64,000 bases of DNA. Origin: Tubulanus polymorphus (lineage: Eukaryota; Nemertea; Palaeonemertea; Tubulaniformes; Tubulanidae). The notes below the pieces were generated by a model that was not told the origin of the DNA, made no database searches, and was given only the letters and a program-made list of their open reading frames with translations. Position numbers and translations under genes: made by a program. The DNA lies in assembly GCF_964204645.1 (NCBI RefSeq), contig NW_027437431.1:1-64000 (forward strand), written 5' to 3'. This document shows, piece by piece, positions 1 to 64,000 of the stretch; within the stretch, counting starts at the first letter, position 1; each line of letters opens with the position of its first letter.

Positions 1-506
1 AATGATTTTTCATTATCTAATTCACATTGAATGCCAATATTTGATGAATTTTCATTATAGATAATTTGTTTATTATCAAAATTGAAATAATATAATTGTC
101 TTTTTTCAATTCTTAAGTTAATCAAATCATTGTAATCTTTTGAAAGTATTATATCATCATTTCTTTCATTGAAAGGAGTTTTAAGAATATTAATTATGTT
201 TTCATCTAAAGTTCCTTTAAAATTTAAAACTGTATTGAATACTTTAGGATTTTTAACACCATTATCAAAAGTATCTACTAGTTCAGTGAGTAAATATGTT
301 TCATTTGATAATATTTGATTAATCATAGTTATGTTATCGATTTTATAATGTCTTGCGGACACTAAATTTGTTGCTGAAATATAATTTTTAATGTAAAACT
401 GTGAAAATGATTTATTGGTTTCATTGATTTCGATTTTAAAGTTGGGTTCTTCTTCTTCTGTCTTCATTTCAATAACAAAACTTTTATCAAAATGAATCCA
501 ACGCAT
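1..506 (-). CDS. Partial ORF, unrecognised asparagine-rich protein
   Basis: An open frame runs on the minus strand from an ATG at 504-506 to the left edge, about 168 codons without a stop. The protein starts MRWIHFDKSFVIEM, has a short run of glutamates, and is rich in Asn, Ile, Lys and Leu, following the AT-rich base composition. I recognise no motif or family. It lies 106 bases beyond the 3' end of the retropepsin ORF on the same strand, but nothing visible resembles reverse transcriptase, so it is not an obvious pol continuation. The C-terminus is outside the window. It could be a host exon, a fragment of another element, or chance in AT-rich DNA, although chance becomes unlikely at this length. 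Confidence 0.45.
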   Translation of the reverse strand, partial: MRWIHFDKSFVIEMKTEEEEPNFKIEINETNKSFSQFYIKNYISATNLVSARHYKIDNITMINQILSNETYLLTELVDTFDNGVKNPKVFNTVLNFKGTLDENIINILKTPFNERNDDIILSKDYNDLINLRIEKRQLYYFNFDNKQIIYNENSSNIGIQCELDNEKS

Positions 507-611
507 ATAAATATAAATATTCAATGATTTATGAATTATTTCACTCACACTTTTTTCTAGCGAGTAAAAATGAAAAATAAATTCGAGCGTGTGAGAATTT
601 ATTTTTAATTT

Positions 612-1607
612 TTATGAGTTTCGCGAGTAATTCAAGTAGAAATTGTTATTATTTTTATGTTTTTCATTTTTTACGAGCTCGACCCTTCGACCTTTGATCT
701 GAAAGCCCATTACCCCTATTACTGTTGTTGTATCGGCAGGCTGGCTGAAAATGTTTGCACTAGTATTGTCATCTGCGAAATCGAAACAATCATCGTCAGT
801 TACATTGTATGCAAATCCAAGCACATAATCTTTTGAAATTTGAATTGGTTCATTAGTAGGATTCACAATAGTAGCGAAAATTTTACCGTCCGTGATTTTG
901 CATAATGTTTTACCTCCACCTAAACATTTATTCAATAACTTGTGGTTGTATGGTTCAAAAACAACCAATGAACCTTCCGCCAACGTATCGACACTTATTT
1001 GAACTATTTGTTTAGTATTTGGTGAAATAACTATCATGTTAACCGTTTTAGCTTTATTTCTGTACAGCTCTTGTTTATTCCTAAGAATCTTTAATGGAAT
1101 CGAAACATCTTTAAATTCAATTGTGCCTGATGCAAAGTCAATGTTTACATTGTTTTCCTTCAAAAAATCCAGTCCTAGAATGACATCTGTATGTAGCCTA
1201 TCGAATACATAAAAATTATGCGTTAATACATGAGATTGAATGCAAATGGGTACATCAATTCTACCAATTACTGAATGTGCTTCCCCACAAACTCCTCTAA
1301 TAATGTTTATATCCGAATGACTATATATGGGATTTTTGATACACCTTTCGACCGTTGATCTAGCAATACATGAAATTGATGCACCTGTATCGACTAATGC
1401 TCGTTGGGAGTGTTTATTAATATCAACGTTTATAATATTCCGATTCAACCCTGAAACTAAGCTTATATCAATCGCATTGATATCAGGTACCCATAATCGA
1501 GATGCTTCTTTGCGACAAACATCCTTACTACAATCACAGGCACTTGAATATGGGCTTTGATAATGGATGAATATTTGATAATTTACCAGCGATACGTCAA
1601 TCCTACT
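612..1607 (-). CDS. Retropepsin-like aspartic protease of an LTR retrotransposon
   Basis: The frame is open on the minus strand from just after a stop near 1610 down to the stop at 612. There is no convincing ATG near the start: the codon at 1448 is TTG. This suggests a gag-pro fusion whose upstream part is lost or spliced. Around residues 15-25 after 1448 the sequence ALVDTGASISCIA gives the catalytic Asp of a retroviral-type aspartic protease, and about 65 residues later DVILGLDFL matches the ILG/F strand that closes the fold. The protein continues about 140 residues past the protease with no RT signature. Most likely it is from a Ty3/Gypsy-like element. A host retropepsin-like domestication is the alternative. 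Confidence 0.7.
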   Translation of the reverse strand, partial: SRIDVSLVNYQIFIHYQSPYSSACDCSKDVCRKEASRLWVPDINAIDISLVSGLNRNIINVDINKHSQRALVDTGASISCIARSTVERCIKNPIYSHSDINIIRGVCGEAHSVIGRIDVPICIQSHVLTHNFYVFDRLHTDVILGLDFLKENNVNIDFASGTIEFKDVSIPLKILRNKQELYRNKAKTVNMIVISPNTKQIVQISVDTLAEGSLVVFEPYNHKLLNKCLGGGKTLCKITDGKIFATIVNPTNEPIQISKDYVLGFAYNVTDDDCFDFADDNTSANIFSQPADTTTVIGVMGFQIKGRRVELVKNEKHKNNNNFYLNYSRNS

Positions 1608-1731
1608 TTAATAGATCCGCCATGTTTTAAAATAAATTTACCCATGATGCAACGCGCGCCGGTCGTTTAGCTATACTATACAGAAAGGCTGGAAACGATC
1701 CTATCTCCGTAATGCTTAAATCTACCCGCAG

Positions 1732-1952
1732 TTATCGGGACAGCCGAACACTGCCGATGATTGCCGAAGTACGTCCTTAGTGTCAATTTTAATCCTGAAA
1801 TATAGGAGCGCCCATAATTTCAATTGTAGATGATTTTTTGGAAACATTGACACTGTTTTAGCTCCATTAAAGATTTTAAATGGCAACAAAATTGATTTTT
1901 GAAAATTCGCGATGCCTCTTCGGGATTGCTGTGACGTCATCTGTCCCGATAA
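1732..1952. mobile_element. Small MITE-like element with 12-bp terminal inverted repeats
   Basis: TTATCGGGACAG at 1732-1743 is matched in inverted orientation by CTGTCCCGATAA at 1941-1952. The 221 bases between have no convincing gene. I cannot define a clear target-site duplication. Confidence 0.5.
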
Positions 1953-2555
1953 TCCCGTGAATAAGGAAATATACCTATCAATATATATATACATATATAT
2001 ATCTATTTTCTTTGCATCATTGATCAATAAGCTATATACCTGTATATTAACTCATTGTTAAATTTGACAAAATAAAAATAAAAAATCAATTCTCAGAAAA
2101 CGAGCACAATTCGACCAGATTCGTGACTTGAATAGATTCATATGAAAGTTTGAAATCTCACTGAATCTCATTGAATGGTGCTAAATCGGAAAACTGGAAT
2201 CGAATGAAGCTAAGGGAGCCACCGAAAACCGAACAAAACCAGAATGTCCACACAACTAAAACTAAAAAGTACATTGAACTAGCAACTGATAATATTCTCA
2301 TTATATATCATGGGAGGAAGCTAAGTTATGTAATATCTCGGATGTATGTAATTCGCTTCTGTGGTCAGTGGACAGCAGCTACGAAACATCAGGTATGGTA
2401 CTAGCTGTCAAGAACATGGCCATGATCTGTTGTCAACGGCTACAGGAAACGTGCGACTCGATACTGTACACAGTTTGTAGCATGATCTTGCGTAGACTGG
2501 CTCAAAATAGGCCTTTAGGTTGGTTTCCCCTTGGTAAAACTGAGCGAGATTATAT
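1953..2555. other. Intergenic, no gene seen
   Basis: AT-rich sequence with a short (TA)n-like stretch near 1980-2005. Short open frames here show no recognisable protein. Confidence 0.5.
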
Positions 2556-2925
2556 CAGGCCCGTAACCAGGGAGGGGGGAGGAGGCAGGGCACCTCCACA
2601 CAAAATCTAGAAATCCACTATTTTTTGTCAAAGAAAATTTCTCAAGACTTGATTTCACGTCTCTCTTCTCTCGCTTGCCCACATTCATATAACTATGATA
2701 TGGATATAGCCCGTTATAAAAAATAGCCAGTCTCCATAAACGAAGGATGAGACTCCAGTATATGTTATTGGAGTAAGACCTACTTAATACAAACTTATTC
2801 TGAATATGTTTCGAGGATCAATTACATTTTTTTCAATGCGCTCGCATTGGCCACGGACGCAATCAAATAAGTTCCACCCTCTTTAAATTTAAACCCACCC
2901 AAAAGAGAGGCTGCGTACGGGCCTG
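2556..2925. mobile_element. MITE-like element, CAGGCCCGTA termini
   Basis: CAGGCCCGTA at 2556-2565 is inverted perfectly as TACGGGCCTG at 2916-2925. Both ends are flanked by TATAT (before 2556 and after 2925), a possible 5-bp target-site duplication. The interior is noncoding with a G-rich stretch after the left terminus. The CAGG start recalls hAT-type MITEs, but those make 8-bp duplications, so the superfamily is uncertain. Confidence 0.6.
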
Positions 2926-3278
2926 TATATCTCTTGTTATCTTATTCCATGACAGTGAATGAATGTTTAGACCATCTAATCTTTATAGCGTGTTAAATTT
3001 CGATGAAAGTATATTATTAATTATGGCTATATTTTGAGAGAAACATACAACAGTATTGAAAAAGTATTCAACCCCAGTGCAATTTCTCAAAATCAAACTT
3101 GTTTTCTAGGACTTAGATAAACCACTAGTTTTAAATTTTGACCTGAAGGTGAATACATTAGATTTTTTTGTACATTTCAATTCTCCATTAAGTAAACCAC
3201 CAATCAAGAGTCAAAATTTGTGTAAATGAGGTTTCATTTTGAGCTCCAGATTGCCGCTCGCCGCTACGCCGCTCGCCG
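2926..3278. other. Intergenic, no gene seen
   Basis: AT-rich sequence with no open frame, repeat or RNA gene that I can support. Confidence 0.5.
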
Positions 3279-3918
3279 CTACCGCGTCCCCATTGATTGA
3301 AGAGGTTTGTCGAGGCTTTCTTGCGGTATACCATCGTTTAGTATATAATTAACTGAGGGCCTAGGACGCCGGCTAGGGATAGGACGCCTACTGCGCCAAG
3401 TCAGCTGTAGTTTCCCATCTATGGCTTCTTGATCAATAACGCGTTCCTCCAGTAATTTGAACAGGGCATTTTCTACATTAGTGTTCGTACCTGATGACTT
3501 CAACGACTTAACCGATTTTTCGACATCGCTTATCTTTATGGTAAACTCATTTCGTAACTGGCCTACGACAGAATCAATTCTAAAATCGATAGTTTTTTCA
3601 ATCTCGGATCTGGAGTGTTGGATCTCCTCTCTCAGTAGGTTGAACTTCCTATCGATTTTCTTTTCGATGGTTTTTTCATCCCCCTGATCTCATATAGCAC
3701 ATCGTTCAATGTAAGCGCATCCTCGTCGTCGCTGTAGTCCGATGCTTATTCATTTTCCGAGGAAATTGGTTCATCTGGAGCGTTCTGGACGGTAACGACT
3801 TTTTAGCGGGAGGGGTGTTATTTGCCCCAAATGAGCCACGTTTTGAACTTTTGGTCGACTGAGTTTGCGGAGTATTATGGTTTTTACCTTTGTCCTTTTT
3901 CCCGTTTGCAGGCATCAC
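3279..3918 (-). pseudogene. LINE ORF1-like remnant with coiled coil
   Basis: Two minus-strand segments appear to be one decayed protein. The first (about 3918-3706) is lysine/serine-rich and starts MMPANGKKDKGKN. The second (about 3690-3279, reaching a stop at 3279) reads as a heptad-rich coiled coil (KTIEKKIDRKFNLLREEI, then EFTIKISDVEKSVKSLK) followed by a basic tail (RSRRPIPSRRPRPS). A frame change near 3690-3750 separates them. A basic N-terminus followed by a coiled coil is the usual layout of ORF1 proteins of some animal LINEs. No RRM, zinc knuckle or ORF2 follows, so the element is 3'-truncated or rearranged. Confidence 0.45.
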
Positions 3919-4298
3919 GAAATAAACGGTAATACTGCTTGTGAAGAGATTTCTAGTGCATTCACTACTTAGTTTCGAGCGGGTTTATAGCTTCATTCAT
4001 GCGTGACGGAATTTCGCCTATGTCGCGTCTATTGGTAATGATCGGGTCTGCAATGGCGAGAATTACTAAGTCCAATAGCGAATAAAATCACGAAGTTTTC
4101 TAATGTATTTTACAAGTCACCATATTGCGCAAAACTCACAAAATTCATGCATACACATCTCCCGAGATTTACGTACTTTCTCTTGTCCAATCCTTGTGAG
4201 TGTCAGATGTCATATCAAAGGAATTTTGCAAATATTTTCGGACGACATACACACTTTGCGTCTACATACACGCCGCCATTTTGCCCAGGATTTTGCTC

Positions 4299-4420
4299 AG
4301 GATTGTAGATATAGATATTGTCTACGAGTAGAATCGGTCGACAATTAGGATTGTAGACATAGTCGACGAGTAAAATCGGTCGACAATCAGGATTGTAGAC
4401 ATTGTTGACGAGTAAATGGG
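4299..4420. repeat. Short tandem repeat, about 3 copies of a 40-50 bp unit
   Basis: Three imperfect copies share GGATTGTAGA, a (G/C)ACGAGTA block and AATCGGTCGACAAT. The region lies just before the DIRS/LINE-derived ORFs and could belong to a DIRS terminal or leader sequence, which is inference only. Confidence 0.6.
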
Positions 4421-4651
4421 GCTAATTCTCCAGCATTACGTCATAATGCTCGGGATTCCATGAGAAGAGATCACTTCCGGAGTCACTGAGGTCCAACTTC
4501 CTTGTGGGTGACGGACCTATTTTGAGAGTGCTCTCATCAAAATTATTTTGGTTCGTTATCGGTGGTCATCTACTGTTGTAAGGTGAAAAATATTATATAT
4601 TTATATTTGTTTACTTTTTCTTTACCTACTGTTGTAAGGTATGTTTATGCC

Positions 4652-5035
4652 ATGGCGGCTCATAATAAATTAGATTTACTTGACATTGGGTCAGAAATTA
4701 CGGTCGCCAATGAGGACGAGTCAGCTTGTTCTGCTGGTCTTGTGGCTGACGAAATGTCGGTTCAACAGGCTATTGATAAAGGACGGAGTCAGTCTTTTCT
4801 CCTTCTGTCTGACTATTATGGGTCTTCAAATAAGAACACTCAGGCTGTAAGTGTTGATAAAAAAGATAAGGACAAAGCCGCTAAACTGAAAGTTATTCCT
4901 AAAATTGCTCGTCGAGTTGTTAGGTCAAAAAGCTCAGGTTCAGCTCAACCAGAGACTTTATCTGAAAGTCATGTCGATCCTGTTATAACAGAGTTTTTAG
5001 AGATGAAAAAGAGACCTGAGGCTTTAGAGTCTTAA
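4652..5035 (+). CDS. Putative N-terminal part of a DIRS-like gag (or LINE leader ORF)
   Basis: An ATG at 4652 (context GCCATGG, a strong eukaryotic start) opens a frame ending at a TAA at 5033-5035. The roughly 127-aa protein has an acidic N-terminus and a basic Lys/Arg-rich middle (KDKDKAAKLKVIPK, then ARRVVRSKS). I recognise no domain. The same frame stays open after the stop, so the stop may be a mutation. Just beyond the LINE 3' end at about 9750, a gag-like frame resumes without a start codon. I therefore infer this is the 5' part of a DIRS gag split by the LINE, but it could instead be the LINE's own leader ORF. Confidence 0.4.
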   Translation: MAAHNKLDLLDIGSEITVANEDESACSAGLVADEMSVQQAIDKGRSQSFLLLSDYYGSSNKNTQAVSVDKKDKDKAAKLKVIPKIARRVVRSKSSGSAQPETLSESHVDPVITEFLEMKKRPEALES

Positions 5036-5170
5036 TATTTGCAAAATGATTATGATCGGTTACAGGATCATTGTATACGAGTATATCAATATGGCGGCTT
5101 AGAGTCAGACGCACAAATTTCGTGCTCGTTATATTTTCTCAATAATCGTTGTCCAAGTGATCGTAAGACA

Positions 5171-6565
5171 ATGGATGCTGTGCAAGAATCGTTATTAATA
5201 AGAGAGAATTCTGTTAAATTCAGCCTCAGTCAGTTTGGGAAGCAGAAGTTAGGACATCTGGATGTAGTAAATGCGTTAGCGAAATATAAAATTGACGTGA
5301 GTAAAATCCTGTCGATTCAGTTAACTAACTCTAACTGTATAATCACAGCCACTGACAAGGAAACAAAAAATCGTTTATCAAAGCTCCAACTTGTTATCAT
5401 GGATCGGCAAGTTAATTTCACCGATGTGGATGTTAATTACATTAATGTTAAGATAGTTGACGCTCCGATTGAAATGGACGACAAGGTGATCGTTGCGTTT
5501 TTATTGAAATACGGAGATTACGTGGACGGATCAATTAAAAGAGGTGTCATAAAAGGAACTCAGATATTTACAGGTACAAGGTATCTCCAGCTTCGTAACC
5601 TTGCAAACGTTATGCCGACATTTACAAAAATTGGAAATTTTCCAGTGAGATTGGATTGCGACTCTATATGTCATCTCTGTCTGAATTGTGATCACAATTC
5701 TTCAAATTGCCCGCGCCGACCGAACAATCGTTTATGTCACAACTGTAAATCGGCAGATCATTTTAAACGCGATTGTCCGTTGTTGAATGACCATGCTAAA
5801 CAAGAGAGTATTGGTCACCCGGTCACTGAAAGAGCTAATCTCCCAGGACCTGAAAGCACGCAAACAAGTGTAGAATCCGATAGAAACCAATCGCCTGATG
5901 TTGTCATTATTGGAGATTCGAACATGCGAGATCTCCAGTATCCACATAGTAGCAGCGCTGTCATCCACCATTCTGGAGCAGCCGCTGAAAATATTCAGTC
6001 GCTTTTAGAAAAAGCATCATCCCAAATACCGAATCTAGAATCCGTTAAGGAGGTCATCGTTCACATTGGTACCAATGACGTCAATCGCAACAAGTCCGAT
6101 ACCGATGCTATCAAAATGAACATTACCTTCGCCATCGCCAAAGTTCAGGAAAACTTTCCTTCCGCAAAAATATCACTTTCAAGTATCTTCCCTAAGAAAG
6201 GGAACTCAAACGCTGCGAGGGATTTCAATACTGCCGCCTGCGCAGTTAATTCATACATGGGGCGATTCTGCTCCAAACAGAACATCCTATTCATTGATAA
6301 TGACATCATTCTGAAACCCCACGGGGCTTTAAGAGATAGGTTTTACAACATTAGTGACAAATCGGGGATTCATTTGAACGAACTCGGGAAATCAACTGTT
6401 GCGAAGAACTTTGAATCGATGATCACTGCGATTACTACTGAAAACCACACTGAAGTTTTCAGTACCCCTGTGAATACAACGAAAAGAAAAGATCGATCTG
6501 AATCACAGACGCCACCAAGCGCAGGGAAAATAACCAAAAAGCCTTATATCGATGATGATCAATAA
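5171..6565 (+). CDS. LINE ORF1 with zinc knuckles and SGNH esterase-like domain
   Basis: The frame is open from 5039. The first ATG at 5171 (ACAATGG, good context) gives 464 aa and is my preferred start. The middle holds two CCHC zinc knuckles, CHLCLNCDHNSSNC and CHNCKSADHFKRDC, which bind RNA. The C-terminal third has an SGNH/GDSL hydrolase signature: VVIIGDSNM (block I with the nucleophile Ser), then VHIGTNDVN (block III), with a later SGIHLNELG supplying the likely D/H-type block V. An ORF1 with an esterase domain is known from CR1-group LINEs. ORF2 starts three bases after its stop, which suggests reinitiation or a coupled transcript. No disabling mutation was seen. Confidence 0.85.
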   Translation: MDAVQESLLIRENSVKFSLSQFGKQKLGHLDVVNALAKYKIDVSKILSIQLTNSNCIITATDKETKNRLSKLQLVIMDRQVNFTDVDVNYINVKIVDAPIEMDDKVIVAFLLKYGDYVDGSIKRGVIKGTQIFTGTRYLQLRNLANVMPTFTKIGNFPVRLDCDSICHLCLNCDHNSSNCPRRPNNRLCHNCKSADHFKRDCPLLNDHAKQESIGHPVTERANLPGPESTQTSVESDRNQSPDVVIIGDSNMRDLQYPHSSSAVIHHSGAAAENIQSLLEKASSQIPNLESVKEVIVHIGTNDVNRNKSDTDAIKMNITFAIAKVQENFPSAKISLSSIFPKKGNSNAARDFNTAACAVNSYMGRFCSKQNILFIDNDIILKPHGALRDRFYNISDKSGIHLNELGKSTVAKNFESMITAITTENHTEVFSTPVNTTKRKDRSESQTPPSAGKITKKPYIDDDQ

Positions 6566-6567
6566 CT

Positions 6568-9486
6568 ATGTTTGTACATGTTATGCATGACATTCCAGAC
6601 CTGATAGATAATTGTAATTACTATTTTTCGTCCGATTTCAACTTGAAATCGCACGATGACTTATTTAGTGTGTTTCATTCTAACATCCGAAGTGCCAAGA
6701 AAAATTTCGACTCGTTAGCTGACTACCTACATTTATTAAAGTTCAAATTTTCTGTAATCGGTCTGACTGAAACGTGGACTGATACTAATCACCCAAATGA
6801 ATGTTTATATAATCTGCCTGGCTATTCCGGTGTTTACCAGAGCAGGCTTAATAAAAAAGGAGGCGGAGTTGGTATTCTGGTTAATAATACTATTCCGTTT
6901 AAACGAAGGGAAGACCTCCATTTAGCAGAATCTCTCATTATAGAGATTCCACAAAGTAAATCATGCATGAAAACTGTTATCGGCGTTGTATATCGTGCAC
7001 CTGATACAAGTATAGCGGCACTTTTATCTGATTTTGAACAATTTGTAAGCCAAGTCGACAATGAAAAGCTACGTGTTATTATATTAGGTGACTTTAATAT
7101 TTATTTCGGTAAATACGGTGATAATTCACCAAATGATTCTTTCTTTAACTATGCAATAAGTAATTCTTTTTTCCCGCATATAAATTTACCAACTCGAGTA
7201 ACAGATACTACATCAACTGTTATTGACCATATATTGACCAATTTTAACGACAATTGCCAATCTCAAAGTGGTGTTTTCTTAGTTGATATATCAGACCACT
7301 ACCCAATTTTTGCTAGTTTTAACTGTATCTATAAAAGACATAAAACAAGTAATAATACTAAGTTAATCCATGATATAAATCCTAGGACCATTGAAAATTT
7401 CTCCCGTTCTTTGCTGACCAATGATTGGCAAAGTGTGTACGAGTATAGTGACCCTGAAGCGTCATGCACGGAATTTTATAAGATTATTAACAATTGTTTT
7501 GAGACGAGTTTTCCAATTAAATCTATACGTGATAAATCAAATTATAGCCATAAGCCGTGGATTACCACGGGAATAAAAAAATCGATTCGTTTCAAGGAAA
7601 AACTGTATAAAAAGTACTTACGAAAACGGACTAAAGAGAGGAAAGATAAATATAATAGACATAGAAATATTCTTAATTCTGTCATCAAGAAGAGTAAATA
7701 TTCATTTTATAGGGACAAATTTATAGCATGTAAATTAAACCCTAGAGAAATATGGCGAAACGTTAATTCTCTACTTAACAAAGGTAAACAAAATCCTGAG
7801 ATTAACTCAGAATTTCTTCTTAATGATAAAGTTCTAAAAAATGAGCAAGAAATTGCTGAAAGTTTCAATGAGTATTTTGTAAACGCTGCGCGGTCATTGG
7901 AATCTCAAATACCTATTTCCGAGAAAAACTTTAAAGATTACTTAGGTGAAAATGTATGTGAAAATTTTTTCCTCTCACCAACATGTACCCAGGAAATTGA
8001 ATTAATTGTCTCTAATTTCAAGTCAAAACCTTCAAGTGGCTTTGATAACATAAGTATGAAGTTACTTAAATCGATTATTTCTATAATTTCACAACCTCTA
8101 TGCCATATATTCAATTGCAGTTTCACTTCAGGGCAAGTGCCCAGTGCATTCAAAATAGCTCATGTTACTCCAATCTATAAAAGTGGAAATAATAATCTAT
8201 TCAGTAATTACCGTCCTATTTCCGTCTTGCCGTCTATATCAAAAATATTGGAAAAAATCGTATATGACAGACTTAACAAATTTTTTGAAAAACTCAAACT
8301 TTTTAATCAACACCAATTTGGTTTCAGGAAAAAGTACTCAACTACACTCGCTTATCTAGTGCCCTTGATAAGGGCCTTTTTACTGCAGGGGTATTTATTG
8401 ACCTGTCAAAGGCATTTGACACCCTTAAGTTTGATATCCTGATTTCTAAACTTGAGCACTATGGAATTCGTGGCATTCCGCTAAACTGGTTTCAAAGTTA
8501 TATCACAGGTCGAAAACAAGCGGTCAAGTATAAAAATGCTTTATCCTTAACTGCGGATATAACATCCGGTGTTCCACAAGGTTCCATACTAGGACCTATT
8601 TTGTTTCTAGTATACATAAACGACTGTCCTAATGCTTGTAAATTATTAGACTCTATATTTTTTGCTGACGATAGCAACTTTTTTTGTAGTAACTCTAATT
8701 ATAAAAAGTTAGAGGGCATTCTTAACCGAGAGTTAAATCAGCTCCTCAACTGGTTTAGAGCGAATCGATCGCCTTTCCGTTAATATAGATAAAACAAATT
8801 AAATTATTTTTGGCAACAGATTTTTTCCGGATCTAAATATACGCTTAGATGGTCAACCGATAAAAAGAGTAACAAGCACAAAATTTCTAGGCATAATTTT
8901 TGATCAAACTTTAACATGGAAGGAACACATCAATTTTGTTTGTAAAAAAGTCTCACGTGGCATTGGCATCATTAACCGGTTGAAAAATTTCTTATCTCCA
9001 GACATTTTGAAAAATTTATACCATTGTTTTGTCCATTCACATTTGGATTATGCCAATGTTATATGGGGAAATGCTTGTTGTACCTATTTAAACCCTCTTT
9101 TTGTTCTCCAGAAAAGAGCAATACGTACTGTAACGCATTCTGACTGGTTAGAACACACGTCACCAATTTTCAAAAGACTCAAAATCCTGAAATTATGTGA
9201 TATTTATAAACAACAGCTTGGAACTTTCACCTTCTGTCAAATTAATAATTTGTTACCTGACCTTTTTGAAGATTTCTTCATTTTTCGGCGTACTAGACCT
9301 AATTGGCGCAACACGCGCAGAATCAATGATCTTTTCATCGAATTTTCCAAAACTAATATAAAATCTAGAAGTATTAAAATTCAAGGTGCAAAATACTGGA
9401 ACAATCTACCATCTGAATTGAAAAATCAGCCCCATTTAAGTATATTTCGTTACAGTCTCAGAAGTCTGCTCTTGTCTAATTACTAG
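6568..9486 (+). pseudogene. LINE ORF2: endonuclease-reverse transcriptase, frameshifted
   Basis: The N-terminus is an apurinic-like endonuclease (FHSNIRSAKKN, IGLTETWTD, VIILGDFNI, and a SDHYP motif near 7290). The RT follows (NYRPISVLPSISKILEK near 8210, AFDTL near 8415, SGVPQGSILGP near 8565, catalytic FADD at 8661-8672). The reading frame is broken near 8345-8365, again at about 8768 where ATCG is duplicated, and by a nonsense codon near 8795. It then runs clean to the stop at 9486 through the thumb and C-terminal region. Apart from these lesions it is full length, so the copy is fairly young. EN plus RT and an esterase ORF1 place it in the CR1/L2 part of the Jockey superfamily; the exact clade is uncertain. 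Confidence 0.88.
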
Positions 9487-9752
9487 TAACCATGATTGTG
9501 TGTTCTGACTTCAAGTCTAATTTATATTTATATCTTTTAGAGTGTCTCTAGTAACGTATGTGTGTGGTGTGCGTATGATTGCGAGAATGTGAGCGTATGT
9601 GGTGAGGGATTTCAGACTAGTATAAGCCTTATTGGCTTTTCTTCAATTCCTCGCATAAATTATTGTTACACCGACTATATATTATGTAATAACTATTATG
9701 CTATAATCCTTGTACCAATTATTCATGCAAAATAAATCAAATCGAATTGTGA
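9487..9752 (+). mobile_element. LINE 3' UTR and tail
   Basis: Noncoding sequence after ORF2, ending AATAAATCAAATCGAATTG just before DIRS gag-like coding sequence resumes. No long poly(A) is present, consistent with a LINE that uses a short specific 3' end. Confidence 0.6.
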
Positions 9753-9753
9753 T

Positions 9754-10563
9754 TTGGGTGATGAGCTCAATGCGTCTGACCAATTTGCGGCTATTTTTTT
9801 CCAAGATAAAGATCGTAATAATAACGTCCAGTTACATGAGGACAATGACTTTATGACCTGTATTACGTCAGAGATGGAGGGTCTTAAAAATGTCGGACCC
9901 CCAACAAAAAATCTACAGTTAGCACAAGCCGTTGATAAACTGATGACAGGGTTTAGGGGAGAGATAATTTTGATATTAAGAAGGATTTGTTCGATAAATT
10001 GGAGAAATCCGTTAGGCAGTATGCTTGCCCTGAAAATGTTCCGAGTTTGGCCGTCGCTAAAGTAAATCAGCCAATTTGTTCTAAGCTAACTAAAGAGTCG
10101 GCTGCTTTCGATTTAAAGTGTCAGAAGATTCAGAATTATAACCTATGAGGTATTACTGCGGTCACACAATGGATCTTTTATCGGGTCTAGAACCTTTAGA
10201 CAAAAATACCTTAGGTATGACGTTATATCACTCCTTGAGTCTCTTTGCGCAAAGCAACTATGAAATGAATTTAAGACGTCGGGAACTATTGAAGCGTGGA
10301 TTTAACGATGTTTATAAGCCAATCTGGCTCCCCTCAAATCCTATTGGGAAAGATCTTTTCGGGGATCAACTTGATGACAACTTGAGTTGCGAGACATAGA
10401 AAGGTCAAGTCGTATGGTTACGAAGATGGTAGATCGAGGTCGTGGGAACTATCGATCTAGAGGTTATGGAAACGGGAGATTCCAGCCATATAGAAGGCCT
10501 GCTTATTCCAATTTCCCTAAACAGGATTTTTGGAAAAGAGGTCAACATCAGAGGAAACAATAA
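9754..10563 (+). pseudogene. DIRS-like gag, C-terminal part, decayed
   Basis: Starting without an ATG directly after the LINE tail, the frame reads GDELNASDQFAAIFFQD and has several frameshifts to about 10,563. Pieces such as PSLAVAKVNQPICSKL and an RGG-like tail near 10,440-10,500 (RGRGNYRSRGYGNGR) resemble the gag proteins of DIRS-type elements, where an Arg/Gly-rich tail would bind RNA. The RT of the same element follows at 10,582. Breaks near 10,065, 10,145 and 10,399 make it nonfunctional. The family call rests mainly on the RT downstream. Confidence 0.55.
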
Positions 10564-10581
10564 GTTCTCAATTACCATCTG

Positions 10582-11371
10582 TTGCTGGCCAAATTAAACA
10601 TTTTTTTCTCCTTCTGGGAGACTTTAACTTCTGACAAATCAATTTTGAATTTGGTTTTGGGTTATAACATTGAATGGAATTCGATGCCTCCTAATCAATT
10701 TTTTCCACCGCGTTCAATTAGTTTCAATGAGGTTGAAACTTCTGCTATTGACTCACTATTATCAGATTTTTCGAGTCGTGGAATTATTGAATTGGCTTCA
10801 CCTGACAGGGGTCAATTTTTATCAAATATTTTCGTCGTTCCGAAAAAATGGATCATTCAGACTTATTTCAAATTTGACTTGTTTAAACAAACATGTTCAA
10901 ACATTATCATTTTAAAATGAACTCTTTGAAATCAGTTCTTAGTCCTATGACTCCAGGTTGTTTCATGGCCTCTCTTGATTTGAAAGATGCCTATTATTCT
11001 GTCAATATTGCTTGAAGTGATCGGAAATATCTTCGATTCATTTGGAAGGGTCAACTTTTTTCAGTATACCTGCCTTCCAAACGGAATTTCATCGGCGCCA
11101 AGAATTTTTTACCAGGCTTCTGAAGCCTGTTTTTACTCCCCTTCGAGAATTGGGGTATAATTCCGCAGATTACATTGATGATATTTAAATGCAAGGAGAT
11201 GACGAGCCTTGTTGCGATGATAATGTATGTGTTACAGAAAAACTATTAGTAAATTGTGGTTATGTTATAAATTCGGTTAAATCGGAAAAGAAATCTAGTA
11301 CTCAGAGAAAATGGATTTTGGATGAGTTCCATTACTTGGAAAGTTTTTCTTGGCCAGGCCAAAGTCCATAA
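10582..11371 (+). pseudogene. DIRS-like reverse transcriptase fragment, decayed
   Basis: Reading across several frame breaks gives ordered RT motifs: SNIFVVPKK, then SLDLKDAYYSVNI (first catalytic Asp), LRFIWKGQLF, and YIDD at 11,171-11,182 (catalytic pair), followed by GYVINSVKSEKKSS (thumb-side KS motif). The 'DLKDAYYSV ... LRF.W' pattern is typical of DIRS/Gypsy-type RTs and, with the RGG gag upstream, favours DIRS. A stop sits inside the palm near 11,014. Homology stops at about 11,371, where the oppositely oriented Helitron begins; RNase H and tyrosine recombinase are absent. Confidence 0.7.
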
Positions 11372-11422
11372 GGTTGTGAATGAATGCAGATTATTATTAG
11401 ATACTTCATAACCTTCAATACA

Positions 11423-12228
11423 TCACATAGCCAAAGTTGTCGGAATTTTGGTTTCTGTTTTACCTGCTGTTGTTGGGGTGGAAACGAGTTGCCGGAAACC
11501 ATAAAACTTGAATATTTTGTGTACAACGTGATTTTTGCTAGCTTCTATATTGAAATCACCGATAACTACAATAGGAACATTCATGAATGGTGTTGCTTGA
11601 ATGAGTTGTTCAATGAGATACTTTGTTACATGGAAGTTACGAACTTGCTCTGGAGTTATGTAGACAGTAGCAATAAGTAACTGCATAGAGCTAGTACGGG
11701 TGCAATCAAGTATTCCAGGTTGGGAATTGGTAGATGCTTAAATGTGAACATAGGTAACGTGTTACGCCAGTAAAATGCAATACCACCATGACATTTCCAT
11801 TTCCTTGTTGATTTATCCAGAATGTGATTGTTGTAGGAGTCGATAGGGTCAGCACGTGATATCAGAAAATGATTGAGGGAATAGAAATTGCCGTCGTCTG
11901 AAGGACGACTCCAAGTTTCTGTGAGGGAAATCATATGTGCATGTAGAAAAATATCGTCATTCTGAAAATCATTGATATGGGCAGCCTGCGATTGTATGTT
12001 GAGATAAGCAATAGTAAAGGCCATGTAAGAAGGTTGCTGTAATATATGTGCATGAGGAATCTGTAAACTGTTGTACATCTTCATATCAGCAAGATGGTTC
12101 ATAGTTTCCTGATAAGCCCGTAATTTATTACTATCAAAATCCAGTAAGAAAATACCCTGGGGGCTAGAAACTCTGCTTAGAACTACATACAGTTGGCCAT
12201 CTTGATATCGACCTTCACAAGATATCAC
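11423..12228 (-). pseudogene. Helitron helicase C-terminus fused to endonuclease domain
   Basis: The start of this segment (near 12,215) reads YQDGQLYVVLSRVSSPQGIF, the conserved last motif of PIF1/RecD-type helicases. After about 60 residues an apurinic-like endonuclease begins (FTIAYLNIQSQ, SLTETWS) and, after a frame change near 11,680, continues with VVIGDFNIEAS. The distal SDH-type motif is not seen, so the domain is truncated at its 3' end. Fusion of an EN domain behind the helicase is a Helentron trait and probably reflects capture from a LINE. Confidence 0.75.
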
Positions 12229-12284
12229 TACTTCAGATTAAGTTTGACCTTGAACTTTATAGGTCGTACATGCCCATGCTAGAA

Positions 12285-12602
12285 CTAAAGGGAATAGGTA
12301 TCTAGATAAATCTGCTTTAGAACGTAAATTGAATTTCCCTTCTTCACGCTTGATAGGGACAGCTGATCTGTTATGATGGAGGAGAGCCATTTGCAATCTA
12401 GTATGTGAACCAATGTTGGGGTTGTCAAACTCAATGAGAATGTATTTAGGAGAATAAATACTTCATCTGAGAAATCAATTGGGATGGGAGGGATGAACCC
12501 AATAACATTACCCTGTGCACCATTTACCAGTCCATCTTTGACATTGACATTTTTGGTAAGCATAACTCTAGCATTCAGGCAAACTTCTAATGTAGTCGGC
12601 AA
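12285..12602 (-). pseudogene. Helitron helicase, middle C-terminal part
   Basis: The segment reads PTTLEVCLNARVMLTKNVNVKDGLVNGAQGNV in two overlapping pieces: the 'R-V-M-L ... N-x-x-x-x-x-L-V-N-G-x-x-G' motif that precedes the final helicase motif in Helitron PIF1 domains. It is separated by stops from the segments on both sides. Confidence 0.7.
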
Positions 12603-12880
12603 TCCAGCTGTTGCTGCATGGGTACCACGATCAATTGGCTCTTTGATAGGAAGATGAGTATTTCCCTCTTTGCAAGTGTCTTTTGCTTTAACAGTAACAA
12701 CAGGAGTTTGCGTTGCATAGACTGTATTAGCTTTTTATTGTGGGTCTCAACTCATTTGTTCGTCGGGAAAATGTGCAGAGCCTCTCTAGGTTAGGAAATA
12801 TCATCACGAGAGATCAATCTCGAAGAAATCATATTGTGATCATTATGAGTTAAAGCATTGACTCTAGTCCGGTTAAGTAG

Positions 12881-13420
12881 CTATGCAAAAGACTTGTCTT
12901 CTCTTTGCCGCATTATTTCGCTGAGTTCAATTCTTTTGAAAATCGAACCGTAGCATGGCGCAAGATATGAAGGATTGGCTTTAAAGAGACTTGCCTGAGC
13001 ATCTGGGGCCAATTGCAACATATCACCAATAACAACTAATACAGTGATGCCACCAAATAGAGAGTTGTTACCTTTTATTTCCATTAGGCGTTGATCTATA
13101 TAGAGAAGCATGTCATAACCCACCATAGAAATCTCATCTATTATCAAGATCTTGAGGTTAGCAAAAGCAACTTGGAAAGAGTGTTTGGTTTCAGGAGGGT
13201 AGTAGGTTTTGAAACGTTGATTCACTGGCAAATGAAATGCAGTATGAAGAGTTATGCCTTTGATGTTGAAAGCAGCAGTGCCAGTAGGAGCAGTCAACAA
13301 CACAGTAATGTCATCTGATAATTCATCTGTGTGATGATGGAATCTATGACTAGCAGTATGATAGATAGTTGTTATCAAATGGCTTTCCCCTGTTCCACCT
13401 GGTCCTGAAACAAAAATGCT
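12881..13420 (-). pseudogene. Helitron PIF1-type helicase, N-terminal part, Walker A lysine lost
   Basis: From about 13,420 downward the minus strand reads GPGGTGESHLITTI, then LLTAPTGTAAFNIKG (motif Ia), LIIDEISMVG (Walker B), and a GDMLQLAPD motif III. The Walker A lysine codon is GAA (Glu) at 13,385-13,387, which should abolish ATP hydrolysis. The frame ends near 12,881 before the remaining motifs, which continue in other segments. This is an unambiguous PIF1 family domain within the Helitron. Confidence 0.85.
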
Positions 13421-13474
13421 AAAGGGCTCAGGACATGGACAGTCAGGGTTTTTCTTATGTTGAGAAAATTCAGT

Positions 13475-13760
13475 TCACCAGGTGACGAGCAGTTGGAAGA
13501 TATTACGTTGTTGGAAGTTCAACTGCTGAGCCATGAATCTCAACTCCTGTAGAGCAGGGACATTATCTTGAACATGAATAGATACATGGGAGGAACCTAA
13601 ATCTACAGACTGTTGACCATGAGGTTGAAAGGCAATTAAAGCTGGAGATAAGCCTTCAACCATAGCATCGAAGTCTTCTTGTTGTGATTAAGAAGCCAGA
13701 TCATTCCAAGGGTCATTATTCGGACCAATAGTTTCATAAGCATCAAGAGCATTATCTATG
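13475..13760 (-). pseudogene. Helitron linker region between Rep and helicase
   Basis: Open pieces read NNDPWNDLA, then after a stop QQEDFDAMVEG and QELRFMAQQLNFQQRNIFQ, with 'LN..Q..iF' being the usual lead-in to the Helitron helicase. It abuts the foldback insertion at 13,761. Confidence 0.55.
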
Positions 13761-15529
13761 TCAATAAACCATTTTACAGTTGCTAGCCGCCATTTTGTTA
13801 GGGTACTTTTGTCCCGTATTGTTGGGTCATTTTTTTCTATTTTTTAAAAACTGTCCGTGATGTGTGTTGTATCATATTTCATCTGTCCATGGATGGATTT
13901 TGACAACTTCAGCAACATTCAAACTGCGTGAATCTCTAGTTTTCAGTTATGTAAAAATAATTTCTCAAATTTACAACAATGCGACATGAGAGCGATATAA
14001 AAATCGGTGGTCAGTTTTTGCCGTGCGCATAGAAATCAAGGGTACTGAACTTTGAAGTTCGTTATTTTCAGAAATAATTTTCTAAAAAATCCTAGCATTT
14101 CAAGAACTATGCGCATAAATGCCCCCTTTCAGGTGAACTTTGAAATTTTAAGATATCTTGCCTATTTTTTTTTCTATGGCACTTTAACTGCAGCGCGTGT
14201 ATTGTCATTCCGAGATTCGGCGCTGTTTTCTTTGCGTGTATTTCAGTATATGGGTGTTATTTTTTCACTTTTACTACACTTGTCTCTACGGAAAATGGTT
14301 TTAATTGTTGGTACGAGTATCAGGTTTTAATATTACGTCATTTATGCAATATAATAGATCGAAGACATTAGAGATGTTGGAGTTAAAGGGATTTTTTTAC
14401 CAGTTTTAGCAGCGAGACTGAACGGCATTTTGATCACGTATTCGAAGTTGCGCGCGGGAAGAGAATATATGGGCCTATATTGAGATGGAAGAAGAAAAGA
14501 AATATAACACACAAAATCGAGTATGATGACCATTTAAATCAGTAGTCTATCAATAAATTTACATAAAAATCTACTGAAATTAGATGGATGGAGAAGTGGT
14601 CAAAAAGCTGGACAAATGGGTTGGGGCAAATATTCAGCTACTTTCTATGAATACTTTCTATTAAGTACACACAAGATTGATTAGATTGGGAAGAAAATAT
14701 AGGAGAACGTTTTCTTGCTTTGGTGGTGACATATCAAGTATCAAGTCCTAATGTCAGACACCGGTGATAAAAAGTAAAAAGTGACATCTACCATCACAAA
14801 AACGCAAGAAGTGTGTGGATTGCATTTACAACAAAAGAGTGATATTTTGGGTTTTCTTGGGTGCATGTACGTAAGCCTCTGCCTGCTGTAAAAGCGGCTA
14901 CCAATACAGCCATTACGAACTAGCGCCGGAGAACGGAATACAGTATTAATGCCGTAATATTAAAACCTGATACTCGTACCAACAATTAAAACCATTTTCC
15001 GTAGAGACAAGTGTAGTAAAAATGAAAAAATAACGCCCATATACTGAAATACACGCAAAGAAAACAGCGCCGAATCTCGGAATGACAATACACGCGCTGC
15101 AGTTAAAGTGCCATAGGAAAACAAACTAGGCAAGATATCTTAAAATTTCAAAGTTCACCTGAAAGGGGGCATTTATGCGCACAGTTCTTGAAATGCTTGG
15201 ATTTTTTAGAAAATTACTTCTGAAAATAACAAACTTCAAAGTTCAGTACCCTTGATTTCTATGCGCACGGCAAAAACTGACCACCGATTTTTATATTGCT
15301 CTCATGTCGCATTGTTGTAAATTTGAGAAATGATTTTTACATAACTGATACTAGAGATTCACGCGGTTTGAATGTTGCTGAAGTTGTCAAAATCCATCCA
15401 TGGACAGATGAAATATGATACAACACGCATCACGGATAGTTTTTAAAAAAGAGAAAAAAATGACCCAACAATACGGGACATAAGTACCCTAACAAAATGG
15501 CGGCTAGCAACTGTAAAATGGTTTATTGA
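13761..15529. mobile_element. Foldback element, about 1.77 kb, long terminal inverted repeats
   Basis: The left end (TCAATAAACCATTTTACAGT and onward) recurs inverted at the right end (ACTGTAAAATGGTTTATTGA at 15,510-15,529). The similarity extends about 550 bases into each arm, from 13,761 to about 14,340 and from about 14,950 to 15,529, with scattered differences. The ~600-bp centre holds no convincing gene. No clear target duplication is visible. It interrupts the Helitron coding sequence, so it inserted later. Confidence 0.85.
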
Positions 15530-15720
15530 GTTACGGTCAAACTGTTCACGATGTAATGTTACAATATCCAGGTATCTAGGCATTTTTCCATGAAAGTTGA
15601 GGTGATTAGGTCACTGTCTTCATGTCTCCAAGGAAAATACAGCATCAACCTACTATGATAATACCTCTCAGGTTATTTCTGTACTGAAAATTTATGAGTT
15701 CGAATTACAGCAGGCTTAGC
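15530..15720 (-). pseudogene. Helitron Rep-to-helicase segment
   Basis: Just outside the foldback element the minus strand reads LMLYFPWRHEDSDLI, matching the conserved 'LMLyFPWR.E..DL' block found between Rep and helicase in Helitron proteins. It then hits a stop. Confidence 0.65.
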
Positions 15721-15947
15721 GCGTTGAGTTATGTGAATTTGTTCAATACGGTCGATGGTTTTAATAAACTGCTTGCTTTCAGGGTTCCAAGTGTGTCGAA
15801 AACCTTCTATAGAACTATAGTATGATTGATGATAGGTTTAGCATGGTAAAGATGAGACGCAGTGTCACGAGTTCTGTAGGTGATGTTAGCTGTCTGCAAA
15901 CTAAAGTTTTTGATGCTGGGGGCTTTGGAAAGGAGAATCCACACTTT

Positions 15948-16640
15948 TTACTTGTTTTTCAGCAGGATGGTGAATGAGTGTTTCTCGACTAGTATGACCA
16001 AAATAGACATTTGTTCATCATCATCAGGGATCGAAGCAGTGATGTAAGAATCAACATATTTCTGTACTTCTTCATCGTTTGAGTCAGATAGATGTGAAGT
16101 ATTCTTTATCCAGAAAACAGCATGAATATGAGGAAAACTGAAATGAGGATATATGAAAGTAAAAGATGCAATAATCACAGTAGGAAGTGTTAAACAAGTA
16201 AAAATTGAAGGATAACAAATATCAGTTTCATTGGAAATGAGATTGAATAATGGTGTTTGAGAAATCACCTCGCTGTAAGAACTCAACTCTATATGTATAT
16301 GCTGAAACTGTGCCAATAGGACCATCATCTTTTAGTAGCAGATGTTTGAAAAACAGCTGAACTCTGTAATCAAAGTGACGAGCAGCTGTTACAGGATTCT
16401 GGCGCAACCACTTATTTTCTTCTTCCCATGTCATAGCATTGACATCATCAACAGACAGATAAGACCCATACTGAGCTGCGATGATTTGTATTACATAAGG
16501 CCACTTGAGGTCAGCAGCAGAAAGTGTCAGAAAGAAGGTAAAGATGCCTAGTTGCCGAACCATAGCCAAAAGGTCATAAAACATCTTCTTCAGTAAGGAG
16601 GGGATCCGTGAATATTTTTCAGAAACTGATAACCATCATC
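15948..16640 (-). pseudogene. Helitron Rep (HUH) domain, decayed
   Basis: The segment begins DLLAMVRQLGIFTFFLTLSA, the hallmark 'lG.PtfF.T.SaaD' block of Helitron Rep, followed by W..NPV.AARHFDYR and YRVEFLQRG. The HUH motif itself, FPHIHAVFW, is at about 16,115-16,140. It is separated from the preceding 'QRG' by about 120 bases of unrelated AT-rich sequence ending in a splice-acceptor-like CATTTCAG: either a small intron or an insertion. The two tyrosines expected downstream are not clearly preserved, though KYVDSYIT could carry one. Confidence 0.75.
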
Positions 16641-16858
16641 AGATGATAATTTTAGGGTTTCTGGCTTTTTCAAAGACCCAGTCCTCACATCTGTTTCCAG
16701 TGTTACTTGATTATTTCTTCAAATGGCTATAGATATACAATCATTAATTTGCTTCATCTCCGTTACATGTTGAGCATAGAATAGGTATGGTATACACCTG
16801 GCAAATCATTGATTATATCCACACAAGCGTGCTTTGAAATATTGCTTCAGTGATAATA

Positions 16859-17400
16859 TTAAGAGGCTTTTGATGCATCATGACCAAAAACTCCATTAGG
16901 GAAGAGTTGTGGGAAAGACAGAACATCACTGGCAGGATCATCGAGGATGCTCAGAGGTTTCTGTGCTTCTCCTGGAGCAATTTCTATAATTTCGTTTCCT
17001 TTATCGGTAGATGTTGTATCAACATTAACTGGAACATTGACAACTGTTTCAAGTATTGCATTTTGCTTTCCTCTAGGAAGAGCCATAATCTTCATGAAAG
17101 GAATTCTTTGTGATATCATAGTAGCTTCCAAATCAGATAAACCTTTGAATTCATCACTTAAAGGTGGAAGATCTAATTTGTTGGCCTTTGCTCCTGCAGG
17201 CATACATCCCCTTTTAATACTGTTATGGCAAGTATGGCAAATATATGTCAAGCCATCAGAACTAGGCAATGCATAACGGATAAGACACTCCTGTAATAAT
17301 GTATCAGGAGTGTTAACGTACTTTGAAGCACCAAAAGGAATGCAGGAAACTTTATACATCAGCATATGACAACAAATGCAGACTAAGGTTGGTCAACATG
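16859..17400 (-). pseudogene. Helitron N-terminal Cys-rich region
   Basis: The minus-strand frame contains ICHTCHNSIKRGCMP, then ANKLDLPPL, FMKIMALPRGKQNAI and a C-terminal FPQLFPNG. This Cys-pair plus 'P-x-x-A-x-x-N-x-L ... F.ki..LPrG.Q' series is characteristic of the region before the Rep domain in Helentron-type proteins. A stop at 16,859 and frame changes separate it from the Rep. Confidence 0.7.
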
Positions 17401-18171
17401 AAACAGAAGTTTCAAAGGTTCCCATACTAGAAGAATTGAACGTATTAATATTTTGTCGATATGAGCTTTGAAGCATGTTTTCTACTTTGTCCCGTTTACC
17501 ATTCTTTAAGCTTATTTTCTTCGACTGTAAGTGTAGTTCCTTTTCCTTTTTTTGTTGAACAAGATCAGATCTGGTAAGGTTTTTACTACGTAGTTCCACA
17601 ATGCGTTCTGCTTGACGTTTAGCAGAATCAGATCTGGATGACTGCCGTTGTTGTTAGTCAGCCTTTTTCTTTTTCGCATTTAGCAGGATCAGATCTTGTT
17701 TTGTTTTTACTACGCAGTCCGATGACACGTTCTGCTCGACGTTTAGCAGGATAAGATCTGGATGACTGCCGTTGTTGTAAGTCAGCCTTTTTTCGTGTTT
17801 AGCAGGATCAGATCTGGTTTTGTTTTTACTATGCAGTCCGACGACACGTTCTGCTTGACGTTTAGTGGCATCAGATCTGGCTTTCATTTTACTCAAAAGC
17901 TCAATTTTTTTTTCTTTTTCACGTTAAGGATCATTTCGAAGTGTTGATCATTTCGATGTGTTGATCGGCGAAGTTTGTCCAAAATTGTCTCCCTTGTTTT
18001 ATAATTGGTATCTAAACGTCTAATCTTTTTACGTAGGGCATCTTTGGTACAGTGATTATCTTGATTCTCTTGAAAGTGCATTGAAGTACTGTGGGCATGT
18101 TGTAATTCCAACTGGTCTGTAGATATGTGCTGAATGGCTTGTAGAATGCCTGAAAATTTAATGAGGGACAT
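17400..18171 (-). repeat. Imperfect tandem repeats at the Helitron N-terminus (Lys/Arg/Ser-rich)
   Basis: A block of about 110-130 bp with AGCAGGATCAGATCTGG, a TTTTGTTTTTACTA run and ACGTTCTGCTTGACG recurs at about 17,560-17,640, 17,680-17,780 and 17,795-17,890. In the minus-strand frame it encodes variants of RSDxAKRQAERVVGLHSKNKT. Helitron N-termini often carry such repeated R-S-D/K-R modules. The frame is broken, so it is not a functional protein. Confidence 0.6.
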
Positions 18172-20079
18172 GAAACTTAGAATTTCAATTAGTCGATTTT
18201 GTGTGCAGGTATGGAAAAAGACAGATTTTTTTAGCTCGAATACATGGAATAAAGAAATGTGAGAAGAGTATCACATATTGTTCTAACAGGATATGAAGCG
18301 TCGGTGCAAAGATTTTTGTAACAATATGGCAAGAAAATGAAGGCAATGTGAATTGATTGATATTGAACAAAGATACAGCTGAGATTGAGTTGTAGATGTG
18401 GAATTTGAGGTGTTTGGTATTATGTACTGCATCATTTGCCTAAAAGAAAATAAATCAGTAAACTAACTAGGAAAGACCCATATGCAATCTATGAGGACAG
18501 TTATTTCTTATATTTACTCAAGTTACTATTCACAGAGAGTACCAGTACATTAAAAGAAGTAATAAAAACGTAGGATGCTGAGATGATAGATGACAGTGGT
18601 TGATAATGTGTACTATCAATATTAGTTATAACCTTCTCTGGGTAAGTAAGATAAACCTTGAGCTAAAAGAAATCATCTTATTCAGAAATCATGATTCAGT
18701 AGGTTCTATAATGGGCATAGTGGTAATGGAAAGAATAATGAGTTACACTGATATTGCATTGAACAAAAAATAACTGATAACTTACTAAGAACTACCTGAT
18801 GCTGTTTTCGTAATTTATCCTCTTCTCTTTTTTACGTGGGCTTTTTGATTTAAATTTCGGCATCGTTGCTGCATGAAGGTTGAAGAAACTGAAGTGGAGT
18901 AGTTTTGATTAGTTGTGCCTTAAACCAAACTACTGTATTCTGTAGCGTTAAGCTATTATCCATATAATTTCTACCTTTCTAGGCACATGGTTTAACTTCA
19001 CATCACTATAATTGGGAGGTGCAATGGCAGGTTTTCCCGCCAGATGGCGTGACGAATACTCAGTGTTTCGATGTCAATCAAGATCAGTTCATATTTGATG
19101 AACTTCAAACTGAAATTTTAGGCTCCCGAATCCATACATTATCATATGACCCCACAAATATACTTAATATTCATTTTCCTACTTAGATGTCGGTGTAGTT
19201 TCCATAATATCTGATAAGAGAAAAGTCCATTCGGTTTTCATTGAAAAGTAGAAGAGCACGAAAGACCGAGTAACTACTAGCGAAACCGGCGGATTCTTGC
19301 TTGTCACAGGAGTGCTGGTAGTTCCCCATTGCTTAATGCCAATGAATAGAGTAGTTAGGTATATTGACTGCCAGAGTAATGTTATAAAAGTTAGAGAAAC
19401 TTATGTGAAAGTCATCATTACATGACAATCACCCCGAGTAATGATGACTTGCATGCACCACTTGTCATGCATATGTCAAGGTGGCAATGCAGACTTGTAT
19501 TATCACTGCCACAATGCAGACAGAAGTGTTGCATGATCTTACTTAGAAAATATATATATACTAAATGATCTGAAAGTACAATTTATTGTCAAAACCTTTT
19601 TTGATCGTACGAACATTAATACAAGAACTCTAACACATTCGTTCTTCGGATATAGGCAAGTAGGAAACTTTAGCAACTTTTGAATGTAGCATTAAGACGA
19701 GATATAATAACAGTGGTAGACATAATCCTACACTTAAAGTCTAGCCGAATTGACTAGACGATGAAAAAGAACATTTGAAATAATACACGAAACAACTAAA
19801 GTGCCCTGTTTAGCGTTTGTAGTATTAAGCTTTTGTAGGCCTAGTCGAAGTACTGTCAGTACTTGCAACACAATTACAACATCTTAAGTCTAGACAAATT
19901 TTACTAGACTATCAAAAGTTATATAAAAACACAAATGAATTAATGTCAACAGATAGGAAGATATAGCAAATACATAAAACATGTCTACTATGTATGCACT
20001 TGTTTATTCATTATAGTTGTCTGTGGCGATGCTTTGGTCATTAATGTCCATCACATCAGCATTTATACTGAGTCAACTT
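18172..20079. other. Intergenic, no gene seen
   Basis: AT-rich DNA. The only structure noticed is a pair of related blocks containing TCTAG...ACTAGAC near 19,737 and 19,884, about 145 bases apart. No protein family or RNA gene is recognisable. Confidence 0.5.
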
Positions 20080-21200
20080 TAACTGGTGTACTAGTTAGTG
20101 CTTCATCCATAGTGAATTCATCGTCACCAAAATCGACCATGACCAGTCTCCGTCGTCTAGGAATTTGGTCCAGTTGTTGTGACATATTAGTAAGTTTCTC
20201 TTTGAGAGGAAGCCATGCTGATTTGGAGAGATCATGTTTTCTGTTGTCAGGTGATTCATAATTTCGTCTCTTGATGGTTTCTAATATTTTGCAACATATT
20301 GCATGTTAGGCTAGCGGGTCTGTAGTTAGATGATTTGGATTTATCGCCCTTTTTGTGGATCGGTTTAAATATCCCCATTTTTCATTCCGACGGCAGTGTA
20401 CAGGTAGTGAGCGATTTTTGGAATATTATCTAACTTGTCTGCTATTTCTTTCAATAGTCTGGGATCGAGCTTATATGGACCTGGACTCTTACTCGTTTTG
20501 AGGTTTTTGAGTTTCTCCAGAACTGATGCAGCTGTGACGTGTTGATCCACGTGGCCAATATTTCTACCTACTGTCAGAGGGGTAGGGTGGGGGATGTTGT
20601 GAACATCCTCAGTAACGAATACACTGCTGAAATATCTATTAAAAATCTCGGCTTTTTCGGTGTTTTCCGAAGCGATGACCTCATTATGATGAATAGCTGG
20701 AATCTTGGAATTTCTTGATCAATGGCTTTTTCACGGTTTGAAAGAATTAGATCTAAAAGGCTCGGTTGTTGGTTTGGCCGGTACCTTGTTGGCTCATCTA
20801 CGAATTGGCGAAGATAGCAGTCGTTTACCGTTTCGATAAATAGGCTTGATGCATGGTTTCTGTTTGCCATAGATGTTTCAGTCTCCCAATTTATTTCAGG
20901 GAGGTTGAAATCACCAGTAATCAATAGGTCGTCACAAGCCCCCCTTTCATCTGACATACTTCTAATCACGTTGTTTAACTTCATATTGTTTTCGGTGGTA
21001 GAATTTGGGCTCCTGTATATAGTACCGAAGAAGGGAATTTCCATCCTCCTTTGGGACCCTAATCCACTTGTTTTCGGAGGCATTTATTTTCGGGGTTATT
21101 TCGTTAATCATCATATTGTTTCCAACGTATTTACAAATACCGCGCCCGATCTCATTTAAATTATTAACAGGGGCTTGATATCCAGGACCCGGTTTCACAG
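20080..21200 (-). pseudogene. Truncated LINE (endonuclease and N-terminal RT), decayed
   Basis: On the minus strand from about 21,200: GRGICKYVGNNM, IPFFGTIYRSPNS, then LLITGDFNLPEINWE and LLDLILSN of an apurinic-like endonuclease, with frame breaks near 20,740. The RT N-terminus follows (LEKLKNLKTSKSPGPYKLDP, then IHKKGDKSKSSNYRPASLTC and ISPNQHGFLSKRN) down to about 20,080. The palm with its catalytic aspartates is missing, so only the 5'-central part of ORF2 is present. The 'kL..Lk..KSpGPD.l' and 'NYRP.SLT' blocks fit a Jockey/CR1/RTE-type LINE different from the copy at 5-9.7 kb. Confidence 0.75.
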
Positions 21201-21303
21201 TTCCGAATTAAGATTTGACTCAAGAGTTAACTCATTGAAAATGAACTCATTTTAAATCAGAGTTAACTCTAACTCACAACTGTGGGAACTGGATCCAGGT
21301 AAC
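21178..21303. mobile_element. Palindromic foldback MITE
   Basis: The left arm (ATCCAGGACCCGGTTTCACA ...) is an imperfect inverted copy of the right arm (... TGTGGGAACTGGATCCAGGT). The centre pairs AGAGTTAACTCA with CAGAGTTAACTCT across a TGAAAATGAACTCATTTT core. Short elements of this kind with C(C)GG(T)TTCAC ends are widespread in marine invertebrate genomes. Confidence 0.55.
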
Positions 21304-22068
21304 AACAGAGAGTCCGGATTTACGTTCTCTCCGAAAGGGCTAACGCGCTCGACGGTTCTTCTATTTCGCGTAGAAATGTGACCGAGGTTTCTAACCTATA
21401 CATAGTGTTTTCAGCCACGTGACACATTCCAAATCTTTGAAAAGTCATATCTCGTGTAGCCCCTAACCTCCGCGTAAAATATCGTTCCCAATGTCGGCAA
21501 GTCAAACTAACCTACGTAAAATTTCTCTTTCCCAATGTCGGCAAGTAAAAATAACCTACACTGATCTCTGGCGCATTGATTCTTTTTTGTGATAAGTCTC
21601 ATCGTCCTACTTTTCCGTATACGCACATGTACTAAAATGGATACTTGAGCCGGGTTTCACATAAAAATGTCTGTGGATATAACAATAAAATTTCGTAACA
21701 CAAAAAAATATTTGCCCCAACTACAATGCAGGAAGATTTTTAAAAAGGGCAGGAGCAGATACAAAAAGGGCTTTAACCAATATCTCTGGAGAAGGCTAGC
21801 AGTACTGTCCCTGTTATTTCCGACGGCTAGCGGTACTGTCCCTGTTATTTCCGACCCTCAAATCCAAGGCAGAAAAAATCCCAGAGAAATATCAGTTCAG
21901 CATATTCTTCAAATAACTATACCGGTAAATACATCTTTATTTCACAATCGGAAAAACCACAAATAATCTTTTAATGAAATTAGAACAATAGCGTTTACTG
22001 CAACAATTCTAAACGTAATTGAGGTTTTAAGAAAATAGAAACATGACTTGATAACAATGAATTCATAA
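21304..22068. other. Intergenic; includes a 31-bp tandem duplication
   Basis: No gene seen. A block starting GGCTAGC and containing GTACTGTCCCTGTTATTTCC is repeated twice in tandem at about 21,796-21,857. Confidence 0.5.
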
Positions 22069-22131
22069 CAGAAAATCTTATTGCTAAAAAAAGTCAGAGA
22101 GTTTGTTGTATACGAGTACGTATGAAAATAT
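22069..22131 (+). repeat. Direct repeat flanking the DDE transposon, left copy
   Basis: CAGAAAATCTTATTG ... GTCAGAGAGTTTGTTGTATA ... TATGAAAATAT occurs here and again at 25,698-25,753 in the same orientation, outside the terminal inverted repeats on both sides. At about 60 bp it is far longer than a normal target-site duplication. Confidence 0.75.
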
Positions 22132-22848
22132 CGTCAATAGTAGGACGAAGGGTGAATGGGAATTTTTTACAGTTTTTAACTGAGCCCACTAGGAACATTA
22201 TGGGGATGGTTTCTATGGCCTTATGAAGTATTTTTGTCTATTTTTACTGGAAATACGATTTCTAAAAATCCACTAAGGTCATCTAAAATATTAAGCCCAA
22301 TTACCTCATTCGCCATTTTGTTAAATATGCATTGCTATAGTAACGACTTAGCAACTACAAGTGGGGCGAATGAGTGAAATTTAAAAACAAAAACGATATG
22401 GCCTAAATTTCATTATCGATTCTGTTTGACTGAGTCGTTTAGTAACCTGACAAATTTCAAAAACGTTTCCTATTGGTGGAGATTTCATTCATCGTCATTG
22501 AGTTTTGCTTGTCATCGGTGGTGAAACGAATATAAAAAAATCTACATTATCAAAGGTAAGTTTTGCTTTACGGAGCCTAATCGTATATTTTGATATTTCT
22601 AAATACAATGATTATTATCATATTGAAATTCATTTCACATTATCCGAATACATATTCTTATTTCTATATAGATGGAACCGTCTGAGTTAATCGCTGATCT
22701 AGTTTCTGTAAGCTAGTGCGAACTCGTTAAAGGTTACAGCAGATACAAGATAGGCGCAAGAATTCGTTATCGGTGGAGCAAAAGGTGGTGGTACGGAAAA
22801 ATAGTCGATACTGATATAGTTTCAGAAGATAAAGATAACGATGTTCCC

Positions 22849-25230
22849 ATGACAGTTCTGTTAAAAGCTAATTGTGGAGAATCTCATGAAAATGTAAGCA
22901 TGTTTAATTATATCGAAAATATTCCACCATCTCCTAAGATAGCAGAGGAAACTGAGCGTCCTGTATTCAAGGATATAACAAACGTCTGCTTGTGCGAATT
23001 GAAAAGTTGCGAAGAAGTTTTTGCTGCATGTAACTCATGCAGACCATGCTGTGTTATAACCATTTTACTCAGGAGAATTGCCCAGTTCGTAACCCTCAAC
23101 CTTCGGTGACAGAAGATTCGTTGATGAACGTCGAAATATCCCCAGAAATCTATATAGTAGAAGGTGAAGAACAAGAGCCAATATCACCCCTCCTTCCTCC
23201 AGAAAAACCAACAGAAAAACGATCAAAGGCAAGAAGAAAATTAGTGAAAGAAAATAGAAATCGAGGAATTGAATACTCAACAGAAAAAAGTGACATCACT
23301 AAATCAATGCAATTGGCGATACATGCAAGACGTTAATAGTTTAATCTCCACTTTCGACAACCTAAACCCTACAACCAGCATTGTTCAGCTAGCCAAATTT
23401 ATTAAACTCGGTCTGCCATTGTCCTAATATTTCTTCGATTAATGTTCTGTATATTTTCAATTATGTTTTAACTCTTCTGTAATTAGTGTTAATTATGCTT
23501 CATTTTATTATTTGTTTATCTCCTATTATGTATATACTTGATTTTCCGAATTTGTATCAGTTGCAAACAATGTTTTATTAATGTTTATGCTGAATAAAGA
23601 TTGAATTGAATTGAATTGCAAGAATATAGGAAGATGTCTGCAAAAATCCTATGTTTGCGATAGTATCACTAACGAACGCACAGAGCAAATCTTCCTCTCA
23701 TATTGGCATAAAGGTGATTTGAGGGAACTGCGCCATTGAATTAAGTCTCACATTACATCAAATGAACCCATGAGACAACAAATAAACAGTCGAAAGTCCA
23801 GAACCATCAAATACTTTCTTCCAGATACTGAGGGCCATCTGCTACCAGTATGCAGAATCTTGTTTTTCAATACACTTTGTGTCAGTGAAAAGGTTGTCCC
23901 GACGGTACTTAGTAAAACTGACGAAACTGGTGCCCTTGAAGATGAGCATCGTGGTGGTCGAGTTGCAACTCTTGCAGCACGAGACAATGTATTACGTCAA
24001 TGCGTCGAAGGTCACATCAACAGATTCCCCAGAACAGAATAAAACTACTGTAGGAGAGACACAAAATTTCAGTACCTTTTACCAGACCCCACCCAAAGAA
24101 AAATGTGGGAATTGTATGACCACGAGTGACAACCAGAAAACAAAGTGTCTTTCTCATACTATTGCAAGGTCTTCAAATCTATGAAATTGAAATTTCATTA
24201 TCCCAAGAAAGATGCATGTGGTTTATGCGAATCATATCGTAACGGAAATGAAACAGAGAAGGCCAAACTGAAGGGTCAATTTGAAAGCCACATCAGTGAA
24301 AAGGAGAAAGTTCGGAATATCAAATTGTCTTTGAAATGTCATGCATCATTAAATGACAAGATAACATCTGTTCATTTGATCTACAACAAATAATATTCCT
24401 ACCAAAAACAAACCGCTCGTTAATATTCTACAGTAGAAGATTATCTTGTTATAACTTTACGATATACGATGTCAATTCGAAACATTGTGAATGTTTTTTA
24501 TGGCATGAAGGCATTGCTGGTCGAGGTTCAAACGAAATCGCCTCATGCGTGTATCAGTACTTGAAAAGAATTGACGCATACTCTGTACGCCATTTATTCC
24601 TTTTTGCTGATGGATGTTCCGGGCAGAATAAGATTAGTATTTTATCGTGTATGCTTTTGTACTTTGTCCAGAATAGCGTTAATGTACAACAATGTATAAC
24701 AATACATTATTTTGAACCACACCACGGTCAAAACGAGGGCAATGCTGTACACAGAGTTGCGTCGAACGCGCAATAAAACGAATTCCGGAGATTATGACAC
24801 CGAGCGAATTTTTGGCAATAATCAAAATGGCACGCTTGAGATCAACAACTAGCGTCACTCAAGTGGATACTGGCGATATCCTGAACTGGAAAGATTTGGC
24901 GAAAAATCTGTCCATTCTTCGCATTCGAGAGGCCAGCGATGGTTGGTTGGAAATTGACTGGAAAAAGTTTGCGAGTTGCAAGTGAACAAAGTTCACCCAG
25001 CATAATCGGATTCAAGATGTCGCATCATGATGACGTATTCGCACCTTTAGATCGTAAGTCGAGACGAAACTTCGTAGAGATGGTCCCATATCCAATGCCG
25101 GCGTACGATGAAAAACCGAAGTTGAGCGCCGGCAAGTTGAATGATCTGATGCGTTTATGTCAGGGAGAAATGCCGGTAATCAGTAATTCGGATACAAAAG
25201 CGTTTTACCAAAATCTTTCCCACAAGAAAT
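22849..25230 (+). pseudogene. DDE-like transposase-family gene, decayed
   Basis: Across several frames the gene reads CEEVFAACNSC and CYNHFTQENC (a Cys/His-rich N-terminus near 22,990-23,090), a Lys/Arg-rich region, then YVCDSITNERTEQIFLSYW, VCRILFFNTLCVSEK, FHYPKKDACGLCESY, LFLFADGCSGQNK at about 24,597 and HYFEPHHGQNEG at about 24,710. A C-terminal PVISNSDTKAFYQNL follows. The D-G-C-x-G-Q-N block with a downstream H-G motif is shared by a large set of uncharacterised invertebrate proteins thought to be DDE-type transposases. The Asp there is a likely catalytic residue (inference). Multiple frameshifts plus the LINE insertion disable it. Confidence 0.6.
23331..23616 (+). mobile_element. 5'-truncated LINE 3' tail with 7-bp target duplication
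   Basis: A 286-bp noncoding insert ends TGAATAAAGATTGAATTGAA, a LINE-type 3' end with a short TTGAA repeat. It is bracketed by TGCAAGA at 23,324-23,330 and 23,617-23,623, and the transposase-like coding sequence continues on both sides. The tail differs from that of the LINE ending at 9,752. Confidence 0.8.
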
Positions 25231-25697
25231 TGAGAGTTGAATTGTTTGTTTCGAAAATAAATTTACTTTTCGTGGATTTCCTGTGTTTTGATACTTTTTC
25301 TTTCTAGTAAATGATAGATATCATTTTAAGATACACATTTCCATACACAGAAAGGACAAATGAAGGACGAATCGGAGTATTAATTTGATTCCTGTTATGA
25401 CAAATGGGTGAATCGAGGGCAATTGAACCATCAATGCTAAGTGGTTGATTTTACGAAAGGGCGAATGGGACATCTATATTCAATGAGACCAAACACACTA
25501 AATTCATGTCCAAAATGATAAATATTTGTCATGTTGATAGAAATTATCAAGATTTAATAAATGGTACCAAATAAGAATTAATAGCATACATATTTACTTG
25601 ATTTTAGCGGTCTGAATTCAAAGAAGAATTCAGACACGCAATAACCCAAATGTTCTATTACCCCATTCGCCCCTTCGTCCTACTACTGACGTCATAT

Positions 25698-25753
25698 CAG
25701 AAAATCTTATTGTTAAAAGTCAGAGAGTTTGTTGTATACGAGTATGAAAATAT
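25698..25753 (+). repeat. Direct repeat flanking the DDE transposon, right copy
   Basis: Counterpart of 22,069-22,131. It differs by a short A-run length change and loss of an ACGT step before TATGAAAATAT. Confidence 0.75.
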
Positions 25754-26169
25754 GATATATCTTTATCAAAGTGACATGTGTATATAATAGTTCATTTGCT
25801 TACAATTGTTTGTTTTTATCACCCCCAATAGGTATCTACAAGTCGTTTGGATAAAGCTAATAAAGGACCATGGGTCCAGAAGGATCAACTGAGTACATTT
25901 TAGTTTTGAGCACAAAATCGATTTGTTCTTAGATTTGCAACAAAATCAGAAAAGTTACAACCAAATTTTCAAATGTTCCATAAGATTCTTATACAAAATG
26001 ATACTTGACAGTTTGGTCAATATAAGCATAATATAAAAGCTGTATAAAATGAGAAACTGGAGGTCCAGAGACACGATGCCCACTAGCTGAAATGCTTGAT
26101 AATCTGATCATTTTAATATGCATGACCCTGGTGATCAAATAAAAATTCCATACCAACATTCCGGTATCA
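25754..26169. other. Intergenic, no gene seen
   Basis: AT-rich sequence; short frames show no recognisable protein. Confidence 0.5.
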
Positions 26170-26574
26170 GGACAATTGCCCCCGGACAATTGCCCCCCAA
26201 ATTAAATCTTCTTAATCTTAAAGTAACACAGATATTTACACAAATTAATTAGACAAAATGAACTAATTCTAGCTAATTACTCTAGGACAGCTTTAAAGTT
26301 TTTGATTGGCTAAAGTAACACTAAAACTAATTCCAATAAATTAGCCGACGTTAACGATTGCACAAATAAGTGGACCTATTAAGTTTTCTTTAATTCGGTA
26401 AGTGAATTATCATTACGCAAGGACTGATTTAAAGTTTTTGATCTGCATACAACATCAGTAATTCTATATCTTATAAATCTATATTCAATAATAGACAAAT
26501 CAATTTCTAAGTAAAGTATTTAGGTGGTGTTAATACAAATCAAAAAGGATTTTATTCGGGGGGCAATTGTCCTA
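26170..26574. mobile_element. MITE with GGACAATTGCCCCCC termini
   Basis: The left end has two adjacent copies of GGACAATTGCCCCC (26,170-26,183 and 26,184-26,199). The right end is GGGGGGCAATTGTCC at about 26,558-26,572. The interior is AT-rich and noncoding. A related GGGACAATTGCCCCC block stands alone at about 29,812. Confidence 0.65.
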
Positions 26575-28170
26575 GAATCCAACATTCCATATCAATTCCA
26601 ACCCTTTTTCCCTCCTAATGACAAAATAGCAGCTGTGTCAGCTAGTCAGCAATGGCATAAGCCGAAAAACTGTAAATATATGTAATTCAACATTAAAGCC
26701 TACTGGAGGAGAGAAAAAACAACAGGTAATCTTAATTCGACTTGAGATGTGTTCTACCTATAACAGTGCTAACAATCATTATTGAATATAAATACCGGTA
26801 CAAAAACCAAAATCCTACTGTGATATTTCCTCACAAACCTTTTCCCATCTATGAACAAATAATTTGACCAAAACAGACAATAAAGGTCCAATGGCCCTGT
26901 GGCTCACCATCAAATCATAGAGTGTATATTGTCAAAATTATTACACTAACTATGAATTAATTTGGATTGCAATCGAATGTAGGATAGATTACCGAATTAA
27001 AACCATCAACTGACGACGATATGCTGAACAAACTCTTCAAACAACAATCTTTTATTCTTAATCTAATCACTTCATTAATTCTTAGCCCCTTATTACACGA
27101 TTAATACATACTAAGATATTATTATACTCGCAATTTCCAGATTTTATTATCCTTGAATTAAATCAAAATACACGCCCAACGCACGACTTCTCCCAGTCTC
27201 ATATGAGTTTGTTTTTAACAGCACACGTGTGATAACTATGCTGTACGTTCTCTACTGATCGCTCCACACGGATTTCCGTAGTACGATAGCTGTATATATA
27301 AGGGTATAATGTGTGCAGACTAGCTCCCACCTCTAAATCAGTTGAAAAAACTGACTGTTGATTAGATGAAAAGCTGAGAGCATTCCACTGCCCGCTATTG
27401 TCTACAGACTATTCAGTCCATTATTAATTTATTACCGCTCACAATTCTACCTAAGAACGTACTAAAATTGAATAGATTAGAGCAGTAACACGGTTCACAA
27501 AAATCCTGGTTAGCAGGTCTTTTAAGGCATTGACAAGACAAATCTAAGCCAAAACTCCATTGGCATCGCCATACTTGCTATTTGGATACTGAATTGAATA
27601 GCCTACTTGTTTATAATCGTAACACCGAACAAATTATAAGCTAACATACGATACCTAGTCGAATGAAATGCTCGCCATTGGGTTTTCCCAATAGGCTTTC
27701 CCAATTACATCAGAAGTTCCTGGAATTTCCTGTATATCTAACAAACAGCCAATCACATTCAATGTACCTCAGGTAACAAGGTCAACTCGGATGAATAGAA
27801 GCGAGAAAATTTAGGGGGTTTATAAAGTGAGGGCCTATAGGTCGAAAAGTACATCCAGATGAGTCGCACAAAAAACGGCAACATTTCCAGTAAGGATTGA
27901 ACTTTTATATATTTCAATTCCAAGTATGCAAATTCTCATATGTGAAAACGTGCCATTACTTAGTGCTAAAAAGCAGGGTTTTTACATGTTTATCAAGAAT
28001 AAGTCCCCTAAAAATAACTCAATCACTATGAAATTTTTGTGGGCTCAAGAACTCATTAAGCCAAACCATGACACCAAAAATCAACACTATTCGTTCAACA
28101 GCCATGTTTGTGCCTTGTTGAATCACCGATACTCTATTCATTTTCGATGAAAACTGCTTCACCAGATCGT
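26575..28170. other. Intergenic, no gene seen
   Basis: About 1.6 kb of AT-rich DNA with no coding signature, RNA gene or clear repeat that I can support. Confidence 0.45.
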
Positions 28171-28281
28171 TTGCATAGGCAAACCTCATCCTCCCCCGGC
28201 AGGGATTCGAACCTGATGGCATCGAGATTGCCACGGCACGAAACCCTGCCATAATCGACTGTGTGCGCAGATACATGCGCA
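28171..28281 (-). mobile_element. tRNA-like SINE copy, minus strand
   Basis: Read on the minus strand it contains GTGCCGTGG, GATGCCATCAGGTTCGAATC (the GGTTCGAATCC part is a textbook RNA polymerase III B box) and CGGGGGAGGATGAGG. No full tRNA cloverleaf is evident, so this is a tRNA-derived SINE fragment rather than a tRNA gene. It forms an inverted pair with the copy at 28,426-28,540. Confidence 0.6.
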
Positions 28282-28425
28282 GTTCAGATGATGTGATTTT
28301 TAGCCAATCAGAAATCCCGTTTTATTTTAGCCCGGGTTTTCCCATTTATAGTTCTTCCTTGAAATTTGCCTCAACGATTATACAACAAGCAATCTGATTG
28401 GTGCCGCCAGTTTTCGTTCGGAAAG

Positions 28426-28540
28426 CTGCGCATGTACCTGCGCACCCGGTCTACTGATGCAGGGGTTCGTGCCGTGGCTGAGTGTAGCGATGCCATCAGG
28501 TTCGAGTCCCTGCAGAAGGAGGATGAGGCAAACCTATGGT
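28426..28540 (+). mobile_element. tRNA-like SINE copy, plus strand
   Basis: It shares GTGCCGTGGCTGAG (A-box-like), GATGCCATCAGGTTCGAGTC (B box) and GGAGGATGAGGCAAACC with the minus-strand copy. The A-to-B spacing looks shorter than in a tRNA, as in degenerate SINEs. Confidence 0.6.
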
Positions 28541-28795
28541 TCGCCAAAAAGTGATCGCAATAGTCATATGGGGCTTGAGTTCTACTTTAAGAATTTATGT
28601 TAAGAATCTAGCTTAAAACCGATTAAAACAATGTGACATTTGACCCTTAGAGGCTAGTTTGTGTTGCCGTGCAACTGAAACTGGCAGTGTCCTGAAGTGT
28701 TGATCGACTATCAGCTACTGTAGGCAGGTAGAATATTTTGTTATCATTGCTAATTATCGAATTGACTTGACACCAAACTACAATGTTTTGTGGAG

Positions 28796-29550
28796 TTAAC
28801 CCTTTGGTGCCTTGAGATGCTGGAAGCGAATGTCCAAACGACGAATCGTGCATGAAAAAATCTTTTTAGTGTCCAAGCGAAGATAGTTATGAGGACTGGA
28901 CATTCTGAAGGGGCAGGTGATAGCGACTTAGGTGACTATTCTAATCAAAATAACACTGGAAATGGCTCTGAATGAGACTATCATGAACACTGATACCGAA
29001 AATGAGGATAATAGCGATGCTGGGGGGTAGCAACACTGACAGTGACCTTGATTTACCCCCTCATCCCGAGGAAGTGATAATGATAATAAGGATGATATAA
29101 TTTACCACCATTGTGATGAGCGACAAAAGCTGGGAGAGCTGATCAGAGAGAAAGTAGCATAGACAACTAAGGAACATTTTTTAAGTTGTAATAGCATACA
29201 TTTATTATTTAGCTGAAATGAATAAAGCTTGTTGGTAACTGCAAGTGATTGTTCTAATAAAGGTAAGATACTTTTCAAAGAAAAAGTTCTGTTTTCAGAA
29301 TTAAACCCAAAAATTTTTTTGGGTGTTTAAAATTTTCCAGCAGCCCCCCAGATGTATAATTTTGGACAGTGGATTCTAATTCTGCTAGAAGATACCTTTT
29401 ACCTGATACTTGGTTGAATACTGTAGCGCCAAAAATAAAAAAGTAATAGCAATTTCATTATCAGCTGTTTTTGTCTTTCATAAAAACAAAAGAAATGCTC
29501 AGGCAGATTAATAGCTTTACCGGTTGAAAGCTCAGGCACCAAAGGGTTAA
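28796..29550. mobile_element. piggyBac-type deletion derivative with TTAA target sites
   Basis: TTAA followed by CCCTTTGGTGCC (28,796-28,811) is mirrored exactly by GGCACCAAAGGG followed by TTAA (29,535-29,550). A TTAA duplication and CCC-starting inverted repeats are diagnostic of piggyBac. The interior includes a Glu/Asp/Asn-rich coding-like stretch near 28,880-29,110 with stops, possibly what is left of the acidic N-terminus of a piggyBac transposase. No transposase core is present, so it depends on a partner element. Confidence 0.85.
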
Positions 29551-30289
29551 CATTCTCTACTACATATCTATGGAACACATGTAATGAAAAAACATCGCAT
29601 GTATTCCACTGTGGTATTTTTAGTTACACACTATGTTAAAATTGCTATTACCCCCCGGTATGCACCGAATGAATACTTGCTACAATGTAGCTTATTTTAC
29701 AATGTGCCCAATGAATTCGCCAAGAAGCAGCTTGTTTGCTGCACTTTGCTTATTTGTAATATAGTTCAAAATCATGTCAAGAGATGGAAGGGCCGTATTT
29801 AGCAGGGGGCAGGGACAATTGCCCCCAAGAAATTTTGGAAAAATGCTCATTTATTGTTATATCCTATAGAACTGCCCTTTTATGGATTCTTCTGCTCTCT
29901 AAAATTCAAATCTTAGGTACAGCTATGGCGCACTAACAAGATGTCTTTTGAACTAGATTGAATTGAATATGATTAATCAGACGCTGATAATTACAGGCAA
30001 AAAGATAATGATTCAAGGTAGGTCAGCATGATTTTCAAGTTGTGACCAGTTAAGTTGAATCAAGGCATGTCACACAGAGACATAAACCAGCCTCTATATA
30101 CAATCATGGATGTATATACATCCATGATACAACAGACAAGATAATGGTCCTGGCATGATGTGCACGATATACATAGAATTAAAAACCATTCCAACATGAA
30201 ATATAAAGTAATGATACGTATTTACAAATTGCTGTTATTACCAGGATAAGTGCTAGTAACTATCAAGTAGTACAACATTATTTACCGCT
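29551..30289. other. Intergenic; contains a perfect 26-bp palindrome
   Basis: No gene seen. A 26-bp perfect palindrome lies at 30,103-30,128 (arm ATCATGGATGTAT), and a solitary GGGACAATTGCCCCC block at about 29,812 resembles the MITE terminus at 26,184. Confidence 0.5.
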
Positions 30290-30765
30290 TTAGATGACCA
30301 TACATAAACGGATTTGCTTCTTTTCTAGTTTATCAACCAAATTGGCAATTCGACATACTTTGATGCTATCAGCATTTCCCAGGCTGAAAACTCTGAGTAA
30401 ATCATAATGATCACGCAGTTCATTTGCGCAGCTGATTTGCTGGATGGATATTTCAAGCACTTCTTTTGAATCTGAGACGGTAGCCTTCACTTCGATGTAT
30501 TGTAACTGTTCATCACCATTGACATCTTTGAGAGAGAGCACAAAATCATAAGGATGTCCTATTTCATCTTGTTCGTTCAACCAGGTAACTTCGAGAATTT
30601 TTTTATCATTATAAGTATCCAAGCTCTTCAGGTACTGATGCACAAGTCTTTCCCCAAGATTTCCGATTTCCGGTTGGTCAGCTGCTTTATCGAACACGAC
30701 CTGTTCTGGAATGTTTGGAATGTGTAATTCTTCGAATAGAGTCTCATCTCGGATTTCATAATGAT
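30290..30765 (-). CDS. Terminal exon of host gene, DUF3883 (NO VEIN C-terminal) domain
   Basis: The minus-strand exon begins after TTTTCAG at 30,766 and ends with TAA at 30,290. The domain reads IGNLGERLVHQYL, then VTWLNEQDEIGHPYDFVLSL and QYIEVKATVSD, with RIANLVDKL near the end. These are the conserved blocks of DUF3883, found at the C-terminus of plant NO VEIN and of large animal proteins. The D...IEVK pattern also resembles a PD-(D/E)xK nuclease core (inference). The exon starts with two bases (AT) that complete a codon with the single G left by the exon at 34,673-34,826, giving GAT, so the splice phase matches. It is not a transposon, which makes it one of the few host genes visible. Confidence 0.88.
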
Positions 30766-31129
30766 CTGAAAATAGTTCAGTGAAAATTTACAATAAATCC
30801 ACTCTAATCATCATCGATGCATGCAACCTCGTCAGAGAATCACATTTTTTTTCTTAACCCATTTACACTCAAGCCGCCCGTAGCCACCCTGCCTATTACT
30901 CCTTAAGCCGCCCGCATCCGCCCGCCACTTTTTTCGTATGCTGCACAAAAACAGTTATAGTGGGATTTGAACCCAATGGCTTATGATAAACGAGACACCC
31001 AAGTCCTCAAAATACCATACAGAAATCAACATCCTTCCATCATTTTTCGAGTATTTGGAGTATGAACATGACAGATCTGAGCGCTCACTTCAAATCCAAG
31101 TAAGTTTGGATGAATTTTGGGGGCACAAT
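30766..31129. other. Intron sequence of the DUF3883 gene; possible tRNA-like fragment
   Basis: On the minus strand at about 30,957-31,010 there is a B-box-like GGGTTCAAATCCCAC preceded by an AAGCCATT block, as in tRNA-derived SINEs. No complete tRNA can be folded by eye. Confidence 0.4.
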
Positions 31130-32258
31130 TTTGGTGGTTTACCACAATCATAGAACATGTCAGCAGCTATGATTTTGTAATTGATTGTGAAAACGTTACC
31201 TCGTTACCAATTTAATATGGAAATACTAAGTATTCTACTATTCCAACGCCCCCTGGTGACCATATTCAAAACCCAATGACCTTAAAACTCATCATAATCA
31301 TAGAACATGTCATAAACTACAACTTTGCAATTGATCATGATAACAAAATATGTCTCGTTACCAATTTAATATGGAAATACTAAGTATTCTACTATTCAAT
31401 GCCCCCTGGTGACCATATTCAAAACCCAATAACCTTAAAACTCACCATAATCATAGAAAATGTCATAAACTACATCTTTGCAATTGATCAAGGTAACAAA
31501 ATATGCCTAGGTACCAATCTAATAAGGAAATACTAGGTTATTCTACTATTCAACGCCCCCTGGTGACCATATAGAATAACTAATGTCCTTAAAACTCACC
31601 ACAATCATAGATGATGTCATGAGCAACAACTTTGCAATTAATTATGGTAACAAAATATGCTTAGGTATCAATATAATGTGGAAAAACATTTTCCCACCTA
31701 CCAATGAGTACTGATGATACCAAGATGGCCGCCAATTGCGTCACAAATGGCCGATCAAAAATACCTGGCTCAGGTATAAAACAACCCTTTCCAAGGAATA
31801 CCCATCAAAAATTGCAATGAGAAATGGCAAACCAGTAGGAAGCTACAGGACTCAGAATTTGGGCCAAAATTGACATTTTTGGGCACTAAAAAGGTCATAG
31901 GACGGCCATCTTGAGTCCGATCGACCCAATTTTTCTTATGGTGATGGGCCCTGGGGGGATTCAAATATATATGAAAGATCAAGGTAATTGATTTAAGCGT
32001 CTTCAAAATTTCCCTCAAAAAGTGTAAAAAGTGCTGATTTTGACGAACAACAATGGCTGCCAGTCGGCCATCTTGAATCTGAGAGGGCCAGTTTTTGGGG
32101 TGAAGATGTGTCTAGGGTAGACACATGTATAAACCAAATATCAAGACATTACCTTGAAGCGTCTTCAAAACTTCCCAAAATAACTAGATTCCGTCTACGG
32201 ACGGACGAAAAGTGAACGCAATAGCCCGCTGGGACTAAAGTCCCAAGTGGGCTAAAAA
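31130..32258. repeat. Composite repeat, first block: ~155-bp minisatellite plus ~550-bp tail
   Basis: About four imperfect ~155-bp repeats (shared blocks: CACAATCATAGAA, CTACAACTTTGCAATTGAT, GGTAACAAAATATGC, TTCTACTATTCAACGCCCCC, TGGTGACCATAT) run to about 31,690. A unique tail follows (ACCAAGATGGCCGCCAATTG ... GGACTAAAGTCCCAAGTGGG). It has the build of minisatellite-bearing non-autonomous elements such as mollusc pearl/HINE-type Helentron derivatives, but I did not find diagnostic ends. Confidence 0.7.
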
Positions 32259-33325
32259 CCAATGACCTTGAAACTAACCACAATCATAGAACATTTCAGC
32301 AGCTACAATTTTGTAATCGATTGTGATAACAAAATATACCTCGTTACCAATTTAATATGGACATACTAAGTTATTCTACTATTCAATGCCCCTGGTGACC
32401 ATATTCAAAACCCAATGTCTTTGAAACTCACCACAATCATTGAATATGTTATGAGCTACAACTTTGCAATCGGTCATGGTAACAAAATATGCCTAGGTAC
32501 CAATATGATTAGGAAATACTAAGTTATTCTACTATTCAACGCCCCCTAGTGACCATATGGAATAACTAATGTCCTTGAAACTCACCACAATCATAGAGGA
32601 TGTCATGAGCTACAACTTTGCAATTGATTGTGGTAACAAAATATGCATTGGTACAAATATAATATAGAAATACTAAGATATTAACGCCAATGACCTTGAA
32701 ACTCACCACAATCATAGAACACTTTATAAGCTACAACTTTCTAATTCATTGTGGTCACAAAATATGCTTAGGAATCAATATAATGCCGAAAAACTTTTTC
32801 CCACCTACGAATGAGTACTGATGACACCAAGATGGCCGCCAATTGCGTCATAATTGGCTGATCAAAAATACCTGTCCCGGGTATAAAACATCCCTCTCCA
32901 AAGAAAACCCATCGCAAATTGCAATGAGAAATAGTAAACCAGTAGGAAGCTAAGGGACTCAGAATTCGGGCCAAAATTGACACTTTTGGGCACTAAATAG
33001 GTCATAGGATGGCCATCTTGAGGCTTATTGACCCAAGTTTTCTTATGCTAATGGGCCCTTGGGGGATTCAAATACATATGAAAGATCAAGGTAATTGATC
33101 AAAGCGTCTTCAAAATTTCCCTCAAAAAGTTCAAAAACGTGTAAAAAGTGCTAATTTTGGCGAACAACGATGTCTGCCAGTCGGCCATCTTGATTCTGAC
33201 AGGGCCAGTTTTTGGGCTGAAGATGTGTCTAGGGTAGATACATGTGTAACCCAAATATCAAGACATTTTATTAAAGCGTCTTCAAAACTTCTCAAAATAA
33301 CTGGATTCCGTTTACGCTCCTTGCC
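32259..33325. repeat. Composite repeat, second block: minisatellite plus tail
   Basis: It repeats the first block's order in the same orientation: about four ~155-bp units to about 32,790, then the ACCAAGATGGCCGCCAATTG tail to about 33,310, where it ends shortly after GGATTCCGT. Divergence between the two blocks is clearly visible, so the duplication is old. Confidence 0.7.
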
Positions 33326-33658
33326 ACTACGAGATATCTCGTAGTAAGCCCGGAGTGAATGAATTCATTTTTTTTCTGTTTGGCAATGTGGATAACAACA
33401 TAAATCGAAGTCTGGCAACTCAGATAAACAAGTAATTTTAAAAAAATCAATAACTAACTTTTTTTATCAATTCTTTATTTATTTATGAACATCTAAAAAA
33501 TCAAATTATATTACGTGCTTATTTTCACATCAAAGTTTATAAGGCATCAAACGCTTATCAAATACCTTTCCTAATTGGAAAGAAATGATTCACCTCACTG
33601 TGAATCGATAATAAACATAGTACGATAGAAATTATAGCATTGTTGTCATGGCATTTCT
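33326..33658. other. Intronic AT-rich sequence with a 20-bp palindrome
   Basis: ACTACGAGATATCTCGTAGT at 33,326-33,345 is a perfect palindrome. The rest is AT-rich with no gene. Confidence 0.55.
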
Positions 33659-34145
33659 TTAGTTTTGTACATGGTATCTCCTGAAACAAGGGGTTACACA
33701 TAATGCTGGTTTTCCAGGACAGACATCACAAACGTAACGTGTTTCTTTGCGGTTACCATCTCTTCTGCAAATGCGACATGGCTTTGTGGGGTATTGCTTT
33801 CTATCTGATGGGGGAACACATGAAGATAGTGAAATGCTGCTGGAACATCTGGGTTTAGGGGAGGGGGAACTAATGCAACTGGTGCCAAGGCGGGGGATGT
33901 CGCCAAGCAAATGTTTGACGATGGCTTCACGGAAAGCTAATATCTGAATTGAGTCATTTGCATCATTGTACATCATATGTGCATTGACAATGCTCATTTC
34001 TAGTATGTGCAAGCCAATCTTTTAACCAACTACAAGTCTCGTAGCTGGCAACTGGTATAAAACGTTTACCCCCACTGCCAACTACGAGACTCGATTCAAC
34101 TCTGTTTTCACCATATAATAGGTGTAATACATGCATTAAATGCAA
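33659..34145 (-). pseudogene. piggyBac transposase C-terminal fragment
   Basis: The minus-strand frame reads LAFREAIVKHLLGD, a serine-rich spacer, then CRICRRDGNRKETRYVCDVC followed by PALCVTPCFRRYH. This is the cysteine-rich C-terminal zinc-binding domain of piggyBac/PGBD4-type transposases (C-x2-C ... C-x2-C ... LC-x3-CF-x2-YH). The catalytic core is missing. Upstream on the same strand a short inverted repeat (34,037-34,092) and a GTTAA boundary near 34,241 suggest a deletion derivative. It lies in an intron of the DUF3883 gene. Confidence 0.8.
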
Positions 34146-34238
34146 TAAAAATCAATATATGTGGTTTCCGCCTGCTTTTCGTTGATTGGTGAAATTGGCA
34201 ATGTTGAGAAAAAAAAATTTTTTGAGTGGCAGTCAACG

Positions 34239-34672
34239 TGTTAAGTCCCAAGTGGCTAAAAAAGGCCTTACCATTTGCAATGTATATTTACATTGCAAAT
34301 AATGACCTTCCCTCGCCATGCATTACGTCGCAAATATGTGGTTACTACAATAGCGGCTGTGGGGAGTCATTACGCCGCTGGCGTGTAGCCGTTCATCTGG
34401 GCTTGTCCGCTTGAACTTAGTTTCAATTCTCACTCACAGATGGAGGAGGTTTAGTACCTCAAATATTGAATTGATTTCAATTGAATAATGCCATCGGGTT
34501 CAAATCCTGGTGAGGGGTGCTGCATTATCTACTGTAGTGAAGAAGTTAACCCATTGGGTATTCTAACAGAGAACAGACGTACTTTAAATCTGAGGGTAGA
34601 GATTTGAGGAATTTGATTTGACGGCGTATTTGTTGTACGAGAAGAATATTACAATTCTCTATAATATCTTAC
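34239..34672. other. Intron sequence with a hairpin and SINE-like fragments
   Basis: ATTTGCAATGTA and TACATTGCAAAT at 34,273-34,300 form a 12-bp-arm inverted repeat with a 4-nt loop. Near 34,490, GCCATCGGGTTCAAATCCTG resembles the SINE B box seen at 28.5 kb. Confidence 0.45.
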
Positions 34673-34826
34673 CAAAATTGAGCCTGAATTTTCGAACGCT
34701 TTGTGGGGTTTTATCATAATCGACCAATTCTGAGGATTTCATGTGTTCCCAGGGGTGTTCTCGACTCGTGTCCATTGCCAAATCTGAATGATTGTTGGTT
34801 GTGGTACTCTGAACAGAGTAACCACT
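34673..34826 (-). CDS. Internal exon of the DUF3883 host gene
   Basis: A 154-bp minus-strand exon. The acceptor TTTTTTCAG ends at 34,827 and the donor GTAAGA starts at 34,672. It enters in phase 0 and leaves one base (G), which matches the next exon. It encodes SGYSVQSTTTNNHSDLAMD and onward to FRLNF, a hydrophilic stretch without a recognised domain. The frame is open throughout and splice signals are canonical on both sides. Confidence 0.75.
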
Positions 34827-35185
34827 CTGAAAAAAGATCAAGATATCCACATATAAATAAAGTGTTTGGTTTCTATATCTACTGTACTGTAACCTATCAT
34901 AATAGATTATTGTAAATTACATATACCCATTAAGATTATCGCTTTACGAAGCAAAAGCCTAAGAAAGTACAAGTCTTAGACATGTTCTAGATATGTTTCT
35001 GATACAATATTCCCTGAATGAAGTGTATATTGATATTCGAAGGAGGAATTCCTGCCACTCTTAATTCAGGAAATTACTACACTAGTTTACAATATTTATT
35101 TTGACAATGATAGAAATATGTAAATGATAAAGAATACAAGCCCAAATGAAATCCTAAATTCACTGAGACGCTAGAATTCACTTAC
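34827..35185 (-). other. Intron of the DUF3883 gene
   Basis: Bounded by GTAAGT at 35,185 and TTTTTTCAG at 34,827 on the minus strand. Nothing else recognised inside. Confidence 0.6.
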
Positions 35186-35313
35186 TAATTCTGCACTATC
35201 AGCTGATCTTGGTCGTTTAGCCGGACGATCAATGTCTGTTCTGTCATTGTCCCGTTTAATTGAACCAGCAACTGCACTGCTACTGCTATCCTGTGCTGAG
35301 CTTATCATTTCGC
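35186..35313 (-). CDS. Internal exon of the DUF3883 host gene
   Basis: A 128-bp minus-strand exon between the acceptor CTTTCAG (ending 35,314) and the donor GTAAGTG (35,185). It opens with two bases of a split codon and ends on a codon boundary, matching the phase-0 start of the next exon. It encodes a Ser/Asp-rich stretch with a basic cluster (EMISSAQDSSSSAV, IDRPAKRPRSAD), which could be a nuclear localisation signal. Earlier exons must lie to the right, possibly beyond the transposons and the array. Confidence 0.7.
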
Positions 35314-35489
35314 CTGAAAGTACATAGGTCATCTATGATAGAAATGCAAAAGCAGCCAAAATCATCACAATCTATTCATAATTAGGCACCCAGGGATAGA
35401 AAGCCCACTTGGTGAAATGCAATACAAAATAAACAGTGCTGTATCAAACTAATATTTGATCTCTAGATTTTCAGAGTGGAAATCGTCGT

Positions 35490-35720
35490 ATTTGACCTCA
35501 ACGCGAGGTTCGAAATCATTCTCATCTGTGAGAAGCGTTACGGTCGTTCACGTCAGAGTGGAGAACAATGCGATAGACCTCGATGTGAGGTTTGTAACCT
35601 TACTCGCCGGTATGAGAATCATCGGACTTAGCCTCAGCGTGAGGACCGTGACTTTTCTCGTCCGTGAGAAGGTCGTGTCGACCTCAGCATGAGGTTCGTA
35701 ACCATTCTCATTCTAACTCA
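35490..35720. repeat. Degenerate hairpin-forming minisatellite
   Basis: About four imperfect ~50-bp units alternate two small palindromes: ACCTCAxCGxGAGGT types (for example CCTCAGCGTGAGG) and TTCTCxxxxGTGAGAA types. Each unit could form two short hairpins. I know of no named family with this structure. Confidence 0.55.
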
Positions 35721-35912
35721 ATTCACATTTATGGCCCCATGCTGTGGAATATGACCCGATGAAATTTCTCAATGTCATATAATCTCAATGAAATTTCATT
35801 GATGTCAAATGCCATTTGAGATTGTCAAATAAATCTAAGAAAGCACAAAACTGTAGTTCAACCGTTTTCATGAGTTATTTAGAACCTAGCAGGAAATTGT
35901 ATCAGCTACTTT

Positions 35913-37330
35913 TCATGTATGGTTGAAGCCTGCTATGATAGTTGACAGCTGAGAAATTTGGCAATAGCTTTTTCTTGCTTCTGTATTTTCTTCTTCTTGG
36001 GATAATGATAGGAAATTACCGACTGGAAACCGCCCATGAAATATTACAATTTTTGTAGCTAAAATTTGTATTTCCGAGTAGTACTTACCCCTTCCTATGG
36101 TGGGAATGATGGGAAATACAAAAGAATTCTGGGGTTGTCGCATAGAAGGTTGAGAAGTGGTAGGAACCATTTCTGAGCTGGCTAATATGGAGCTACCAGA
36201 ACTATGTTGCAATTGACTGATCTCTCTACTTGATCCAGCAGGCACCGGAGGACTGGTGTGGGAGGGAACGCACATGTATGCATCCCTGACCAGTCCAGAG
36301 AGAAGGCATCGACCCCCATGCTTCCACGTCTGAAAACGGGAAATGAACAGCGGACACCTCCGATTGAACTGGGTGGCAAACAGATCCAGCAGAGGATTGC
36401 CGAACATGTCTCGAACCCGATTGGCCACTTTTTTGGTGGTGGACCCATTCTGTCGCAATAGCTTGACCTTGACAAGAAAAAGCATCGGCCATCATGTTCC
36501 TTTTCCCTGCTAGATGTGCCACAGTCAGGGAAACGCCCTTTGTCTGGCAAAGAAGAATTTAGGCTGACAGGTCCATGTGGGTTTCTGAGTGAGCGCCCCC
36601 TTGATTCTGAAGGTAGGCCTTCACTGTTCAGTTGTCCGTGGCTAACCAAAGGTGGTGGCCCTCCACTCTCCTGTGAAAGAACTTCAGAGCCTTCAACACG
36701 GCCAGAAGTTCCAGGAAATTTATGTGGTTGGTGGCCTCTTAGCGAGACCACTTTCTGGCCTTGACTTCGTTCTCCAGATGCGTCCTCGACCCTTGGTGGC
36801 TGGGATCCGTGAATACACGAACAGGAGCCTACGACTAAGATTCATAGTTGCCGCCCACCAACGAAGGTCTGATCTTAGATCCGTTAGAGGTACGGGAATC
36901 AAGGTCTCCCAGCTGCCCTTCGACCGAGACCAGTAGACTTTCCAAAACTGTTGCAAGCGCCTGCTTCTGAGGCGGCGTAAGGGCATCATCAGACCGATGG
37001 AGCTAATGGAGCCTAGAAGCCTTGACCAGTAACGAGCTGTATTCGGGGTTGCGGAAACTCCCGCTACAGCTTCTTGAAGTTTGGCTTGAGCCATGGATGA
37101 AAAGACCTTGCCGATTCGAAGATCGAAGTCCATGCTGAGATACCTGAACTGTTGAGCCGGCGTCAGCTGAGAGTTCCCCGTTTACACAGAACCCTAGCTG
37201 GTGAACTAAGTCCAAGACTGAGGTCATTGCCTCCCGACATTCTTGAGCCGAGTTTTCGACTACTTACCAGTCGTCGAGGTAAATGAACAGTCAAACACCC
37301 CTGGACTGAAGCACCTTCTGAAATGACTTG
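35913..37330 (-). pseudogene. DIRS-like RT-RNase H fragment, decayed
   Basis: Read on the minus strand from about 37,300: LFIYLDDW (catalytic pair at 37,267-37,281), LGFCVNGE, RYWSRLLGSISSIGL, then MAHLAGKRNMMADAFSCQ (the RNase H H.pG..N..AD motif), FPVFR, MGVDAFSLDWSG and NIVLVAPY followed after a stop by PAQKWF. This order and the 'LVAPyWp.Q.W' block are diagnostic of DIRS-type pol proteins. Frames are mixed and stops frequent. The recombinase is not evident. It lies against the BEL/Pao LTR at 37,331, which probably inserted into it. Confidence 0.8.
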
Positions 37331-37803
37331 TGTGAAGTCAATGTATATGTTATATGTAAAGTTATTTGTTTGTATAAAGTGTAACGGTAGTTGGTCGTTC
37401 TTTTGTTCGTTCTCTTGTCAGTATTCCAGTATTCGGTAGTATTGTGTTGTATTGTTGTTGTTGTCTGGTATTGTTATTTTCCCGCCTCAAAGTTTATTGG
37501 CATATCCGTTTCCGGGTTACTCCCGCATTTTGTGTAATATTTTTGGCACTTGGTCGTTCGAGCTCCTCGGAGTATCAGTGCTTGTCTGTGTGCTTGCTAT
37601 ATTGGAATCTCCCTCAGTCGTCATGTAAGTTTTGTGCAAATTTATATTAATTAATTATTGTAACTGTTTACAACATTTCCTACCCTTATAATATTTGTTT
37701 TTGTAGAAACGTGTAATATTCGTCGTTTGTTTTTTGTCGTCGTAATTTGAAAATAAACGCATCAATGAGAAGTATCGACTGACTTCGTTTGTCATCTGCA
37801 ACA
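37331..37803 (+). mobile_element. 5' LTR of a BEL/Pao retrotransposon (probable)
   Basis: It starts TGTGAAGTCA and ends CTGCAACA just ahead of the gag. It has a TATAAA at 37,373-37,378 and an AATAAA at 37,752-37,757, as expected for U3/R. Only one copy is in the window, so the boundaries are inferred from TG...CA and the gag position. Confidence 0.6.
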
Positions 37804-37809
37804 CTGTTT

Positions 37810-38389
37810 ATGACGAGGGAGATGGCATCACTTGACGAGAAGGTTAAATCGAGAGCGGGTTTCAAGGCCAACGTCACAAAAAGAAGCAACATCCTTCGGA
37901 AGGCGTTAAAAGAAGGGCTACCGTATGATGATGTAAAGAAATTAATCGACGACGTTACACAATCGTGGGAAAAGTTCGAAAACGCGCACGACGCCGTTCA
38001 TTGTCTGTATATCGAAGATGATGACATTGAAAATTCATATATGTATTTCGATCGGGAAGAGAAAAAGTATCGCGAGTTGCTAGAAAAGGCAACCAAAGTT
38101 CAAAGTCCTGTGGTTTCGGATTCCGTAGCTGCGTCAACAGGTAATAGTGATAGTGATCTTGCTGCGATGGTAAAAAGTCTAAAACGAATGGCTTTACCAC
38201 AACAAGAAGTGCCAATTTTCGGCCATGATCCTATTGAATATTGCTATTTCGTAAAAGCTTTTGAAAATATAATCGAAAGTAAAACCGATTGCAGTAGCCA
38301 AAGGCTGTATTATCTAATGCAATATACGCGCGGTGAGGTGAAAGAGTTAGTGCGAAGCTGCATGGAGCAACCACCAGACATCGGGTACT
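37810..38389 (+). pseudogene. BEL/Pao gag, cut by the tandem array
   Basis: An ATG at 37,810 (a second at 37,822) opens a clean frame. It has an N-terminal helical region (RSNILRKALKEG ... VTQSWEKFENAH) typical of DUF1759-type Pao gags and then the conserved block PIFGHDPIEYCYFVKAFENI with LYYLMQYTRGEVKELVRSC. It stops resembling gag at 38,389, exactly where the 3,406-bp repeat starts; the remaining residues to the stop at 38,424 come from the repeat. There are no internal stops, so this element was young when interrupted. The rest of gag-pol may lie beyond the array. Confidence 0.85.
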
Positions 38390-38410
38390 CACAGCCCGTG
38401 GTGGTCTGTG
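38390..38410 (+). other. Small hairpin at the array start (candidate nick/junction site)
   Basis: CACAG and CTGTG at the ends of a 21-base stretch can pair. In internal copies CCAC/GTGG can pair instead over a 5-nt loop. It recurs at every unit boundary (41,796 and each 3,406 further). The array's left boundary falls on its first base. Confidence 0.5.
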
Positions 38411-38659
38411 ACAGTGGAGGTTAGTTAAAGTTCGAGGCGTGTGACTAGTCGGGGGGAATAACATAGGCGGCTACGCCGCGATAGTTAGTCGGCAAGGTCG
38501 GCTGCGCCTCCGGCGGTACAGATTACATCTGAGTGTATTAGTCTACCAACGGAAGCCCAAACCCTAAATAATATTAGTCGGAAAAATCTGAGTTAGAGGG
38601 TCGCAACCGGTTCAAACAATTTAACATCTCATACAGGTGACTCGTACTTTTAGTATCAA

Positions 38660-39742
38660 ATGCCATCGTTGAAACGGAGGCGAAACGGATTTACATTGCC
38701 CGGTTTACCACATTGCGGTCCATTCAACGATATATCCAGTTACAAAAGCGAAGGAATAGACGAAGTGTGCCGTATTCACGACAAAGAGTACGGAGAACTG
38801 CAAGAGAAATACGGTAAATGGGCTCCGTACTTCCAGTACAATTCAGCGGATCAGACATTTTTGGACAGTGCTTCGGGTGTGAACGGTGTAGGTGCGAGAC
38901 TAACGTCGAGTGTATTCAGAGCAAAACGGGCGTTATTTCCAACAATGGCGGAAGAACCGGCATTAAAAAGATCAAAGAGAACGGCGGAAACGGGGAGCGA
39001 AGAAGGGAACGCCCAACAAATGATGACTCACATGACGGAAAAGCCGTCACTACACTATAAGAGCGTGTTAATACATAGAGGTTACCTAACGTTTACGAAT
39101 TGGGATCCGGACCAGGCGTACGGAGCATTCGGAAGAAAAGCGAAGATTTACTGTTCGGGAATGAGAACGTTTAACTTCGGATTAAAAGAAAGAGAAGGAT
39201 GGAGAAGATTTCCAGCCAGCATGGATACCATAGGGATGTGGGATCAATTCAAAGTGACTTCGGGTAAAATAACGTTATACCCCATAGCGAGCGAAAGCGC
39301 GGTAAGCTCTGATTCGAACGCGTTCCAAGATCCGATAGTATGGTTAAAGACGGCAGCCGATTGGGACTTGAAAGTGAAAGACTCGGCCGCCAATACTCAC
39401 CAGGGATCGCCGTACGCCGATATAAATTTATTAACTCAAAAGCAAAGCTACAGGCAATACGAATTAGGTCGGGGATGCGTTAGCATGGGATTACCCATGT
39501 CGACCATAAGAACCGAAATACAAGACACGAGTGACCCGACAGACGTTACCAGATCGGTGAATATCGGGGATAACTCGGCGTGGTTAGACGGAGCGTACCG
39601 CGATCATTGGCAATCAGCCGCGCTCATTATGCAAATGTTAGTGTACAACGATTCGATACACGCGGATTTAAACACGCCCCATACAGAAATTATCGTTCCA
39701 GCGGAAGTGGAGTTTACGATGATTCATAGAAACAGAGTATAA
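38660..39742 (+). CDS. Capsid-type protein with N-terminal phospholipase A2 domain, copy 1
   Basis: A 360-aa protein. It has a basic start (KRRR, residues 5-8), then a parvovirus-VP1-like phospholipase A2 domain. The calcium-loop-like HCGPFN is at 18-23, the catalytic pair H40-D41 is followed by Y44, and YNSADQTF is at 60-67. In parvoviruses this enzyme acts on endosomal membranes during entry. The loop has Phe22 where the family usually has Gly. A second basic patch (KRSKR, 103-107) and a beta-rich remainder fit a single jelly-roll capsid. The first ATG is in a weak context (C at -3). The in-frame ATG at 38,945 (M96, AACAATGG) is strong and would give a 265-aa PLA2-less form, so a VP1/VP2 pair by leaky scanning is likely. 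The shell part is short compared with known parvoviruses. Confidence 0.85.
   Translation: MPSLKRRRNGFTLPGLPHCGPFNDISSYKSEGIDEVCRIHDKEYGELQEKYGKWAPYFQYNSADQTFLDSASGVNGVGARLTSSVFRAKRALFPTMAEEPALKRSKRTAETGSEEGNAQQMMTHMTEKPSLHYKSVLIHRGYLTFTNWDPDQAYGAFGRKAKIYCSGMRTFNFGLKEREGWRRFPASMDTIGMWDQFKVTSGKITLYPIASESAVSSDSNAFQDPIVWLKTAADWDLKVKDSAANTHQGSPYADINLLTQKQSYRQYELGRGCVSMGLPMSTIRTEIQDTSDPTDVTRSVNIGDNSAWLDGAYRDHWQSAALIMQMLVYNDSIHADLNTPHTEIIVPAEVEFTMIHRNRV
38945..39742 (+). CDS. Inferred short capsid form (VP2-like) from internal ATG, copy 1
   Basis: It starts at M96 of the long form, in the context AACAATGGCG with A at -3 and G at +4. The protein would be 265 aa, lack the PLA2 domain and begin with an acidic-basic tail (MAEEPALKRSKR). 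Parvoviruses make a major capsid protein without PLA2 in a comparable way. This is an inference from start context only. Confidence 0.5.
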   Translation: MAEEPALKRSKRTAETGSEEGNAQQMMTHMTEKPSLHYKSVLIHRGYLTFTNWDPDQAYGAFGRKAKIYCSGMRTFNFGLKEREGWRRFPASMDTIGMWDQFKVTSGKITLYPIASESAVSSDSNAFQDPIVWLKTAADWDLKVKDSAANTHQGSPYADINLLTQKQSYRQYELGRGCVSMGLPMSTIRTEIQDTSDPTDVTRSVNIGDNSAWLDGAYRDHWQSAALIMQMLVYNDSIHADLNTPHTEIIVPAEVEFTMIHRNRV

Positions 39743-39743
39743 T

Positions 39744-40052
39744 ATGATAATAACTTTCCTATTCTTGGCATCCGGTTTCCTACACGAGTACAAGTGGCAC
39801 GTATATACTAAACGTATCATGAGTAGAACGCAACGATTCATGAAAATAAGAGACGAAGTGGCGAACGAGTGGGTCATCAAACACGACGTCAACGAAAATC
39901 GGGTACTAAGGGAACAACACATTACAGAAGTAGCGAAAAGGATATTCTACTACCGGGAAAAACAATGGGAACTAAGTCGAGAAACTGGTCGTTCACAACC
40001 GACAATCGAGCAGAAGTCTGCCTCGAAAGTCAAATCGGAACGTCAACAGTAA
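39744..40052 (+). CDS. Small ORF of unknown function, copy 1
   Basis: A 102-aa frame starts one base after the VP stop and overlaps the first 88 bases of Rep in another frame. The first ~13 residues are hydrophobic (ITFLFLASGFL) and the rest is strongly charged and probably helical (RTQRFMKIRDEVANEW, AKRIFYYREKQWELSRE). I recognise no domain. A second ATG at residue 26 (MSRTQRF) may be the true start. It could be an accessory protein, or an exon joined to Rep by splicing, since small ssDNA viruses often splice here. It is conserved in every copy, but so is the whole unit. Confidence 0.5.
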   Translation: MIITFLFLASGFLHEYKWHVYTKRIMSRTQRFMKIRDEVANEWVIKHDVNENRVLREQHITEVAKRIFYYREKQWELSRETGRSQPTIEQKSASKVKSERQQ

Positions 40053-41368
40053 CCGTACACATAGGTCCGCAAGAAGATCCGGACGGTTACGCGCACGGAG
40101 TAATAATAACGTTAGCCAAAGGTACGCAACGACCGTTGAAACAGAGCGAAAACGCGATTAGACAACTGTTACACTCGCTAGGCATTAGATTAGTTAACGA
40201 CTACATCAAACCGACGGAAAAATTAGGCGCCTACATTCAATACATGTACAAAGAAGCCGACAAAATACCGGAAGAATTACGAGGTCACTTGGAGGTGAAA
40301 AACTCGAAAACGAACGACGACTTTTTCGGCCAAAAGATAAACGCGTTATACGCGGAATACCAACAAAGACCGGGACTAGCCGATTGGACGGCGAGAATAG
40401 TGAAGGAGTTCGGTTACAACGTACCCGAACTGAAAGTGAAAAGATCGTTTAAAAATTGGCCGGTAAGGGTAAAAGATATTACGAGAAACGCGGGTGACTT
40501 TGCGTTGAAAATGACGGACATAACAGAGCCGAAATTGACGCCGGAAATGGGAGTAGAAATTATAACGAAATGCCTGGATAACGTTCAATCGGCGATGTGG
40601 GATGGTAAACATATAAATAAACGTGACCTGCTGGTAATATTGGTGAACGCGGCGATCGAGGGAGGTACGAGTAAAATCAGAAACGCGCCTCATATAATAT
40701 TTTACGGAGATGCCGGGTCTGGTAAATCGATGTTGGCTAAATTATTGTTCCCGGATTCGATTACGAGCCAAATGCCGACGGATTCGGAAGGCGTAGGAGC
40801 GTGCGAGATGGGAGGAGGACAACGTATATTCAAAGTCGACGACGCCAGCGACGCTTTTTGGCACAACTCGGGGTTGTTGTCGATGATACTCGCGATGTAC
40901 CAGTCCACCTGGGAGGCAAAAGTACATTCTAGTAAACAAAGTAACCCGCCGTGTATGACGGTAATTACGACGAATTGTAAGAATCCGTTAGAGAAGTTCG
41001 CCTCTACAGTAGCTTTGGAAGCTGTGGAAAGGAGATTCTTGTCGGTGTATTTCAAAGGTAAAGCAGATTTGGGAAACGTAGTTTACGACATTACGCCGGG
41101 CGTATGCGAAGAAATATTAGAAATAATAGTTAACGAAATTAGACAAGGTAGATATCTGGACAACCAAGTCCACTTGGACGACTGGGAAACGGATGATGAC
41201 GTGGTGATACCGTTCGAAAAAGAAAGAAACTTCATCGAAGCGTACCACGTAGGTCACATGTCGGACGCGATGCATCAGAATATGGAGGAAAGGTTAAAAC
41301 GTAAACGTAAAGAAGAAGACGATACGAATGAAACTCTTAAGTTCGCTAAACGCGGGGAAATCCTGTAG
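39965..41368 (+). CDS. Rep: HUH-like endonuclease plus SF3 helicase, copy 1
   Basis: The ATG at 39,965 (AACAATGG, identical in context to the internal VP ATG) gives 467 aa. The frame is open further upstream but without an ATG. Residues 6-14, RNWSFTTDN, closely match motif I of CRESS-DNA virus Reps. Motif II is degenerate (candidate H44 in YAHGVI). YIQYMYK at 90-96 offers a YxxK nicking tyrosine (Y93). The SF3 helicase follows: Walker A GDAGSGKS at 248-255, Walker B FKVDD at 289-293, motif C TVITTN at 332-337. The C-terminus has a basic RLKRKRK patch. It should nick and unwind DNA for rolling-circle replication in the nucleus. At 467 aa it is longer than most CRESS Reps and shorter than most parvovirus NS1. 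Confidence 0.85.
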   Translation: MGTKSRNWSFTTDNRAEVCLESQIGTSTVTVHIGPQEDPDGYAHGVIITLAKGTQRPLKQSENAIRQLLHSLGIRLVNDYIKPTEKLGAYIQYMYKEADKIPEELRGHLEVKNSKTNDDFFGQKINALYAEYQQRPGLADWTARIVKEFGYNVPELKVKRSFKNWPVRVKDITRNAGDFALKMTDITEPKLTPEMGVEIITKCLDNVQSAMWDGKHINKRDLLVILVNAAIEGGTSKIRNAPHIIFYGDAGSGKSMLAKLLFPDSITSQMPTDSEGVGACEMGGGQRIFKVDDASDAFWHNSGLLSMILAMYQSTWEAKVHSSKQSNPPCMTVITTNCKNPLEKFASTVALEAVERRFLSVYFKGKADLGNVVYDITPGVCEEILEIIVNEIRQGRYLDNQVHLDDWETDDDVVIPFEKERNFIEAYHVGHMSDAMHQNMEERLKRKRKEEDDTNETLKFAKRGEIL

Positions 41369-41379
41369 TTGGCAATGTA

Positions 41380-41385
41380 AATAAA
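41380..41385 (+). terminator. Polyadenylation signal AATAAA after Rep
   Basis: It lies 11 bases after the Rep stop and recurs at the same place in every unit. It probably serves all plus-strand transcripts of the unit. Confidence 0.65.
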
Positions 41386-41434
41386 TCTATAAATAGAATT
41401 CTATAAATTTCTCAATTCGTTACTACCAGTGGAC

Positions 41435-41539
41435 CCGCAGACCCGCGGACCCACTGGCTGTTCGTTTTTCATGGTCTACCCCCCCTTATATATATAATAA
41501 GGAAAGAGAAGGAGGGTCCGCGGGTCCGCGGGTCTGCGG
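41435..41539. promoter_or_regulatory. Inverted repeat of GC-rich 8-mers around a TATA-like core (candidate Rep-binding/origin or promoter)
   Basis: CCGCAGACCCGCGGACCC at 41,435-41,452 pairs perfectly with GGGTCCGCGGGTCTGCGG at 41,522-41,539. The right side holds direct repeats GGGTCCGC, GGGTCCGC, GGGTCTGC (41,514-41,537), iteron-like as used by many Reps. Between the arms lies TATATATATA at 41,487-41,496. A smaller CCAGTGG/CCACTGG stem sits inside the left part. The roles are inference. Confidence 0.6.
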
Positions 41540-41621
41540 TATTCTCTAAACCGAGAATCGAAAAGTTAATGAAACTAGGTCGGAAAGATAACAAATTATT
41601 ATTCAATATATCCTAAAGCTT

Positions 41622-41675
41622 CTACGAGGTTGGTCACGCGCTCGCTACGCTCGCCAGCGTGACACAACCTCGTGG
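41622..41675. promoter_or_regulatory. 18-bp-stem hairpin with GCTC loop (candidate replication origin)
   Basis: Left arm CTACGAGGTTGGTCACGC (41,622-41,639) and right arm 41,657-41,675 pair over 18 positions with one bulged A and one G.T pair. The 17-nt loop contains GCTCGCTACGCTCGCC. GCTC-type tetramers are the Rep-binding element of adeno-associated virus, and stem-loops mark CRESS origins, so an origin role is plausible. Copies are at 45,028, 48,434, 51,840, 55,246, 58,652 and 62,058. Confidence 0.6.
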
Positions 41676-42065
41676 ACGCTCCAAAGATAATGAGTATGTG
41701 CTTGATAATGAGTGAATTAATTGGGAACCCTATAGCGGGTAAAAGGTAAGAAGTAGAAATTATAGGGTTAGGGGTTATCATTATACTCGGATGCCCACAG
41801 CCCGTGGTGGTCTGTGACAGTGGAGGTTAGTTAAAGTTCGAGGCGTGTGACTAGTCGGGGGGAATAACATAGGCGGCTACGCCGCGATAGTTAGTCGGCA
41901 AGGTCGGCTGCGCCTCCGGCGGTACAGATTACATCTGAGTGTATTAGTCTACCAACGGAAGCCCAAACCCTAAATAATATTAGTCGGAAAAATCTGAGTT
42001 AGAGGGTCGCAACCGGTTCAAACAATTTAACATCTCATACAGGTGACTCGTACTTTTAGTATCAA

Positions 42066-43148
42066 ATGCCATCGTTGAAACGGAGGCGAAACGGATTTAC
42101 ATTGCCCGGTTTACCACATTGCGGTCCATTCAACGATATATCCAGTTACAAAAGCGAAGGAATAGACGAAGTGTGCCGTATTCACGACAAAGAGTACGGA
42201 GAACTGCAAGAGAAATACGGTAAATGGGCTCCGTACTTCCAGTACAATTCAGCGGATCAGACATTTTTGGACAGTGCTTCGGGTGTGAACGGTGTAGGTG
42301 CGAGACTAACGTCGAGTGTATTCAGAGCAAAACGGGCGTTATTTCCAACAATGGCGGAAGAACCGGCATTAAAAAGATCAAAGAGAACGGCGGAAACGGG
42401 GAGCGAAGAAGGGAACGCCCAACAAATGATGACTCACATGACGGAAAAGCCGTCACTACACTATAAGAGCGTGTTAATACATAGAGGTTACCTAACGTTT
42501 ACGAATTGGGATCCGGACCAGGCGTACGGAGCATTCGGAAGAAAAGCGAAGATTTACTGTTCGGGAATGAGAACGTTTAACTTCGGATTAAAAGAAAGAG
42601 AAGGATGGAGAAGATTTCCAGCCAGCATGGATACCATAGGGATGTGGGATCAATTCAAAGTGACTTCGGGTAAAATAACGTTATACCCCATAGCGAGCGA
42701 AAGCGCGGTAAGCTCTGATTCGAACGCGTTCCAAGATCCGATAGTATGGTTAAAGACGGCAGCCGATTGGGACTTGAAAGTGAAAGACTCGGCCGCCAAT
42801 ACTCACCAGGGATCGCCGTACGCCGATATAAATTTATTAACTCAAAAGCAAAGCTACAGGCAATACGAATTAGGTCGGGGATGCGTTAGCATGGGATTAC
42901 CCATGTCGACCATAAGAACCGAAATACAAGACACGAGTGACCCGACAGACGTTACCAGATCGGTGAATATCGGGGATAACTCGGCGTGGTTAGACGGAGC
43001 GTACCGCGATCATTGGCAATCAGCCGCGCTCATTATGCAAATGTTAGTGTACAACGATTCGATACACGCGGATTTAAACACGCCCCATACAGAAATTATC
43101 GTTCCAGCGGAAGTGGAGTTTACGATGATTCATAGAAACAGAGTATAA
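42066..43148 (+). CDS. PLA2-domain capsid-type protein, copy 2
   Basis: The translation is the same as copy 1 across all 360 residues; the internal strong ATG is at 42,351. Confidence 0.85.
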   Translation: MPSLKRRRNGFTLPGLPHCGPFNDISSYKSEGIDEVCRIHDKEYGELQEKYGKWAPYFQYNSADQTFLDSASGVNGVGARLTSSVFRAKRALFPTMAEEPALKRSKRTAETGSEEGNAQQMMTHMTEKPSLHYKSVLIHRGYLTFTNWDPDQAYGAFGRKAKIYCSGMRTFNFGLKEREGWRRFPASMDTIGMWDQFKVTSGKITLYPIASESAVSSDSNAFQDPIVWLKTAADWDLKVKDSAANTHQGSPYADINLLTQKQSYRQYELGRGCVSMGLPMSTIRTEIQDTSDPTDVTRSVNIGDNSAWLDGAYRDHWQSAALIMQMLVYNDSIHADLNTPHTEIIVPAEVEFTMIHRNRV

Positions 43149-43149
43149 T

Positions 43150-43458
43150 ATGATAATAACTTTCCTATTCTTGGCATCCGGTTTCCTACACGAGTACAAG
43201 TGGCACGTATATACTAAACGTATCATGAGTAGAACGCAACGATTCATGAAAATAAGAGACGAAGTGGCGAACGAGTGGGTCATCAAACACGACGTCAACG
43301 AAAATCGGGTACTAAGGGAACAACACATTACAGAAGTAGCGAAAAGGATATTCTACTACCGGGAAAAACAATGGGAACTAAGTCGAGAAACTGGTCGTTC
43401 ACAACCGACAATCGAGCAGAAGTCTGCCTCGAAAGTCAAATCGGAACGTCAACAGTAA
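43150..43458 (+). CDS. Small ORF of unknown function, copy 2
   Basis: Same 102-aa translation as copy 1, same one-base gap after VP. Confidence 0.5.
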   Translation: MIITFLFLASGFLHEYKWHVYTKRIMSRTQRFMKIRDEVANEWVIKHDVNENRVLREQHITEVAKRIFYYREKQWELSRETGRSQPTIEQKSASKVKSERQQ

Positions 43459-44774
43459 CCGTACACATAGGTCCGCAAGAAGATCCGGACGGTTACGCGC
43501 ACGGAGTAATAATAACGTTAGCCAAAGGTACGCAACGACCGTTGAAACAGAGCGAAAACGCGATTAGACAACTGTTACACTCGCTAGGCATTAGATTAGT
43601 TAACGACTACATCAAACCGACGGAAAAATTAGGCGCCTACATTCAATACATGTACAAAGAAGCCGACAAAATACCGGAAGAATTACGAGGTCACTTGGAG
43701 GTGAAAAACTCGAAAACGAACGACGACTTTTTCGGCCAAAAGATAAACGCGTTATACGCGGAATACCAACAAAGACCGGGACTAGCCGATTGGACGGCGA
43801 GAATAGTGAAGGAGTTCGGTTACAACGTACCCGAACTGAAAGTGAAAAGATCGTTTAAAAATTGGCCGGTAAGGGTAAAAGATATTACGAGAAACGCGGG
43901 TGACTTTGCGTTGAAAATGACGGACATAACAGAGCCGAAATTGACGCCGGAAATGGGAGTAGAAATTATAACGAAATGCCTGGATAACGTTCAATCGGCG
44001 ATGTGGGATGGTAAACATATAAATAAACGTGACCTGCTGGTAATATTGGTGAACGCGGCGATCGAGGGAGGTACGAGTAAAATCAGAAACGCGCCTCATA
44101 TAATATTTTACGGAGATGCCGGGTCTGGTAAATCGATGTTGGCTAAATTATTGTTCCCGGATTCGATTACGAGCCAAATGCCGACGGATTCGGAAGGCGT
44201 AGGAGCGTGCGAGATGGGAGGAGGACAACGTATATTCAAAGTCGACGACGCCAGCGACGCTTTTTGGCACAACTCGGGGTTGTTGTCGATGATACTCGCG
44301 ATGTACCAGTCCACCTGGGAGGCAAAAGTACATTCTAGTAAACAAAGTAACCCGCCGTGTATGACGGTAATTACGACGAATTGTAAGAATCCGTTAGAGA
44401 AGTTCGCCTCTACAGTAGCTTTGGAAGCTGTGGAAAGGAGATTCTTGTCGGTGTATTTCAAAGGTAAAGCAGATTTGGGAAACGTAGTTTACGACATTAC
44501 GCCGGGCGTATGCGAAGAAATATTAGAAATAATAGTTAACGAAATTAGACAAGGTAGATATCTGGACAACCAAGTCCACTTGGACGACTGGGAAACGGAT
44601 GATGACGTGGTGATACCGTTCGAAAAAGAAAGAAACTTCATCGAAGCGTACCACGTAGGTCACATGTCGGACGCGATGCATCAGAATATGGAGGAAAGGT
44701 TAAAACGTAAACGTAAAGAAGAAGACGATACGAATGAAACTCTTAAGTTCGCTAAACGCGGGGAAATCCTGTAG
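43371..44774 (+). CDS. Rep, copy 2
   Basis: Same 467-aa translation as copy 1; intact. Confidence 0.85.
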   Translation: MGTKSRNWSFTTDNRAEVCLESQIGTSTVTVHIGPQEDPDGYAHGVIITLAKGTQRPLKQSENAIRQLLHSLGIRLVNDYIKPTEKLGAYIQYMYKEADKIPEELRGHLEVKNSKTNDDFFGQKINALYAEYQQRPGLADWTARIVKEFGYNVPELKVKRSFKNWPVRVKDITRNAGDFALKMTDITEPKLTPEMGVEIITKCLDNVQSAMWDGKHINKRDLLVILVNAAIEGGTSKIRNAPHIIFYGDAGSGKSMLAKLLFPDSITSQMPTDSEGVGACEMGGGQRIFKVDDASDAFWHNSGLLSMILAMYQSTWEAKVHSSKQSNPPCMTVITTNCKNPLEKFASTVALEAVERRFLSVYFKGKADLGNVVYDITPGVCEEILEIIVNEIRQGRYLDNQVHLDDWETDDDVVIPFEKERNFIEAYHVGHMSDAMHQNMEERLKRKRKEEDDTNETLKFAKRGEIL

Positions 44775-45471
44775 TTGGCAATGTAAATAAATCTATAAAT
44801 AGAATTCTATAAATTTCTCAATTCGTTACTACCAGTGGACCCGCAGACCCGCGGACCCACTGGCTGTTCGTTTTTCATGGTCTACCCCCCCTTATATATA
44901 TAATAAGGAAAGAGAAGGAGGGTCCGCGGGTCCGCGGGTCTGCGGTATTCTCTAAACCGAGAATCGAAAAGTTAATGAAACTAGGTCGGAAAGATAACAA
45001 ATTATTATTCAATATATCCTAAAGCTTCTACGAGGTTGGTCACGCGCTCGCTACGCTCGCCAGCGTGACACAACCTCGTGGACGCTCCAAAGATAATGAG
45101 TATGTGCTTGATAATGAGTGAATTAATTGGGAACCCTATAGCGGGTAAAAGGTAAGAAGTAGAAATTATAGGGTTAGGGGTTATCATTATACTCGGATGC
45201 CCACAGCCCGTGGTGGTCTGTGACAGTGGAGGTTAGTTAAAGTTCGAGGCGTGTGACTAGTCGGGGGGAATAACATAGGCGGCTACGCCGCGATAGTTAG
45301 TCGGCAAGGTCGGCTGCGCCTCCGGCGGTACAGATTACATCTGAGTGTATTAGTCTACCAACGGAAGCCCAAACCCTAAATAATATTAGTCGGAAAAATC
45401 TGAGTTAGAGGGTCGCAACCGGTTCAAACAATTTAACATCTCATACAGGTGACTCGTACTTTTAGTATCAA

Positions 45472-46554
45472 ATGCCATCGTTGAAACGGAGGCGAAACGG
45501 ATTTACATTGCCCGGTTTACCACATTGCGGTCCATTCAACGATATATCCAGTTACAAAAGCGAAGGAATAGACGAAGTGTGCCGTATTCACGACAAAGAG
45601 TACGGAGAACTGCAAGAGAAATACGGTAAATGGGCTCCGTACTTCCAGTACAATTCAGCGGATCAGACATTTTTGGACAGTGCTTCGGGTGTGAACGGTG
45701 TAGGTGCGAGACTAACGTCGAGTGTATTCAGAGCAAAACGGGCGTTATTTCCAACAATGGCGGAAGAACCGGCATTAAAAAGATCAAAGAGAACGGCGGA
45801 AACGGGGAGCGAAGAAGGGAACGCCCAACAAATGATGACTCACATGACGGAAAAGCCGTCACTACACTATAAGAGCGTGTTAATACATAGAGGTTACCTA
45901 ACGTTTACGAATTGGGATCCGGACCAGGCGTACGGAGCATTCGGAAGAAAAGCGAAGATTTACTGTTCGGGAATGAGAACGTTTAACTTCGGATTAAAAG
46001 AAAGAGAAGGATGGAGAAGATTTCCAGCCAGCATGGATACCATAGGGATGTGGGATCAATTCAAAGTGACTTCGGGTAAAATAACGTTATACCCCATAGC
46101 GAGCGAAAGCGCGGTAAGCTCTGATTCGAACGCGTTCCAAGATCCGATAGTATGGTTAAAGACGGCAGCCGATTGGGACTTGAAAGTGAAAGACTCGGCC
46201 GCCAATACTCACCAGGGATCGCCGTACGCCGATATAAATTTATTAACTCAAAAGCAAAGCTACAGGCAATACGAATTAGGTCGGGGATGCGTTAGCATGG
46301 GATTACCCATGTCGACCATAAGAACCGAAATACAAGACACGAGTGACCCGACAGACGTTACCAGATCGGTGAATATCGGGGATAACTCGGCGTGGTTAGA
46401 CGGAGCGTACCGCGATCATTGGCAATCAGCCGCGCTCATTATGCAAATGTTAGTGTACAACGATTCGATACACGCGGATTTAAACACGCCCCATACAGAA
46501 ATTATCGTTCCAGCGGAAGTGGAGTTTACGATGATTCATAGAAACAGAGTATAA
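45472..46554 (+). CDS. PLA2-domain capsid-type protein, copy 3
   Basis: Identical in translation to copy 1; internal ATG at 45,757. Confidence 0.85.
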   Translation: MPSLKRRRNGFTLPGLPHCGPFNDISSYKSEGIDEVCRIHDKEYGELQEKYGKWAPYFQYNSADQTFLDSASGVNGVGARLTSSVFRAKRALFPTMAEEPALKRSKRTAETGSEEGNAQQMMTHMTEKPSLHYKSVLIHRGYLTFTNWDPDQAYGAFGRKAKIYCSGMRTFNFGLKEREGWRRFPASMDTIGMWDQFKVTSGKITLYPIASESAVSSDSNAFQDPIVWLKTAADWDLKVKDSAANTHQGSPYADINLLTQKQSYRQYELGRGCVSMGLPMSTIRTEIQDTSDPTDVTRSVNIGDNSAWLDGAYRDHWQSAALIMQMLVYNDSIHADLNTPHTEIIVPAEVEFTMIHRNRV

Positions 46555-46555
46555 T

Positions 46556-46864
46556 ATGATAATAACTTTCCTATTCTTGGCATCCGGTTTCCTACACGAG
46601 TACAAGTGGCACGTATATACTAAACGTATCATGAGTAGAACGCAACGATTCATGAAAATAAGAGACGAAGTGGCGAACGAGTGGGTCATCAAACACGACG
46701 TCAACGAAAATCGGGTACTAAGGGAACAACACATTACAGAAGTAGCGAAAAGGATATTCTACTACCGGGAAAAACAATGGGAACTAAGTCGAGAAACTGG
46801 TCGTTCACAACCGACAATCGAGCAGAAGTCTGCCTCGAAAGTCAAATCGGAACGTCAACAGTAA
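46556..46864 (+). CDS. Small ORF of unknown function, copy 3
   Basis: Identical in translation to copy 1. Confidence 0.5.
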   Translation: MIITFLFLASGFLHEYKWHVYTKRIMSRTQRFMKIRDEVANEWVIKHDVNENRVLREQHITEVAKRIFYYREKQWELSRETGRSQPTIEQKSASKVKSERQQ

Positions 46865-48180
46865 CCGTACACATAGGTCCGCAAGAAGATCCGGACGGTT
46901 ACGCGCACGGAGTAATAATAACGTTAGCCAAAGGTACGCAACGACCGTTGAAACAGAGCGAAAACGCGATTAGACAACTGTTACACTCGCTAGGCATTAG
47001 ATTAGTTAACGACTACATCAAACCGACGGAAAAATTAGGCGCCTACATTCAATACATGTACAAAGAAGCCGACAAAATACCGGAAGAATTACGAGGTCAC
47101 TTGGAGGTGAAAAACTCGAAAACGAACGACGACTTTTTCGGCCAAAAGATAAACGCGTTATACGCGGAATACCAACAAAGACCGGGACTAGCCGATTGGA
47201 CGGCGAGAATAGTGAAGGAGTTCGGTTACAACGTACCCGAACTGAAAGTGAAAAGATCGTTTAAAAATTGGCCGGTAAGGGTAAAAGATATTACGAGAAA
47301 CGCGGGTGACTTTGCGTTGAAAATGACGGACATAACAGAGCCGAAATTGACGCCGGAAATGGGAGTAGAAATTATAACGAAATGCCTGGATAACGTTCAA
47401 TCGGCGATGTGGGATGGTAAACATATAAATAAACGTGACCTGCTGGTAATATTGGTGAACGCGGCGATCGAGGGAGGTACGAGTAAAATCAGAAACGCGC
47501 CTCATATAATATTTTACGGAGATGCCGGGTCTGGTAAATCGATGTTGGCTAAATTATTGTTCCCGGATTCGATTACGAGCCAAATGCCGACGGATTCGGA
47601 AGGCGTAGGAGCGTGCGAGATGGGAGGAGGACAACGTATATTCAAAGTCGACGACGCCAGCGACGCTTTTTGGCACAACTCGGGGTTGTTGTCGATGATA
47701 CTCGCGATGTACCAGTCCACCTGGGAGGCAAAAGTACATTCTAGTAAACAAAGTAACCCGCCGTGTATGACGGTAATTACGACGAATTGTAAGAATCCGT
47801 TAGAGAAGTTCGCCTCTACAGTAGCTTTGGAAGCTGTGGAAAGGAGATTCTTGTCGGTGTATTTCAAAGGTAAAGCAGATTTGGGAAACGTAGTTTACGA
47901 CATTACGCCGGGCGTATGCGAAGAAATATTAGAAATAATAGTTAACGAAATTAGACAAGGTAGATATCTGGACAACCAAGTCCACTTGGACGACTGGGAA
48001 ACGGATGATGACGTGGTGATACCGTTCGAAAAAGAAAGAAACTTCATCGAAGCGTACCACGTAGGTCACATGTCGGACGCGATGCATCAGAATATGGAGG
48101 AAAGGTTAAAACGTAAACGTAAAGAAGAAGACGATACGAATGAAACTCTTAAGTTCGCTAAACGCGGGGAAATCCTGTAG
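46777..48180 (+). CDS. Rep, copy 3
   Basis: Identical in translation to copy 1; intact. Confidence 0.85.
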   Translation: MGTKSRNWSFTTDNRAEVCLESQIGTSTVTVHIGPQEDPDGYAHGVIITLAKGTQRPLKQSENAIRQLLHSLGIRLVNDYIKPTEKLGAYIQYMYKEADKIPEELRGHLEVKNSKTNDDFFGQKINALYAEYQQRPGLADWTARIVKEFGYNVPELKVKRSFKNWPVRVKDITRNAGDFALKMTDITEPKLTPEMGVEIITKCLDNVQSAMWDGKHINKRDLLVILVNAAIEGGTSKIRNAPHIIFYGDAGSGKSMLAKLLFPDSITSQMPTDSEGVGACEMGGGQRIFKVDDASDAFWHNSGLLSMILAMYQSTWEAKVHSSKQSNPPCMTVITTNCKNPLEKFASTVALEAVERRFLSVYFKGKADLGNVVYDITPGVCEEILEIIVNEIRQGRYLDNQVHLDDWETDDDVVIPFEKERNFIEAYHVGHMSDAMHQNMEERLKRKRKEEDDTNETLKFAKRGEIL

Positions 48181-48877
48181 TTGGCAATGTAAATAAATCT
48201 ATAAATAGAATTCTATAAATTTCTCAATTCGTTACTACCAGTGGACCCGCAGACCCGCGGACCCACTGGCTGTTCGTTTTTCATGGTCTACCCCCCCTTA
48301 TATATATAATAAGGAAAGAGAAGGAGGGTCCGCGGGTCCGCGGGTCTGCGGTATTCTCTAAACCGAGAATCGAAAAGTTAATGAAACTAGGTCGGAAAGA
48401 TAACAAATTATTATTCAATATATCCTAAAGCTTCTACGAGGTTGGTCACGCGCTCGCTACGCTCGCCAGCGTGACACAACCTCGTGGACGCTCCAAAGAT
48501 AATGAGTATGTGCTTGATAATGAGTGAATTAATTGGGAACCCTATAGCGGGTAAAAGGTAAGAAGTAGAAATTATAGGGTTAGGGGTTATCATTATACTC
48601 GGATGCCCACAGCCCGTGGTGGTCTGTGACAGTGGAGGTTAGTTAAAGTTCGAGGCGTGTGACTAGTCGGGGGGAATAACATAGGCGGCTACGCCGCGAT
48701 AGTTAGTCGGCAAGGTCGGCTGCGCCTCCGGCGGTACAGATTACATCTGAGTGTATTAGTCTACCAACGGAAGCCCAAACCCTAAATAATATTAGTCGGA
48801 AAAATCTGAGTTAGAGGGTCGCAACCGGTTCAAACAATTTAACATCTCATACAGGTGACTCGTACTTTTAGTATCAA

Positions 48878-49960
48878 ATGCCATCGTTGAAACGGAGGCG
48901 AAACGGATTTACATTGCCCGGTTTACCACATTGCGGTCCATTCAACGATATATCCAGTTACAAAAGCGAAGGAATAGACGAAGTGTGCCGTATTCACGAC
49001 AAAGAGTACGGAGAACTGCAAGAGAAATACGGTAAATGGGCTCCGTACTTCCAGTACAATTCAGCGGATCAGACATTTTTGGACAGTGCTTCGGGTGTGA
49101 ACGGTGTAGGTGCGAGACTAACGTCGAGTGTATTCAGAGCAAAACGGGCGTTATTTCCAACAATGGCGGAAGAACCGGCATTAAAAAGATCAAAGAGAAC
49201 GGCGGAAACGGGGAGCGAAGAAGGGAACGCCCAACAAATGATGACTCACATGACGGAAAAGCCGTCACTACACTATAAGAGCGTGTTAATACATAGAGGT
49301 TACCTAACGTTTACGAATTGGGATCCGGACCAGGCGTACGGAGCATTCGGAAGAAAAGCGAAGATTTACTGTTCGGGAATGAGAACGTTTAACTTCGGAT
49401 TAAAAGAAAGAGAAGGATGGAGAAGATTTCCAGCCAGCATGGATACCATAGGGATGTGGGATCAATTCAAAGTGACTTCGGGTAAAATAACGTTATACCC
49501 CATAGCGAGCGAAAGCGCGGTAAGCTCTGATTCGAACGCGTTCCAAGATCCGATAGTATGGTTAAAGACGGCAGCCGATTGGGACTTGAAAGTGAAAGAC
49601 TCGGCCGCCAATACTCACCAGGGATCGCCGTACGCCGATATAAATTTATTAACTCAAAAGCAAAGCTACAGGCAATACGAATTAGGTCGGGGATGCGTTA
49701 GCATGGGATTACCCATGTCGACCATAAGAACCGAAATACAAGACACGAGTGACCCGACAGACGTTACCAGATCGGTGAATATCGGGGATAACTCGGCGTG
49801 GTTAGACGGAGCGTACCGCGATCATTGGCAATCAGCCGCGCTCATTATGCAAATGTTAGTGTACAACGATTCGATACACGCGGATTTAAACACGCCCCAT
49901 ACAGAAATTATCGTTCCAGCGGAAGTGGAGTTTACGATGATTCATAGAAACAGAGTATAA
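48878..49960 (+). CDS. PLA2-domain capsid-type protein, copy 4
   Basis: Identical in translation to copy 1; internal ATG at 49,163. Confidence 0.85.
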   Translation: MPSLKRRRNGFTLPGLPHCGPFNDISSYKSEGIDEVCRIHDKEYGELQEKYGKWAPYFQYNSADQTFLDSASGVNGVGARLTSSVFRAKRALFPTMAEEPALKRSKRTAETGSEEGNAQQMMTHMTEKPSLHYKSVLIHRGYLTFTNWDPDQAYGAFGRKAKIYCSGMRTFNFGLKEREGWRRFPASMDTIGMWDQFKVTSGKITLYPIASESAVSSDSNAFQDPIVWLKTAADWDLKVKDSAANTHQGSPYADINLLTQKQSYRQYELGRGCVSMGLPMSTIRTEIQDTSDPTDVTRSVNIGDNSAWLDGAYRDHWQSAALIMQMLVYNDSIHADLNTPHTEIIVPAEVEFTMIHRNRV

Positions 49961-49961
49961 T

Positions 49962-50270
49962 ATGATAATAACTTTCCTATTCTTGGCATCCGGTTTCCTA
50001 CACGAGTACAAGTGGCACGTATATACTAAACGTATCATGAGTAGAACGCAACGATTCATGAAAATAAGAGACGAAGTGGCGAACGAGTGGGTCATCAAAC
50101 ACGACGTCAACGAAAATCGGGTACTAAGGGAACAACACATTACAGAAGTAGCGAAAAGGATATTCTACTACCGGGAAAAACAATGGGAACTAAGTCGAGA
50201 AACTGGTCGTTCACAACCGACAATCGAGCAGAAGTCTGCCTCGAAAGTCAAATCGGAACGTCAACAGTAA
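49962..50270 (+). CDS. Small ORF of unknown function, copy 4
   Basis: Identical in translation to copy 1. Confidence 0.5.
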   Translation: MIITFLFLASGFLHEYKWHVYTKRIMSRTQRFMKIRDEVANEWVIKHDVNENRVLREQHITEVAKRIFYYREKQWELSRETGRSQPTIEQKSASKVKSERQQ

Positions 50271-51586
50271 CCGTACACATAGGTCCGCAAGAAGATCCGG
50301 ACGGTTACGCGCACGGAGTAATAATAACGTTAGCCAAAGGTACGCAACGACCGTTGAAACAGAGCGAAAACGCGATTAGACAACTGTTACACTCGCTAGG
50401 CATTAGATTAGTTAACGACTACATCAAACCGACGGAAAAATTAGGCGCCTACATTCAATACATGTACAAAGAAGCCGACAAAATACCGGAAGAATTACGA
50501 GGTCACTTGGAGGTGAAAAACTCGAAAACGAACGACGACTTTTTCGGCCAAAAGATAAACGCGTTATACGCGGAATACCAACAAAGACCGGGACTAGCCG
50601 ATTGGACGGCGAGAATAGTGAAGGAGTTCGGTTACAACGTACCCGAACTGAAAGTGAAAAGATCGTTTAAAAATTGGCCGGTAAGGGTAAAAGATATTAC
50701 GAGAAACGCGGGTGACTTTGCGTTGAAAATGACGGACATAACAGAGCCGAAATTGACGCCGGAAATGGGAGTAGAAATTATAACGAAATGCCTGGATAAC
50801 GTTCAATCGGCGATGTGGGATGGTAAACATATAAATAAACGTGACCTGCTGGTAATATTGGTGAACGCGGCGATCGAGGGAGGTACGAGTAAAATCAGAA
50901 ACGCGCCTCATATAATATTTTACGGAGATGCCGGGTCTGGTAAATCGATGTTGGCTAAATTATTGTTCCCGGATTCGATTACGAGCCAAATGCCGACGGA
51001 TTCGGAAGGCGTAGGAGCGTGCGAGATGGGAGGAGGACAACGTATATTCAAAGTCGACGACGCCAGCGACGCTTTTTGGCACAACTCGGGGTTGTTGTCG
51101 ATGATACTCGCGATGTACCAGTCCACCTGGGAGGCAAAAGTACATTCTAGTAAACAAAGTAACCCGCCGTGTATGACGGTAATTACGACGAATTGTAAGA
51201 ATCCGTTAGAGAAGTTCGCCTCTACAGTAGCTTTGGAAGCTGTGGAAAGGAGATTCTTGTCGGTGTATTTCAAAGGTAAAGCAGATTTGGGAAACGTAGT
51301 TTACGACATTACGCCGGGCGTATGCGAAGAAATATTAGAAATAATAGTTAACGAAATTAGACAAGGTAGATATCTGGACAACCAAGTCCACTTGGACGAC
51401 TGGGAAACGGATGATGACGTGGTGATACCGTTCGAAAAAGAAAGAAACTTCATCGAAGCGTACCACGTAGGTCACATGTCGGACGCGATGCATCAGAATA
51501 TGGAGGAAAGGTTAAAACGTAAACGTAAAGAAGAAGACGATACGAATGAAACTCTTAAGTTCGCTAAACGCGGGGAAATCCTGTAG
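50183..51586 (+). CDS. Rep, copy 4
   Basis: Identical in translation to copy 1; intact. Confidence 0.85.
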   Translation: MGTKSRNWSFTTDNRAEVCLESQIGTSTVTVHIGPQEDPDGYAHGVIITLAKGTQRPLKQSENAIRQLLHSLGIRLVNDYIKPTEKLGAYIQYMYKEADKIPEELRGHLEVKNSKTNDDFFGQKINALYAEYQQRPGLADWTARIVKEFGYNVPELKVKRSFKNWPVRVKDITRNAGDFALKMTDITEPKLTPEMGVEIITKCLDNVQSAMWDGKHINKRDLLVILVNAAIEGGTSKIRNAPHIIFYGDAGSGKSMLAKLLFPDSITSQMPTDSEGVGACEMGGGQRIFKVDDASDAFWHNSGLLSMILAMYQSTWEAKVHSSKQSNPPCMTVITTNCKNPLEKFASTVALEAVERRFLSVYFKGKADLGNVVYDITPGVCEEILEIIVNEIRQGRYLDNQVHLDDWETDDDVVIPFEKERNFIEAYHVGHMSDAMHQNMEERLKRKRKEEDDTNETLKFAKRGEIL

Positions 51587-52283
51587 TTGGCAATGTAAAT
51601 AAATCTATAAATAGAATTCTATAAATTTCTCAATTCGTTACTACCAGTGGACCCGCAGACCCGCGGACCCACTGGCTGTTCGTTTTTCATGGTCTACCCC
51701 CCCTTATATATATAATAAGGAAAGAGAAGGAGGGTCCGCGGGTCCGCGGGTCTGCGGTATTCTCTAAACCGAGAATCGAAAAGTTAATGAAACTAGGTCG
51801 GAAAGATAACAAATTATTATTCAATATATCCTAAAGCTTCTACGAGGTTGGTCACGCGCTCGCTACGCTCGCCAGCGTGACACAACCTCGTGGACGCTCC
51901 AAAGATAATGAGTATGTGCTTGATAATGAGTGAATTAATTGGGAACCCTATAGCGGGTAAAAGGTAAGAAGTAGAAATTATAGGGTTAGGGGTTATCATT
52001 ATACTCGGATGCCCACAGCCCGTGGTGGTCTGTGACAGTGGAGGTTAGTTAAAGTTCGAGGCGTGTGACTAGTCGGGGGGAATAACATAGGCGGCTACGC
52101 CGCGATAGTTAGTCGGCAAGGTCGGCTGCGCCTCCGGCGGTACAGATTACATCTGAGTGTATTAGTCTACCAACGGAAGCCCAAACCCTAAATAATATTA
52201 GTCGGAAAAATCTGAGTTAGAGGGTCGCAACCGGTTCAAACAATTTAACATCTCATACAGGTGACTCGTACTTTTAGTATCAA

Positions 52284-53366
52284 ATGCCATCGTTGAAACG
52301 GAGGCGAAACGGATTTACATTGCCCGGTTTACCACATTGCGGTCCATTCAACGATATATCCAGTTACAAAAGCGAAGGAATAGACGAAGTGTGCCGTATT
52401 CACGACAAAGAGTACGGAGAACTGCAAGAGAAATACGGTAAATGGGCTCCGTACTTCCAGTACAATTCAGCGGATCAGACATTTTTGGACAGTGCTTCGG
52501 GTGTGAACGGTGTAGGTGCGAGACTAACGTCGAGTGTATTCAGAGCAAAACGGGCGTTATTTCCAACAATGGCGGAAGAACCGGCATTAAAAAGATCAAA
52601 GAGAACGGCGGAAACGGGGAGCGAAGAAGGGAACGCCCAACAAATGATGACTCACATGACGGAAAAGCCGTCACTACACTATAAGAGCGTGTTAATACAT
52701 AGAGGTTACCTAACGTTTACGAATTGGGATCCGGACCAGGCGTACGGAGCATTCGGAAGAAAAGCGAAGATTTACTGTTCGGGAATGAGAACGTTTAACT
52801 TCGGATTAAAAGAAAGAGAAGGATGGAGAAGATTTCCAGCCAGCATGGATACCATAGGGATGTGGGATCAATTCAAAGTGACTTCGGGTAAAATAACGTT
52901 ATACCCCATAGCGAGCGAAAGCGCGGTAAGCTCTGATTCGAACGCGTTCCAAGATCCGATAGTATGGTTAAAGACGGCAGCCGATTGGGACTTGAAAGTG
53001 AAAGACTCGGCCGCCAATACTCACCAGGGATCGCCGTACGCCGATATAAATTTATTAACTCAAAAGCAAAGCTACAGGCAATACGAATTAGGTCGGGGAT
53101 GCGTTAGCATGGGATTACCCATGTCGACCATAAGAACCGAAATACAAGACACGAGTGACCCGACAGACGTTACCAGATCGGTGAATATCGGGGATAACTC
53201 GGCGTGGTTAGACGGAGCGTACCGCGATCATTGGCAATCAGCCGCGCTCATTATGCAAATGTTAGTGTACAACGATTCGATACACGCGGATTTAAACACG
53301 CCCCATACAGAAATTATCGTTCCAGCGGAAGTGGAGTTTACGATGATTCATAGAAACAGAGTATAA
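52284..53366 (+). CDS. PLA2-domain capsid-type protein, copy 5
   Basis: Identical in translation to copy 1; internal ATG at 52,569. Confidence 0.85.
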   Translation: MPSLKRRRNGFTLPGLPHCGPFNDISSYKSEGIDEVCRIHDKEYGELQEKYGKWAPYFQYNSADQTFLDSASGVNGVGARLTSSVFRAKRALFPTMAEEPALKRSKRTAETGSEEGNAQQMMTHMTEKPSLHYKSVLIHRGYLTFTNWDPDQAYGAFGRKAKIYCSGMRTFNFGLKEREGWRRFPASMDTIGMWDQFKVTSGKITLYPIASESAVSSDSNAFQDPIVWLKTAADWDLKVKDSAANTHQGSPYADINLLTQKQSYRQYELGRGCVSMGLPMSTIRTEIQDTSDPTDVTRSVNIGDNSAWLDGAYRDHWQSAALIMQMLVYNDSIHADLNTPHTEIIVPAEVEFTMIHRNRV

Positions 53367-53367
53367 T

Positions 53368-53676
53368 ATGATAATAACTTTCCTATTCTTGGCATCCGGT
53401 TTCCTACACGAGTACAAGTGGCACGTATATACTAAACGTATCATGAGTAGAACGCAACGATTCATGAAAATAAGAGACGAAGTGGCGAACGAGTGGGTCA
53501 TCAAACACGACGTCAACGAAAATCGGGTACTAAGGGAACAACACATTACAGAAGTAGCGAAAAGGATATTCTACTACCGGGAAAAACAATGGGAACTAAG
53601 TCGAGAAACTGGTCGTTCACAACCGACAATCGAGCAGAAGTCTGCCTCGAAAGTCAAATCGGAACGTCAACAGTAA
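53368..53676 (+). CDS. Small ORF of unknown function, copy 5
   Basis: Identical in translation to copy 1. Confidence 0.5.
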   Translation: MIITFLFLASGFLHEYKWHVYTKRIMSRTQRFMKIRDEVANEWVIKHDVNENRVLREQHITEVAKRIFYYREKQWELSRETGRSQPTIEQKSASKVKSERQQ

Positions 53677-54992
53677 CCGTACACATAGGTCCGCAAGAAG
53701 ATCCGGACGGTTACGCGCACGGAGTAATAATAACGTTAGCCAAAGGTACGCAACGACCGTTGAAACAGAGCGAAAACGCGATTAGACAACTGTTACACTC
53801 GCTAGGCATTAGATTAGTTAACGACTACATCAAACCGACGGAAAAATTAGGCGCCTACATTCAATACATGTACAAAGAAGCCGACAAAATACCGGAAGAA
53901 TTACGAGGTCACTTGGAGGTGAAAAACTCGAAAACGAACGACGACTTTTTCGGCCAAAAGATAAACGCGTTATACGCGGAATACCAACAAAGACCGGGAC
54001 TAGCCGATTGGACGGCGAGAATAGTGAAGGAGTTCGGTTACAACGTACCCGAACTGAAAGTGAAAAGATCGTTTAAAAATTGGCCGGTAAGGGTAAAAGA
54101 TATTACGAGAAACGCGGGTGACTTTGCGTTGAAAATGACGGACATAACAGAGCCGAAATTGACGCCGGAAATGGGAGTAGAAATTATAACGAAATGCCTG
54201 GATAACGTTCAATCGGCGATGTGGGATGGTAAACATATAAATAAACGTGACCTGCTGGTAATATTGGTGAACGCGGCGATCGAGGGAGGTACGAGTAAAA
54301 TCAGAAACGCGCCTCATATAATATTTTACGGAGATGCCGGGTCTGGTAAATCGATGTTGGCTAAATTATTGTTCCCGGATTCGATTACGAGCCAAATGCC
54401 GACGGATTCGGAAGGCGTAGGAGCGTGCGAGATGGGAGGAGGACAACGTATATTCAAAGTCGACGACGCCAGCGACGCTTTTTGGCACAACTCGGGGTTG
54501 TTGTCGATGATACTCGCGATGTACCAGTCCACCTGGGAGGCAAAAGTACATTCTAGTAAACAAAGTAACCCGCCGTGTATGACGGTAATTACGACGAATT
54601 GTAAGAATCCGTTAGAGAAGTTCGCCTCTACAGTAGCTTTGGAAGCTGTGGAAAGGAGATTCTTGTCGGTGTATTTCAAAGGTAAAGCAGATTTGGGAAA
54701 CGTAGTTTACGACATTACGCCGGGCGTATGCGAAGAAATATTAGAAATAATAGTTAACGAAATTAGACAAGGTAGATATCTGGACAACCAAGTCCACTTG
54801 GACGACTGGGAAACGGATGATGACGTGGTGATACCGTTCGAAAAAGAAAGAAACTTCATCGAAGCGTACCACGTAGGTCACATGTCGGACGCGATGCATC
54901 AGAATATGGAGGAAAGGTTAAAACGTAAACGTAAAGAAGAAGACGATACGAATGAAACTCTTAAGTTCGCTAAACGCGGGGAAATCCTGTAG
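53589..54992 (+). CDS. Rep, copy 5
   Basis: Identical in translation to copy 1; intact. Confidence 0.85.
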   Translation: MGTKSRNWSFTTDNRAEVCLESQIGTSTVTVHIGPQEDPDGYAHGVIITLAKGTQRPLKQSENAIRQLLHSLGIRLVNDYIKPTEKLGAYIQYMYKEADKIPEELRGHLEVKNSKTNDDFFGQKINALYAEYQQRPGLADWTARIVKEFGYNVPELKVKRSFKNWPVRVKDITRNAGDFALKMTDITEPKLTPEMGVEIITKCLDNVQSAMWDGKHINKRDLLVILVNAAIEGGTSKIRNAPHIIFYGDAGSGKSMLAKLLFPDSITSQMPTDSEGVGACEMGGGQRIFKVDDASDAFWHNSGLLSMILAMYQSTWEAKVHSSKQSNPPCMTVITTNCKNPLEKFASTVALEAVERRFLSVYFKGKADLGNVVYDITPGVCEEILEIIVNEIRQGRYLDNQVHLDDWETDDDVVIPFEKERNFIEAYHVGHMSDAMHQNMEERLKRKRKEEDDTNETLKFAKRGEIL

Positions 54993-55537
54993 TTGGCAAT
55001 GTAAATAAATCTATAAATAGAATTCTATAAATTTCTCAATTCGTTACTACCAGTGGACCCGCAGACCCGCGGACCCACTGGCTGTTCGTTTTTCATGGTC
55101 TACCCCCCCTTATATATATAATAAGGAAAGAGAAGGAGGGTCCGCGGGTCCGCGGGTCTGCGGTATTCTCTAAACCGAGAATCGAAAAGTTAATGAAACT
55201 AGGTCGGAAAGATAACAAATTATTATTCAATATATCCTAAAGCTTCTACGAGGTTGGTCACGCGCTCGCTACGCTCGCCAGCGTGACACAACCTCGTGGA
55301 CGCTCCAAAGATAATGAGTATGTGCTTGATAATGAGTGAATTAATTGGGAACCCTATAGCGGGTAAAAGGTAAGAAGTAGAAATTATAGGGTTAGGGGTT
55401 ATCATTATACTCGGATGCCCACAGCCCGTGGTGGTCTGTGACAGTGGAGGTTAGTTAAAGTTCGAGGCGTGTGACTAGTCGGGGGGAATAACATAGGCGG
55501 CTACGCCGCGATAGTTAGTCGGCAAGGTCGGCTGCGC

Positions 55538-55538
55538 A
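55538..55538 (+). other. Single-base variant between array copies
   Basis: Copy 6 reads GCTGCGCATCCGG where the other copies read GCTGCGCCTCCGG. It is noncoding, 152 bases ahead of VP. Confidence 0.9.
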
Positions 55539-55689
55539 TCCGGCGGTACAGATTACATCTGAGTGTATTAGTCTACCAACGGAAGCCCAAACCCTAAATA
55601 ATATTAGTCGGAAAAATCTGAGTTAGAGGGTCGCAACCGGTTCAAACAATTTAACATCTCATACAGGTGACTCGTACTTTTAGTATCAA

Positions 55690-56772
55690 ATGCCATCGTT
55701 GAAACGGAGGCGAAACGGATTTACATTGCCCGGTTTACCACATTGCGGTCCATTCAACGATATATCCAGTTACAAAAGCGAAGGAATAGACGAAGTGTGC
55801 CGTATTCACGACAAAGAGTACGGAGAACTGCAAGAGAAATACGGTAAATGGGCTCCGTACTTCCAGTACAATTCAGCGGATCAGACATTTTTGGACAGTG
55901 CTTCGGGTGTGAACGGTGTAGGTGCGAGACTAACGTCGAGTGTATTCAGAGCAAAACGGGCGTTATTTCCAACAATGGCGGAAGAACCGGCATTAAAAAG
56001 ATCAAAGAGAACGGCGGAAACGGGGAGCGAAGAAGGGAACGCCCAACAAATGATGACTCACATGACGGAAAAGCCGTCACTACACTATAAGAGCGTGTTA
56101 ATACATAGAGGTTACCTAACGTTTACGAATTGGGATCCGGACCAGGCGTACGGAGCATTCGGAAGAAAAGCGAAGATTTACTGTTCGGGAATGAGAACGT
56201 TTAACTTCGGATTAAAAGAAAGAGAAGGATGGAGAAGATTTCCAGCCAGCATGGATACCATAGGGATGTGGGATCAATTCAAAGTGACTTCGGGTAAAAT
56301 AACGTTATACCCCATAGCGAGCGAAAGCGCGGTAAGCTCTGATTCGAACGCGTTCCAAGATCCGATAGTATGGTTAAAGACGGCAGCCGATTGGGACTTG
56401 AAAGTGAAAGACTCGGCCGCCAATACTCACCAGGGATCGCCGTACGCCGATATAAATTTATTAACTCAAAAGCAAAGCTACAGGCAATACGAATTAGGTC
56501 GGGGATGCGTTAGCATGGGATTACCCATGTCGACCATAAGAACCGAAATACAAGACACGAGTGACCCGACAGACGTTACCAGATCGGTGAATATCGGGGA
56601 TAACTCGGCGTGGTTAGACGGAGCGTACCGCGATCATTGGCAATCAGCCGCGCTCATTATGCAAATGTTAGTGTACAACGATTCGATACACGCGGATTTA
56701 AACACGCCCCATACAGAAATTATCGTTCCAGCGGAAGTGGAGTTTACGATGATTCATAGAAACAGAGTATAA
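55690..56772 (+). CDS. PLA2-domain capsid-type protein, copy 6
   Basis: Identical in translation to copy 1; the unit carries the 55,538 variant in its leader. Internal ATG at 55,975. Confidence 0.85.
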   Translation: MPSLKRRRNGFTLPGLPHCGPFNDISSYKSEGIDEVCRIHDKEYGELQEKYGKWAPYFQYNSADQTFLDSASGVNGVGARLTSSVFRAKRALFPTMAEEPALKRSKRTAETGSEEGNAQQMMTHMTEKPSLHYKSVLIHRGYLTFTNWDPDQAYGAFGRKAKIYCSGMRTFNFGLKEREGWRRFPASMDTIGMWDQFKVTSGKITLYPIASESAVSSDSNAFQDPIVWLKTAADWDLKVKDSAANTHQGSPYADINLLTQKQSYRQYELGRGCVSMGLPMSTIRTEIQDTSDPTDVTRSVNIGDNSAWLDGAYRDHWQSAALIMQMLVYNDSIHADLNTPHTEIIVPAEVEFTMIHRNRV

Positions 56773-56773
56773 T

Positions 56774-57082
56774 ATGATAATAACTTTCCTATTCTTGGCA
56801 TCCGGTTTCCTACACGAGTACAAGTGGCACGTATATACTAAACGTATCATGAGTAGAACGCAACGATTCATGAAAATAAGAGACGAAGTGGCGAACGAGT
56901 GGGTCATCAAACACGACGTCAACGAAAATCGGGTACTAAGGGAACAACACATTACAGAAGTAGCGAAAAGGATATTCTACTACCGGGAAAAACAATGGGA
57001 ACTAAGTCGAGAAACTGGTCGTTCACAACCGACAATCGAGCAGAAGTCTGCCTCGAAAGTCAAATCGGAACGTCAACAGTAA
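56774..57082 (+). CDS. Small ORF of unknown function, copy 6
   Basis: Identical in translation to copy 1. Confidence 0.5.
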   Translation: MIITFLFLASGFLHEYKWHVYTKRIMSRTQRFMKIRDEVANEWVIKHDVNENRVLREQHITEVAKRIFYYREKQWELSRETGRSQPTIEQKSASKVKSERQQ

Positions 57083-58398
57083 CCGTACACATAGGTCCGC
57101 AAGAAGATCCGGACGGTTACGCGCACGGAGTAATAATAACGTTAGCCAAAGGTACGCAACGACCGTTGAAACAGAGCGAAAACGCGATTAGACAACTGTT
57201 ACACTCGCTAGGCATTAGATTAGTTAACGACTACATCAAACCGACGGAAAAATTAGGCGCCTACATTCAATACATGTACAAAGAAGCCGACAAAATACCG
57301 GAAGAATTACGAGGTCACTTGGAGGTGAAAAACTCGAAAACGAACGACGACTTTTTCGGCCAAAAGATAAACGCGTTATACGCGGAATACCAACAAAGAC
57401 CGGGACTAGCCGATTGGACGGCGAGAATAGTGAAGGAGTTCGGTTACAACGTACCCGAACTGAAAGTGAAAAGATCGTTTAAAAATTGGCCGGTAAGGGT
57501 AAAAGATATTACGAGAAACGCGGGTGACTTTGCGTTGAAAATGACGGACATAACAGAGCCGAAATTGACGCCGGAAATGGGAGTAGAAATTATAACGAAA
57601 TGCCTGGATAACGTTCAATCGGCGATGTGGGATGGTAAACATATAAATAAACGTGACCTGCTGGTAATATTGGTGAACGCGGCGATCGAGGGAGGTACGA
57701 GTAAAATCAGAAACGCGCCTCATATAATATTTTACGGAGATGCCGGGTCTGGTAAATCGATGTTGGCTAAATTATTGTTCCCGGATTCGATTACGAGCCA
57801 AATGCCGACGGATTCGGAAGGCGTAGGAGCGTGCGAGATGGGAGGAGGACAACGTATATTCAAAGTCGACGACGCCAGCGACGCTTTTTGGCACAACTCG
57901 GGGTTGTTGTCGATGATACTCGCGATGTACCAGTCCACCTGGGAGGCAAAAGTACATTCTAGTAAACAAAGTAACCCGCCGTGTATGACGGTAATTACGA
58001 CGAATTGTAAGAATCCGTTAGAGAAGTTCGCCTCTACAGTAGCTTTGGAAGCTGTGGAAAGGAGATTCTTGTCGGTGTATTTCAAAGGTAAAGCAGATTT
58101 GGGAAACGTAGTTTACGACATTACGCCGGGCGTATGCGAAGAAATATTAGAAATAATAGTTAACGAAATTAGACAAGGTAGATATCTGGACAACCAAGTC
58201 CACTTGGACGACTGGGAAACGGATGATGACGTGGTGATACCGTTCGAAAAAGAAAGAAACTTCATCGAAGCGTACCACGTAGGTCACATGTCGGACGCGA
58301 TGCATCAGAATATGGAGGAAAGGTTAAAACGTAAACGTAAAGAAGAAGACGATACGAATGAAACTCTTAAGTTCGCTAAACGCGGGGAAATCCTGTAG
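56995..58398 (+). CDS. Rep, copy 6
   Basis: Identical in translation to copy 1; intact. Confidence 0.85.
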   Translation: MGTKSRNWSFTTDNRAEVCLESQIGTSTVTVHIGPQEDPDGYAHGVIITLAKGTQRPLKQSENAIRQLLHSLGIRLVNDYIKPTEKLGAYIQYMYKEADKIPEELRGHLEVKNSKTNDDFFGQKINALYAEYQQRPGLADWTARIVKEFGYNVPELKVKRSFKNWPVRVKDITRNAGDFALKMTDITEPKLTPEMGVEIITKCLDNVQSAMWDGKHINKRDLLVILVNAAIEGGTSKIRNAPHIIFYGDAGSGKSMLAKLLFPDSITSQMPTDSEGVGACEMGGGQRIFKVDDASDAFWHNSGLLSMILAMYQSTWEAKVHSSKQSNPPCMTVITTNCKNPLEKFASTVALEAVERRFLSVYFKGKADLGNVVYDITPGVCEEILEIIVNEIRQGRYLDNQVHLDDWETDDDVVIPFEKERNFIEAYHVGHMSDAMHQNMEERLKRKRKEEDDTNETLKFAKRGEIL

Positions 58399-59095
58399 TT
58401 GGCAATGTAAATAAATCTATAAATAGAATTCTATAAATTTCTCAATTCGTTACTACCAGTGGACCCGCAGACCCGCGGACCCACTGGCTGTTCGTTTTTC
58501 ATGGTCTACCCCCCCTTATATATATAATAAGGAAAGAGAAGGAGGGTCCGCGGGTCCGCGGGTCTGCGGTATTCTCTAAACCGAGAATCGAAAAGTTAAT
58601 GAAACTAGGTCGGAAAGATAACAAATTATTATTCAATATATCCTAAAGCTTCTACGAGGTTGGTCACGCGCTCGCTACGCTCGCCAGCGTGACACAACCT
58701 CGTGGACGCTCCAAAGATAATGAGTATGTGCTTGATAATGAGTGAATTAATTGGGAACCCTATAGCGGGTAAAAGGTAAGAAGTAGAAATTATAGGGTTA
58801 GGGGTTATCATTATACTCGGATGCCCACAGCCCGTGGTGGTCTGTGACAGTGGAGGTTAGTTAAAGTTCGAGGCGTGTGACTAGTCGGGGGGAATAACAT
58901 AGGCGGCTACGCCGCGATAGTTAGTCGGCAAGGTCGGCTGCGCCTCCGGCGGTACAGATTACATCTGAGTGTATTAGTCTACCAACGGAAGCCCAAACCC
59001 TAAATAATATTAGTCGGAAAAATCTGAGTTAGAGGGTCGCAACCGGTTCAAACAATTTAACATCTCATACAGGTGACTCGTACTTTTAGTATCAA

Positions 59096-60178
59096 ATGCC
59101 ATCGTTGAAACGGAGGCGAAACGGATTTACATTGCCCGGTTTACCACATTGCGGTCCATTCAACGATATATCCAGTTACAAAAGCGAAGGAATAGACGAA
59201 GTGTGCCGTATTCACGACAAAGAGTACGGAGAACTGCAAGAGAAATACGGTAAATGGGCTCCGTACTTCCAGTACAATTCAGCGGATCAGACATTTTTGG
59301 ACAGTGCTTCGGGTGTGAACGGTGTAGGTGCGAGACTAACGTCGAGTGTATTCAGAGCAAAACGGGCGTTATTTCCAACAATGGCGGAAGAACCGGCATT
59401 AAAAAGATCAAAGAGAACGGCGGAAACGGGGAGCGAAGAAGGGAACGCCCAACAAATGATGACTCACATGACGGAAAAGCCGTCACTACACTATAAGAGC
59501 GTGTTAATACATAGAGGTTACCTAACGTTTACGAATTGGGATCCGGACCAGGCGTACGGAGCATTCGGAAGAAAAGCGAAGATTTACTGTTCGGGAATGA
59601 GAACGTTTAACTTCGGATTAAAAGAAAGAGAAGGATGGAGAAGATTTCCAGCCAGCATGGATACCATAGGGATGTGGGATCAATTCAAAGTGACTTCGGG
59701 TAAAATAACGTTATACCCCATAGCGAGCGAAAGCGCGGTAAGCTCTGATTCGAACGCGTTCCAAGATCCGATAGTATGGTTAAAGACGGCAGCCGATTGG
59801 GACTTGAAAGTGAAAGACTCGGCCGCCAATACTCACCAGGGATCGCCGTACGCCGATATAAATTTATTAACTCAAAAGCAAAGCTACAGGCAATACGAAT
59901 TAGGTCGGGGATGCGTTAGCATGGGATTACCCATGTCGACCATAAGAACCGAAATACAAGACACGAGTGACCCGACAGACGTTACCAGATCGGTGAATAT
60001 CGGGGATAACTCGGCGTGGTTAGACGGAGCGTACCGCGATCATTGGCAATCAGCCGCGCTCATTATGCAAATGTTAGTGTACAACGATTCGATACACGCG
60101 GATTTAAACACGCCCCATACAGAAATTATCGTTCCAGCGGAAGTGGAGTTTACGATGATTCATAGAAACAGAGTATAA
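59096..60178 (+). CDS. PLA2-domain capsid-type protein, copy 7
   Basis: Identical in translation to copy 1; internal ATG at 59,381. Confidence 0.85.
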   Translation: MPSLKRRRNGFTLPGLPHCGPFNDISSYKSEGIDEVCRIHDKEYGELQEKYGKWAPYFQYNSADQTFLDSASGVNGVGARLTSSVFRAKRALFPTMAEEPALKRSKRTAETGSEEGNAQQMMTHMTEKPSLHYKSVLIHRGYLTFTNWDPDQAYGAFGRKAKIYCSGMRTFNFGLKEREGWRRFPASMDTIGMWDQFKVTSGKITLYPIASESAVSSDSNAFQDPIVWLKTAADWDLKVKDSAANTHQGSPYADINLLTQKQSYRQYELGRGCVSMGLPMSTIRTEIQDTSDPTDVTRSVNIGDNSAWLDGAYRDHWQSAALIMQMLVYNDSIHADLNTPHTEIIVPAEVEFTMIHRNRV

Positions 60179-60179
60179 T

Positions 60180-60488
60180 ATGATAATAACTTTCCTATTC
60201 TTGGCATCCGGTTTCCTACACGAGTACAAGTGGCACGTATATACTAAACGTATCATGAGTAGAACGCAACGATTCATGAAAATAAGAGACGAAGTGGCGA
60301 ACGAGTGGGTCATCAAACACGACGTCAACGAAAATCGGGTACTAAGGGAACAACACATTACAGAAGTAGCGAAAAGGATATTCTACTACCGGGAAAAACA
60401 ATGGGAACTAAGTCGAGAAACTGGTCGTTCACAACCGACAATCGAGCAGAAGTCTGCCTCGAAAGTCAAATCGGAACGTCAACAGTAA
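60180..60488 (+). CDS. Small ORF of unknown function, copy 7
   Basis: Identical in translation to copy 1. Confidence 0.5.
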   Translation: MIITFLFLASGFLHEYKWHVYTKRIMSRTQRFMKIRDEVANEWVIKHDVNENRVLREQHITEVAKRIFYYREKQWELSRETGRSQPTIEQKSASKVKSERQQ

Positions 60489-61804
60489 CCGTACACATAG
60501 GTCCGCAAGAAGATCCGGACGGTTACGCGCACGGAGTAATAATAACGTTAGCCAAAGGTACGCAACGACCGTTGAAACAGAGCGAAAACGCGATTAGACA
60601 ACTGTTACACTCGCTAGGCATTAGATTAGTTAACGACTACATCAAACCGACGGAAAAATTAGGCGCCTACATTCAATACATGTACAAAGAAGCCGACAAA
60701 ATACCGGAAGAATTACGAGGTCACTTGGAGGTGAAAAACTCGAAAACGAACGACGACTTTTTCGGCCAAAAGATAAACGCGTTATACGCGGAATACCAAC
60801 AAAGACCGGGACTAGCCGATTGGACGGCGAGAATAGTGAAGGAGTTCGGTTACAACGTACCCGAACTGAAAGTGAAAAGATCGTTTAAAAATTGGCCGGT
60901 AAGGGTAAAAGATATTACGAGAAACGCGGGTGACTTTGCGTTGAAAATGACGGACATAACAGAGCCGAAATTGACGCCGGAAATGGGAGTAGAAATTATA
61001 ACGAAATGCCTGGATAACGTTCAATCGGCGATGTGGGATGGTAAACATATAAATAAACGTGACCTGCTGGTAATATTGGTGAACGCGGCGATCGAGGGAG
61101 GTACGAGTAAAATCAGAAACGCGCCTCATATAATATTTTACGGAGATGCCGGGTCTGGTAAATCGATGTTGGCTAAATTATTGTTCCCGGATTCGATTAC
61201 GAGCCAAATGCCGACGGATTCGGAAGGCGTAGGAGCGTGCGAGATGGGAGGAGGACAACGTATATTCAAAGTCGACGACGCCAGCGACGCTTTTTGGCAC
61301 AACTCGGGGTTGTTGTCGATGATACTCGCGATGTACCAGTCCACCTGGGAGGCAAAAGTACATTCTAGTAAACAAAGTAACCCGCCGTGTATGACGGTAA
61401 TTACGACGAATTGTAAGAATCCGTTAGAGAAGTTCGCCTCTACAGTAGCTTTGGAAGCTGTGGAAAGGAGATTCTTGTCGGTGTATTTCAAAGGTAAAGC
61501 AGATTTGGGAAACGTAGTTTACGACATTACGCCGGGCGTATGCGAAGAAATATTAGAAATAATAGTTAACGAAATTAGACAAGGTAGATATCTGGACAAC
61601 CAAGTCCACTTGGACGACTGGGAAACGGATGATGACGTGGTGATACCGTTCGAAAAAGAAAGAAACTTCATCGAAGCGTACCACGTAGGTCACATGTCGG
61701 ACGCGATGCATCAGAATATGGAGGAAAGGTTAAAACGTAAACGTAAAGAAGAAGACGATACGAATGAAACTCTTAAGTTCGCTAAACGCGGGGAAATCCT
61801 GTAG
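60401..61804 (+). CDS. Rep, copy 7
   Basis: Identical in translation to copy 1; the last complete Rep in the window. Confidence 0.85.
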   Translation: MGTKSRNWSFTTDNRAEVCLESQIGTSTVTVHIGPQEDPDGYAHGVIITLAKGTQRPLKQSENAIRQLLHSLGIRLVNDYIKPTEKLGAYIQYMYKEADKIPEELRGHLEVKNSKTNDDFFGQKINALYAEYQQRPGLADWTARIVKEFGYNVPELKVKRSFKNWPVRVKDITRNAGDFALKMTDITEPKLTPEMGVEIITKCLDNVQSAMWDGKHINKRDLLVILVNAAIEGGTSKIRNAPHIIFYGDAGSGKSMLAKLLFPDSITSQMPTDSEGVGACEMGGGQRIFKVDDASDAFWHNSGLLSMILAMYQSTWEAKVHSSKQSNPPCMTVITTNCKNPLEKFASTVALEAVERRFLSVYFKGKADLGNVVYDITPGVCEEILEIIVNEIRQGRYLDNQVHLDDWETDDDVVIPFEKERNFIEAYHVGHMSDAMHQNMEERLKRKRKEEDDTNETLKFAKRGEIL

Positions 61805-62501
61805 TTGGCAATGTAAATAAATCTATAAATAGAATTCTATAAATTTCTCAATTCGTTACTACCAGTGGACCCGCAGACCCGCGGACCCACTGGCTGTTCG
61901 TTTTTCATGGTCTACCCCCCCTTATATATATAATAAGGAAAGAGAAGGAGGGTCCGCGGGTCCGCGGGTCTGCGGTATTCTCTAAACCGAGAATCGAAAA
62001 GTTAATGAAACTAGGTCGGAAAGATAACAAATTATTATTCAATATATCCTAAAGCTTCTACGAGGTTGGTCACGCGCTCGCTACGCTCGCCAGCGTGACA
62101 CAACCTCGTGGACGCTCCAAAGATAATGAGTATGTGCTTGATAATGAGTGAATTAATTGGGAACCCTATAGCGGGTAAAAGGTAAGAAGTAGAAATTATA
62201 GGGTTAGGGGTTATCATTATACTCGGATGCCCACAGCCCGTGGTGGTCTGTGACAGTGGAGGTTAGTTAAAGTTCGAGGCGTGTGACTAGTCGGGGGGAA
62301 TAACATAGGCGGCTACGCCGCGATAGTTAGTCGGCAAGGTCGGCTGCGCCTCCGGCGGTACAGATTACATCTGAGTGTATTAGTCTACCAACGGAAGCCC
62401 AAACCCTAAATAATATTAGTCGGAAAAATCTGAGTTAGAGGGTCGCAACCGGTTCAAACAATTTAACATCTCATACAGGTGACTCGTACTTTTAGTATCA
62501 A

Positions 62502-63584
62502 ATGCCATCGTTGAAACGGAGGCGAAACGGATTTACATTGCCCGGTTTACCACATTGCGGTCCATTCAACGATATATCCAGTTACAAAAGCGAAGGAATA
62601 GACGAAGTGTGCCGTATTCACGACAAAGAGTACGGAGAACTGCAAGAGAAATACGGTAAATGGGCTCCGTACTTCCAGTACAATTCAGCGGATCAGACAT
62701 TTTTGGACAGTGCTTCGGGTGTGAACGGTGTAGGTGCGAGACTAACGTCGAGTGTATTCAGAGCAAAACGGGCGTTATTTCCAACAATGGCGGAAGAACC
62801 GGCATTAAAAAGATCAAAGAGAACGGCGGAAACGGGGAGCGAAGAAGGGAACGCCCAACAAATGATGACTCACATGACGGAAAAGCCGTCACTACACTAT
62901 AAGAGCGTGTTAATACATAGAGGTTACCTAACGTTTACGAATTGGGATCCGGACCAGGCGTACGGAGCATTCGGAAGAAAAGCGAAGATTTACTGTTCGG
63001 GAATGAGAACGTTTAACTTCGGATTAAAAGAAAGAGAAGGATGGAGAAGATTTCCAGCCAGCATGGATACCATAGGGATGTGGGATCAATTCAAAGTGAC
63101 TTCGGGTAAAATAACGTTATACCCCATAGCGAGCGAAAGCGCGGTAAGCTCTGATTCGAACGCGTTCCAAGATCCGATAGTATGGTTAAAGACGGCAGCC
63201 GATTGGGACTTGAAAGTGAAAGACTCGGCCGCCAATACTCACCAGGGATCGCCGTACGCCGATATAAATTTATTAACTCAAAAGCAAAGCTACAGGCAAT
63301 ACGAATTAGGTCGGGGATGCGTTAGCATGGGATTACCCATGTCGACCATAAGAACCGAAATACAAGACACGAGTGACCCGACAGACGTTACCAGATCGGT
63401 GAATATCGGGGATAACTCGGCGTGGTTAGACGGAGCGTACCGCGATCATTGGCAATCAGCCGCGCTCATTATGCAAATGTTAGTGTACAACGATTCGATA
63501 CACGCGGATTTAAACACGCCCCATACAGAAATTATCGTTCCAGCGGAAGTGGAGTTTACGATGATTCATAGAAACAGAGTATAA
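62502..63584 (+). CDS. PLA2-domain capsid-type protein, copy 8
   Basis: Identical in translation to copy 1; internal ATG at 62,787. Confidence 0.85.
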   Translation: MPSLKRRRNGFTLPGLPHCGPFNDISSYKSEGIDEVCRIHDKEYGELQEKYGKWAPYFQYNSADQTFLDSASGVNGVGARLTSSVFRAKRALFPTMAEEPALKRSKRTAETGSEEGNAQQMMTHMTEKPSLHYKSVLIHRGYLTFTNWDPDQAYGAFGRKAKIYCSGMRTFNFGLKEREGWRRFPASMDTIGMWDQFKVTSGKITLYPIASESAVSSDSNAFQDPIVWLKTAADWDLKVKDSAANTHQGSPYADINLLTQKQSYRQYELGRGCVSMGLPMSTIRTEIQDTSDPTDVTRSVNIGDNSAWLDGAYRDHWQSAALIMQMLVYNDSIHADLNTPHTEIIVPAEVEFTMIHRNRV

Positions 63585-63585
63585 T

Positions 63586-63894
63586 ATGATAATAACTTTC
63601 CTATTCTTGGCATCCGGTTTCCTACACGAGTACAAGTGGCACGTATATACTAAACGTATCATGAGTAGAACGCAACGATTCATGAAAATAAGAGACGAAG
63701 TGGCGAACGAGTGGGTCATCAAACACGACGTCAACGAAAATCGGGTACTAAGGGAACAACACATTACAGAAGTAGCGAAAAGGATATTCTACTACCGGGA
63801 AAAACAATGGGAACTAAGTCGAGAAACTGGTCGTTCACAACCGACAATCGAGCAGAAGTCTGCCTCGAAAGTCAAATCGGAACGTCAACAGTAA
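63586..63894 (+). CDS. Small ORF of unknown function, copy 8
   Basis: Identical in translation to copy 1. Confidence 0.5.
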   Translation: MIITFLFLASGFLHEYKWHVYTKRIMSRTQRFMKIRDEVANEWVIKHDVNENRVLREQHITEVAKRIFYYREKQWELSRETGRSQPTIEQKSASKVKSERQQ

Positions 63895-64000
63895 CCGTAC
63901 ACATAGGTCCGCAAGAAGATCCGGACGGTTACGCGCACGGAGTAATAATAACGTTAGCCAAAGGTACGCAACGACCGTTGAAACAGAGCGAAAACGCGAT
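63807..64000 (+). CDS. Rep, copy 8, cut by the window end
   Basis: The first 64 codons, including motif I, are present. The array therefore continues past the right edge by an unknown length. Confidence 0.8.
   Translation, partial: MGTKSRNWSFTTDNRAEVCLESQIGTSTVTVHIGPQEDPDGYAHGVIITLAKGTQRPLKQSENA

What the first reader, a model, noticed from the sequence alone, without database searches (positions are those of the whole stretch)
38390..64000. Near-perfect tandem array of a complete small virus-like genome
Exactly 3,406-bp units repeat head to tail at least 7.5 times with one base difference seen, and all frames are open in every copy. Endogenous ssDNA viral sequences in animals are usually single, truncated and full of stops. 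An intact concatemer of this length suggests insertion of a rolling-circle product very recently, an actively homogenised array, or a host locus that produces the element (as a satellite-like provirus).
Basis: partly seen in the sequence, partly recalled or inferred. Interest (0 to 1): 0.97.

Follow-up and report, generated by a model that had tools for sequence, protein, structure and literature searches.

The report
Virus array inside duplicated host DNA
In what is probably an animal genome assembly, dozens of near-identical copies of a small unknown virus-like genome lie head to tail beside repeated copies of one 45,000-base piece of host DNA, which points to a virus-host DNA concatemer rather than a simple single insertion.

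Summary
Units of 3,406 bp run head to tail from 38,390 to 174,430 of contig C14 (39.94 units) and again from 219,879 to the contig end (6.34). Between them lies a 45,448-bp host block whose last 38.4 kb repeat the window's left flank at 99.96%. A block with the same two ends lies on contig C2 without array; the ends are exactly the two array junctions. So the virus array joins the end of a host segment to its beginning: a virus-host concatemer (tandem duplication or hybrid circle). The host copies are distinguishable, so this is not one circle unrolled by the assembler. Substitution density is alike in array and host copies (about 1.1e-4 per bp), so open frames reflect youth; 1 of 47 VP copies has a stop. 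The unit is an orphan: a 360-aa protein with a parvovirus-type phospholipase A2 domain, a small conserved ORF, and a Rep with HUH-like and superfamily-3-like motifs (motifs read by eye). Diverged relatives (36-63%) lie elsewhere in the genome. No reads were available; chromosomal position, heritability and a circular virus are inferred.

The parts
38390..64000 (+). Part of array 1 inside the window: 7.52 head-to-tail units of 3,406 bp (array 1 continues to contig position 174,430)
   Evidence: self-comparison at lag 3,406; phase map of the contig
1..38389 (+). Host segment copy A (last 38.4 kb of a 45,448-bp block; holds transposable-element sequences)
   Evidence: 99.96% copy before array 2; matching stretches on C2; Pfam matches
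38389..38390 (.). Junction J1, end of host segment to array; the same junction again at contig 219,878/219,879; 2-bp microhomology with the C2 sequence
38660..39742 (+). VP-like gene (first unit), 360 aa, parvovirus-type phospholipase A2 domain at residues 10-89; recurs every 3,406 bp
   Evidence: Pfam PF08398 E 2.4e-11; parvovirus-type VP1 chains in PDB, best E 1.3e-12
39744..40052 (+). ORF2 (first unit), 102 aa; alignment with the C11 relative suggests the true start may be the internal ATG at 39,819
   Evidence: 49% identity over 89 aligned positions at the same place in the C11 relative
39965..41368 (+). Rep-like gene (first unit), 467 aa from the ATG; HUH-like motifs, then Walker A, Walker B and motif C in superfamily-3 order (motif names recalled)
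   Evidence: translation; 63% and 60% identical pieces on C11; weak Pfam matches only
41369..42065 (.). Intergenic region between Rep and the next VP; AATAAA at 41,380, TATA-like boxes between 41,388 and 41,496
41425..41539 (.). Hairpin 1: three GACCC-type repeats at 8-bp spacing facing three inverted ones, TATA-rich loop; origin or promoter candidate
   Evidence: the repeat finder; motif positions; DNA fold z -5.9
41617..41680 (.). Hairpin 2; the host junctions fall on either side of it (unit positions equivalent to 41,595 and 41,796)
   Evidence: DNA fold z -5.8; junction phases

Best explanation
A circular small-DNA virus of an undescribed lineage (VP with phospholipase A2, ORF2, HUH/SF3-like Rep) produced a long head-to-tail concatemer, most simply by rolling-circle replication. 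The concatemer joined broken host DNA at the C2 locus by end-joining, at unit sites on either side of hairpin 2. The repair or replication event duplicated a 45.4-kb host segment with virus DNA between the copies, giving host segment - array - host segment - array. It has since been inherited as one haplotype of the C2 locus and has gathered mutations at the host rate. Shown from the assembly: array, junctions, three distinguishable host copies, similar mutation densities, diverged relatives elsewhere. Inferred: circular virus, rolling-circle origin, end-joining, position in the chromosome at C2, germline inheritance.
For: Both array junctions lie at the two ends of one host segment that on C2 shows no array at either end. 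Host copies A, B and C2 differ by private substitutions, and copy B has a conversion tract matching a nearby inverted repeat. C14 starts in sequence identical to C2 (10,000 of 10,000 bases; first difference found at 13,701; 10,001-13,526 not compared), as expected for an assembly path that forks off C2. Units have one orientation. Array 1.08e-4 variable positions per bp against 1.17e-4 private point changes per bp of host copy. Diverged relatives with the same gene order, e.g. C11, show repeated capture of this lineage.
Against: No reads, depth or Hi-C. No contig was seen to join an array to the C2 flanks outside the segment, so placement is not shown. Two bp of microhomology is what chance gives in 1 of 16 junctions, so it says little. 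10 of 17 variable array positions and 4 of 5 private changes of copy A are transversions (counted), so some differences may be consensus errors and the densities are upper bounds. C14 is not placed, and an assembler can miscount units in such an array. Head-to-tail order could also arise by recombination.
Confidence: 0.6

Rival explanations
1. Hybrid extrachromosomal circle: the 45.4-kb host segment plus virus units exists as a large circle (or a family of circles) in the cells, as described for papillomavirus in tumours, and C14 is its linear read-out.
For: The array closes the host segment end to start, which is what a circle looks like; the DNA and protein searches list array copies on C14 only, none beside the C2 flanks.
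Against: Copies A and B differ at 14 positions including a conversion tract, so at least two distinct host copies sit next to arrays; somatic circles should hardly differ by 1e-4 per base, if those differences are real.
Confidence: 0.16
2. Assembly artefact: reads of an abundant free virus concatemer were misjoined to host contigs.
For: Unplaced contig that ends inside an array; array probably longer than single reads; base composition of the unit differs from the host (VP and Rep GC 0.465 and 0.452, first 36 kb of flank 0.369).
Against: A misjoin would not be expected to pick both exact ends of one host segment, and the same junction recurs beside distinguishable host copies. Array and host copies have similar substitution density.
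Confidence: 0.14
3. A host-maintained array (satellite-like or domesticated provirus) kept for function and homogenised.
For: Near-identity of the units, three variants shared by neighbouring units, intact genes in 46 of 47 VP and 46 of 46 Rep copies.
Against: Near-identity is explained by youth; coding changes are near random proportions; the C2 copy of the segment lacks the array at both ends.
Confidence: 0.08

Closest known systems
Endogenous geminiviral sequences EGV1 in yams (PMC5014472; passages read)
   Same: Tandem repeats of a circular ssDNA virus in a host genome, inferred there to possibly exceed 23 kb
   Different: Plant; partial gene set in the repeats; here whole units, 136 kb in array 1, next to repeated copies of a host segment
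Papillomavirus-host concatemers, 'heterocateny' (PMC13386876; passages read)
   Same: Virus concatemers joined to repeated host segments, inside or outside the chromosome
   Different: Somatic, in tumours, papillomavirus; here an unrelated virus in a genome assembly, perhaps inherited
Parvoviridae
   Same: Phospholipase A2 domain at the N-terminus of the VP-like protein
   Different: Unit of 3.4 kb is below the 3.9-6.3 kb given in PMC11357303 (passages read); VP lies before Rep; no Parvo_NS1 match; head-to-tail order only
Parvo-like hybrid viruses, NIH-CQV/PHV (PMC13141889, first of two parts of the text; PMC9896142, passages and one section; that they pair a parvovirus-like capsid with a circovirus-like Rep in about 3.6 kb is recalled)
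   Same: Possibly the same pairing of genes at similar size
   Different: No sequence comparison was made; PMC13141889 treats most of that group as reagent contamination, while this unit is joined to host DNA and has diverged relatives in the same assembly
Circular 'dark matter' genomes with a PLA2 protein cluster (PMC7000223; passages and one section read)
   Same: Circular DNA elements whose protein clusters include Rep, capsid and PLA2
   Different: No sequence comparison was made

Membership tests
Parvoviridae | VP1 with phospholipase A2 domain | tested here: met
   PF08398 E 2.4e-11; PDB VP1/capsid chains, best E 1.3e-12
Parvoviridae | NS1 recognisable as Parvo_NS1 | tested here: not met
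   No Parvo_NS1 match in Pfam scans of Rep, its two halves and two C11 pieces (filters drop most matches above E 0.1); no NS1 chain listed in PDB scans. Absence at this sensitivity only
Parvoviridae | Linear genome of 3.9-6.3 kb with terminal hairpins | tested here: inconclusive
   Unit 3,406 bp, below the range. Two strong hairpins in the intergenic region, one of which could be a fused terminus; linear form not testable
Cressdnaviricota (CRESS-DNA viruses) | Rep with HUH motifs I-III and SF3 helicase | tested here: inconclusive
   Motif-like stretches conserved with the C11 relative; motif names recalled; motif II has a single histidine; no profile match above a curated cut-off
Cressdnaviricota (CRESS-DNA viruses) | Conserved nonanucleotide in a stem-loop | tested here: not met
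   In the 697-bp intergenic region, both strands: no exact NANTATTAC; 4 one-mismatch sites against 2.8 in shuffles, none closed by a perfect stem longer than 3 bp
Cressdnaviricota (CRESS-DNA viruses) | Circular genome | not testable with these tools
   Head-to-tail order fits, but does not show, a circle
Endogenous viral element | Contiguous with host DNA in the assembly | tested here: met
   J1 and its repeat continuous with host segment also on C2; reads not seen
Virus-host concatemer (heterocateny-like) | Virus array alternating with copies of one host segment | tested here: met
   Segment A - array 1 - segment B - array 2 on C14, in the assembly only

The most novel reading that the evidence does not exclude
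A heritable virus-host concatemer in an animal germline: a circular ssDNA virus lineage combining a parvovirus-type PLA2 capsid protein with an HUH/SF3 Rep, preserved as at least 45 whole units interleaved with duplicated host DNA, with older captures of the same lineage in the same genome.
Probability: 0.45. Interest if true: 0.92.

Novelty: new variant of a known kind. Interest (0 to 1): 0.82.

Why it matters
Virus-host concatemers of this form are described from tumours; an inherited one would show that the same process can enter a germline and duplicate tens of kilobases of host DNA. The unit also stands for a virus lineage without recognisable relatives in the collections searched, whose past in this host is partly recorded by diverged copies. 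Because a segment copy without array, two distinguishable host copies beside arrays and many units are all present, the order and age of events can be tested directly with reads and other individuals.

Tried and rejected
Protein relatives: Rep and VP against the 5.8-billion protein set gave nothing at E 1e-3, and Rep from its ATG nothing at E 10. IMG/VR scans with Rep, VP, two alignments and two motif patterns gave no confirmed relative; the alignment scans used only two short patterns each. PHROGs and NCBIfam gave only weak matches or none. In PDB scans of the Rep and of the VP C-terminal part, the best was the P-loop region of a DNA translocase coupling protein (E 0.0042 with a two-sequence profile; others). 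Single-sequence structure models were unusable (mean pLDDT 33.7 and 32.8), so no fold search was made and a jelly-roll in the VP is unproven. Searches of the whole genome with PF08398 and PF01057 never ran, so ordinary parvovirus fragments were not looked for.

Rejected: one circular molecule unrolled by the assembler, because copies A and B differ. Telomeric insertion was considered because of a TTAGGG in the intergenic region; host TTAGGG repeats exist (1,634 pattern matches), but the junctions printed hold no telomere repeats. Host identity: TTAGG repeats were found at two interior-looking places only, which argues against most arthropods; COX1 was not found; a Wnt search never ran, so 'animal' is an inference from transposon types. 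A likeness of hairpin 2 to AAV-type termini is by eye and recall only.
Full report
What was checked. The window is bases 1-64,000 of contig C14 (241,462 bp) in an unnamed assembly of 267.8 Mb in 77 contigs. From 38,390 on, the sequence repeats at exactly 3,406 bp; inside the window one base differs. On the whole contig, array 1 runs 38,390-174,430 (39.94 units) and array 2 runs 219,879-241,462 (6.34 units, to the contig end), 45 whole units in all. There are 17 variable positions, 21 substitution occurrences, and one indel near 75,546. Three anchor words occur 46 times each on the + strand and never on the other. A DNA search of the genome scored 40 of 48 candidates, and all 40 lie on C14; protein searches list only diverged relatives elsewhere.

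The surroundings. Between the arrays lies a 45,448-bp block. Its last 38,388 bp are the window's left flank again, with 13 mismatches and one gap. A search with left-flank DNA listed three full-length matches: two on C14 and one on C2, a 31.9-Mb contig. On C2 the homology stops at J1, apart from 2 bp shared by chance or microhomology. A search with the beginning of the block listed C14 once and C2 once, and on C2 the homology stops at J2, again with 2 bp shared. The two C2 ends lie 45,449 bp apart, and the stretches fetched between them are collinear; the rest of that interval was not read. No virus protein matches the C2 stretches at the two ends. In the unit, J1 and J2 lie 200 bp apart, on either side of hairpin 2.

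Are the host copies real? About 17.6 kb of C2 were compared with copy A. All 14 A/B differences could be placed. Copy A has five private bases. Copy B has four private substitutions plus a run of five differences at 15,117-15,231, where B matches the inverted repeat at 13,761-14,345: a gene-conversion tract. One further site sets C2 apart from A and B. In the first 3,500 bp of the block, which copy A lacks, C2 and B differ at three bases. A single circle read more than once would give identical copies. C14 begins in sequence identical to C2 (10,000 of 10,000 bases), and the first difference found is at 13,701; 10,001-13,526 was not compared. This fits a path that forks off C2, and so a haplotype of the C2 locus, but does not prove it.

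Age. Variable positions in the array amount to 1.08e-4 per bp (17 positions counted once each, indel left out); private point changes in the host copies to 1.17e-4 per bp (9 changes, conversion tract left out). Array and duplication therefore look about equally old, and rapid homogenisation is not needed. Variants shared by adjacent units (phases 283, 660 and 2,674) show some turnover. If the differences are real they are too many for somatic events, which favours inheritance; but 10 of 17 array variants and 4 of 5 private changes of copy A are transversions, so some may be consensus errors.

The unit. VP-like protein, 360 aa: PLA2 domain at 10-89 (PF08398 E 2.4e-11); the nearest chains in the PDB are VP1/capsid proteins of parvovirus type. 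The rest of the protein has no convincing match. ORF2, 102 aa: only weak family matches, but 49% identity over 89 positions in the C11 relative. Rep-like protein, 467 aa from an ATG supported by the C11 alignment (a stop lies before it in that frame): NWSFTT, a single-histidine motif and YxxK in order, then Walker A GDAGSGKS (residues 248-255), VDDA and ITTN; all the same in C11 apart from one substitution within Walker A. HUH and superfamily 3 are motif readings from recall; Pfam gives only weak matches below the curated cut-offs, among them AAA_10, DUF5906 and RNA_helicase. The intergenic 697 bp hold two strong hairpins (z -5.9 and -5.8), three short repeats facing three, and no CRESS nonanucleotide stem-loop.

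Relatives in the same genome. Rep matches outside C14, 5 of 51: C11 (59%, two pieces), C8 (63%, partial), C2 at 9.51 Mb (53% and 50%). VP matches outside C14, 6 of 53: C11 (59% and 49%), C5 (53% and 36%), C8 (52%), C10 (50% over 56 residues, E 1.3e-4, weak). On C11 the VP, ORF2 and Rep lie in the same order, VP and Rep each as two pieces. Between the window and C11, pN is 0.27-0.29 and pS 0.70-0.76, near saturation, which indicates purifying selection in the virus lineage before capture.

Open frames. In the array, 11 variable coding positions are 5 synonymous, 5 non-synonymous and 1 stop; random changes would give about 21%, 73-74% and 5-6%. The synonymous excess has P = 0.06. Open frames show youth, not function.

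Interpretation. The order segment A - array 1 - segment B - array 2 has the form of the virus-host concatemers called heterocateny in papillomavirus tumours (PMC13386876, passages read). Tandem arrays of an ssDNA virus in a host genome are reported from yams, possibly over 23 kb (PMC5014472, passages read). Nine searches of the held library listed no germline case of this form in an animal; only the listed titles and starts of abstracts were seen, the lists were capped, and most subscription papers are not held. Other papers opened and not relied on: PMC12297876 (outline and abstract), PMC5013282 (passages), PMC10458741 (passages).

Limits. No reads, no depth, no named host. The chromosomal position, the heritability and the circular nature of the virus are inferred.

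Noticed in passing
window 36108-37330: Transposon-like stretch of about 1.25 kb near the array, with many copies at 84-86% on many contigs (395 candidates at first look, 40 scored)
   Followed up: no
window 5039-8442: Adjacent ORFs with GDSL-lipase plus zinc-knuckle and endonuclease plus reverse-transcriptase matches: a LINE-type retrotransposon
   Followed up: no
window 13761-15529: Inverted repeat (arms about 97% alike); host copy B shows a gene-conversion tract between the arms
   Followed up: yes
window 31205-32795: Tandem repeats with units of 154 and 121 bp in the host segment
   Followed up: no
G000 C2:9510863-9512172: Two overlapping Rep fragments in one orientation about 1.1 kb apart, with stops: perhaps the remains of an older tandem of the same virus lineage
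   Followed up: no
G000 C11:6982699-6985240: Older relative with VP, ORF2 and Rep in the same order
   Followed up: partly
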